From: Utricularia gibba
Lineage: Eukaryota > Streptophyta > Magnoliopsida > Lamiales > Lentibulariaceae
Direction of reading: 5' to 3'
Assembly (NCBI GenBank): GCA_002189035.1
Contig: NEEC01000061.1
Coordinates: 17,576 to 81,575, forward strand
DNA length: 64,000 bases
A model generated the notes under the pieces. It was not told the origin of the DNA, searched no databases, and worked only from the letters and a program-made list of their open reading frames with translations. This document shows positions 1 to 64,000 of the stretch, one piece after another; position 1 is the first letter of the stretch, and the number at the start of each line of letters is the position of its first letter. The position numbers and the translations under genes are program-made.

Positions 1-356
1 TGGGGACATTGCGACTCCTTTGCTCGTTTTTATGCGAAAACTAATCTCGGCTTGCGAAACACGCGTGATTCGTTAATATATGTCAAAATCTTGAATTTCG
101 CGGCATTCTCATGCGTTTCTCCGGTGTGCTCGGGCCCTGGGAATTCCTACACCAAGGGTGGGCCTCGCGCATCCTTCGCAATTGACGCCACAACTCCCAA
201 ACCGTTTAGAGTCACGTGGCATAAAGAAATTCGTTTCGAAGCTCATTATGATTCGGTCGTTTTTCGTGTTGCGAACTCACCCATCTGAGGAAAGTTCGAA
301 GCTCGAAGGATGGCCCTATATTAGCCTTCAATGGTGTCACAAAATGGTCTAGCCAT
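1..356. repeat. Satellite monomer, type A2
   Basis: This is the last A2 monomer of a higher-order unit that begins left of the window. It has GGAATTCC, the G-box-like CACGTGGC, 'tatgattcgg' and 'ctcacccatctga'. It differs from the other A2 copies in its 'attgcgactcc' head (the usual A2 head is 'gttgggactcg') and in a one-base loss in 'ctccggtg' compared with 'ctccgagtg'. Confidence 0.9.
53..120. repeat. Near-invariant core segment of the monomer
   Basis: Given once as the representative. The stretch from TGCGAAACACGCGTG through TTAATATATGTCAAAATC to GGCATTCTCATGCGTTTCT is almost the same in all monomer types. It holds the perfect palindrome CACGCGTG and the most AT-rich part of the unit. I noticed only some fifteen deviations in the window, such as 'tgtgaaaatc' (about 8,980 and 15,726), 'cgcatcattc' (about 49,822 and 57,527) and 'ttaataatgtc' (about 62,819). 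Confidence 0.8.
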
Positions 357-713
357 TGGGGACATTGCGACTCCTTTGCTCGTTTTTATGCGAAAACTAA
401 TCTCGGCTTGCGAAACACGCGTGATTCGTTAATATATGTCAAAATCTTGAATTTCGCGGCATTCTCATGCGTTTCTACGGGTGTGCTCGGGCCCTGGGAC
501 TTCCTACACCAAGGGGTGGCCTCGCGCAGCCATCGCCATTGACGCCACATCGTCCAAACCGTTTAGATTCACGCGACACACAGCATACCGTTTCGAAGCT
601 CATTCCGAGACGGTCGTTTTTCGTGTTGGGAGCTTGCCCATCCGAGGAAAGTTCGATGCTCGAAGGATGGCCTTATATTAGACTTCAATAGTGTCCCAAA
701 ATGGTCTAGCCAT
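357..713. repeat. Reference monomer of satellite type B
   Basis: This is a full 357 bp copy and the clearest example of type B. It lacks the EcoRI-type GAATTC found in A monomers because that spot reads GGACTTCC. It carries 'ctacgggtg', 'aaggggtggcc', 'gcagccatcgcc', 'gattcacgcgac', 'ccgagacgg', 'gggagcttgccc', 'gatgctcg' and 'ttagacttcaatag'. B monomers mark the start of each pentamer in the left part of the window. Confidence 0.93.
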
Positions 714-1070
714 TGGGGACATCGCGACTCCTTTGCTCGTTTTTATGCGAAAATTATTCTCGGATTGCGAAACACGCGTGATTCGTTAATATATGTCAAA
801 ATCTTGAATTTCGCGGCATTCTCATGCGTTTCTCCGAGTGTGCTCGGGCCCTGGGAATTCCTACACCAAGGGTGGGCCTCGCGCATCCTTCGCAATTGAC
901 GCCACAACTCCCAAACCGTTTAGAGTCACGTGGCATAAAGAAATTCGTTTCGAAGCTCATTCGGAGTCGGTCGTTTTTCGTGTTGCGAACTCGCCTATCT
1001 GAGGAAAGTTCGAAGCTCGAAGGATGGCCCTATATTAGCCTTCAATGGTGTCACAAAATGGTCTAGCCAT
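714..1070. repeat. Reference monomer of satellite type A1
   Basis: This is a full 357 bp copy. Diagnostic marks are the head 'atcgcgactcc', 'attattctcggatt', 'ctccgagtg', GGAATTCC, 'gtgggcctcgcgcatcc', CACGTGGC, 'cggagtcgg' and 'ctcgcctatctga'. The same type recurs at alternate positions of the pentamer (for example 1428 and 2496). Confidence 0.93.
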
Positions 1071-1427
1071 TGGGGACGTTGGGACTCGTTTGCTCGTTTT
1101 TATGCGAAAACTAATCTCGGCTTGCGAAACACGCGTGATTCGTTAATATATGTCAAAATCTTGAATTTCGCGGCATTCTCATGCGTTTCTCCGAGTGTGC
1201 TCGGGCCCTGGGAATTCCTACACCAAGGGTGGGCCTCGCGCATCCTTCGCAATAGACGCCACAACTCCCAAACCGTTTAGAGTCACGTGGCATAAAGAAA
1301 TTCGTTTCGAAGCTCATTATGATTCGGTCGTTTTTCGTGTTGCGAACTCACCCATCTGAGGAAAGTTCGAAGCTCGAAGGATGGCCCTATATTAGCCTTC
1401 AATGGTGTCACAAAATGGTCTAGCCAT
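1071..1427. repeat. Reference monomer of satellite type A2
   Basis: This is a full 357 bp copy. It differs from A1 in its head ('gttgggactcg', 'actaatctcggctt'), 'caatagacg' in place of 'caattgacg', 'tatgattcgg' in place of 'cggagtcgg', and 'ctcacccatctga'. In the pentamer A2 always follows A1. Confidence 0.93.
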
Positions 1428-2141
1428 TGGGGACATTGCGACTCCTTTGCTCGTTTTTATGCGAAAATTATTCTCGGATTGCGAAACACGCGTGATTCGT
1501 TAATATATGTCAAAATCTTGAATTTCGCGGCATTCTCATGCGTTTCTCCGAGTGTGCTCGGGCCCTGGGAATTCCTACACCAAGGGTGGGCCTCGCGCAT
1601 CCTTCGCAATTGACGCCACAACTCCCAAACCGTTTAGAGTCACGTGGCATAAAGAAATTCGTTTCGAAGCTCATTCGGAGTCGGTCGTTTTTCGTGTTGC
1701 GAACTCGCCTATCTGAGGAAAGTTCGAAGCTCGAAGGATGGCCCTATATTAGCCTTCAATGGTGTCACAAAATGGTCTAGCCATTGGGGACGTTGGGACT
1801 CGTTTGCTCGTTTTTATGCGAAAACTAATCTCGGCTTGCGAAACACGCGTGATTCGTTAATATATGTCAAAATCTTGAATTTCGCGGCATTCTCATGCGT
1901 TTCTCCGAGTGTGCTCGGGCCCTGGGAATTCCTACACCAAGGGTGGGCCTCGCGCATCCTTCGCAATAGACGCCACAACTCCCAAACCGTTTAGAGTCAC
2001 GTGGCATAAAGAAATTCGTTTCGAAGCTCATTATGATTCGGTCGTTTTTCGTGTTGCGAACTCACCCATCTGAGGAAAGTTCGAAGCTCGAAGGATGGCC
2101 CTATATTAGCCTTCAATGGTGTCACAAAATGGTCTAGCCAT

Positions 2142-3921
2142 TGGGGACATTGCGACTCCTTTGCTCGTTTTTATGCGAAAACTAATCTCGGCTTGCGAAA
2201 CACGCGTGATTCGTTAATATATGTCAAAATCTTGAATTTCGCGGCATTCTCATGCGTTTCTACGGGTGTGCTCGGGCCCTGGGACTTCCTACACCAAGGG
2301 TGGCCTCGCGCAGCCATCGCCATTGACGCCACATCGTCCAAACCGTTTAGATTCACGCGACACACAGCATACCGTTTCGAAGCTCATTCCGAGACGGTCG
2401 TTTTTCGTGTTGGGAGCTTGCCCATCGAGGAAAGTTCGATGCTCGAAGGATGGCCTTATATTAGACTTCAATAGTGTCCAAAATGGTCTAGCCATTGGGG
2501 ACATCGCGACTCCTTTGCTCGTTTTTATGCGAAAATTATTCTCGGATTGCGAAACACGCGTGATTCGTTAATATATGTCAAAATCTTGAATTTCGCGGCA
2601 TTCTCATGCGTTTCTCCGAGTGTGCTCGGGCCCTGGGAATTCCTACACCAAGGGTGGGCCTCGCGCATCCTTCGCAATTGACGCCACAACTCCCAAACCG
2701 TTTAGAGTCACGTGGCATAAAGAAATTCGTTTCGAAGCTCATTCGGAGTCGGTCGTTTTTCGTGTTGCGAACTCGCCTATCTGAGGAAAGTTCGAAGCTC
2801 GAAGGATGGCCCTATATTAGCCTTCAATGGTGTCACAAAATGGTCTAGCCATTGGGGACGTTGGGACTCGTTTGCTCGTTTTTATGCGAAAACTAATCTC
2901 GGCTTGCGAAACACGCGTGATTCGTTAATATATGTCAAAATCTTGAATTTCGCGGCATTCTCATGCGTTTCTCCGAGTGTGCTCGGGCCCTGGGAATTCC
3001 TACACCAAGGGTGGGCCTCGCGCATCCTTCGCAATAGACGCCACAACTCCAAACCGTTTAGAGTCACGTGGCATAAAGAAATTCGTTTCGAAGCTCATTA
3101 TGATTCGGTCGTTTTTCGTGTTGCCAACTCACCCATCTGAGGAAAGTTCGAAGCTCGAAGGATGGCCCTATATTAGCCTTCAATGGTGTCACAAAATGGT
3201 CTAGCCATTGGGGACATTGCGACTCCTTTGCTCGTTTTTATGCGAAAATTATTCTCGGATTGCGAAACACGCGTGATTCGTTAATATATGTCAAAATCTT
3301 GAATTTCGCGGCATTCTCATGCGTTTCTCCGAGTGTGCTCGGGCCCTGGGAATTCCTACACCAAGGTGGGCCTCGCGCATCCTTCGCAATTGACGCCACA
3401 ACTCCCAAACCGTTTAGAGTCACGTGGCATAAAGAAATTCGTTTCGAAGCTCATTCGGAGTCGGTCGTTTTTCGTGTTGCGAACTCGCCTATCTGAGGAA
3501 AGTTCGAAGCTCGAAGGATGGCCCTATATTAGCCTTCAATGGTGTCACAAAATGGTCTAGCCATTGGGGACGTTGGGACTCGTTTGCTCGTTTTTATGCG
3601 AAAACTAATCTCGGCTTGCGAAACACGCGTGATTCGTTAATATATGTCAAAATCTTGAATTTCGCGGCATTCTCATGCGTTTCTCCGAGTGTGCTCGGGC
3701 CCTGGGAATTCCTACACCAAGGGTGGGCCTCGCGCATCCTTCGCAATAGACGCCACAACTCCCAAACCGTTTAGAGTCACGTGGCATAAAGAAATTCGTT
3801 TCGAAGCTCATTATGATTCGGTCGTTTTTCGTGTTGCGAACTCACCCATCTGAGGAAAGTTCGAAGCTCGAAGGATGGCCCTATATTAGCCTTCAATGGT
3901 GTCACAAAATGGTCTAGCCAT
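2142..3921. repeat. Higher-order repeat copy 2 (B-A1-A2-A1-A2)
   Basis: Monomers start at 2142 (B), 2496 (A1), 2853 (A2), 3209 (A1) and 3565 (A2), 1780 bp in all. Order and variant marks match copy 1. Differences are a few single-base losses (for example 'cccatcgagg' near 2424) and 'gttgccaactc' in the A2 starting at 2853, a substitution also found in A2 monomers at 6406, 8183, 11026 and 14933. Confidence 0.92.
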
Positions 3922-5691
3922 TGGGGACATTGCGACTCCTTTGCTCGTTTTTATGCGAAAACTAATCTCGGCTTGCGAAACACGCGTGATTCGTTAATAT
4001 ATGTCAAAATCTTGAATTTCGCGGCATTCTCATGCGTTTCTACGGGTGTGCTCGGGCCCTGGGACTTCCTACACCAAGGGGTGGCCTCGCGCAGCCATCG
4101 CCATTGACGCCACATCGTCCAAACCGTTTAGATTCACGCGACACACAGCATACCGTTTCGAAGCTCATTCCGAGACGGTCGTTTTTCGTGTTGGGAGCTT
4201 GCCCATCCGAGGAAAGTTCGATGCTCGAAGGATGGCCTTATATTAGACTTCAATAGTGTCCAAAATGGTCTAGCCATTGGGGACATCGCGACTCCTTTGC
4301 TCGTTTTTATGCGAAAATTATTCTCGGATTGCGAAACACGCGTGATTCGTTAATATATGTCAAAATCTTGAATTTCGCGGCATTCTCATGCGTTTCTCCG
4401 AGTGTGCTCGGGCCCTGGGAATTCCTACACCAAGGGTGGGCCTCGCGCATCCTTCGCAATTGACGCCACAACTCCCAAACCGTTTAGAGTCACGTGGCAT
4501 AAAGAAATTCGTTTCGAAGCTCATTCGGAGTCGGTCGTTTTTCGTGTTGCGAACTCGCCTATCTGAGGAAAGTTCGAAGCTCGAAGGATGGCCCTATATT
4601 AGCCTTCAATGGTGTCACAAAATGGTCTAGCCATTGGGACGTTGGGACTCGTTTGCTCGTTTTTATGCGAAAACTAATCTCGGCTTGCGAAACACGCGTG
4701 ATTCGTTAATATATGTCAAAATCTTGAATTTCGCGGCATTCTCATGCGTTTCTCCGAGTGTGCTCGGGCCCTGGGAATTCCTACACCAAGGGTGGCCTCG
4801 CGCATCCTTCGCAATAGACGCCACAACTCCAAACCGTTTAGAGTCACGTGGCATAAAGAAATTCGTTTCGAAGCTCATTATGATTCGGTCGTTTTTCGTG
4901 TTGCAACTCACCCATCTGAGAAAGTTCGAAGCTCGAAGGATGGCCCTATATTAGCCTTCAATGGTGTCACAAAATGGTCTAGCCATTGGGACATTGCGAC
5001 TCCTTTGCTCGTTTTTATGCGAAAATTATTCTCGGATTGCGAAACACGCGTGATTCGTTAATATATGTCAAAATCTTGAATTTCGCGGCATTCTCATGCG
5101 TTTCTCGAGTGTGCTCGGCCCTGGGAATTCCTACACAAGGGTGGGCCTCGCGCATCCTTCGCAATTGACGCCACAACTCCCAAACCGTTTAGAGTCACGT
5201 GGCATAAAGAAATTCGTTTCGAAGCTCATTCGGAGTCGGTCGTTTTTCGTGTTGCGAACTCGCCATCTGAGGAAAGTTCGAAGCTCGAAGGATGGCCCTA
5301 TATTAGCCTTCAATGGTGTCACAAAATGGTCTAGCCATTGGGGACGTTGGACTCTTTGCTCGTTTTTATGCGAAAACTAATCTCGGCTTGCGAAACACGT
5401 GATTCGTTAATATATGTCAAAATCTTGAATTTCGCGGCATTCTCATGCGTTTCTCCGAGTGTGCTCGGGCCCTGGGAATTCCTACACCAAGGGTGGGCCT
5501 CGCGCATCCTTCGCAATAGACGCCACAACTCCCAAACCGTTTAGAGTCACGTGGCATAAAGAAATTCGTTTCGAAGCTCATTATGATTCGGTCGTTTTTC
5601 GTGTTGCGAACTCACCCATCTGAGGAAAGTTCGAAGCTCGAAGGATGGCCCTATATTAGCCTTCAATGGTGTCACAAAATGGTCTAGCCAT
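3922..5691. repeat. Higher-order repeat copy 3 (B-A1-A2-A1-A2)
   Basis: Monomers start at 3922 (B), 4278 (A1), 4635 (A2), 4987 (A1) and 5339 (A2), 1770 bp in all. The monomers at 4635, 4987 and 5339 carry a cluster of one-base losses (for example 'ccattgggac', 'aagggtggcc', 'ctcgagtg', 'gttggactctttg', 'aacacgtgatt'), so damage is concentrated in about 1 kb of this copy. Confidence 0.9.
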
Positions 5692-7471
5692 TGGGGACAT
5701 TGCGACTCCTTTGCTCGTTTTTATGCGAAAACTAATCTCGGCTTGCGAAACACGCGTGATTCGTTAATATATGTCAAAATCTTGAATTTCGCGGCATTCT
5801 CATGCGTTTCTACGGTGTGCTCGGGCCCTGGGACTTCCTACACCAAGGGGTGGCCTCGCGCAGCCATCGCGCATTGACGCCACATCGTCCAAACCGTTTA
5901 GATTCACGCGACACACAGCATACCGTTTCGAAGCTCATTCCGAGACGGTCGTTTTTCGTGTTGGGAGCTTGCCCATCCGAGGAAAGTTCGATGCTCGAAG
6001 GATGGCCTTATATTAGACTTCAATAGTGTCCCAAAATGGTCTAGCCATTGGGGACATCGCGACTCCTTTGCTCGTTTTTATGCGAAAATTATTCTCGGAT
6101 TGCGAAACACGCGTGATTCGTTAATATATGTCAAAATCTTGAATTTCGCGGCATTCTCATGCGTTTCTCCGAGTGTGCTCGGGCCCTGGGAATTCCTACA
6201 CCAAGGGTGGGCCTCGCGCATCCTTCGCAATTGACGCCACAACTCCCAAACCGTTTAGAGTCACGTGGCATAAAGAAATTCGTTTCGAAGCTCATTCGGA
6301 GTCGGTCGTTTTTCGTGTTGCGAACTCGCCTATCTGAGGAAAGTTCGAAGCTCGAAGGATGGCCCTATATTAGCCTTCAATGGTGTCACAAAATGGTCTA
6401 GCCATTGGGGACGTTGGGACTCGTTTGCTCGTTTTTATGCGAAAACTAATCTCGGCTTGCGAAACACGCGTGATTCGTTAATATATGTCAAAATCTTGAA
6501 TTTCGCGGCATTCTCATGCGTTTCTCCGAGTGTGCTCGGGCCCTGGGAATTCCTACACCAAGGGTGGGCCTCGCGCATCCTTCGCAATAGACGCCACAAC
6601 TCCCAAACCGTTTAGAGTCACGTGGCATAAAGAAATTCGTTTCGAAGCTCATTATGATTCGGTCGTTTTTCGTGTTGCCAACTCACCCATCTGAGGAAAG
6701 TTCGAAGCTCGAAGGATGGCCCTATATTAGCCTTCAATGGTGTCACAAAATGGTCTAGCCATTGGGGACATTGCGACTCCTTTGCTCGTTTTTATGCGAA
6801 AATTATTCTCGGATTGCGAAACACGCGTGATTCGTTAATATATGTCAAAATCTTGAATTTCGCGGCATTCTCATGCGTTTCTCCGAGTGTGCTCGGGCCC
6901 TGGGAATTCCTACACCAAGGGTGGGCCTCGCGCATCCTTCGCAATTGACGCCACAACTCCCAAACCGTTTAGAGTCACGTGGCATAAAGAAATTCGTTTC
7001 GAAGCTCATTCGGAGTCGGTCGTTTTTCGTGTTGCGAACTCGCCTATCTGAGGAAAGTTCGAAGCTCGAAGGATGGCCCTATATTAGCCTTCAATGGTGT
7101 CACAAAATGGTCTAGCCATTGGGGACGTTGGGACTCGTTTGCTCGTTTTTATGCGAAAACTAATCTCGGCTTGCGAAACACGCGTGATTCGTTAATATAT
7201 GTCAAAATCTTGAATTTCGCGGCATTCTCATGCGTTTCTCCGAGTGTGCTCGGGCCCTGGGAATTCCTACACCAAGGGTGGCCTCGCGCATCCTTCGCAA
7301 TTGACGCCACAACTCCCAAACCGTTTAGAGTCACGTGGCATAAAGAAATTCGTTTCGAAGCTCATTATGACGGTCGTTTTTCGTGTTGGAACTCACCCAT
7401 CGAGGAAAGTTCGAAGCTCGAAGGATGGCCCTATATTAGCCTTCAATGGTGTCACAAAATGGTCTAGCCAT
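5692..7471. repeat. Higher-order repeat copy 4 (B-A1-A2-A1-A2)
   Basis: Monomers start at 5692 (B), 6049 (A1), 6406 (A2), 6763 (A1) and 7120 (A2), 1780 bp in all. The B copy has small changes ('ctacggtg', 'catcgcgcattg'). The last A2 (7120) reads 'caattgacg' and 'cattatgacggtcg', so it is partly converted towards other types. Confidence 0.9.
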
Positions 7472-8539
7472 TGGGGACATTGCGACTCCTTTGCTCGTTT
7501 TTATGCGAAAACTAATCTCGGCTTGCGAAACACGCGTGATTCGTTAATATATGTCAAAATCTTGAATTTCGCGGCATTCTCATGCGTTTCTACGGGTGTG
7601 CTCGGCCCTGGGACTTCCTACACCAAGGGGTGGCCTCGCGCAGCCTCGCCATTGACGCCACATCGTCCAAACCGTTTAGAGTCACGCGACACACAGCATA
7701 CCGTTTCGAAGCTCATTCGAGACGGTCGTTTTTTGTGTTGGGAGCTTGCCCATCCGAGGAAAGTTCGAAGCTCGAAGGATGGCCTTATATTAGACTTCAA
7801 TAGTGTCCCAAAATGGTCTAGCCATTGGGGACATCGCGACTCCTTTGCTCGTTTTTATGCGAAAATTATTCTCGGATTGCGAAACACGCGTGATTCGTTA
7901 ATATATGTCAAAATCTTGAATTTCGCGGCATTCTCATGCGTTTCTCCGAGTGTGCTCGGGCCCTGGGAATTCCTACACCAAGGGTGGGCCTCGCGCATCC
8001 TTCGCAATTGACGCCACAACTCCCAAACCGTTTAGAGTCACGTGGCATAAAGAAATTCGTTTCGAAGCTCATTCGGAGTCGGTCGTTTTTCGTGTTGCGA
8101 ACTCGCCTATCTGAGGAAAGTTCGAAGCTCGAAGGATGGCCCTATATTAGCCTTCAATGGTGTCACAAAATGGTCTAGCCATTGGGGACATTGCGACTCC
8201 TTTGCTCGTTTTTATGCGAAAACTAATCTCGGCTTGCGAAACACGCGTGATTCGTTAATATATGTCAAAATCTTGAATTTCGCGGCATTCTCATGCGTTT
8301 CTCCGAGTGTGCTCGGGCCCTGGGAATTCCTACACCAAGGGTGGGCCTCGCGCATCCTTCGCAATAGACGCCACAACTCCCAAACCGTTTAGAGTCACGT
8401 GGCATAAAGAAATTCGTTTCGAAGCTCATTATGATTCGGTCGTTTTTCGTGTTGCCAACTCACCCATCTGAGGAAAGTTCGAAGCTCGAAGGATGGCCCT
8501 ATATTAGCCTTCAATGGTGTCACAAAATGGTCTAGCCAT
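7472..8539. repeat. Truncated higher-order repeat copy 5 (B-A1-A2)
   Basis: Monomers start at 7472 (B-like, with 'cctcgccattg' and 'gagtcacgcgac'), 7826 (A1) and 8183 (A2). The expected fourth and fifth monomers are absent: a type C monomer starts at 8540. The regular pentamer phase ends here, and the A2 at 8183 has an 'attgcg' head instead of 'gttggg', consistent with a recombination junction close by. Confidence 0.85.
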
Positions 8540-11382
8540 TGGGGACATTGCGACTCCTTTGCTCGTTTTTATGCGAAAACTAATCTCGGCTTGCGAAACA
8601 CGTGATTCGTTAATATATGTCAAAATCTTGAATTTCGCGGCATTCTCATGCGTTTCTCCGAGTGTGCTCGGGCCCTGGGAATTCCTACCTTAAGGGTGGC
8701 CTCGCGCAGCCTTCGCAATTGACGCCACAACTTCCAAACCGTTTAGAGTCACGTGGCACAAGCAATTCGTTTCGAAGCTCATTCTGAGACGGTCAATTTT
8801 CGTGTTGCGAACTCGCCCATCCGAGGAAAGTTCGAAGCTCGAAGGATGGCCTTATATTAGCCTTCAATGGTTTCAGAAATGGTCTAGCCATTGGGACATT
8901 GCGACTCCTTTGCTCGTTTTTATGCGAAAACTAATCTCGGCTTGCGAAACACGCGTGATTCGTTAATATATGTGAAAATCTTGAATTTCGCGGCATTCTC
9001 ATGCGTTTCTACGGGTGTGCTCGGGCCCTGGACTTCCTACACCAAGGGTGGCCTCGCGCAGCCATCGCCATTGACGCCACATCGTCCAAACCGTTTAGAT
9101 TCACGCGACACACAGCATACCGTTTCGAAGCTCATTCCGAGACGGTCGTTTTTCGTGTTGGGAGCTTGCCCATCCGAGGAAAGTTCGATGCTCGAAGGAT
9201 GGCCTTATATTAGACTTCAATAGTGTCCCAAAATGGTCTAGCCATTGGGGACATCGCGACTCCTTTGCTCGTTTTTATGCGAAAATTATTCTCGGATTGC
9301 GAAACACGCATGATTCGTTAATATATGTCAAAATCTTGAATTTCGCGGCATTCTCATGCGTTTCTCCGAGTGTGCTCGGGCCCTGGGAATTCCTACACCA
9401 AGGGTGGGCCTCGCGCATCCTTCGCAATTGACGCCACAACTCCCAAACCGTTTAGAGTCACGTGGCATAAAGAAATTCGTTTCGAAGCTCATTCTGAGTC
9501 GGTCGTTTTTCGTGTTGCGAACTCGCCCATCTGAGGAAAGTTCGAAGCTCGAAGGATGGCCCTATATTAGCCTTCAATGGTGTCACAAAATGGTCTAGCC
9601 ATTGGGGACATCGCGACTCCTTTGCTCGTTTTTATGCGAAAAATTATCTCGGATTGCGAAACACGCGTGATTCGTTAATATATGTCAAAATCTTGAATTT
9701 CGCGGCATTCTCATGCGTTTCTCCGAGTGTGCTCGGGCCCTGGGAATTCCTACACCAAGGGTGGGCCTCGCGCATCCTTCGCAATTGACGCCACAACTCC
9801 CAAACCGTTTAGAGTCACGTGGCATAAAGAAATTCGTTTCGAAGCTCATTCGGAGTCGGTCGTTTTTCGTGTTGCGAACTCGCCTATCTGAGGAAAGTTC
9901 GAAGCTCGAAGGATGGCCCTATATTAGCCTTCAATGGTGTCACAAAATGGTCTAGCCATTGGGGACGTTGGGACTCGTTTGCTCGTTTTTATGCGAAAAC
10001 TAATCTCGGCTTGCGAAACACGCGTGATTCGTTAATATATGTCAAAATCTTGAATTTCGCGGCATTCTCATGCGTTTCTCCGAGTGTGCTCGGGCCCTGG
10101 GAATTCCTACACCAAGGGTGGGCCTCGCGCATCCTTCGCAATGACGCCACAACTCCCAAACCGTTTAGAGTCACGTGGCATAAAGAAATTCGTTTCGAAG
10201 CTCATTATGATTCGGTCGTTTTTCGTGTTGCGAACTCACCCATCTGAGGAAAGTTCGAAGCTCGAAGGATGGCCCTATATTAGCCTTCAATGGTGTCACA
10301 AAATGGTCTAGCCATTGGGGACATTGCGACTCCTTTGCTCGTTTTTATGCGAAAACTAATCTCGGCTTGCGAAACACGCGTGATTCGTTAATATATGTCA
10401 AAATCTTGAATTTCGCGGCATTCTCATGCGTTTCTACGGGTGTGCTCGGGCCCTGGGACTTCCTACACCAAGGGTGGCCTCGCGCAGCCATCGCCATTGA
10501 CGCCACATCGTCCAAACCGTTTAGATTCACGCGACACACAGCATACCGTTTCGAAGCTCATTCCGAGACGGTCGTTTTTCGTGTTGGGAGCTTGCCCATC
10601 CGAGGAAAGTTCGATGCTCGAAGGATGGCCTTATATTAGACTTCAATAGTGTCCCAAAATGGTCTAGCCATTGGGGACATCGCGACTCCTTTGCTCGTTT
10701 TTATGCGAAAATTATTCTCGGATTGCGAAACACGCGTGATTCGTTAATATATGTCAAAATCTTGAATTTCGCGGCATTCTCATGCGTTTCTCCGAGTGTG
10801 CTCGGGCCTGGGAATTCCTACACCAAGGTGGGCCTCGCGCATCCTTCGCAATTGACGCCACAACTCCCAAACCGTTTAGAGTCACGTGGCATAAAGAAAT
10901 TCGTTTCGAAGCTCATTCGAGTCGGTCGTTTTTCGTGTTGCGAACTCGCCTATCTGAGGAAAGTTCGAAGCTCGAAGGATGGCCCTATATTAGCCTTCAA
11001 TGGTGTCACAAAATGGTCTAGCCATTGGGGACGTTGGGACTCGTTTGCTCGTTTTTATGCGAAAACTAATCTCGGCTTGCGAAACACGCGTGATTCGTTA
11101 ATATATGTCAAAATCTTGAATTTCGCGGCATTCTCATGCGTTTCTCCGAGTGTGCTCGGGCCCTGGGAATTCCTACACCAAGGGTGGGCCTCGCGCATCC
11201 TTCGCAATAGACGCCACAACTCCCAAACCGTTTAGAGTCACGTGGCATAAAGAAATTCGTTTCGAAGCTCATTATGATTCGGTCGTTTTTCGTGTTGCCA
11301 ACTCACCCATCTGAGGAAAGTTCGAAGCTCGAAGGATGGCCCTATATTAGCCTTCAATGGTGTCACAAAATGGTCTAGCCAT
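8540..11382. repeat. Eight-monomer block C-B-A1'-A1-A2-B-A1-A2
   Basis: Monomers start at 8540 (C), 8892 (B), 9246 (A1'), 9603 (A1), 9960 (A2), 10316 (B), 10672 (A1) and 11026 (A2); the next C is at 11383, 2843 bp after the first. A1' denotes an A1 copy carrying CACGCATG instead of CACGCGTG. The A/B parts are the same variants as in the pentamer, but B now recurs every fourth monomer. Confidence 0.82.
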
Positions 11383-13509
11383 TGGGGACATTGCGACTCC
11401 TTTGCTCGTTTTTATGCGAAAACTAATCTCGGCTTGCGAAACACGCGTGATTCGTTAATATATGTCAAAATCTTGAATTTCGCGGCATTCTCATGCGTTT
11501 CTCCGAGTGTGCTCGGGCCCTGGGAATTCCTACCAAGGGTGGCCTCGCGCAGCCTTCGCAATTGACGCCACAACTTCCAAACCGTTTAGAGTCACGTGGC
11601 ACAAAGCAATTCGTTTCGAAGCTCATTCTGAGACGGTCGTTTTTCGTGTTGCGAACTCGCCCATCCGAGGAAAGTTCGAAGCTCGAAGGATGGCCTTATA
11701 TTAGCCTTCAATGGTTCAGAAATGGTCTAGCCATTGGGGACATTGCGACTCCTTTGCTCGTTTTTATCGAAAACTAATCTCGGCTTGCGAAACACGCGTG
11801 ATTCGTTAATATATGTCAAAATCTTGAATTTCGCGGCATTCTCATGCGTTTCTACGGGTGTGCTCGGGCCCTGGACTTCCTACACCAAGGGGTGGCCTCG
11901 CGCAGCCATCGCCATTGACGCCACATCGTCCAAACCGTTTAGATTCACGCGACACACAGCATACCGTTTCGAAGCTCATTCCGAGACGGTCGTTTTTCGT
12001 GTTGGGAGCTTGCCCATCCGAGGAAAGTTCGATGCTCGAAGGATGGCCTTATATTAGACTTCAATAGTGTCCCAAAATGGTCTAGCCATTGGGGACATCG
12101 CGACTCCTTTGCTCGTTTTTATGCGAAAATTATTCTCGGATTGCGAAACACGCATGATTCGTTAATATATGTCAAAAACTTGAATTTCGCGGCATTCTCA
12201 TGCGTTTCTCCGAGTGTGCTCGGGCCTGGGAATTCCTACACCAAGGGTGGCCTCGCGCATCCTTCGCAATTGACGCCACAACTCCCAAACCGTTTAGAGT
12301 CACGTGGCATAAAGAAATTCGTTTCGAAGCTCATTCTGAGTCGGTCGTTTTTCGTGTTGCGAACTCGCCCATCTGAGGAAAGTTCGAAGCTCGAAGGATG
12401 GCCCTATATTAGCCTTCAATGGTGTCACAAAATGGTCTAGCCATTGGGACGTTGGGACTCGTTTGCTCGTTTTTATGCGAAAACTAATCTCGGCTTGCGA
12501 AACACGCGTGATTCGTTAATATATGTCAAAATCTTGAATTTCGCGGCATTCTCATGCGTTTCTCCGAGTGTGCTCGGGCCCTGGGAATTCCTACATTAAG
12601 GGGTGGCCTCGCGCAGCCTTCGCCATTGACGCCACATCGTCCAAACCGTTTAGAGTCACGCGACACACAGCATACCGTTTCGAAGCTCATTCTGAGACGA
12701 TCGTTTTTCGTGTTGGAGTTCGCCCATCCGAGGAAAGTTCGAAGCTCGACGGATGGCCCTATATAAGCCTTGAATGGTGTCACAAATGGCCTAGCCATTG
12801 GGGACATCGCGACTCCTTTGCTCGTTTTTATGCGAAAATTATTCTCGGATTGCGAAACACGCGTGATTCGTTAATATATGTCAAAATCTTGAATTTCGCG
12901 GCATTCTCATGCGTTTCTCCGAGTGTGCTCGGGCCCTGGGAATTCCTACACCAAGGGTGGGCCTCGCGCATCCTTCGCAATTGACGCCACAACTCCCAAA
13001 CCGTTTAGAGTCACGTGGCATAAAGAAATTCGTTTCGAAGCTCATTATGATTCGGTCGTTTTTCGTGTTGCGAACTCGCCCATCTGAGGAAAGTTCGAAG
13101 CTCGAAGGATGGCCCTATATTAGCCTTCAATGGTGTCACAAAATGGTCTAGCCATTGGGGACATTGCGACTCCTTTGCTCGTTTTTATGCGAAAACTAAT
13201 CTCGGCTTGCGAAACACGCGTGATTCGTTAATATATGTCAAAATCTTGAATTTCGCGGCATTCTCATGCGTTTCTACGGGTGTGCTCGGGCCCTGGGACT
13301 TCCTACACCAAGGGTGGCCTCGCGCAGCCATCGCCATTGACGCCACATCGTCCAAACCGTTTAGATCACGCGACACACAGCATACCGTTTCGAAGCTCAT
13401 TCCGAGACGGTCGTTTTTCGTGTTGGGAGCTTGCCCATCCGAGGAAAGTTCGATGCTCGAAGGATGGCCTTATATTAGACTTCAATGTGTCCCAAAATGG
13501 TCTAGCCAT
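11383..13509. repeat. Six-monomer block C-B-A1'-D-A-B, copy 1
   Basis: Monomers start at 11383 (C), 11735 (B), 12090 (A1'), 12445 (D), 12799 (A with 'tatgattcgg' and 'ctcgcccatctga') and 13156 (B). This is the first place where a D monomer ('ctacattaag', TATATAAG) appears. The B at 11735 has the one-base loss 'tttttatcgaaaac', shared with B copies at 15647 and 18873. Confidence 0.82.
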
Positions 13510-15289
13510 TGGGGACATCGCGACTCCTTTGCTCGTTTTTATGCGAAAATTATTCTCGGATTGCGAAACACGCGTGATTCGTTAATATATGTCAAAATCT
13601 TGAATTTCGCGGCATTCTCATGCGTTTCTCCGAGTGTGCTCGGGCCCTGGGAATTCCTACACCAAGGGTGGGCCTCGCGCATCCTTCGCAATTGACGCCA
13701 CAACTCCCAAACCGTTTAGAGTCACGTGGCATAAAGAAATTCGTTTCGAAGCTCATTCGGAGTCGGTCGTTTTTCGTGTTGCGAACTCGCCTATCTGAGG
13801 AAAGTTCGAAGCTCGAAGGATGGCCCTATATTAGCCTTCAATGGTGTCACAAATGGCCTAGCCATTGGGGACATCGCGACTCCTTTGCTCGTTTTTATGC
13901 GAAAATTATTCTCGGATTGCGAAACACGCGTGATTCGTTAATATATGTCAAAATCTTGAATTTCGCGGCATTCTCATGCGTTTCTACGGTGTGCTCGGGC
14001 CCTGGGAATTCCTACATTAAGGGGTGGCCTCGCGCAGCCTTCGCCATTGACGCCACATCGTCCAAACCGTTTAGAGTCACGTGGCACAAAGCATTTCGTT
14101 TCGAAGCTCATTCCGAGACGGTCGTTTTTCGTGTTGGGAGCTTGCCCATCCGAGGAAAGTTCGATGCTCGAAGGATGGCCTTATATTAGACTTCAATGGT
14201 GTCACAAAATGGTCTAGCCATTGGGGACGTTGGGACTCGTTTGCTCGTTTTTATGCGAAAACTAATCTCGGCTTGCGAAACACGCGTGATTCGTTAATAT
14301 ATGTCAAAATCTTGAATTTCGCGGCATTCTCATGCGTTTCTCCGAGTGTGCTCGGGCCCTGGGAATTCCTACACCAAGGGTGGCCTCGCGCATCCTTCGC
14401 AATAGACGCCACAACTCCCAAACCGTTTAGAGTCACGTGGCATAAAGAAATTCGTTTCGAAGCTCATTATGATTCGGTCGTTTTTCGTGTTGCGAACTCA
14501 CCCATCTGAGGAAAGTTCGAAGCTCGAAGGATGGCCCTATATTAGCCTTCAATGGTGTCACAAAATGGTCTAGCCATTGGGGACATCGCGACTCCTTTGC
14601 TCGTTTTTATGCGAAAATTATTCTCGGATTGCGAAACACGCGTGATTCGTTAATATATGTCAAAATCTTGAATTTCGCGGCATTCTCATGCGTTTCTCCG
14701 AGTGTGCTCGGGCCCTGGGAATTCCTACACCAAGGGTGGCCTCGCGCATCCTTCGCAATTGACGCCACAACTCCCAAACCGTTTAGAGTCACATGGCATA
14801 AAGAAATTCGTTTCGAAGCTCATTCGAGTCGGTCGTTTTTCGTGTTGCGAACTCGCCTATCTGAGGAAAGTTCGAAGCTCGAAGGATGGCCCTATATTAG
14901 CCTTCAATGGTGTCACAAAATGGTCTAGCCATTGGGGACGTTGGGACTCGTTTGCTTGTTTTTATGCGAAAACTAATCTCGGCTTGCGAAACACGCGTGA
15001 TTCGTTAATATATGTCAAAATCTTGAATTTCGCGGCATTCTCATGCGTTTCTCCGAGTGTGCTCGGGCCCTGGGAATTCCTACACCAAGGGTGGGCCTCG
15101 CGCATCCTTCGCAATAGACGCCACAACTCCCAAACCGTTTAGAGTCACGTGGCATAAAGAAATTCGTTTCGAAGCTCATTATGATTCGGTCGTTTTTCGT
15201 GTTGCCAACTCACCCATCTGAGGAAAGTTCGAAGCTCGAAGGATGGCCCTATATTAGCCTTCAATGGTGTCACAAAATGGTCTAGCCAT
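13510..15289. repeat. Five-monomer A-rich block with one mosaic monomer
   Basis: Monomers start at 13510 (A1), 13866 (mosaic), 14222 (A2), 14578 (A1) and 14933 (A2). The monomer at 13866 combines a D-like front ('ctacattaag'), a C-like middle ('cacgtggcacaaagc') and a B-like tail ('gatgctcg', 'ttagacttcaatgg'). It is either a recombinant or a mis-joined consensus. Confidence 0.78.
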
Positions 15290-15646
15290 TGGGGACATTG
15301 CGACTCCTTTGCTCGTTTTTATGCGAAAACTAATCTCGGCTTGCGAAACACACGTGATTCGTTAATATATGTCAAAATCTTGAATTTCGCGGCATTCTCA
15401 TGCGTTTCTCCGAGTGTGTTCGGGCCCTGGGAATTCCTACCTTAAGGGGTGGCCTCGCGCAGCCTTCGCAATTGACGCCACAACTTCCAAACCGTTTAGA
15501 GTCACGTGGCACAAAGCAATTCGTTTCGAAGCTCATTCTGAGACGGTCAATTTTCGTGTTGCGAACTCGCCCATCCGAGGAAAGTTCGAAGCTCGAAGGA
15601 TGGCCTTATATTAGCCTTCAATGGTTTCAGAAAATGGTCTAGCCAT
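15290..15646. repeat. Reference monomer of satellite type C
   Basis: This is a full 357 bp copy. It has 'ctaccttaagggg', 'gcagccttcgcaattg', 'acaacttccaaacc', CACGTGGCACAAAGC, 'gagacggtcaatttt' and 'atggtttcagaaa'. Related C copies start at 8540, 11383 and 18492. Type C joins D-like features in the middle with the CACGTGGC of type A. Confidence 0.85.
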
Positions 15647-17428
15647 TGGGGACATTGCGACTCCTTTGCTCGTTTTTATCGAAAACTAATCTCGGCTTGC
15701 GAAACACGCGTGATTCGTTAATATATGTGAAAATCTTGAATTTCGCGGCATTGTCATGCGTTTCTACGGGTGTGCTCGGGCCCTGTGACTTCCTACACCA
15801 AGGGTGGCCTCGCGCAGCCATCGCCATTGACGCCACATCGTCCAAACCGTTTAGATTCACGCGACACACAGCATACCGTTTCGAAGCTCATTCCGAGACG
15901 GTCGTTTTTCGTGTTGGGAGCTTGCCCATCCGAGGAAAGTTCGATGCTCGAAGGATGGCCTTATATTAGACTTCAATAGTGTCCCAAAATGGTCTAGCCA
16001 TTGGGGACATCGCGACTCCTTTGCTCGTTTTTATGCGAAAATTATTCTCGGATTGCGAAACACGCATGATTCGTTAATATATATCAAAATCTTGAATTTC
16101 GCGGCATTCTCATGCGTTTCTCCGAGTGTGCTCGGGCCCTGGGAATTCCTACACCAAGGGTGGGCCTCGCGCATCCTTCGCAATTGACGCCACAACTCCC
16201 AAACCGTTTAGAGTCACGTGGCATAAAGAAATTCGTTTCGAAGCTCATTCGGAGTCGGTCGTTTTTCGTGTTGCGAACTCGCCTATCTGAGGAAAGTTCG
16301 AAGCTCGAAGGATGGCCCTATATTAGCCTTCAATGGTGTCACAAAATGGTCTAGCCATTGGGGACGTTGGGACTCGTTTGCTCGTTTTTATGCGAAAACT
16401 AATCTCGGCTTGCGAAACACGCGTGATTCGTTAATATATGTCAAAATCTTGAATTTCGCGGCATTCTCATGCGTTTCTCCGAGTGTGCTCGGGCCCTGGG
16501 AATTCCTACATTAAGGGGTGGCCTCGCGCAGCCTTCGCCATTGACGCCACATCGTCCAAACCGTTTAGAGTCACGCGACACACAGCATACCGTTTCGAAG
16601 CTCTTTCTGAGACGATCATTTTTCGTGTTGGGAGTTCGCCCATCCGAGGAAAGTTCGAAGCTCGACGGATGGCCCTATATAAGCCTTGAATGGTGTCACA
16701 ATATGGCCTAGCCATTGGGGACATCGCGACTCCTTTGCTCGTTTTTATGCGAAAATTATTCTCGGATTGCGAAACACGCGTGATTCGTTAATATATGTCA
16801 AAATCTTGAATTTCGCGGCATTCTCATGCGTTTCTCCGAGTGTGCTCGGGCCCTGGGAATTCCTACACCAAGGGTGGGCCTCGCGCATCCTTCGCAATTG
16901 ACGCCACAACTCCCAAACCGTTTAGAGTCACGTGGCATAAAGAAATTCGTTTCGAAGCTCATTATGATTCGGTCGTTTTCGTGTTGCGAACTCGCCCATC
17001 TGAGGAAAGTTCGAAGCTCGAAGGATGGCCCTATATTAGCCTTCAATGGTGTCACAAAATGGTCTAGCCATTGGGGACATTGCGACTCCTTTGCTCGTTT
17101 TTATGCGAAAACTAATCTCGGCTTGCGAAACACGCGTGATTCGTTAATATATGTCAAAATCTTGAATTTCGCGGCATTCTCATGCGTTTCTACGGGTGTG
17201 CTCGGGCCCTGGGACTTCCTACACCAAGGGGTGGCCTCGCGCAGCCATCGCCATTGACGCCACATCGTCCAAACCGTTTAGATTCACGCGACACACAGCA
17301 TACCGTTTCGAAGCTCATTCCGAGACGGTCGTTTTTCGTGTTGGGAGCTTGCCCATCCGAGGAAAGTTCGAAGCTCGAAGGATGGCCTTATATTAGCCTT
17401 CAATGGTGTCCCAAAATGGTCTAGCCAT
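15290..17428. repeat. Six-monomer block C-B-A1'-D-A-B, copy 2
   Basis: Monomers start at 15290 (C), 15647 (B), 16002 (A1'), 16359 (D), 16716 (A) and 17072 (B). Type order and rare marks match the block at 11383, including CACGCATG in A1' and 'tttttatcgaaaac' in B, 3907 bp away. The shared rare marks support common descent of the two blocks rather than chance order. Confidence 0.82.
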
Positions 17429-18491
17429 TGGGACATCGCGACTCCTTTGCTCGTTTTTATGCGAAAATTATTCTCGGATTGCGAAACACGCGTGATTCGT
17501 TAATATATGTCAAAATCTTGAATTTCGCGGCATTCTCATGCGTTTCTCCGAGTGTGCTCGGGCCTGGGAATTCCTACATTAAGGGGTGGCCTCGCGCAGC
17601 CTTCGCCATTGACGCCACATCGTCCAAACCGTTTAGAGTCACGCGACACAAGCATACCGTTTCGAAGCTCATTCTGAGACGATCGTTTTTTCGTGTTGGG
17701 AGTTCGCCCATCGAGGAAAGTTCGAAGCTCGACGGATGGCCCTATATAAGCCTTGAATGGTGTCACAAAATGGCCTAGCCATTGGGGACATCGCGACTCC
17801 TTTGCTCGTTTTTATGCGAAAATTATTCTCGGATTGCGAAACACGCGTGATTCGTTAATATATGTCAAAATCTTGAATTTCGCGGCATTCTCATGCGCGT
17901 TTCCGTGTGCTCGGGCCCTGGGAATTCCTACATTAAGGGGTGCCTCGCGCAGCCTTCGCCATTGACGCCACACATCGTCCAAACCGTTTAGAGTCACGTG
18001 GCACAAAGCATTTCGTTTCGAAGCTCATTCGAGACGGTCGTTTTTCGTGTTGGGAGCTTGCCCATCCGAGGAAAGTTCGAGCTCGAAGGATGGCCCTATA
18101 TTAGCCTTCAATGGTGTCCCAAAATGGTCTAGCCATTGGGGACATCGCGACTCCTTTGCTCGTTTTTATGCGAAAATTATTCTCGGATTGCGAAACACGC
18201 GTGATTCGTTAATATATGTCAAAATCTTGAATTTCGCGGCATTCTCATGCGTTTCTCCGAGTGTGCTCGGGCCCTGGAATTCCTACACCAAGGGTGTGGC
18301 CTCGCGCATCCTTCGCAATTGACGCCACACTCCCAAACCGTTTAGAGTCACGTGCATAAAGAAATTCGTTTCGAAGCTCATTTATGATTCGGTCGTTTTT
18401 CGTGTTGGAACTCACCCATCTGAGGAAAGTTCGAAGCTCGAAGGATGGCCCTATATTAGCCTTCAATGGTGTCACAAAATGGTCTAGCCAT
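17429..18491. repeat. Three mixed monomers at the end of the A-type domain
   Basis: Monomers start at 17429 (D), 17783 (D/C mosaic with 'gcgcgtttccgtg', 'acacatcgtcc' and CACGTGGC) and 18137 (A). The last is the final monomer in the window with the 'gcgcatcc' mark (about 18,302-18,310) and with 'tatgattcgg' (about 18,384). It carries several small indels ('gggtgtggcc', 'cacactccc', 'cacgtgcata', 'catttatgat'). Confidence 0.78.
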
Positions 18492-18872
18492 TGGGGACAT
18501 TGCGACTCCTTTGCTCGTTTTTATGCGAAAACTAATCTCGGCTTGCGAAACACACGTGATTCGTTAATATATGTCAAAATCTTGAATTTCGCGGCATTCT
18601 CATGCGTTTCTCCGAGTGTGTTCGGGCCCTGGGAATTCCTACAAAGGGGTGGCCTCGCGCAGCCTTCGCATTGACGCCACAACTTCCAAACCGTTTAGAG
18701 TCACGCACAACTTCCAAACCGTTTAGAGTCACGTGGCACAAAGCAATTCGTTTCGAAGCTCATTCTGAGACGGTCAATTTTCGTGTTGCGAACTCGCCCA
18801 TCCGAGGAAAGTTCGAAGCTCGAAGGATGGCCTTATATTAGCCTTCAATGGTTTCAAAAGTGGTCTAGCCAT
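18492..18872. repeat. Enlarged type C monomer (381 bp)
   Basis: This C copy is 381 bp, longer than any ordinary monomer, because of a 28 bp internal direct duplication. Otherwise it has C marks ('cttccaaacc', CACGTGGCACAAAGC, 'gagacggtcaatttt') and reads 'gtgtgttcggg', a substitution it shares with the C monomer at 15290. Confidence 0.85.
18679..18734. repeat. 28 bp tandem duplication inside a monomer
   Basis: Positions 18679-18706 and 18707-18734 are the same 28 bp, beginning ACAACTTCCAAACCG and ending GAGTCACG plus one base; they differ only at that last base (C versus T). The first copy ends like an 'acgc' (B/D) monomer and the second like an 'acgt' (A/C) monomer. Confidence 0.9.
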
Positions 18873-21800
18873 TGGGGACATTGCGACTCCTTTGCTCGTT
18901 TTTATCGAAAACTAATCTCGGCTTGCGAAACACGCGTGATTCGTTAATATATGTCAAAATCTTGAATTTCGCGGCATTCTCATGCGTTTCTACGGGTGTG
19001 CTCGGGCCCTGGGACTTCCTACACCAAGGGGTGGCCTCGCGCAGCCTCGCCATTGACGCCACATCGTCCAAACCGTTTAGAGTCACGCGACACACAGCAT
19101 ACCGTTTCGAAGCTCATTCCGAGACGGTCGTTTTTCGTGTTGGGAGCTTGCCCATCCGAGGAAAGTTCGAAGCTCGAAGGATGGCCTATATTAGCCTTCA
19201 ATGGTGTCCAAAAATGGTCTAGCCATTGGGGACATCGCGACTCCTTTGCTCGTTTTTATGCGAAAATTATTCTCGGATTGCGAAACACGCGTGATTCGTT
19301 AATATATGTCAAAATCTTGAATTTCGCGGCATTCTCATGCGTTTCTCCGAGTGTGCTCGGGCCCTGGGAATTCCTACACCAAGGGTGGGCCTCGCGCAGC
19401 CTTCGCAATTGACGCCACATCCAAACCGTTTAGAGTCACGTGGCCGTTTCGAAGCTCATTCGAGACGGTCGTTTTTCGTGTTGGAACTCGCCCATCCGAG
19501 GAAAGTTCGAAGCTCGAAGGATGGCCCTATATTAGCCTTCAATGGTGTCACAAAATGGTCTAGCCATTGGGGACGTTGGGACTCGTTTGCTCGTTTTTAT
19601 GCGAAAATAATCTCGGCTTGCGAAACACGCGTGATTCGTTAATATATGTCAAAATCTTGAATTTCGCGGCATTCTCATGCGTTTCTCCGAGTGTGCTCGG
19701 GCCCTGGGAATTCCTACATTAAGGGGTGGCCTCGCGCAGCCTTCGCCATTGACGCCACATCGTCCAAACCGTTTAGAGTCACGCGACACACAGCATACCG
19801 TTTCGAAGCTCATTCTGAGACGTCGTTTTTCGTGTTGGGAGTTCGCCCATCCGAGGAAAGTTCGAAGCTCGACGGATGGCCCTATATAAGCCTTGAATGG
19901 TGTCACAAAATGGCCTAGCCATTGGGGACATTGCGACTCCTTTGCTCGTTTTTATGCGAAAATTATTCTCGGATTGCGAAACACGCGTGATTCGTTAATA
20001 TATGTCAAAATCTTGAATTTCGCGGCATTCTCATGCGTTTCTCCGAGTGTGCTCGGGCCCTGGGAATTCCTACACCAAGGGTGGCCTCGCGCAGCCTTCG
20101 CATTGACGCCACAACTCCCAAACCGTTTAGAGTCACGTGGCATAAAGCATTCGTTTCGAAGCTCATTCTGACGGTCGTTTTTCGTGTTGGAACTCGCCCA
20201 TCCGAGGAAAGTTCGAAGCTCGAAGGATGGCCCTATATTAGCCTTCAATGGTGTCACAAAATGGTCTAGCCATTGGGGACATTGCGACTCCTTTGCTCGT
20301 TTTTATGCGAAAACTAATCTCGGCTTGCGAAACACGCGTGATTCGTTAATATATGTCAAAATCTTGAATTTCGCGGCATTCTCATGCGTTTCTCGGTGTG
20401 CTCGGGCCCTGGGACTTCCTACACCAAGGGGTGGCCTCGCGCAGCCTTCGCCATTGACGCCACATCGTCCAAACCGTTTAGAGTCACGCGACACACAGCA
20501 TACCGTTTCGAAGCTCATTCCGAGACGGTCGTTTTTCGTGTTGGGAGCTTGCCCATCCGAGGAAAGTTCGAAGCTCGAAGGATGGCCTTATATTAGCCTT
20601 CAATGGTGTCACAAAATGGTCTAGCCATTGGGGACATCGCGACTCCTTTGCTCGTTTTTATGCGAAAATTATTCTCGGATTGCGAAACACGCGTGATTCG
20701 TTAATATATGTCAAAATCTTGAATTTCGCGGCATTCTCATGCGTTTCTCCGAGTGTGCTCGGGCCTGGGAATTCCTACATTAAGGGGTGGCCTCGCGCAG
20801 CCTTCGCATTGACGCCACATCGTCCAAACCGTTTAGAGTCACGCGACACACAGCATACCGTTTCGAAGCTCATTCTGAGACGTCGTTTTTCGTGTTGGGA
20901 GTTCGCCCATCCGAGGAAAGTTCGAAGCTCGACGGATGGCCCTATATAAGCCTTGAATGGTGTCACAAAATGGCCTAGCCATTGGGGACATCGCGACTCC
21001 TTTGCTCGTTTTTATGCGAAAATTATTCTCGGATTGCGAAACACGCGTGATTCGTTAATATATGTCAAAATCTTGAATTTCGCGGCATTCTCATGCGTTT
21101 CTACGGGTGTGCTCGGGCCCTGGGAATTCCTACATTAAGGGGTGGCCTCGCGCAGCCTTCGCCATTGACGCCACATCGTCCAAACCGTTTAGAGTCACGC
21201 GACACAAGCATTCGTTTCGAAGCTCATTCCGAGACGGTCGTTTTTCGTGTTGGGAGCTTGCCCATCCGAGGAAAGTTCGAAGCTCGAAGGATGGCCTATA
21301 TTAGCCTTCAATGGTGTCACAAAATGGTCTAGCCATTGGGGACATCGCGACTCCTTTGCTCGTTTTTATGCGAAAATTATTCTCGGATTGCGAAACACGC
21401 GTGATTCGTTAATATATGTCAAAATCTTGAATTTCGCGGCATTCTCATGCGTTTCTCCGAGTGTGCTCGGGCCCTGGGAATTCCTACACCAAGGGTGGCC
21501 TCGCGCAGCCTTCGCATTGACGCCACAACTCCCAAACCGTTTAGAGTCACGCGCACAAAGAAATTCGTTTCGAAGCTCATTCTGACGGTCGTTTTTCGTG
21601 TTGGAACTCGCCCATCGAGGAAAGTTCGAAGCTCGAAGGATGGCCCTATATTAGCCTTCAATGGTGTCACAAAATGGTCTAGCCATTGGGGACATTGCGA
21701 CTCCTTTGCTCGTTTTTATGCGAAAACTAATCTCGGCTTGCGAAACACGCGTGATTCGTTAATATATGTCAAAATCTTGAATTTCGCGGCATTCTCATGC

Positions 21801-24155
21801 GTTTCTCCGAGTGTGCTCGGGCCCTGGGAATTCCTACATTAAGGGGTGGCCTCGCGCAGCCTTCGCAATTGACGCCACAACTTCCAAACCGTTTAGAGTC
21901 ACGCGGCACAAAGCATTCGTTTCGAAGCTCATTCTGAGACGGTCGTTTTTCGTGTTGGAACTCGCCCATCCGAGGAAAGTTCGAAGCTCGAAGGATGGCC
22001 TTATATTAGCCTTCAATGGTGTCAAAATGGTCTAGCCATTGGGGACATTGCGACTCCTTTGCTCGTTTTTATGCGAAAACTAATCTCGGCTTGCGAAACA
22101 CGCGTGATTCGTTAATATATGTCAAAATCTTGAATTTCGCGGCATTCTCATGCGTTTCTACGGGTGTGCTCGGGCCCTGGGACTTCCTACACCAAGGGGT
22201 GGCCTCGCGCAGCCTTCGCCATTGACGCCACATCGTCCAAACCGTTTAGAGTCACGCGACACACAGCATACCGTTTCGAAGCTCATTCCGAGACGGTCGT
22301 TTTTCGTGTTGGGAGTTGCCCATCCGAGGAAAGTTCGAAGCTCGAAGGATGGCCTTATATTAGCCTTCAATGTGTCAAAAATGGTCTAGCCATTGGGGAC
22401 ATCGCGACTCCTTTGCTCGTTTTTATGCGAAAATTATTCTCGGATTGCGAAACACGCGTGATTCGTTAATATATGTCAAAATCTTGAATTTCGCGGCATT
22501 CTCATGCGTTTCTCCGAGTGTGCTCGGGCCCTGGGAATTCCTACACCAAGGGTGGCCTCGCGCAGCCTTCGCAATTGACGCCACAACTCCAAACCGTTTA
22601 GAGTCACGTGGCACAAAGCATTCGTTTCGAAGCTCATTCTGAGACGGTCGTTTTTCGTGTTGGAACTCGCCCATCCGAGGAAAGTTCGAAGCTCGAAGGA
22701 TGGCCCTATATTAGCCTTCAATGGTGTCACAAAATGGTCTAGCCATTGGGGACGTTGGGACTCGTTTGCTCGTTTTTATGCGAAAACTAATCTCGGCTTG
22801 CGAAACACGCGTGATTCGTTAATATATGTCAAAATCTTGAATTTCGCGGCATTCTCATGCGTTTCTCCGAGTGTGCTCGGGCCCTGGGAATTCCTACATT
22901 AAGGGGTGGCCTCGCGCAGCCTTCGCATTGACGCCACAACGTCCAAACCGTTTAGAGTCACGGCACAAAGCATTCGTTTCGAAGCTCATTCTGAGACGAT
23001 CGTTTTTCGTGTTGGGAGTTGCCCATCCGAGGAAAGTTCGAAGCTCGAAGGATGGCCTTATATTAGCCTTCAATGGTGTCACAAAATGGTCTAGCCATTG
23101 GGGACATTGCGACTCCTTTGCTCGTTTTTATGCGAAAATTATTCTCGGATTGCGAAACACGCGTGATTCGTTAATATATGTCAAAATCTTGAATTTCGCG
23201 GCATTCTCATGCGTTTCTCGAGTGTGCTCGGGCCTGGGAATTCCTACACCAAGGGGTGGCCTCGCGCAGCCTTCGCCATTGACGCCACATCGTCCAAACC
23301 GTTTAGAGTCACGCGACACACAGCATACCGTTTCGAAGCTCATTCCGAGACGGTCGTTTTTCGTGTTGGGAGTTCGCCCATCCGAGGAAAGTTCGAAGCT
23401 CGACGGATGGCCCTATATAAGCCTTGAATGGTGTCACAAAATGGCCTAGCCATTGGGGACGTTGGGACTCTTTGCTCGTTTTTATGCGAAAACTAATCTC
23501 GGCTTGCGAAACACGCGTGATTCGTTAATATATGTCAAAATCTTGAATTTCGCGGCATTCTCATGCGTTTCTACGGTGTGCTCGGGCCTGGGATTCCTAC
23601 ACAAGGGGTGGCCTCGCGCAGCCTTCGCCATTGACGCCACATCGTCCAAACCGTTTAGAGTCACGCGACACACAGCATACCGTTTCGAAGCTCATTCTGA
23701 GACGATCGTTTTTCGTGTTGGAGTTCGCCCATCCGAGGAAAGTTCGAAGCTCGACGGATGGCCCTATATAAGCCTTGAATGGTGTCACAAAATGGCCTAG
23801 CCATTGGGGACATCGCGACTCCTTTGCTCGTTTTTATGCGAAAATTATTCTCGGATTGCGAAACACGCGTGATTCGTTAATATATGTCAAAATCTTGAAT
23901 TTCGCGGCATTCTCATGCGTTTCTCCGAGTGTGCTCGGGCCCTGGGAATTCCTACACCAAGGGTGGCCTCGCGCAGCCTTCGCATTGACGCCACATCTCC
24001 AAACCGTTTAGAGTCACGCGACACACAGCACCGTTTCGAAGCTCATTCGAGACGGTCGTTTTTCGTGTTGGGAACTCGCCCATCCGAGGAAAGTTCGAAG
24101 CTCGAAGGATGGCCCTATATTAGCCTTCAATGGTGTCACAAAATGGCCTAGCCAT

Positions 24156-24512
24156 TGGGGACGTTGGGACTCGTTTGCTCGTTTTTATGCGAAAACTAAT
24201 CTCGGCTTGCGAAACACGCGTGATTCGTTAATATATGTCAAAATCTTGAATTTCGCGGCATTCTCATGCGTTTCTCCGAGTGTGCTCGGGCCCTGGGAAT
24301 TCCTACATTAAGGGGTGGCCTCGCGCAGCCTTCGCCATTGACGCCACATCGTCCAAACCGTTTAGAGTCACGCGACACACAGCATACCGTTTCGAAGCTC
24401 ATTCTGAGACGATCGTTTTTCGTGTTGGGAGTTCGCCCATCCGAGGAAAGTTCGAAGCTCGACGGATGGCCCTATATAAGCCTTGAATGGTGTCACAAAA
24501 TGGCCTAGCCAT
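24156..24512. repeat. Reference monomer of satellite type D
   Basis: This is a full 357 bp copy with the head 'gttgggactcg', 'actaatctcggc', 'ctccgagtg', GGAATTCC, 'ctacattaagggg', 'gcagccttcgcc', 'acatcgtcc', 'cacgcgacacacagc', 'gagacgatcg', 'gggagttcgccc', 'ctcgacgg', TATATAAG and 'ggcctagcc'. Near-identical copies include those whose bodies lie around 31,648-31,890, 50,534-50,776 and 54,709-54,951. Confidence 0.92.
24473..24480 (+). promoter_or_regulatory. TATA-box-like motif in type D monomers
   Basis: The sequence TATATAAG inside CCCTATATAAGCC matches the eukaryotic TATA-box consensus. It is given once as the representative; the same motif recurs in each intact D monomer, while A, B and E monomers read TATATTAG or similar at this spot. 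Only the motif is seen: no initiator, transcript or downstream gene is visible. It could be a chance result of one or two substitutions amplified with the monomer. Confidence 0.25.
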
Positions 24513-27500
24513 TGGGGACATTGGACTCTTTGCTCGTTTTTATGCGAAATTTTCTCGGATTGCGAAACACGCGTGATTCGTTAATATATGTCAAAATCTT
24601 GAATTTCGCGGCATTCTCATGCGTTTCTCGGTGTGCTCGGGCCCTGGGAATTCCTACACCAAGGGGTGGCCTCGCGCAGCCTTCGCCATTGACGCCACAT
24701 CGTCCAAACCGTTTAGAGTCACGCGACACACAGCATACCGTTTCGAAGCTCATTCTGAGACGATCGTTTTTCGTGTTGGAGTTCGCCCATCCGAGGAAAG
24801 TTCGAAGCTCGACGGATGGCCCTATATAAGCCTTGAATGGTGTCACAAAATGGCCTAGCCATTGGGGACATTGCGACTCCTTTGCTCGTTTTTATGCGAA
24901 AATTATTCTCGGATTGCGAAACACGCGTGATTCGTTAATATATGTCAAAATCTTGAATTTCGCGGCATTCTCATGCGTTTCTACGGGTGTGCTCGGCCCT
25001 GGGAATTCCTACATTAAGGGGTGGCCTCGCGCAGCCTTCGCCATTGACGCCACATCGTCCAAACCGTTTAGAGTCACGCGACACACAGCATACCGTTTCG
25101 AAGCTCATTCTGAGACGTCGTTTTTCGTGTTGGGAGTTCGCCCATCCGAGGAAAGTTCGAAGCTCGACGGATGGCCCTATATAAGCCTTGAATGGTGTCA
25201 CAAAATGGCCTAGCCATTGGGGACGTTGGGACTCTTTGCTCGTTTTTATGCGAAAATTTTCTCGGATTGCGAAACACGCGTGATTCGTTAATATATGTCA
25301 AAATCTTGAATTTCGCGGCATTCTCATGCGTTTCTCCGAGTGTGCTCGGGCCCTGGGAATTCCTACACCAAGGGTGGGCCTCGCGCAGCCTTCGCAATTG
25401 ACGCCACATCTCCAAACCGTTTAGAGTCACGCGCACAAAGCGTTTCGAAGCTCATTCGAGACGGTCGTTTTTCGTGTTGGAACTCGCCCATCCGAGGAAA
25501 GTTCGAAGCTCGAAGGATGGCCCTATATTAGCCTTCAATGGTGTCACAAAATGGTCTAGCCATTGGGGACGTTGCGACTCTTTGCTCGTTTTTATGCGAA
25601 AACTAATCTCGGCTTGCGAAACACGCGTGATTCGTTAATATATGTCAAAATCTTGAATTTCGCGGCATTCTCATGCGTTTCTCCGAGTGTGCTCGGGCCC
25701 TGGGAATTCCTACATTAAGGGGTGGCCTCGCGCAGCCTTCGCATTGACGCCACATCGTCCAAACCGTTTAGAGTCACGCGACACAAAGCATACCGTTTCG
25801 AAGCTCATTCTGAGACGGTCGTTTTTCGTGTTGGGAGTTTGCCCATCCGAGGAAAGTTCGAAGCTCGAAGGATGGCCTATATTAGCCTTCAATGGTGTCA
25901 CAAAATGGTCTAGCCATTGGGGACATTGCGACTCCTTTGCTCGTTTTTATGCGAAAACTAATCTCGGCTTGCGAAACACGCGTGATTCGTTAATATATGT
26001 CAAAATCTTGAATTTCGCGGCATTCTCATGCGTTTCTCCGAGTGTGCTCGGGCCCTGGGAATTCCTACATTAAGGGGTGGCCTCGCGCAGCCTTCGCCAT
26101 TGACGCCACATCGTCCAAACCGTTTAGAGTCACGCGCACAAAGCAACGTTTCGAAGCTCATTCTGAGACGGTCGTTTTTCGTGTTGGGAGTCGCCCATCC
26201 GAGGAAAGTTCGAAGCTCGAAGGATGGCCTTATATTAGCCTTCAATGGTGTCAAAATGGTCTAGCCATTGGGGACATTGCGACTCCTTTGCTCGTTTTTA
26301 TGCGAAAACTAATCTCGGCTTGCGAAACACGCGTGATTCGTTAATATATGTCAAAATCTTGAATTTCGCGGCATTCTCATGCGTTTCTACGGGTGTGCTC
26401 GGGCCCTGGGAATTCCTACACCAAGGGGTGGCCTCGCGCAGCCTTCGCCATTGACGCCACATCGTCCAAACCGTTTAGAGTCACGCGACACACAGCATAC
26501 CGTTTCGAAGCTCATTCCGAGACGGTCGTTTTTCGTGTTGGGAGTTGCCCATCCGAGGAAAGTTCGAAGCTCGAAGGATGGCCTATATTAGCCTTCAATG
26601 GTGTCACAAAATGGTCTAGCCATTGGGGACATCGCGACTCCTTTGCTCGTTTTTATGCGAAAATTATTCTCGGATTGCGAAACACGCGTGATTCGTTAAT
26701 ATATGTCAAAATCTTGAATTTCGCGGCATTCTCATGCGTTTCTCCGAGTGTGCTCGGGCCCTGGGAATTCCTACACCAAGGGTGGCCTCGCGCAGCCTTC
26801 GCAATTGACGCCACAACTCCCAAACCGTTTAGAGTCACGCGACACACAGCATACCGTTTCGAAGCTCATTCCGAGACGTCGTTTTTCGTGTTGGGAGTTC
26901 GCCCATCCGAGGAAAGTTCGAAGCTCGACGGATGGCCCTATATAAGCCTTGAATGGTGTCACAAAATGGCCTAGCCATTGGGGACGTTGGGACTCGTTTG
27001 CTCGTTTTTATGCGAAAACTAATCTCGGCTTGCGAAACACGCGTGATTCGTTAATATATGTCAAAATCTTGAATTTCGCGGCATTCTCATGCGTTTCTCG
27101 GGTGTGCTCGGGCCTGGGAATTCCTACACCAAGGGGTGGCCTCGCGCAGCCTTCGCCATTGACGCCACATCGTCCAAACCGTTTAGAGTCACGCGACACA
27201 CAGCATACCGTTTCGAAGCTCATTCCGAGACGGTCGTTTTTCGTGTTGGGAGTTCGCCCATCCGAGGAAAGTTCGAAGCTCGACGGATGGCCCTATATAA
27301 GCCTTGAATGGTGTCACAAAATGGCCTAGCCATTGGGGACGTTGGGACTCGTTTGCTCGTTTTTATGCGAAAAATTCTCGGCTTGCGAAACACGCGTGAT
27401 TCGTTAATATATGTCAAAATCTTGAATTTCGCGGCATTCTCATGCGTTTCCGAGTGTGCTCGGGCCCTGGGAATTCCTACACCAAGGGGTGGCCTCGCGC

Positions 27501-30500
27501 AGCCTTCGCCATTGACGCCACATCGTCCAAACCGTTTAGAGTCACGCGACACACAGCATACCGTTTCGAAGCTCATTCTGAGACGATCGTTTTTCGTGTT
27601 GGGAGTTCGCCCATCCGAGGAAAGTTCGAAGCTCGACGGATGGCCCTATATAAGCCTTGAATGGTGTCACAAAATGGCCTAGCCATTGGGGACGTTGGGA
27701 CTCTTTGCTCGTTTTTATGCGAAAACTAATCTCGGCTTGCGAAACACGCGTGATTCGTTAATATATGTCAAAATCTTGAATTTCGCGGCATTCTCATGCG
27801 TTTCTCCGAGTGTGCTCGGGCCCTGGGAATTCCTACACCAAGGGTGGCCTCGCGCAGCCTTCGCCATTGACGCCACATCTCCAAACCGTTTAGAGTCACG
27901 CGCACAAAGCATACGTTTCGAAGCTCATTCTGAGACGGTCGTTTTTCGTGTTGGAACTCGCCCATCCGAGGAAAGTTCGAAGCTCGAAGGATGGCCTATA
28001 TTAGCCTTCAATGGTGTCACAAAATGGTCTAGCCATTGGGGACGTTGGACTCTTTGCTCGTTTTTATGCGAAAATAATCTCGGCTTGCGAAACACGCGTG
28101 ATTCGTTAATATATGTCAAAATCTTGAATTTCGCGGCATTCTCATGCGTTTCTCGAGTGTGCTCGGGCCCTGGAATTCCTACATTAAGGGGTGGCCTCGC
28201 GCAGCCTTCGCCATTGACGCCACATCGTCCAAACCGTTTAGAGTCACGCGACACAAGCATACCGTTTCGAAGCTCATTCCGAGACGGTCGTTTTTCGTGT
28301 TGGGAGTTGCCCATCCGAGGAAAGTTCGAAGCTCGAAGGATGGCCTTATATTAGCCTTCAATGGTGTCACAAAATGGTCTAGCCATTGGGGACATGCGAC
28401 TCCTTTGCTCGTTTTTATGCGAAAATTATTCTCGGATTGCGAAACACGCGTGATTCGTTAATATATGTCAAAATCTTGAATTTCGCGGCATTCTCATGCG
28501 TTTCTCCGAGTGTGCTCGGGCCCTGGGAATTCCTACACCAAGGGTGGCCTCGCGCAGCCTTCGCATTGACGCCACATCGTCCAAACCGTTTAGAGTCACG
28601 CGACAAAGCATACCGTTTCGAAGCTCATTCTGAGACGGTCGTTTTTCGTGTTGGAACTCGCCCATCCGAGGAAAGTTCGAAGCTCGAAGGATGGCCCTAT
28701 ATTAGCCTTCAATGGTGTCACAAAATGGTCTAGCCATTGGGGACATTGCGACTCCTTTGCTCGTTTTTATGCGAAAATTAATCTCGGCTTGCGAAACACG
28801 CGTGATTCGTTAATATATGTCAAAATCTTGAATTTCGCGGCATTCTCATGCGTTTCTCGGGTGTGCTCGGGCCCTGGGATTCCTACACCAAGGGGTGGCC
28901 TCGCGCAGCCTTCGCCATTGACGCCACATCGTCCAAACCGTTTAGAGTCACGCGACACACAGCATACCGTTTCGAAGCTCATTCCGAGACGGTCGTTTTT
29001 CGTGTTGGGAGCTTGCCCATCCGAGGAAAGTTCGAAGCTCGAAGGATGGCCTATATTAGCCTTCAATGGTGTCAAAATGGTCTAGCCATTGGGGACATTG
29101 CGACTCCTTTGCTCGTTTTTATGCGAAAATAATCTCGGCTTGCGAAACACGCGTGATTCGTTAATATATGTCAAAATCTTGAATTTCGCGGCATTCTCAT
29201 GCGTTTCTACGGTGTGCTCGGGCCCGGGATTCCTACACCAAGGGGTGGCCTCGCGCAGCCTTCGCCATTGACGCCACATCGTCCAAACCGTTTAGAGTCA
29301 CGCGACACACAGCATACCGTTTCGAAGCTCATTCTGAGACGATCGTTTTTCGTGTTGGGAGTTCGCCCATCCGAGGAAAGTTCGAAGCTCGACGGATGGC
29401 CCTATATAAGCCTTGAATGGTGTCACAAAATGGCCTAGCCATTGGGGACGTTGGGACTCTTTGCTCGTTTTTATGCGAAAATATTCTCGGCTTGCGAAAC
29501 ACGCGTGATTCGTTAATATATGTCAAAATCTTGAATTTCGCGGCATTCTCATGCGTTTCTCGGTGTGCTCGGGCCTGGGAATTCCTACACCAAGGGGTGG
29601 CCTCGCGCAGCCTTCGCCATTGACGCCACATCGTCCAAACCGTTTAGAGTCACGCGACACACAGCATACCGTTTCGAAGCTCATTCCGAGACGGTCGTTT
29701 TTCGTGTTGGGAGTTGCCCATCCGAGGAAAGTTCGAAGCTCGAAGGATGGCCTTATATTAGCCTTCAATGGTGTCACAAAATGGTCTAGCCATTGGGGAC
29801 ATCGCGACTCCTTTGCTCGTTTTTATGCGAAAATTTTCTCGGCTTGCGAAACACGCGTGATTCGTTAATATATGTCAAAATCTTGAATTTCGCGGCATTC
29901 TCATGCGTTTCTCGGGTGTGCTCGGGCCCGGGACTTCCTACACCAAGGGGTGGCCTCGCGCAGCCTTCGCCATTGACGCCACATCGTCCAAACCGTTTAG
30001 AGTCACGCGACACACAGCATACCGTTTCGAAGCTCATTCTGAGACGATCGTTTTTCGTGTTGGGAGTTTGCCCATCCGAGGAAAGTTCGAAGCTCGAAGG
30101 ATGGCCTTATATTAGCCTTCAATGGTGTCACAAATGGTCTAGCCATTGGGGACATTGCGACTCCTTTGCTCGTTTTTATGCGAAAATAATCTCGGCTTGC
30201 GAAACACGCGTGATTCGTTAATATATGTCAAAATCTTGAATTTCGCGGCATTCTCATGCGTTTCTCGGGTGTGCTCGGGCCCTGGGATTCCTACACCAAG
30301 GGTGGCCTCGCGCAGCCTTCGCCATTGACGCCACATCGTCCAAACCGTTTAGAGTCACGCGACACACAGCATACCGTTTCGAAGCTCATTCCGAGACGGT
30401 CGTTTTTCGTGTTGGGAGCTTGCCCATCCGAGGAAAGTTCGAAGCTCGAAGGATGGCCTTATATTAGCCTTCAATGGTGTCACAAAATGGTCTAGCCATT

Positions 30501-33500
30501 GGGGACGTTGCGACTCCTTTGCTCGTTTTTATGCGAAAACTAATCTCGGCTTGCGAAACACGCGTGATTCGTTAATATATGTCAAAATCTTGAATTTCGC
30601 GGCATTCTCATGCGTTTCTCGGGTGTGCTCGGGCCCGGGACTTCCTACACCAAGGGGTGGCCTCGCGCAGCCTTCGCCATTGACGCCACATCGTCCAAAC
30701 CGTTTAGAGTCACGCGACACACAGCATACCGTTTCGAAGCTCATTCTGAGACGATCGTTTTTCGTGTTGGGAGTTCGCCCATCCGAGGAAAGTTCGAAGC
30801 TCGACGGATGGCCCTATATAAGCCTTGAATGGTGTCACAAAATGGCCTAGCCATTGGGGACGTTGGGACTCGTTTGCTCGTTTTTATGCGAAAATATCTC
30901 GGCTTGCGAAACACGCGTGATTCGTTAATATATGTCAAAATCTTGAATTTCGCGGCATTCTCATGCGTTTCTCCGAGTGTGCTCGGGCCCTGGGAATTCC
31001 TACATTAAGGGGTGGCCTCGCGCAGCCTTCGCCATTGACGCCACATCGTCCAAACCGTTTAGAGTCACGCGACACACAGCATACCGTTTCGAAGCTCATT
31101 CCGAGACGGTCGTTTTTCGTGTTGGGAGCCCATCCGAGGAAAGTTCGAAGCTCGAAGGATGGCCTTATATTAGCCTTCAATGGTTCAAAATGGTCTAGCC
31201 ATTGGGGACATCGCGACTCCTTTGCTCGTTTTTATGCGAAAATTATTCTCGGATTGCGATGATTCGTTAATATATGTCAAAATCTTGAATTTCGCGGCAT
31301 TCTCATGCGTTTCTAGGTGTGCTCGGGCCCTGGGATTCCTACACCAAGGGGTGGCCTCGCGCAGCCTTCGCCATTGACGTTCCAAACCGTTTAGAGTCAC
31401 GACACAAAGCATACCGTTTCGAAGCTCATTCTGAGACGGTCGTTTTTCGTGTTGGAGTTCGCCCATCCGAGGAAAGTTCGAAGCTCGACGGATGGCCCTA
31501 TATAAGCCTTGAATGGTGTCACAAAATGGCCTAGCCATTGGGGACGTTGGGACTCTTTGCTCGTTTTTATGCGAAAACTAATCTCGGCTTGCGAAACACG
31601 CGTGATTCGTTAATATATGTCAAAATCTTGAATTTCGCGGCATTCTCATGCGTTTCTCCGAGTGTGCTCGGGCCCTGGGAATTCCTACATTAAGGGGTGG
31701 CCTCGCGCAGCCTTCGCCATTGACGCCACATCGTCCAAACCGTTTAGAGTCACGCGACACACAGCATACCGTTTCGAAGCTCATTCTGAGACGATCGTTT
31801 TTCGTGTTGGGAGTTCGCCCATCCGAGGAAAGTTCGAAGCTCGACGGATGGCCCTATATAAGCCTTGAATGGTGTCACAAAATGGCCTAGCCATTGGGGA
31901 CGTTGGACTCTTTGCTCGTTTTTATGCGAAAACTAATCTCGGCTTGCGAAACACGCGTGATTCGTTAATATATGTCAAAATCTTGAATTTCGCGGCATTC
32001 TCATGCGTTTCTACGGGTGTGCTCGGGCCCGGGACTTCCTACACCAAGGGGTGCCTCGCGCAGCCTTCGCCATTGACGCCACATCGTCCAAACCGTTTAG
32101 AGTCACGCGACACACAGCATACCGTTTCGAAGCTCATTCTGAGACGATCGTTTTTCGTGTTGGGAGTTCGCCCATCCGAGGAAAGTTCGAAGCTCGACGG
32201 ATGGCCCTATATAAGCCTTGAATGGTGTCACAAAATGGCCTAGCCATTGGGGACGTTGGGACTCGTTTGCTCGTTTTTATGCGAAAATAATCTCGGCTTG
32301 CGAAACACGCGTGATTCGTTAATATATGTCAAAATCTTGAATTTCGCGGCATTCTCATGCGTTTCTCCGAGTGTGCTCGGCCCTGGAATTCCTACATTAA
32401 GGGGTGGCCTCGCGCAGCCTTCGCCATTGACGCCACATCGTCCAAACCGTTTAGAGTCACGCGACACACAGCATACCGTTTCGAAGCTCATTCCGAGACG
32501 GTCGTTTTTCGTGTTGGGAACTTGCCCATCCGAGGAAAGTTCGAAGCTCGAAGGATGGCCTTATATTAGCCTTCAATGGTGAAAATGGTCTAGCCATTGG
32601 GGACATCGCGACTCCTTTGCTCGTTTTTATGCGAAAATTATTCTCGGATTGCGAAACACGCGTGATTCGTTAATATATGTCAAAATCTTGAATTTCGCGG
32701 CATTCTCATGCGTTTCTAGTGTGCTCGGGCCCTGGGATTCCTACACCAAGGGGTGGCCTCGCGCAGCCTTCGCCATTGACGCCACATCGTCCAAACCGTT
32801 TAGAGTCACGCGACACAAAGCATTCGTTTCGAAGCTCATTCTGAGACGGTCGTTTTTCGTGTTGGAGTTCGCCCATCCGAGGAAAGTTCGAAGCTCGACG
32901 GATGGCCCTATATAAGCCTTGAATGGTGTCACAAAATGGCCTAGCCATTGGGGACGTTGGACTCGTTTGCTCGTTTTTATGCGAAAATAATCTCGGCTTG
33001 CGAAACACGCGTGATTCGTTAATATATGTCAAAATCTTGAATTTCGCGGCATTCTCATGCGTTTCTCCGAGTGTGCTCGGGCCCTGGGAATTCCTACATT
33101 AAGGGGTGGCCTCGCGCAGCCTTCGCCATTGACGCCACATCTTCCAAACCGTTTAGAGTCACGCGACACACAGCATACGTTTCGAAGCTCATTCTGAGAC
33201 GGTCGTTTTTCGTGTTGGGAGTTCGCCCATCCGAGGAAAGTTCGAAGCTCGACGGATGGCCCTATATAAGCCTTGAATGGTGTCACAAAATGGCCTAGCC
33301 ATTGGGGACGTTGCGACTCCTTTGCTCGTTTTTATGCGAAAATCTCGGCTTGCGAAACACGCGTGATTCGTTAATATATGTCAAAATCTTGAATTTCGCG
33401 GCATTCTCATGCGTTTCTCCGAGTGTGCTCGGGCCCTGGGAATTCCTACATTAAGGGGTGGCCTCGCGCAGCCTTCGCCATTGACGCCACATCGTCCAAA

Positions 33501-36219
33501 CCGTTTAGAGTCACGCGACACAAAGCATACCGTTTCGAAGCTCATTCCGAGACGATCGTTTTTCGTGTTGGGAGTTCGCCCATCCGAGGAAAGTTCGAAG
33601 CTCGACGGATGGCCCTATATAAGCCTTGAATGGTGTCACAAAATGGCCTAGCCATTGGGGACGTTGGGACTCTTTGCTCGTTTTTATGCGAAAACTAATC
33701 TCGGCTTGCGAAACACGCGTGATTCGTTAATATATGTCAAAATCTTGAATTTCGCGGCATTCTCATGCGTTTCTCCGAGTGTGCTCGGGCCCTGGGAATT
33801 CCTACATTAAGGGGTGGCCTCGCGCAGCCTTCGCCATTGACGCCACATCGTCCAAACCGTTTAGAGTCACGCGCACAGCATACCGTTTCGAAGCTCATTC
33901 TGAGACGGTCGTTTTTCGTGTTGGGAGCTTGCCCATCCGAGGAAAGTTCGAAGCTCGAAGGATGGCCTATATTAGCCTTCAATGGTGTCACAAAATGGTC
34001 TAGCCATTGGGGACATTGCGACTCCTTTGCTCGTTTTTATGCGAAAATCTCGGATTGCGAAACACGCGTGATTCGTTAATATATGTCAAAATCTTGAATT
34101 TCGCGGCATTCTCATGCGTTTCTAATTCCTACACCAAGGGGTGGCCTCGCGCAGCCTTCGCCATTGACGCCACATCGTCCAAACCGTTTAGAGTCACGCG
34201 ACACACAGCATACCGTTTCGAAGCTCATTCTGAGACGTCGTTTTTCGTGTTGGGAGTTTGCCCATCCGAGGAAAGTTCGAAGCTCGAAGGATGGCCTATA
34301 TAGCCTTGAATGGTGTCACAAAATGGCTAGCCATTGGGGACGTTGCGACTCCTTTGCTCGTTTTTATGCGAAAACTAATCTCGGCTTGCGAAACACGCGT
34401 GATTCGTTAATATATGTCAAAATCTTGAATTTCGCGGCATTCTCATGCGTTTCTCGGGTGTGCTCGGGCCCTGGGATTCCTACACCAAGGGGTGGCCTCG
34501 CGCAGCCTTCGCCATTGACGCCACATCGTCCAAACCGTTTAGAGTCACGCGACACACAGCATACCGTTTCGAAGCTCATTCTGAGACGATCGTTTTTCGT
34601 GTTGGGAGTTCGCCCATCCGAGGAAAGTTCGAAGCTCGACGGATGGCCCTATATAAGCCTTGAATGGTGTCACAAAATGGCCTAGCCATTGGGGACGTTG
34701 GGACTCGTTTGCTCGTTTTTATGCGAAAAAATCTCGGCTTGCGAAACACGCGTGATTCGTTAATATATGTCAAAATCTTGAATTTCGCGGCATTCTCATG
34801 CGTTTCTCCGAGTGTGCTCGGCCCTGGGAATTCCTACATTAAGGGGTGGCCTCGCGCAGCCTTCGCCATTGACGCCACATCGTCCAAACCGTTTAGAGTC
34901 ACGCGACACACAGCATACCGTTTCGAAGCTCATTCCGAGACGGTCGTTTTTCGTGTTGGGAGCTTGCCCATCCGAGGAAAGTTCGAAGCTCGAAGGATGG
35001 CCTTATATTAGCCTTCAATGGTGTCAAAATGGTCTAGCCATTGGGGACATTGCGACTCCTTTGCTCGTTTTTATGCGAAAATTATTCTCGGCTTGCGAAA
35101 CACGCGTGATTCGTTAATATATGTCAAAATCTTGAATTTCGCGGCATTCTCATGCGTTTCTACGGTGTGCTCGGGCCCTGGGACTTCCTACACCAAGGGG
35201 TGGCCTCGCGCAGCCTTCGCCATTGACGCCACATCGTCCAAACCGTTTAGAGTCACGCGACACAAAGCATACCGTTTCGAAGCTCATTCTGAGACGGTCG
35301 TTTTTCGTGTTGGAGTTCGCCCATCCGAGGAAAGTTCGAAGCTCGACGGATGGCCCTATATAAGCCTTGAATGGTGTCACAAAATGGCTAGCCATTGGGG
35401 ACGTTGGGACTCGTTTGCTCGTTTTTATGCGAAAATAATCTCGGCTTGCGAAACACGCGTGATTCGTTAATATATGTCAAAATCTTGAATTTCGCGGCAT
35501 TCTCATGCGTTTCTCCGAGTGTGCTCGGGCCCTGGGAATTCCTACATTAAGGGGTGGCCTCGCGCAGCCTTCGCCATTGACGCCACATCGTCCAAACCGT
35601 TTAGAGTCACGCGACACACAGCATACCGTTTCGAAGCTCATTCTGAGACGATCGTTTTTCGTGTTGGGAGTTCGCCCATCCGAGGAAAGTTCGAAGCTCG
35701 ACGGATGGCCCTATATAGCCTTCAATGGTGTCACAAAATGGCCTAGCCATTGGGGACGTTGGGACTCTTTGCTCGTTTTTATGCGAAAACTAATCTCGGC
35801 TTGCGAAACACGCGTGATTCGTTAATATATGTCAAAATCTTGAATTTCGCGGCATTCTCATGCGTTTCTACGGGTGTGCTCGGGCCCGGGACTTCCTACA
35901 CCAAGGGGTGGCCTCGCGCAGCCTTCGCCATTGACGCCACATCGTCCAAACCGTTTAGAGTCACGCGACACAAGCATACCGTTTCGAAGCTCATTCCGAG
36001 ACGATCGTTTTTCGTGTTGGGAGTTCGCCCATCCGAGGAAAGTTCGAAGCTCGACGGATGGCCCTATATAAGCCTTGAATGGTGTCACAAAATGGCCTAG
36101 CCATTGGGGACGTTGCGATCCGTTTGCTCGTTTTTATGCGAAAATTGTTCTCGGACTTGCGAAACACGCGTGATTCGTTAATATATGTCAAAATCTTGAA
36201 TTTCGCGGCATTCTCATGC

Positions 36220-36660
36220 GTTTCTCCTCGGGCCCTGGGAGTGTCGCTCGGCGCCTGGGAATTCCTGATTAATTGGCTCTCGCGCAGCCTTCGCTCATGC
36301 GAAAATGGCTTGCGAAACACGCGTGATTCGTTAATATATGTCAAAATCTTGAATTTCGCGGCATTCTCAACTCGGGCCCTTTCCTAGGGGTGGCCTCGCG
36401 CAGCCTTCGCCATTGACGCCACATCGTCCAAACCGTTTAGAGTCACGCGACACACAGCATACCGTTTCGAAGCTCATTCGAGACGGTCGTTTTTCGTGTT
36501 GGGAGACGCCCATCCGAGGAAAGTTCGAAGCTCGAATTCGTGGTTGGGAGTTGCGCTCGTTTTTATGCGAAAATCTCGGCTTGCGAAACACGCGTGATTC
36601 GTTAAGTTCGAAGCGAAGCTCGAAGGATATATAGCCTTGAATGGTGGGGCCAATTGGACT
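36220..36660. repeat. Scrambled satellite patch with partial monomer duplication
   Basis: After 'gcgtttctcctcggg' the order breaks: 'ctgggagtgtcgctcgg' and 'gcgcctgggaattcctg' are two versions of one region side by side. The segment from TGCGAAACAC through GGCATTCTC then occurs a second time, starting at 36311, 153 bp after its first start at 36158. Near 36,530-36,645 pieces of the monomer tail and head are mixed ('gctcgaattcgtggttggg', 'gttaagttcgaagcgaagc'). Confidence 0.75.
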
Positions 36661-37261
36661 CCTTTGCTCGTTTTTATGCGAAAATAATCTCGGCTTGCGA
36701 AACACGCGTGATTCGTTAATATATGTCAAAATCTTGAATTTCGCGGCATTCTCATGCGTTTCTCCGGTGTGCTCGGGCCCTGGGACTTCCTACACCAAGG
36801 GGCCTCGCGCAGCCTTCGCCATTGACGCCACATCGTCCAAACCGTTTAGAGTCACGCGACACACAGCATACCGTTTCGAAGCTCATTCTGAGACGATCGT
36901 TTTTCGTGTTGGGAGTTCGCCCATCCGAGGAAAGTTCGAAGCTCGACGGATGGCCCTATATCCTTGAATGGTGTCACAAAATGGCCTAGCCATTGGGGAC
37001 GTTGCGACTCTTTTGCTCGTTTTTATGCGAAAATTAATCTCGGCTTGCGAAACACGCGTGATTCGTTAATATATGTCAAAATCTTGAATTTCGCGGCATT
37101 CTCATGCGTTTCTCGGTGTGCTCGGGCCCGGGACTTCCTACATTAAGGGGTGGCCTCGCGCAGCCTTCGCCATTGACGCCACATCGTCCAAACCGTTTAG
37201 AGTCACGCGACACACAGCATACCGTTTCGAAGCTCATTCTGAGACGGTCGTTTTTCGTGTT

Positions 37262-37397
37262 GGGATTGCCCATTTTCGCCTCGGTGTCTAGGGGGAAGCG
37301 TCCTTATGCGAAAATTATTCTCGGATCCGCGATTCGTTACAAAATCTTGAATTTCGCATGCCACGGAGCCATTGACGGGTCGTTTTTCGAGTGTCGC
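37262..37397. repeat. Scrambled satellite patch
   Basis: Between 'gtgttggga' and 'gcccatccgagg' about 130 bp is inserted. It contains recognisable monomer pieces (TATGCGAAAATTATTCTC, 'gattcgtta', AAAATCTTGAATTTCGC, 'ccattgacg', 'gtcgtttttcg') and unmatched bases ('ctcggtgtctaggggga', 'agcgtcctta'). The inserted pieces keep the order in which they occur in the monomer, so the patch looks like a compressed monomer. Confidence 0.72.
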
Positions 37398-38211
37398 CCA
37401 TCCGAGGAAAGTTCGAAGCTCGACGGATGGCCCTATATAAGCCTTGAATGGTGTCACAAAATGGCCTAGCCATTGGGGACGTTGGACTCGTTTGCTCGTT
37501 TTTATGCGAAAATAATCTCGGCTTGCGAAACACGCGTGATTCGTTAATATATGTCAAAATCTTGAATTTCGCGGCATTCTCATGCGTTTCTCCGAGTGTG
37601 CTCGGGCCCTGGGAATTCCTACATTAAGGGTGGCCTCGCGCAGCCTTCGCCATTGACGCCACATCGTCCAAACCGTTTAGAGTCACGCGACACACAGCAT
37701 ACCGTTTCGAAGCTCATTCTGAGACGGTTTTTCGTGTTGGAGTTCGCCCATCCGAGGAAAGTTCGAAGCTCGACGGATGGCCCTATATAAGCCTTGAATG
37801 GTGTCACAAAATGGCCTAGCCATTGGGGACGTTGCGACTCGTTTGCTCGTTTTTATGCGAAAATAATCTCGGCTTGCGAAACACGCGTGATTCGTTAATA
37901 TATGTCAAAATCTTGAATTTCGCGGCATTCTCATGCGTTTCTGAGTGTGCTCGGGCCCTGGGAATTCCTACATTAAGGGGCCTCGCGCAGCCTTCGCCAT
38001 TGACGCCACATCGTCCAAACCGTTTAGAGTCACGCGACACACAGCATACCGTTTCGAAGCTCATTCTGAGACGATCGTTTTTCGTGTTGGGAGTTCGCCC
38101 ATCCGAGGAAAGTTCGAAGCTCGACGGATGGCCCTATATAGCCTTGAATGGTGTCACAAAATGGCCTAGCCATTGGGGACGTTGCGACTCGTTTGCTCGT
38201 TTTTATGCGAA

Positions 38212-38305
38212 AATCTCGTTTGAACGAATTTCGCGGCATTCTCATGCGTTTCTAAATGAGCACACACATACGTGATTCGGCGCAGATTCGTTTGCGCGCC
38301 ACATC
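38212..38305. repeat. Scrambled and shortened satellite patch
   Basis: The monomer head 'atgcgaaaatctcg' is followed by 'tttgaacgaatttcgcggc' and then 'tttctaaatgagcacacac' and 'cagattcgtttgcgcgcc' before normal sequence resumes at 'acatcgtccaaacc'. The ordinary 'gtgctcgggccctggg' to 'ccattgacgcc' region is missing. Confidence 0.7.
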
Positions 38306-39119
38306 GTCCAAACCGTTTAGAGTCACGCGACACACAGCATACCGTTTCGTCATTCTGAGACGATCGTTTTTCGTGTTGGGAGTTCGCCCATCCGAGGAAA
38401 GTTCGAAGCTCGACGGATGGCCCTATATAAGCCTTGAATGGTGTCACAAAATGGCCTAGCCATTGGGGACGTTGCGACTCCTTTGCTCGTTTTTATGCGA
38501 AAATTGTTCTCGGATTGCGAAACACGCGTGATTCGTTATATATGTCAAAATCTTGAATTTCGCGGCATAAGTGTGCTCGAATTCCTACATTAAGGGGTGG
38601 CCTCGCGCAGCCTTCGCCATTGACGCCACATCGTCCAAACCGTTTAGAGTCACGCGACACACAGCATACCGTTTCGAAGCTCATTCCGAGACGGTCGTTT
38701 TTCGTGTTGGGAGTTGCCCATCCGAGGAAAGTTCGAAGCTCGAAGGATGGCCTTATATTAGCCTTCAATGGTGTCACAAAATGGTCTAGCCATTGGGGAG
38801 CGACTCCTTTGCTCGTTTTTATGCGGGCTTGCGAAACACGCGTGATTCGTTAATATATGTCAAAATCTTGAATTTCGCGGCATTCTCATGCGTTTCTTGT
38901 GCTCGGGCCTGGGACTTCCTACACCAAGGGGTGGCCTCGCGCAGCCTTCGCCATTGACGCCACATCTTCCAAACCGTTTAGAGTCACGTCACAAAGCATG
39001 TTTCGAAGCTCATTCTGAGACGGTCGTTTTTCGTGTTGGAGTTCGCCCATCCGAGGAAAGTTCGAAGCTCGACGGATGGCCCTATATAAGCCTTGAATGG
39101 TGTCACAAAATGGCCTAGC

Positions 39120-39360
39120 CATTTGGGACTCGTTTGCTCGTTTTTATGCGAAAATCTCGGCTTGCGATCGCCATTGTGCTCGAATTCGGAATTGACGTCG
39201 TCCAATGAGTCTCCGAAGGAGAAATTTCTCGAAGGATGGCCTTATATTAGCCTTCAATGGTGTCACAAAATGGTGTCACCATTGGCTCGGGCCCTCGGGG
39301 ACATGCGAATTTGGTCTCGGCTATGCGAAATTTCGATTGACGGATTCCAAACGTCTTGAA
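39120..39360. repeat. Scrambled satellite patch
   Basis: Short monomer pieces are joined out of context: 'ctcggcttgcgatcgcc', 'gtgctcgaattcgg', 'attgacgtcgtccaatg', then 'ctcgaaggatggcc', a normal tail with 'gtcacaaaatgg' followed by 'tgtcaccattgg', and 'ctcgggccctcgggg'. A normal core resumes at 'cttgaatttcgcggc' (about 39,354). Confidence 0.72.
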
Positions 39361-39417
39361 TTTCGCGGCATTCTCATGCGTTTCTAGTGTGCTCGGGCCC
39401 TGGGAATTCCTACACCA

Positions 39418-39600
39418 AGGGGGGGTGGCGCGCCTTCGCATTGACGCCACATCGTCCAAACCGTTTAGAGTCACGCGACACACAGCATACCGTTTCGAAG
39501 CTCATTCTGAGACGGTCGTTTTCGTGTTGGGAGTTCGCTCCATCCGAGGACAAAATGGCCTAGCCATTGGGGACGTTGGGACGCTCTTTTTATGCGAAAA
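39418..39600. repeat. Shortened monomer with two deletions
   Basis: The 'caaggggtggcctcgcgc' region reads 'caagggggggtggcgcgcc'. Further on, 'ttcgctccatccgaggac' runs directly into 'aaaatggcctagcc', so the whole 'gttcgaagctcgacggatgg' to 'ggtgtc' segment, including the TATATAAG spot, is lost. The next head is also shortened ('gggacgctctttttatg'). Confidence 0.75.
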
Positions 39601-41261
39601 CTAATCTCGGCTTGCGAAACACGCGTGATTCGTTAATATATGTCAAAATCTTGAATTTCGCGGCATTCTCATGCGTTTCTCCGAGTGTGCTCGGGCCCTG
39701 GGAATTCCTACATTAAGGGTGGCCTCGCGCAGCCTTCGCCATTGACGCCACATCGTCCAAACCGTTTAGAGTCACGCGACACAGCATACCGTTTCGAAGC
39801 TCATTCTGAGACGTCAGTTCGCCCATCCGAGGAAAGTTCGAAGCTCGAAGGATGGCCTTATATTAGCCTTCAATGGTGTCACAAAATGGTCTAGCCATTG
39901 GGGACATGCGACTCCTTTGCTCGTTTTTATGCGAAAATATTGCGATGATTCGTTAATATATGTCAAAATCTTGAATTTCGCGGCATTCTCATGCGTTTCC
40001 GAATTCCTACACCAAGGGGTGGCCTCGCGCAGCCTTCGCCATTGACGCCACATCGTCCAAACCGTTTAGAGTCACGCGACACACAGCATACCGTTTCGAA
40101 GCTCATTCTGAGACGATCGTTTTTCGTGTTGGGAGTTCGCCCATCCGAGGAAAGTTCGAAGCTCGACGGATGGCCCTATTAAGCCTTGAATGGTGTCACA
40201 AAATGGCCTAGCCATTGGGGACGTTGCGACTCCTTTGCTCGTTTTTATGCGAAAATTGTTCTCGGATTGCGAAACACGCGTGATTCGTTAATATATGTCA
40301 AAATCTTGAATTTCGCGGCATTCTCATGCGTTTCTCCGAGTGTGCTCGGCCCTGGGAATTCCTACATTAAGGGTGGCCTCGCGCAGCCTTCGCCATTGAC
40401 GCCACATCGTCCAAACCGTTTAGAGTCACGCGACACACAGCATACCGTTTCGAAGCTCATTCCGAGACGGTCGTTTTTCGTGTTGGGAGCTTGCCCATCC
40501 GAGGAAAGTTCGAAGCTCGAAGGATGGCCTTATATAAGCCTTCAATGGTGTCAAAATGGTCTAGCCATTGGGGACGTTGCGACTCCTTTGCTCGTTTTTA
40601 TGCGAAAATTAATCTCGGCTTGCGAAACACGCGTGATTCGTTAATATATGTCAAAATCTTGAATTTCGCGGCATTCTCATGCGTTTCTCGAGTGTGCTCG
40701 GGCCCGGGAATTCCTACACCAAGGGGTGGCCTCGCGCAGCCTTCGCCATTGACGCCACATCGTCCAAACCGTTTAGAGTCACGCGACACACAGCATACCG
40801 TTTCGAAGCTCATTCCGAGACGATCGTTTTTCGTGTTGGGAGTTCGCCCATCCGAGGAAAGTTCGAAGCTCGACGGATGGCCCTATATAAGCCTTGAATG
40901 GTGTCACAAAATGGCCTAGCCATTGGGGACGTTGCGACTCCTTTGCTCGTTTTTATGCGAAAATTAATTCTCTTGCGAAACACGCGTGATTCGTTAATAT
41001 ATGTCAAAATCTTGAATTTCGCGGCATTCTCATGCGTTTCTCCGAGTGTGCTCGGGCCCTGGAATTCCTACATTAAGGGGTGGCCTCGCGCAGCCTTCGC
41101 CATTGACGCCACATCGTCCAAACCGTTTAGAGTCACGCGACACACAGCATACCGTTTCGAAGCTCATTCTGAGACGGTCGTTTTTCGTGTTGGAGTTCGC
41201 CCATCCGAGGAAAGTTCGAAGCTCGAAGGATGGCCTTATATAGCCTTGAATGGTGTCACAA

Positions 41262-41620
41262 AATGGTAGCCATTGGGGAGCGACTCCTTTGCTCGTTTTT
41301 ATGCGAAAATGGGGAAACACGCGTGATTCGCAAAATCTTGAATTTCTCGCTCGGCCACGCGACACACAGCATACCGTTTCGAAGCTCATGAGACGGAGTC
41401 GCATTCTCATGAGGAAAGTTCCTTCTTGACGAGACCACATCTTCGATTAGCCTTCAGAGTCAATGCGAAAATTTTCTCGGAAGCGTGATTCGCGAATTTC
41501 GCGGGACTCGAGAGCCTTCGCCATTGTCGTTTTTCGTTTTTATGAGCGAATCCGAGGAAAGTTCGAAGCTCGAAGGATGGCCTCTTCGGCTTTCAACATG
41601 TCATGATTCGTTAATATATG
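41262..41620. repeat. Heavily scrambled satellite patch
   Basis: This is the longest patch with little normal order, about one monomer length. Pieces such as 'gaaacacgcgtgattcg', 'caaaatcttgaattt', 'cgcgacacacagcatacc', 'gtttcgaagctcat', 'gattagccttca', 'gcgaaaattttctcgg' and 'cgtttttatgagcg' are present, but with gaps and unmatched joins ('ccttcttgacgagacc', 'cggctttcaacatgtc'). Normal sequence resumes at 'atgattcgttaatatatg'. Confidence 0.75.
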
Positions 41621-44004
41621 TCAAAATCTTGAATTTCGCGGCATTCTCATGCGTTTCTCCGGGTGTGCTCGGGCCCTGGGATTCCTACACCAAGGGGTGG
41701 CCTCGCGCAGCCTTCGCCATTGACGCCACATCGTCCAAACCGTTTAGAGTCACGCGACACACAGCATACCGTTTCGAAGCTCATTCTGAGACGATCGTTT
41801 TTCGTGTTGGGAGTTCGCCCATCCGAGGAAAGTTCGAAGCTCGACGGATGGCCCTATATATAGCCTTGAATGGTGTCACAAAATGGCCTAGCCATTGGGG
41901 ACGTTGCGACTCCTTTGCTCGTTTTTATGCGAAAAATTTTCTCGCGAAACACGCGTGATTCGTTAATATATGTCAAAATCTTGAATTTCGCGGCATTCTC
42001 ATGCGTTTCTCCGAGTGTGCTCGGGCCCTGGGAATTCCTACACCAAGGGTGGCCTCGCGCAGCCTTCGCCATTGACGCCAATCGTCCAAACCGTTTAGAG
42101 TCACGCGACACACAGCATACCGTTTCGAAGCTCATTCGAGACGGTCGTTTTTCGTGTTGGGAGTTGCCCATCCGAGGAAAGTTCGAAGCTCGAAGGATGG
42201 CCTATATTAGCCTTTGGTGTCAAAATGGTCTAGCCATTGGGGACATCGACTCCTTTGCTCGTTTTTATGCGAAAATTCTCGGATTGCGAAAACACGCGTG
42301 ATTCGTTAATATATGTCAAAATCTTGAATTTCGCGGCATTCTCATGCGTTTCTCCGAGTGTGCTCGGCCCTGGGAATTCCTACATTAAGGGGTGGCCTCG
42401 CGCAGCCTTCGCCATTGACGCCACATCGTCCAAACCGTTTAGAGTCACGCGACACACAGCATACCGTTTCGAAGCTCATTCCGAGACGTCGTTTTTCGTG
42501 TTGGGGCCCATCCGAGGAAAGTTCGAAGCTCGAAGGATGGCCTTATTAGCCTTCAATGGTTCAAAAATGGTCTAGCCATTGGGGACATGCGACTCCTTTG
42601 CTCGTTTTTATGCGAAAATTATCTCGGATTGCGAAACACGCGTGATTCGTTAATATATGTCAAAATCTTGAATTTCGCGGCATTCTCATGCGTTTCTAGT
42701 GTGCTCGGGCCCTGGGATTCCTACACCAAGGGGTGGCCTCGCGCAGCCTTCGCCATTGACCCACATCGTCCAAACCGTTTAGAGTCACGCGACACAGCAT
42801 ACCGTTTCGAAGCTCATTCTGAGACGGTCGTTTTTCGTGTTGGAGTTCGCCCATCCGAGGAAAGTTCGAAGCTCGACGGATGGCCCTATATAAGCCTTGA
42901 ATGGTGTCACAAAATGGCCTAGCCATTGGGGACGTTGCGACTCTTTGCTCGTTTTTATGCGAAAAAATCTCGGCTTGCGAAACACGCGTGATTCGTTAAT
43001 ATATGTCAAAATCTTGAATTTCGCGGCATTCTCATGCGTTTCTCCGAGTGTGCTCGGGCCCTGGGAATTCCTACATTAAGGGGTGGCCTCGCGCAGCCTT
43101 CGCATTGACGCCACATCGTCCAAACCGTTTAGAGTCACGCGACACAAGCATGTTTCGAAGCTCATTCTTCGTTTTTCGTGTTGGGAGCTTGCCCATCCGA
43201 GGAAAGTTCGAAGCTCGAAGGATGGCCTATATTAGCCTTCAATGGTGTCAAAATGGTCTAGCCATTGGGGACATTGCGACTCCTTTGCTCGTTTTTATGC
43301 GAAAACTAATCTCGGCTTGCGAAACACGCGTGATTCGTTAATATATGTCAAAATCTTGAATTTCGCGGCATTCTCATGCGTTTCTAGTGTGCTCGGGCCC
43401 TGGGAATTCCTACATTAAGGGGTGGCCTCGCGCAGCCTTCGCCATTGACGCCACATCGTCCAAACCGTTTAGAGTCACGCGACACAAAGCATACCGTTTC
43501 GAAGCTCATTCTGAGACGATCGTTTTTCGTGTTGGGAGTTCGCCCATCCGAGGAAAGTTCGAAGCTCGACGGATGGCCCTATATAAGCCTTGAATGGTGT
43601 CACAAAATGGCCTAGCCATTGGGGACGTTGCGACTCCTTTGCTCGTTTTTATGCGAAAATTGTTCTCGGATTGCGAAACACGCGTGATTCGTTAATATAT
43701 GTCAAAATCTTGAATTTCGCGGCATTCTCATGCGTTTCTACGGGTGTGCTCGGGCCCTGGGATTCCTACACCAAGGGGTGGCCTCGCGCAGCCTTCGCCA
43801 TTGACGCCACATCGTCCAAACCGTTTAGAGTCACGCGACACACAGCATACCGTTTCGAAGCTCATTCTGAGACGTCGTTTTTCGTGTTGGGAGTTCGCCC
43901 ATCCGAGGAAAGTTCGAAGCTCGACGGATGGCCCTATATAAGCCTTGAATGGTGTCACAAAATGGCCTAGCCATTGGGGACGTTGGGACTCGTTTGCTCG
44001 TTTT

Positions 44005-44180
44005 TAATGGCGTGATTCGTTAATATATGTCAAAATCTTGAATTTCGCGGCATTCTCATGCGTTTCTCCGAGTGTGCTCGGGCCCTGGGAATTCCTACAC
44101 CAATTGACGGGTCATGTTTCGAAATGCGAATTTCTTCCCAACGTGAAAAGTGTGTCGGGCATTCTCATAAATTCCTACAT
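44005..44180. repeat. Satellite patch with insertion of unmatched bases
   Basis: The head is shortened ('tttttaatggcgtgattcg'). After 'gaattcctacaccaa' about 75 bp reads 'ttgacgggtcatgtttcg', 'aaatgcgaatttcttcc', 'caacgtgaaaagtgtgtcgg' and 'gcattctcataa', then a second 'attcctacattaagg' begins. The result is two copies of the 'attcctaca' region flanking a compressed piece. Confidence 0.72.
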
Positions 44181-44662
44181 TAAGGGGTGGCCTCGCGCAG
44201 CCTTCGCCATTGACGCCACATCGTCCAAACCGTTTAGAGTCACGCGACACACAGCATACCGTTTCGAAGCTCATTCTGAGACGTCGTTTTTCGTGTTGGG
44301 AGCTTGCCCATCCGAGGAAAGTTCGTCGAAGGATGGCCTATATTAGCCTTCAATGGTGTCAAAAATGGTCTAGCCATTGGGGACATGCGACTCCTTTGCT
44401 CGTTTTTATGCGAAAATTCTCGGATTGCGAAACACGCGTGATTCGTTAATATATGTCAAAATCTTGAATTTCGCGGCATTCTCATGCGTTTCCGTGTGCT
44501 CGGGCCCTGGACTTCCTACACCAAGGGTGGCCTCGCGCAGCCTTCGCCATTGACGCCACATCGTCCAAACCGTTTAGAGTCACGCGACACACAGCATACC
44601 GTTTCGAAGCTCATTCTGAGACGATCGTTTTTCGTGTTGGGAGTTCGCCCATCCGAGGAAAG

Positions 44663-44735
44663 TTCGCTCGACGGATGGGCCTCATGGCGTTTTGCTCCTT
44701 TGCTCGTTTTATGCGAAAATTGTTCTCGGCTTGCG
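44663..44735. repeat. Junction with a shortened monomer tail
   Basis: 'ggaaagttcgctcgacgg' has lost 'aag', then 'atgggcctcatggcgtttt' replaces the normal 'atggccctatataagcc' to 'ccattggggac' tail, and the next head begins at 'gctcctttgctcg' with 'ttttatgcg' one T short. About 60 bp of tail is missing. Confidence 0.75.
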
Positions 44736-47084
44736 AAACACGCGTGATTCGTTAATATATGTCAAAATCTTGAATTTCGCGGCATTCTCATGCGTTTCTC
44801 CGAGTGTGCTCGGGCCCTGGGAATTCCTACATTAAGGGGTGGCCTCGCGCAGCCTTCGCATTGACGCCACATCGTCCAAACCGTTTAGAGTCACGCGACA
44901 CACAGCATACCGTTTCGAAGCTCATTCTGAGACGGTCGTTTTTCGTGTTGGGAGCTTGCCCATCCGAGGAAAGTTCGAAGCTCGAAGGATGGCCTATATT
45001 AGCCTTCAATGGTGTCACAAAATGGTCTAGCCATTGGGGACATTGCGACTCCTTTGCTCGTTTTTATGCGAAAATTTCTCGGCTTGCGAAACACGCGTGA
45101 TTCGTTAATATATGTCAAAATCTTGAATTTCGCGGCATTCTCATGCGTTTCTAGTGTGCTCGGGCCCTGGGAATTCGGGGTGGCCTCGCGCAGCCTTCGC
45201 CATTGACGCCACATCGTCCAAACCGTTTAGAGTCACGCGACACACAGCATACCGTTTCGAAGCTCATTCTGAGACGTCGTTTTTCGTGTGGGAGTTCGCC
45301 CATCCGAGGAAAGTTCGAAGCTCGAGGATGGCCCTATATAAGCCTTGAATGGTGTCACAAAATGGCCTAGCCATTGGGGACGTTGCGACTGCTCGTTTTT
45401 ATGCGAAAATTTTCTCGGATTGCGAAACACGCGTGATTCGTTAATATATGTCAAAATCTTGAATTTCGCGGCATTCTCATGCGTGGGTGTGCTCGGGCCC
45501 GGGACTTCCTACACCAAGGGGTGGCCTCGCGCAGCCTTCGCCATTGACGCCACATCGTCCAAACCGTTTAGAGTCACGCGACACACAGCATACCGTTTCG
45601 AAGCTCATTCTGAGACGTCGTTTTTCGTGTTGGGAGTTCGCCCATCCGAGGAAAGTTCGAAGCTCGAGGATGGCCCTATATAAGCCTTGAATGGTGTCAC
45701 AAAATGGAGCCATTGGGGACGTTGGACTCTTTGCTCGTTTTTATGCCTCGGCTTGCGAAACACGCGTGATTCGTTAATATATGTCAAAATCGAATTTCGC
45801 GGCATTCTCATGCGTTTCTCCGAGTGTGCTCGGGCCCTGGGATTCCTACATTAAGGGGTGGCCTCGCGCAGCCTTCGCCATTGACGCCACATCGTCCAAA
45901 CCGTTTAGAGTCACGCGACACACAGCATACCGTTTCGAAGCTCATTCCGAGACGGTCGTTTTTCGTGTTGGAGCTTGCCCATCCGAGGAAAGTTCGAAGC
46001 TCGAAGGATGGCCTATATTAGCCTTCAATGGTGTCAAAATGGTCTAGCCATTGGGGACGTTGCGACTCCTTTGCTCGTTTTTATGCGAAAATTATTCTCG
46101 GATTGCGAAACACGCGTGATTCGTTAATATATGTCAAAATCTTGAATTTCGCGGCATTCTCATGCGTTTCTCCGAGTGTGCTCGGGGCCCTGGGAATTCC
46201 TACATTAAGGGGTGGCCTCGCGCAGCCTTCGCCATTGACGCCACATCGTCCAAACCGTTTAGAGTCACGCGACACACAGCATTCGTTTCGAAGCTCATTC
46301 TGAGACGGTCGTTTTTCGTGTTGGGAGTTGCCCATCCGAGGAAAGTTCGAAGCTCGAAGGATGGCCTATAAGCCTTGAATGGTGTCACAAAATGGTCTAG
46401 CCATTGGGGACGTTCGACTCCTTTGCTCGTTTTTATGCGAAAATTTTCTCGGATTGCGAAAACACGCGTGATTCGTTAATATATGTCAAAATCTTGAATT
46501 TCGCGGCATTCTCATGCGTTTCCGAGTGTGCTCGGGCCCTGGATTCCTACACCAAGGGTGGCCTCGCGCAGCCTTCGCCATTGACGCCACATCGTCCAAA
46601 CCGTTTAGAGTCACGCGACACACAGCATACCGTTTCGAAGCTCATTCTGAGACGATCGTTTTTCGTGTTGGGAGTTCGCCCATCCGAGGAAAGTTCGAAG
46701 CTCGAGGATGGCCCTATATTAGCCTTGAATGGTGTCACAAAATGGCCTAGCCATTGGGGACGTTGCGACTCCTTTGCTCGTTTTTATGCGAAAATTATTC
46801 TCGGATTGCGAAACACGCGTGATTCGTTAATATATGTCAAAATCTTGAATTTCGCGGCATTCTCATGCGTTTCTCCGAGTGTGCTCGGGCCCTGGAATTC
46901 CTACATTAAGGGGTGGCCTCGCGCAGCCTTCGCATTGACGCCACATCGTCCAAACCGTTTAGAGTCACGACACAAAGCATACCGTTTCGAAGCTCATTCG
47001 AGACGGTCGTTTTTCGTGTTGGGAGCTTGCCCATCCGAGGAAAGTTCGAAGCTCGAAGGATGGCCTTATATTAGCCTTCAATGG

Positions 47085-47175
47085 TCGACAAAAAACTGGT
47101 CTAGCCATTTCGGGGACATTGCGACTCCTTTGCTCGTTTTTATGCGAAAACTTCTCGGCTTTTGCGAATGCGACA
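47085..47175. repeat. Monomer junction with small insertions
   Basis: The usual 'ggtgtcacaaaatggtctag' appears as 'ggtcgacaaaaaactgg' then 'tctagccatttcgggg'. The next head has 'cttctcggcttttgcgaatg' and 'cgacacgcgtg', insertions of a few bases relative to all neighbours. Insertions are otherwise rare in this window, where losses dominate. Confidence 0.7.
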
Positions 47176-47333
47176 CGCGTGATTCGTTAATATATGTCAA
47201 AATCTTGAATTTCGCGGCATTCTCATGCGTTTCTCCGAGTGTGCTCGGGCCCTGGGAATTCCTACATTAAGGGGTGGCCTCGCGCAGCCTTCGCATTGAC
47301 GCCACATCGTCCAAACCGTTTAGAGTCACGCGA

Positions 47334-47440
47334 CACATGTCGCAAACGCGTTTAGCCTTCGCTCGCGACACCCATTGGGGACGTTGCGACTCCTTTGCTC
47401 GTTTTTATGCGAAAACGTTTCGAAGTCTCGCGATGAGAAT
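47334..47440. repeat. Truncated and rejoined monomers
   Basis: From 'cacgcgacacatg' the sequence goes to 'tcgcaaacgcgtttagcc' and 'ttcgctcgcgacacc' and directly to a new head 'cattggggacgttgcg', omitting the second half of a monomer. After 'tatgcgaaaacg' it jumps through 'tttcgaagtctcgcgatg' to 'agaattcctacattaagg', omitting the first half of the next one. Confidence 0.72.
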
Positions 47441-47629
47441 TCCTACATTAAGGGGTGGCCTCGCGCATTCGCCATTGACGCCACATCGTCCAAACCGTTT
47501 AGAGTCACGCGACACACAGCATACCGTTTCGAAGCTCATTCGAGACGTCGTTTTTCGTGTTGGGAGATCCGAGGAAAGTTCGAAGCTCGACGGATGGCCC
47601 TATATAAGCCTTGAATGGTGTCACAAAAT

Positions 47630-47880
47630 GGTCCTTGTTGCGCATGCGAAAATGGGAGCGAAAGTTTCGCTCGACGGATGGTTGCTCGTTTCCTATAAGA
47701 AAATTGTTGTCGGATTGAACGAAACCGCGGGTGACGGTCGTTACATCCTCCTTTGCTCGTTTTTATGCGAAAACTCAAACATCGGAATTTCGCGGCATTC
47801 TCATGCGTTTCTACGGGTGTGCTCGGGCCCTGGGATTCGATTGACGTCAATATATGTCGAAAATCGTTTTTCGAGTTCGC
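47630..47880. repeat. Scrambled satellite patch with most novel bases
   Basis: A normal D tail ends in 'gtcacaaaatggtcc' and is followed by about 120 bp in which monomer words ('atgcgaaaat', 'ctcgacggatgg', 'ttgctcgttt', 'gaaaattgtt', 'tcggattg') are linked by unmatched bases ('gggagcgaaagtttcg', 'cctataag', 'aacgaaaccgcgggtgacgg', 'tcgttacatc'). A second, shortened monomer follows, with 'actcaaacatcgg' and 'gggattcgattgacgtc'. Normal sequence resumes at 'gttcgcccatccgagg'. Confidence 0.72.
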
Positions 47881-47956
47881 CCATCCGAGGAAAGTTCGAA
47901 GCTCGACGGATGGCCCTATATAAGCCTTGAATGGTGTCACAAAATGGCCTAGCCAT

Positions 47957-50900
47957 TGGGGACGTTGACTCCTTTGCTCGTTTTTATGCGAAAATTGTTC
48001 TCGGATTGCGAAACACGCGTGATTCGTTAATATATGTCAAAATCTTGAATTTCGCGGCATTCTCATGCGTTTCTCCGAGTGTGCTCGGGCCCTGGAATTC
48101 CTACATTAAGGGGGCCTCACGCAGCCTTCGCATTGACGCCACATCTCCAAACCGTTTAGAGTCACGCGACACAAGCATACCGTTTCGAAGCTCATTCTGA
48201 GACGGTCGTTTTTCGTGTTGGGAGCTTGCCCATCCGAGGAAAGTTCGAAGCTCGAAGGATGGCCTTATATTAGCCTTCAATGGTTCAAAAGTGGTCTAGC
48301 CATTGGGGACATTGCGACTCCTTTGCTCGTTTTTATGCGAAAATATCTCGGCTTGCGAAACACGCGTGATTCGTTAATATATGTCAAAATCTTGAATTTC
48401 GCGGCATTCTCATGCGTTTCTCCAGTGTGCTCGGGCCCTGGGAATTCTACATTAAGGGGTGGCCTCGCGCAGCCTTCGCATTGACGCCACATCGTCCAAA
48501 CCGTTTAGAGTCACGCGACACAAAGCATACCGTTTCGAAGCTCATTCTGAGACGATCGTTTTTCGTGTTGGGAGTTCGCCCATCCGAGGAAAGTTCGAAG
48601 CTCGACGGATGGCCCTATATAAGCTTGAATGGTGTCACAAAATGGCCTAGCCATTGGGGACGTTGCGACTCCTTTGCTCGTTTTTATGCGAAAATTGTTC
48701 TCGGATTGCGAAACACGCGTGATTCGTTAATATATGTCAAAATCTTGAATTTCGCGGCATTCTCATGCGTTTCTCGAGTGTGCTCGGGCCCTGGGAATTC
48801 CTACACCAAGGGGTGGCCTCGCGCAGCCTTCGCCATTGACGCCACATCGTCCAAACCGTTTAGAGTCACGCGACACACAGCATACCGTTTCGAAGCTCAT
48901 TCTGAGACGATCGTTTTTCGTGTTGGGAGTTCGCCCATCCGAGGAAAGTTCGAAGCTCGACGGATGGCCCTATATAAGCCTTGAATGGTGTCACAAAATG
49001 GCCTAGCCATTGGGGACGTTGGGATCGTTTGCTCGTTTTTATGCGAAAACTAATCTCGGCTTGCGAAACACGCGTGATTCGTTAATATATGTCAAAATCT
49101 TGAATTTCGCGGCATTCTCATGCGTTTCTCCGAGTGTGCTCGGGCCCTGGGAATTCCTACATTAAGGGGTGGCCTCGCGCAGCCTTCGCCATTGACGCCA
49201 CATCGTCCAAACCGTTTAGAGTCACGCGACACACAGCATACCGTTTCGAAGCTCATTCTGAGACGGTCGTTTTTCGTGTTGGGAGCTTGCCCATCCGAGG
49301 AAAGTTCGAAGCTCGAAGGATGGCCTTATATTAGCCTTCAATGGTTCACAAAATGGTCTAGCCATTGGGGACATTGCGACTCCTTTGCTCGTTTTTATGC
49401 GAAAATTATTCTCGGATTGCGAAACACGCGTGATTCGTTAATATATGTCAAAATCTTGAATTTCGCGGCATTCTCATGCGTTTCTCCGAGTGTGCTCGGG
49501 CCCTGGGAATTCCTACATTAAGGGGTGGCCTCGCGCAGCCTTCGCAATTGACGCCACATCTTCCAAACCGTTTAGAGTCACGCGGCACACAAGCATACGT
49601 TTCGAAGCTCATTCTGAGACGGTCGTTTTTCGTGTTGGGAGTTGCCCATCCGAGGAAAGTTCGAAGCTCGAAGGATGGCCTTATATTAGCCTTGAATGGT
49701 GTCACAAAAATGGTCTAGCCATTGGGGACATTGCGACTCCTTTGCTCGTTTTTATGCGAAAATTTTTCTCGGATTGCGAAACACGCGTGATTCGTTAATA
49801 TATGTCAAAATCTTGAATTTCGCATCATTCTCATGCGTTTCTCGAGTGTGCTCGGGCCCTGGACTTCCTACACCAAGGGGTGGCCTCGCGCAGCCTTCGC
49901 CATTGACGCCACATCGTCCAAACCGTTTAGAGTCACGCGACACACAGCATACCGTTTCGAAGCTCATTCTGAGACGATCGTTTTTCGTGTTGGGAGTTCG
50001 CCCATCCGAGGAAAGTTCGAAGCTCGACGGATGGCCCTATATAAGCCTTGAATGGTGTCACAAAATGGCCTAGCCATTGGGGACGTTGCGACTCCTTTGC
50101 TCGTTTTTATGCGAAAATTGTTCTCGGATTGCGAAACACGCGTGATTCGTTAATATATGTCAAAATCTTGAATTTCGCGGCATTCTCATGCGTTTCTCGG
50201 GTGTGCTCGGGCCCTGGACTTCCTACACCAAGGGGTGGCCTCGCGCAGCCTTCGCCATTGACGCCACATCGTCCAAACCGTTTAGAGTCACGCGACACAC
50301 AGCATACCGTTTCGAAGCTCATTCTGAGACGATCGTTTTTCGTGTTTCGCCCATCCGAGGAAAGTTCGAAGCTCGAAGGATGGCCCTATATAAGCCTTCA
50401 ATGGTGTCACAAAATGGCCTAGCCATTGGGGACGTTGGGACTCGTTTGCTCGTTTTTATGCGAAAATAATCTCGGCTTGCGAAACGCGTGATTCGTTAAT
50501 ATATGTCAAAATCTTGAATTTCGCGGCATTCTCATGCGTTTCTCCGAGTGTGCTCGGGCCCTGGGAATTCCTACATTAAGGGGTGGCCTCGCGCAGCCTT
50601 CGCCATTGACGCCACATCGTCCAAACCGTTTAGAGTCACGCGACACACAGCATACCGTTTCGAAGCTCATTCTGAGACGATCGTTTTTCGTGTTGGGAGT
50701 TCGCCCATCCGAGGAAAGTTCGAAGCTCGACGGATGGCCCTATATAAGCCTTGAATGGTGTCACAAAATGGCCTAGCCATTGGGGACGTTGGGACTCGTT
50801 TGCTCGTTTTTATGCGAAAACTAATCTCGGCTTGCGAAACACGCGTGATTCGTTAATATATGTCAAAATCTTGAATTTCGCGGCATTCTCATGCGTTTCT

Positions 50901-53900
50901 CTCAGTGTGCTCGGGCCCTGGGAATTCCTACATTAAGGGGTGGCCTCGCGCAGCCTTCGCCATTGACGCCACATCGTCCAAACCGTTTAGAGTCACGCGA
51001 CACACAGCATACCGTTTCGAAGCTCATTCTCGTTTTTCGTGTTGGGAGTTCGCCCATCCGAGGAAAGTTCGAAGCTCGACGGATGGCCTATATAAGCCTT
51101 GAATGGTGTCACAAAATGGCCTAGCCATTGGGGACGTTGGGACTCGTTTGCTCGTTTTTATGCGAAAACTAATCTCGGCTTGCGAAACACGCGTGATTCG
51201 TTAATATATGTCAAAATCTTGAATTTCGCGGCATTCTCATGCGTTTCTCCGAGTGTGCTCGGGCCCTGGGAATTCCTACATTAAGGGGTGGCCTCGCGCA
51301 GCCTTCGCCATTGACGCCACATCGTCCAAACCGTTTAGAGTCACGCGACACACAGCATACCGTTTCGAAGCTCATTCCGAGACGGTCGTTTTTCGTGTTG
51401 GGAGTTGCCCATCCGAGGAAAGTTCGAAGCTCGAAGGATGGCCTTATATTAGCCTTCAATGGTTCAAAATGGTCTAGCCATTGGGGACATTGCGACTCCT
51501 TTGCTCGTTTTTATGCGAAAATTATTCTCGGATTGCGAAACACGCGTGATTCGTTAATATATGTCAAAATCTTGAATTTCGCGGCATTCTCATGCGTTTC
51601 TCCGAGTGTGCTCGGGCCCTGGGAATTCCTACATTAAGGGGTGGCCTCGCGCAGCCTTCGCCATTGACGCCACAACTTCCAAACCGTTTAGAGTCACGCG
51701 ACACAAAGCATTTCGTTTCGAAGCTCATTCGAGACGGTCGTTTTTCGTGTTGGGAGCTTGCCCATCCGAGGAAAGTTCGAAGCTCGAAGGATGGCCTTAT
51801 ATTAGCCTTCAATGTGTCTAGCCATTGGGGACGTTGGGACTCGTTTGCTCGTTTTTATGCGAAAACTAATCTCGGCTTGCGAAACACGCGTGATTCGTTA
51901 ATATATGTCAAAATCTTGAATTTCGCGGCATTCTCATGCGTTTCTCCGAGTGTGCTCGGGCCCTGGAATTCCTACATTAAGGGGTGGCCTCGCGCAGCCT
52001 TCGCCATTGACGCCACATCGTCCAAACCGTTTAGAGTCACGCGACACACAGCATACCGTTTCGAAGCTCATTCTGAGACGATCGTTTTTCGTGTTGGGAG
52101 TTCGCCCATCCGAGGAAGTTCGAAGCTCGAGGATGGCCCTATATAAGCCTTGAATGGTGTCACAAAATGGCCTAGCCATTGGGGACGCGACTCCTTTGCT
52201 CGTTTTTATGCGAAAATTATTCTCGGATTGCGAAACACGCGTGATTCGTTAATATATGTCAAAATCTTGAATTTCGCGGCATTCTCATGCGTTTCTATGG
52301 TGTGCTCGGGCCTGGGACTTCCTACACCAAGGGGTGGCCTCGCGCAGCCTTCGCCATTGACGCCACAACTCCAAACCGTTTAGAGTCACGCACAAAGGTT
52401 TCGAAGCTCATTCTGAGACGGTCGTTTTTCGTGTTGGAGTTCGCCCATCCGAGGAAAGTTCGAAGCTCGACGGATGGCCCTATATAAGCCTTGAATGGTG
52501 TCACAAAATGGCCTAGCCATTGGGGACGTTGGGACTCGTTTGCTCGTTTTTATGCGAAAACTAATCTCGGCTTGCGAAACACGCGTGATTCGTTAATATA
52601 TGTCAAAATCTGAATTTCGCGGCATTCTCATGCGTTTCTCCGAGTGTGCTCGGGCCCTGGGAATTCCTACATTAAGGGGTGGCCTCGCGCAGCCTTCGCC
52701 ATTGACGCCACATCGTCCAAACCGTTTAGAGTCACGCGACACAAAGCATACCGTTTCGAAGCTCATTCCGAGACGTCGTTTTTCGTGTTGGGAGTTCGCC
52801 CATCCGAGGAAAGTTCGAAGCTCGACGGATGGCCCTATATAAGCCTTGAATGGTGTCACAAAATGGCCTAGCCATTGGGGACGTTGCGACTCGTTTGCTC
52901 GTTTTTATGCGAAAACTAATCTCGGCTTGCGAAACACGCGTGATTCGTTAATATATGTCAAAATCTTGAATTTCGCGGCATTCTCATGCGTTTCTCCGAG
53001 TGTGCTCGGGCCCTGGGAATTCCTACATTAAGGGGTGGCCTCGCGCAGCCTTCGCCATTGACGCCACATCGTCCAAACCGTTTAGAGTCACGCGACACAC
53101 AGCATACCGTTTCGAAGCTCATTCTGAGACGATCGTTTTTCGTGTTGGAGTTCGCCCATCCGAGGAAAGTTCGAAGCTCGACGGATGGCCCTATATAAGC
53201 CTTGAATGGTGTCACAAAATGGCCTAGCCATTGGGGACGTTGGACTCGTTTGCTCGTTTTTATGCGAAAACTAATCTCGGCTTGCGAAACACGCGTGATT
53301 CGTTAATATATGTCAAAATCTTGAATTTCGCGCATTCTCATGCGTTTCTCGGGTGTGCTCGGCCCCGGGACTTCCTACACCAAGGGGTGGCCTCGCGCAG
53401 CCTTCGCCATTGACGCCACATCGTCCAAACCGTTTAGAGTCACGCGACACACAGCATACCGTTTCGAAGCTCATTCTGAGACGATCGTTTTTCGTGTTGG
53501 GAGTTCGCCCATCCGAGGAAAGTTCGAAGCTCGACGGATGGCCTATATAAGCCTTGAATGGTGTCACAAAATGGCCTAGCCATTGGGGACGTTGGGACTC
53601 GTTTGCTCGTTTTTATGCGAAAACTAATTCTCGGCTTGCGAAACACGCGTGATTCGTTAATATATGTCAAAATCTTGAATTTCGCGGCATTCTCATGCGT
53701 TTCGTGTGCTCGACTTCCTACACCAAGGGGTGGCCTCGCGCAGCCTTCGCCATTGACGCCACATCGTCCAAACCGTTTAGAGTCACGCGACACACAGCAT
53801 ACCGTTTCGAAGCTCATTCTGAGACGATCGTTTTTCGTGTTGGGAGTTCGCCCATCCGAGGAAAGTTCGAAGCTCGAGGATGGCCCTATATAAGCCTTGA

Positions 53901-56900
53901 ATGGTGTCACAAAATGGCCTAGCCATTGGGGACGTTGCGACTCCTTTGCTCGTTTTTATGCGAAAATTCTCGGATTGCGAAACACGCGTGATTCGTTAAT
54001 ATATGTCAAAATCTTGAATTTCGCGGCATTCTCATGCGTTTCTCCGAGTGTGCTCGGGCCCTGGGAATTCCTACATTAAGGGGTGGCCTCGCGCAGCCTT
54101 CGCCATTGACGCCACATCGTCCAAACCGTTTAGAGTCACGCGACACACAGCATACCGTTTCGAAGCTCATTCCGAGACGGTCGTTTTTCGTGTTGGGAGC
54201 TTGCCCATCCGAGGAAAGTTCGAAGCTCGAAGGATGGCCTATATTAGCCTTCAATGGTGTCAAAATGGTCTAGCATTGGGGACACTCCTTTGCTCGTTTT
54301 TATGCGAAAATGGATTGCGAAACACGCGTGATTCGTTAATATATGTCAAAATCTTGAATTTCGCGGCATTCTCATGCGTTTCTCCGAGTGTGCTCGGGCC
54401 CTGGGAATTCCTACATTAAGGGGTGGCCTCGCGCAGCCTTCGCATTGACGCCACATCGTCCAAACCGTTTAGAGTCACGCCACAAAGCATACGTTTCGAA
54501 GCTCATTCGAGACGGTCGTTTTTCGTGTTGGAGATCCGAGGAAAGTTCGAAGCTCGAGGATGGCCTATATTAGCCTTCAATGGTGTCACAAAATGGCCTA
54601 GCCATTGGGGACGTTGGACGCTCGTTTTTATGCGAAAACTAATCTCGGCTTGCGAAACACGCGTGATTCGTTAATATATGTCAAAATCTTGAATTTCGCG
54701 GCATTCTCATGCGTTTCTCCGAGTGTGCTCGGGCCCTGGGAATTCCTACATTAAGGGGTGGCCTCGCGCAGCCTTCGCCATTGACGCCACATCGTCCAAA
54801 CCGTTTAGAGTCACGCGACACACAGCATACCGTTTCGAAGCTCATTCTGAGACGATCGTTTTTCGTGTTGGGAGTTCGCCCATCCGAGGAAAGTTCGAAG
54901 CTCGACGGATGGCCCTATATAAGCCTTGAATGGTGTCACAAAATGGCCTAGCCATTGGGGACATTGCGACTCCTTTGCTCGTTTTTATGCGAAAATTATT
55001 CTCGGATTGCGAAACACGCGTGATTCGTTAATATATGTCAAAATCTTGAATTTCGCGGCATTCTCATGCGTTTCTATGGGTGTGCTCGGGCCTGGGACTT
55101 CCTACACCAAGGGGTGGCCTCGCGCAGCCTTCGCCATTGACGCCACATCGTCCAAACCGTTTAGAGTCACGCACACGCATACCGTTTCGAAGCTCATTCT
55201 GAGACGGTCGTTTTTCGTGTTGGAGTTCGCCCATCCGAGGAAAGTTCGAAGCTCGACGGATGGCCCTATATAAGCCTTGAATGGTGTCACAAAATGGCCT
55301 AGCCATTGGGGACGTTGGGACTCGTTTGCTCGTTTTTATGCGAAAACTAATCTCGGCTTGCGAAACACGCGTGATTCGTTAATATATGTCAAAATCTTGA
55401 ATTTCGCGGCATTCTCATGCGTTTCTCCGAGTGTGCTCGGGCCCTGGGAATTCCTACATTAAGGGGTGGCCTCGCGCAGCCTTCGCCATTGACGCCACAT
55501 CGTCCAAACCGTTTAGAGTCACGCGACACAAGCATACCGTTTCGAAGCTCATTCCGAGACGATCGTTTTTCGTGTTGGGAGTTCGCCCATCCGAGGAAAG
55601 TTCGAAGCTCGAGGATGGCCCTATATAAGCCTTGAATGGTGTCACAAAATGGCCTAGCCATTGGGGACGTTGCGACTCGTTTGCTCGTTTTTATGCGAAA
55701 ATTAATCTCGGCTTGCGAAACACGCGTGATTCGTTAATATATGTCAAAATCTTGAATTTCGCGGCATTCTCATGCGTTTCTCCGAGTGTGCTCGGGCCCT
55801 GGGAATTCCTACATTAAGGGGTGGCCTCGCGCAGCCTTCGCCATTGACGCCACATCGTCCAAACCGTTTAGAGTCACGCGACACACAGCATACCGTTTCG
55901 AAGCTCATTCTGAGACGATCGTTTTTCGTGTTGGGAGTTCGCCCATCCGAGGAAAGTTCGAAGCTCGACGGATGGCCCTATATAAGCCTTGAATGGTGTC
56001 ACAAAATGGCCTAGCCATTGGGGACGTTGCGACTCGTTTGCTCGTTTTTATGCGAAAACTATTCTCGGCTTGCGAAACACGCGTGATTCGTTAATATATG
56101 TCAAAATCTTGAATTTCGCGGCATTCTCATGCGTTTCTACGGGTGTGCTCGGGCCCTGGGACTTCCTACACCAAGGGGTGGCCTCGCGCAGCCTTCGCCA
56201 TTGACGCCACATCGTCCAAACCGTTTAGAGTCACGCGACACACAGCATACCGTTTCGAAGCTCATTCTGAGACGATCGTTTTTCGTGTTGGGAGTTCGCC
56301 CATCCGAGGAAAGTTCGAAGCTCGACGGATGGCCCTATATAAGCCTTGAATGGTGTCACAAAATGGCCTAGCCATTGGGGACGTTGCGACTCTTTGCTCG
56401 TTTTTATGCGAAAATTGTTCTCGGATTGCGAAACACGCGTGATTCGTTAATATATGTCAAAATCTTGAATTTCGCGGCATTCTCATGCGTTTCTCCGAGT
56501 GTGCTCGGGCCCTGGGAATTCCTACATTAAGGGGTGGCCTCGCGCAGCCTTCGCCATTGACGCCACATCGTCCAAACCGTTTAGAGTCACGCGACACACA
56601 GCATACCGTTTCGAAGCTCATTCCGAGACGGTCGTTTTTCGTGTTGGGAGCGCCCATCCGAGGAAAGTTCGAAGCTCGAAGGATGGCCTTATATTAGCCT
56701 TCAATGGTGTCAAAATGGTCTAGCCATTGGGGACATCGCGACTCCTTTGCTCGTTTTTATGCGAAAACTAATCTCGGCTTGCGAAACACGCGTGATTCGT
56801 TAATATATGTAAAATCTTGAATTTCGCGGCATTCTCATGCGTTTCTCCGAGTGTGCTCGGGCCCTGGGAATTCCTACATTAAGGGGTGGCCTCGCGCAGC

Positions 56901-59900
56901 CTTCGCCATTGACGCCACATCGTCCAAACCGTTTAGAGTCACGCGACACAAAGCATACCGTTTCGAAGCTCATTCCGAGACGATCGTTTTTCGTGTTGGG
57001 AGTTCGCCATCCGAGGAAAGTTCGAAGCTCGACGGATGGCCTATATAAGCCTTGAATGGTGTCACAAAATGGCCTAGCCATTGGGGACGTTGGACTCGTT
57101 TGCTCGTTTTTATGCGAAAAAATCTCGGCTTGCGAAACACGCGTGATTCGTTAATATATGTCAAAATCTTGAATTTCGCGGCATTCTCATGCGTTTCTCC
57201 GAGTGTGCTCGGGCCCTGGAATTCCTACATTAAGGGGTGGCCTCGCGCAGCCTTCGCCATTGACGCGTCCAAACCGTTTAGAGTCACGCGACACACAGCA
57301 AACCGTTTCGAAGCTCATTCTGAGACGATCGTTTTTCGTGTTGGGAGTTCGCCCATCCGAGGAAAGTTCGAAGCTCGACGGATGGCCCTATATAAGCCTT
57401 GAATGGTGTCACAAAATGGCCTAGCCATTGGGGACGTTGGACTCGTTTGCTCGTTTTTATGCGAAAACTAATCTCGGCTTGCGAAACACGCGTGATTCGT
57501 TAATATATGTCAAAATCTTGAATTTCGCATCATTCTCATGCGTTTCTACGGGTGTGCTCGGGCCCCGGGACTTCCTACACCAAGGGGTGCCTCGCGCAGC
57601 CTTCGCAATTGACGCCACATCGTCCAAACCGTTTAGAGTCACGCGACACAAAGCATACGTTTCGAAGCTCATTCTGAGACGGTCGTTTTTCGTGTTGGAG
57701 TTCGCCCATCCGAGGAAAGTTCGAAGCTCGACGGATGGCCCTATATAAGCCTTGAATGGTGTCACAAAATGGCCTAGCCATTGGGGACGTTGCGACTCCT
57801 TTGCTCGTTTTTATGCGAAAATTGTTCTCGGATTGCGAAACACGCGTGATTCGTTAATATATGTCAAAATCTTGAATTTCGCGCATTCTCATGCGTTTCT
57901 ACGGGTGTGCTCGGGCCCTGGACTTCCTACACCAAGGGGTGGCCTCGCGCAGCCTTCGCCATTGACGCCACATCGTCCAAACCGTTTAGAGTCACGCGAC
58001 ACACAGCATACCGTTTCGAAGCTCATTCTGAGACGATCGTTTTTTCGTGTTGGAGTTCGCCCATCCGAGGAAAGTTCGAAGCTCGACGGATGGCCCTATA
58101 TAAGCCTTGAATGGTGTCACAAAATGGCCTAGCCATTGGGGACGTTGGGACTCGTTTGCTCGTTTTTATGCGAAAATAATCTCGGGCTTGCGAAACACGC
58201 GTGATTCGTTAATATATGTCAAAATCTTGAATTTCGCGGCATTCTCATGCGTTTCTCCGAGTGTGCTCGGGCCCTGGGAATTCCTACATTAAGGGGTGGC
58301 CTCGCGCAGCCTTCGCCATTGACGCCACATCGTCCAAACCGTTTAGAGTCACGCGACACACAGCATACCGTTTCGAAGCTCATTCTGAGACGGTCGTTTT
58401 CGTGTTGGGAGTTTGCCCATCCGAGGAAAGTTCGAAGCTCGACGGATGGCCTTATATAGCCTTGAATGGTTTCAAAATGGTCTAGCCATTGGGGACATTG
58501 CGACTCCTTTGCTCGTTTTTATGCGAAAACTAATCTCGGCTTGCGAAACACGCGTGATTCGTTAATATATGTCAAAATCTTGAATTTCGCGGCATTCTCA
58601 TGCGTTTCTCCGAGTGTGCTCGGGCCCTGGGAATTCCTACATTAAGGGGTGGCCTCGCGCAGCCTTCGCAATTGACGCCACATCTTCCAAACCGTTTAGA
58701 GTCACGTGGCACAAAGCATTTCGTTTCGAAGCTCATTCTGAGACGGTCGTTTTTCGTGTTGGGAGCTTGCCCATCCGAGGAAAGTTCGAAAGCTCGAAGG
58801 ATGGCCTTATATTAGCCTTCAATGGTGTCACAAAATGGTCTAGCCATTGGGGACATTGCGACTCCTTTGCTCGTTTTTATGCGAAAATGTTTCTCGGATT
58901 GCGAAACACGCGTGATTCGTTAATATATGTCAAAATCTTTAATTTCGCGGCATTCTCATGCGTTTCTCCGAGTGTGCTCGGGCCCTGGGACTTCCTACAC
59001 CAAGGGGTGGCCTCGCGCAGCCTTCGCCATTGACGCCACATCGTCCAAACCGTTTAGAGTCACGCGACACACAGCATACCGTTTCGAAGCTCATTCTGAG
59101 ACGATCGTTTTTCGTGTTGGGAGTTCGCCCATCCGAGGAAAGTTCGAAGCTCGACGGATGGCCCTATATAAGCCTTGAATGGTGTCACAAAATGGCCTAG
59201 CCATTGGGGACGTTGCGACTCCTTTGCTCGTTTTTATGCAAAAATTGTTCTCGGATTGCGAAACACGCGTGATTCGTTAATATATGTCAAAATCTTGAAT
59301 TTCGCGGCATTCTCATGCGTTTCTCCGAGTGTGCTCGGCCTGGGAATTCCTACATTAAGGGGTGGCCTCGCGCAGCCTTCGCCATTGACGCCACATCGTC
59401 CAAACCGTTTAGAGTCACGCGACACACAGCATACCGTTTCGAAGCTCATTCTGAGACGATCGTTTTTCGTGTTGGGAGTTCGCCCATCCGAGGAAAGTTC
59501 GAAGCTCGACGGATGGCCCTATATAAGCCTTGAATGGTGTCACAAAATGGCCTAGCCATTGGGGACGTTGGGACTCGTTTGCTCGTTTTTATGCGAAAAT
59601 AATCTCGGCTTGCGAAACACGCGTGATTCGTTAATATATGTCAAAATCTTGAATTTCGCCATTCTCATGCGTTTCTCCGAGTGTGCTCGGGCCCTGGGAA
59701 TTCCTACATTAAGGGGTGGCCTCGCGCAGCCTTCGCCATTGACGCCACATCGTCCAAACCGTTTAGAGTCACGCGACACACAGCATACCGTTTCGAAGCT
59801 CATTCCGAGACGGTCGTTTTTTCGTGTTGGGAGCTTGCCCATCCGAGGAAAGTTCGAAGCTCGAAGGATGGCCTTATATTAGCCTTCAATGGTTTCACAA

Positions 59901-62900
59901 AATGGTCTAGCCATTGGGGACATCGCGACTCCTTTGCTCGTTTTTATGCGAAAATTATTCTCGGATTGCGAAACACGCGTGATTCGTTAATATATGTCAA
60001 AATCTTGAATTTCGCGGCATTCTCATGCGTTTCTCGAGTGTGCTCGGGCCCTGGGAATTCCTACATTAAGGGTGGCCTCGCGCAGCCTTCGCCATTGACG
60101 CCACATCGTCCAAACCGTTTAGAGTCACGCGACACAAAGCATTTCGTTTCGAAGCTCATTCTGAGACGGTCGTTTTCGTGTTGGGAGCTTGCCCATCCGA
60201 GGAAAGTTCGAAGCTCGAAGGATGGCCTTATATTAGCCTTCAATGGTGTCACAAAATGGTCTAGCCATTGGGGACATCGCGACTCCTTGCTCGTTTTTAT
60301 GCGAAAACTAATCTCGGCTTGCGAAACACGCGTGATTCGTTAATATATGTCAAAATCTTGAATTTCGCGGCATTCTCATGCGTTTCTCCGAGTGTGCTCG
60401 GGCCCTGGAATTCCTACATTAAGGGGTGGCCTCGCGCAGCCTTCGCCATTGACGCCACATCGTCCAAACCGTTTAGAGTCACGCGACACACAGCATACCG
60501 TTTCGAAGCTCATTCCGAGACGGTCGTTTTTCGTGTTGGGAGTTCGCCCATCCGAGGAAAGTTCGAAGCTCGACGGATGGCCCTATATAAGCCTTGAATG
60601 GTGTCACAAAATGGCCTAGCCATTGGGGACGTTGGACTCGTTTGCTCGTTTTTATGCGAAAATAATCTCGGCTTGCGAAACACGCGTGATTCGTTAATAT
60701 ATGTCAAAATCTTGAATTTCGCGCATTCTCATGCGTTTCTCCGAGTGTGCTCGGGCCCTGGGAATTCCTACATTAAGGGGTGGCCTCGCGCAGCCTTCGC
60801 CATTGACGCCACATCGTCCAAACCGTTTAGAGTCACGCGACACACACATACCGTTTCGAAGCTCATTCTGAGACGGTCGTTTTTCGTGTTGGGAGCTTGC
60901 CCATCCGAGGAAAGTTCGAAGCTCGAAGGATGGCCTATATTAGCCTTCAATGGTTTCACAAAATGGTCTAGCCATTGGGGACGTTGGGACTCGTTTGCTC
61001 GTTTTTATGCGAAAACTAATCTCGGCTTGCGAAACACGCGTGATTCGTTAATATATGTCAAAATCTTGAATTTCGCGGCATTCTCATGCGTTTCTATGGG
61101 TGTGCTCGGGCTGGGACTTCCTACACCAAGGGGTGGCCTCGCGCAGCCTTCGCCATTGACGCCACAACTTCCAAACCGTTTAGAGTCACGTGACACAAAG
61201 CATTTCGTTTCGAAGCTCATTCTGAGACGGTCGTTTTTCGTGTTGGAGTTCGCCCATCCGAGGAAAGTTCGAAGCTCGACGGATGGCCCTATATAAGCCT
61301 TGAATGGTGTCACAAAATGGCCTAGCCATTGGGGACGTTGGGACTCGTTTGCTCGTTTTTATGCGAAAATAATCTCGGCTTGCGAAACACGCGTGATTCG
61401 TTAATATATGTCAAAATCTTGAATTTCGCGGCATTCTCATGCGTTTCTCCGTGTGCTCGGGCCCTGGGAATTCCTACACAAGGGGTGGCCTCGCGCAGCC
61501 TTCGCCATTGACGCCACATCGTCCAAACCGTTTAGAGTCACGCGACACACAGCATACCGTTTCGAAGCTCATTCTGAGACGATCGTTTTTCGTGTTGGGA
61601 GTTCGCCCATCCGAGGAAAGTTCGAAGCTCGACGGATGGCCCTATATAAGCCTTGAATGGTGTCACAAAATGGCCTAGCCATTGGGGACGTTGGGACTCG
61701 TTTGCTCGTTTTATGCGAAAACTAATCTCGGCTTGCGAAACACGCGTGATTCGTTAATATATGTCAAAATCTTGAATTTCGCGGCATTCTCATGCGTTTC
61801 TCCGAGTGTGCTCGGGCCCTGGGAATTCCTACATTAAGGGGTGGCCTCGCGCAGCCTTCGCCATTGACGCCACATCGTCCAAACCGTTTAGAGTCACGCG
61901 ACACAAAGCATACCGTTTCGAAGCTCATTCCGAGACGGTCGTTTTTCGTGTTGGGAGTTCGCCCATCCGAGGAAAGTTCGAAGCTCGACGGATGGCCCTA
62001 TATAAGCCTTGAATGGTGTCACAAAATGGTCTAGCCATTGGGGACGTTGCGACTCCTTTGCTCGTTTTTATGCGAAAATAATTCTCGGCTTGCGAAACAC
62101 GCGTGATTCGTTAATATATGTCAAAATCTTGAATTTCGCGGCATTCTCATGCGTTTCTCCGAGTGTGCGGGCCCTGGGAATTCCTACATTAAGGGGTGGC
62201 CTCGCGCAGCCTTCGCAATTGACGCCACATCTTCCAAACCGTTTAGAGTCACGTGGCACAAAAGCATTTCGTTTCGAAGCTCATTCTGAGACGGTCGTTT
62301 TTCGTGTTGGGAGCTTGCCCATCCGAGGAAAGTTCGAAGCTCGAAGGATGGCCTTATATTAGCCTTCAATGGTTTCAGAAAATGGTCTAGCCATTGGGAC
62401 ATTGGACTCCTTTGCTCGTTTTTATGCGAAAACTAATCTCGGCTTGCGAAACACGCGTGATTCGTTAATATATGTCAAAATCTTGAATTTCGCGGCATTC
62501 TCATGCGTTTCTCCAGTGTGCTCGGGCCCTGGGAATTCTACATTAAGGGGTGGCCTCGCGCAGCCTTCGCCATTGACGCCACATCGTCCAAACCGTTTAG
62601 AGTCACGCGACACACAGCATACCGTTCGAAGCTCATTCTGAGACGATCGTTTTTCGTGTTGGGAGTTCGCCCATCCGAGGAAAGTTCGAAGCTCGACGGA
62701 TGGCCCTATATAAGCCTTGAATGGTGTCACAAAATGGCCTAGCCATTGGGGACGTTGCGACTCCTTTGCTCGTTTTTATGCGAAAATATTCTCGGCTTTG
62801 CGAAACACGCGTGATTCGTTAATAATGTCAAAATCTTGAATTTCGCGGCATTCTCATGCGTTTCTCGGGTGTGCTCGGGCCCTGGGACTTCCTACACAAG

Positions 62901-64000
62901 GGTGGCCTCGCGCAGCCTTCGCCATTGACGCCACATCGTCCAAACCGTTTAGAGTCACGCGACACACAGCATACCGTTTCGAAGCTCATTCCGAGACGGT
63001 CGTTTTTCGTGTTGGAGCTTGCCCATCCGAGGAAAGTTCGAAGCTCGAAGGATGGCCTTATATTAGCCTTCAATGTGTCCAAAATGGCCTAGCCATTGGG
63101 GACGTTGGACTCGTTTGCTCGTTTTTATGCGAAAACTAATCTCGGCTTGCGAAACACGCGTGATTCGTTAATATATGTCAAAATCTTGAATTTCGCGGCA
63201 TTCTCATGCGTTTCTCCGAGTGTGCTCGGGCCCTGGGAATTCCTACATTAAGGGGTGGCCTCGCGCAGCCTTCGCCATTGACGCCACATCGTCCAAACCG
63301 TTTAGAGTCACGCGACACACAGCATACCGTTTCGAAGCTCATTCCAGACGGTCGTTTTTCGTGTTGGGAGCTTGCCCATCCGAGGAAAGTTCGAAGCTCG
63401 AAGGATGGCCTTATATTAGCCTTCAATGGTGTCACAAAATGGTCTAGCCATTGGGGACATCGCGACTCCTTTGCTCGTTTTTATGCGAAAATTATTCTCG
63501 GATTGCGAAACACGCGTGATTCGTTAATATATGTCAAAATCTTGAATTTCGCGGCATTCTCATGCGTTTCTAGGGTGTGCTCGGGCCCGGGACTTCCTAC
63601 ACCAAGGGGTGCCTCGCGCAGCCTTCGCCATTGACGCCACATCTTCCAAACCGTTTAGAGTCACGGCACAAAGCATACCGTTTCGAAGCTCATTCTGAGA
63701 CGGTCGTTTTTCGTGTTGGGAGCTCGCCATCCGGAAAGTTCGAAGCTCGACGATGGCCTATATAAGCCTTCAATGGTGTCACAAATGGCCTAGCCATTGG
63801 GACGTTGGGACTCGTTTGCTCGTTTTTATGCGAAAATTCTCGGCTTGCGAAACACGCGTGATTCGTTAATATATGTCAAAATCCTTGAATTTCGCGGCAT
63901 TCTCATGCGTTTCTCCGAGTGTGCTCGGGCCTGGGAATTCCTACACCAAGGGGTGGCCTCGCGCAGCCTTCGCAATTGACGCCACATCTTCCAAACCGTT
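47957..64000. repeat. D/E-dominated satellite segment, right part
   Basis: About 45 monomers of D and E type in long regular succession, with no patch like those in the preceding zone. Occasional C-like copies with CACGTGGCAC occur (about 58,705 and 62,249). Some copies have GGACTTCC with 'ctacacc' (about 49,859, 50,216, 56,157 and 58,987). The last monomer starts at 63798 and is cut by the window edge. Confidence 0.87.
49011..49365. repeat. Reference monomer of satellite type E
   Basis: This 355 bp copy shares the front and middle of type D ('ctacattaagggg', 'gcagccttcgcc', 'acatcgtcc', 'cgacacacagc') but has 'gagacggtcg', 'gggagcttgccc', 'ctcgaaggatgg', TATATTAG and 'ggtctagcc'. The E tail resembles type B without its 'gatgctcg' and 'agacttcaatag' marks, so E may be a D/B recombinant. 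Confidence 0.82.

Follow-up and report, generated by a model that had tools for sequence, protein, structure and literature searches.

Single-base losses at monomer-type differences in a Utricularia gibba satellite array, probably produced by consensus calling

Consensus errors are known from merged haplotypes and collapsed repeats, where reads of different versions merge. In an HGAP study of heterozygous yeast, such errors at merged haplotypes can truncate genes (PMC5592916). Long-read consensus also retains residual homopolymer-length errors, and plant satellites may form arrays with higher-order repeats (HORs). The array described here resembles each of these systems in part. Its losses would likewise be errors where reads of different versions merge; in the described cases two haplotypes merged, whereas here the versions are tandem satellite monomers and a neighbour rule could be measured. 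Single-base losses in runs occur here too, at a low rate outside type-diagnostic sites, but for the main component run length alone is not decisive, and a second monomer type has to be present. Monomers of about 355 bp, divergent types and a five-monomer HOR in one domain are shared with plant satellite arrays, although this ordinary satellite biology leaves the losses unexplained.

The satellite array and its domains

The window analysed here is a stretch of 64,000 bp (1-64000, + strand) corresponding to positions 17576-81575 of contig C410. The full contig has 81,575 bp, all of it satellite, and belongs to an assembly of 516 contigs (100.1 Mb). This is a plant assembly, with rbcL intact on a 172-kb contig and TTTAGGG telomeres, present at both ends of one contig. 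Exact patterns were used to find the satellite across the genome. Among the places listed, it lay in four contigs (C402, C74, C385 and C410), at one end of C402, and two of the four were seen as pure satellite; at least 870 exact core copies are present in the assembly. Sampled stretches showed that it also takes up C74 (84.5 kb), the initial 10 kb or more of C385 and some 128 kb at the start of C402 (2.63 Mb). Its presence in these few contigs suggests that it occupies one chromosomal site or a small number of them.

For the alignments, the array was divided into monomers at a conserved block, 214 from C410 and later 627 from the four contigs. A column counted as diagnostic when 5% or more of the copies had a second allele, with a minimum of 10 copies in the 214-copy set. 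The following features were recognized in the window:

1-64000 (+): unbroken tandem satellite with monomers of about 353-357 bp
1-18000 (+): loss-poor domain with a regular 5-monomer HOR (about 1,785 bp), from a best lag of 5 and missing-base counts
4635-5400 (+): small loss-rich patch within the clean HOR domain, with about a dozen losses over two to three monomers
18000-64000 (+): loss-rich domain with shuffled types and one-base losses mostly at type-diagnostic positions
36171-48020 (+): peak of loss density with irregular monomer spacing (153, 478, 955, 783, 617, 426, 306 and 840 bp)

The loss-poor stretch begins about 6.5 kb upstream of the window, and the 5-monomer HOR is confined to it (about -6.5 to 18 kb), the remaining contig having shuffled types. 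Monomers miss 0.6-2.1 bases in the loss-poor domain versus 3-12 elsewhere. The HOR domain may appear clean only because its mixing partners were alike. In the patch at 4635-5400, some losses fall outside diagnostic columns, in runs like gggg and cgcg. An earlier note on this DNA had the losses start at 4,635, a position that is not special, since losses are also found at 116, at 3,043 and upstream of the window. In the 17.6 kb of C410 that precede the window, losses are enriched 4.8-fold at diagnostic sites. The irregular spacing at 36171-48020 may reflect either truncated-monomer junctions or misassembly, and an irregular stretch resembling it lies within 30-70 kb of C402.

Consensus columns 1-52 (gattcgttaatatatgtcaaaatcttgaatttcgcggcattctcatgcgttt) lack type differences in all monomers and carry 13 substitutions in 214 copies. 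This block is either a constrained element or the product of strong homogenisation. Judged from the letters, a TATA-like motif, cctatataag, is present in one monomer class and replaced by cctatattag in the other (context ...ggccctatataagccttg...). A 28-bp exact tandem duplication lies within a single monomer, at positions 18678-18733 of the window.

Losses at type-diagnostic sites and the neighbour rule

The earlier note proposed that one-base losses concentrate at the positions where monomer types differ, and the counts bear this out. In C410 within the 627-monomer alignment, losses amounted to 2.66% per site per copy at diagnostic sites versus 0.29% at non-diagnostic ones, a 9.2-fold enrichment, and the three other contigs showed enrichments of 4-12-fold. 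A shortened motif was found within a few bases of every coordinate cited in that note. Its remark that segments without type differences show few losses also agrees with the data, as the 52-base constant block holds 14 loss events in 214 copies. Typical examples are:

28876-28885 (+): gggattccta (types gggaattccta and gggacttccta); others at 30284, 34473 and 41678
20098-20105 (+): tcgcattg (types tcgcaattg and tcgccattg); others at 22923 and 48476
28149-28159 (+): tttctcgagtg (types tttctccgagtg and tttctacgggtg); the window has 33 of these

Shortened forms were a minority of each motif in the window: 11 short versus 142 full-length copies for GGATTCC, 16 versus 164 for the TCGCATTG type, 14 versus 148 for the gttggactc type, 33 versus 126 for ct(c/a)cg(a/g)gtg and 8 versus 168 for the acatctcc type.

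The enrichment holds in both alignments. In the 214-monomer alignment, single-base losses reached 1.7% per diagnostic site versus 0.39% elsewhere (p 1e-49), and 0.97% versus 0.22% (4.4-fold) when gap placement was given a tolerance of two bases on either side; the two-base tolerance gave 4.2-fold for C410 in the 627-monomer alignment. In the latter, C410 lost bases at 1.29% of diagnostic versus 0.05% of other non-homopolymer sites (25-fold), and at 4.4% versus 0.48% of homopolymer sites (9-fold). Enrichment was 6.3-fold in C74, 5.8-, 10.9- and 12.3-fold in stretches of C402 and 4.2-fold in C385, and the per-column loss profiles of three contigs were correlated (r 0.68, 0.79 and 0.85). Losses far exceed gains, with 3,087 gap cells versus 138 inserted bases in the 627-copy alignment.

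Type differences are not all equal in this respect. When one of the alleles equals the adjacent base, the loss rate is 3.8%, and when both do, 5.2%; when neither does, it is 0.2% (column 333 excluded), which is under the background. Thus, the claim that type differences are the loss sites stands for those with an allele equal to a neighbour, and fails for balanced differences that match neither neighbour. Among the latter, cttGaat/cttCaat (minor allele 33%) shows one loss in 627 copies, cggCttg/cggAttg (minor allele 31%) two and gacGttg/gacAttg one or two. Column 333 is the one exception to the rule; it belongs to a cluster of differences that lie side by side (aaactaatc/aaattattc), and a shift could occur there too. 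Since losses occur where an allele equals its neighbour and are nearly absent otherwise, the difference must be one that a longer or shorter homopolymer can also express.

The origin of the losses

The losses are very probably consensus errors of a long-read assembly in which reads from different satellite copies were pooled. In the proposed mechanism, reads of different copies would pile up and a single consensus would be called. At a type difference in which the base repeats its neighbour, two alignments of the reads would be open, one with a substitution and the other with a homopolymer-length change plus an extra base. Support would then be divided between the two alignments, so that the shortest common form would win and one base would be lost, while isolated substitutions would remain substitutions and be decided by vote. 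The losses lie at differences between versions, are not transmitted with identical copies in the HOR domain, recur in other contigs and are reproduced by the simulated consensus of mixed reads, as expected of errors from pooled copies. Pooling of the reads itself is what we infer from these observations, and the pipeline was presumably PacBio CLR with likelihood or run-wise consensus. The published Utricularia gibba assembly was made with HGAP from PacBio data (PMC5793159, PMC8333044).

Mixtures of reads from two types were simulated, their consensus was called in several ways, and losses were scored for the three neighbour classes (none, one or both alleles matching). Run-wise calling, in which base identity is decided before run length, gave losses of 0.7, 11 and 12% for the none, one and both classes, and a plurality vote 0.1, 1.0 and 1.0%. 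A one-template likelihood with PacBio-CLR-like errors gave 1.0, 2.3 and 4.8%, with fewer gains; with ONT-like errors it produced gains rather than losses. Strict-majority models yielded 13, 11 and 10% and 9, 11 and 14%. Neither strict-majority nor indel-only voting was accepted as the mechanism, since both would produce losses at isolated balanced differences (13-18% simulated), where 0.2% were observed. At the column level, the fit of the models to the data was moderate, with rho reaching 0.60 for diagnostic columns, or absent, with rho about 0 for the likelihood model (few trials). Within these models, the simulations show that pooled reads suffice for the pattern; they match the order of the classes, not every column, and do not identify the program. 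The suggestion that an assembler dropped undecided bases is therefore retained as far as a consensus artefact from mixed reads is concerned, but not as simple majority dropping, which fails at isolated differences.

It is unlikely that the shortened motifs are instead real deletion alleles, true satellite variants propagated through unequal exchange and gene conversion. They do recur across several contigs, as old shared alleles would, and near-identical monomers across all contigs share losses twice as often as expected. Within the HOR domain, however, rare substitutions are inherited together with the copies bearing them, and losses are not. Among HOR-domain copies identical at all scored diagnostic sites, 202 of 361 rare substitutions were shared (56%), against 30 of 257 losses (12%; 10% expected), so losses there were not inherited, which fits a consensus artefact. 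For the whole contig, the proportions shared were 62% of rare substitutions versus 9% of losses. In the loss-rich domain, only 6% of rare substitutions were shared, and the copies are too diverse for an inheritance test. Deletion alleles common to duplication-related copies were sought and not found beyond the expected level in the HOR domain, the test being weak elsewhere. Moreover, inheritance gives no reason why an allele should have to equal its neighbour, or why balanced isolated differences should be almost free of losses. Private substitutions are not enriched at the places of loss: their density changes little along the monomer (0.27% near diagnostic sites versus 0.22% elsewhere, 1.2-fold), which rules out a mutation-prone region as the cause.

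Less credible still is plain homopolymer error of noisy reads from unmixed copies. Run-length-dependent residual error explains a minority of the losses, as outside diagnostic zones the rate rises from 0.06% at single bases to 0.23% in runs of two and 0.62% in runs of three or more. Nevertheless, diagnostic single bases (1.2%) and diagnostic two-base runs (3.6%) exceed even the non-diagnostic runs of three or more, and long constant runs lose bases less often than diagnostic runs of two. A loss rate set by run length regardless of type differences was thus not found in the comparison of diagnostic runs of two with non-diagnostic runs of three or more.

Two biological processes would place real losses at type differences. 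One would be mutation or repair that takes out a single base at a type mismatch beside an identical base, acting anew in every copy at a pace that homogenisation does not match; it is highly improbable. Deletion of mismatched bases when different types pair, for example during heteroduplex repair in gene conversion, would likewise spare constant blocks, but it can hardly be credited, given that mismatches matching no neighbour should be affected equally and are not, and that losses are not consistently located at type switches. We know of no one-base excision bias of the heteroduplex-repair kind.

Monomer mosaicism and reading of the array

If the losses are consensus errors, according to the earlier note, many monomers would be blends and a mosaic reading of the right half would be unsafe. 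The caution stands, because diagnostic sites separated by more than 120 bp show almost no linkage in the loss-rich parts (r2 0.024 versus 0.25 in the clean part). This fits either blending or long-standing recombination. The losses, on the other hand, are not consistently placed between flanks of differing type. No association of losses with type-discordant flanks was found in C410 (35.6% at losses versus 33.0% in the comparison, p 0.39), and the corresponding values were 39.0 versus 46.5% in C74 and 42.0 versus 34.4% in C402. As losses are not consistently tied to type switches, they are no proof that the mosaics are artefacts.

In the limited collection of literature searched, no description of the neighbour rule itself was found; the support was general and concerned errors at merged haplotypes. 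With the rule, tandem repeats can be tested for collapsed consensus without reads, by comparing losses at type differences with an allele equal to the adjacent base and losses at those without. If these losses are artefactual, C410 is not a safe source for monomer lengths, motif counts or type assignments, and neither are C74, C402 and C385. The biological interest of the losses is low, and their use lies in the warning that they give for this satellite and in the read-free test.
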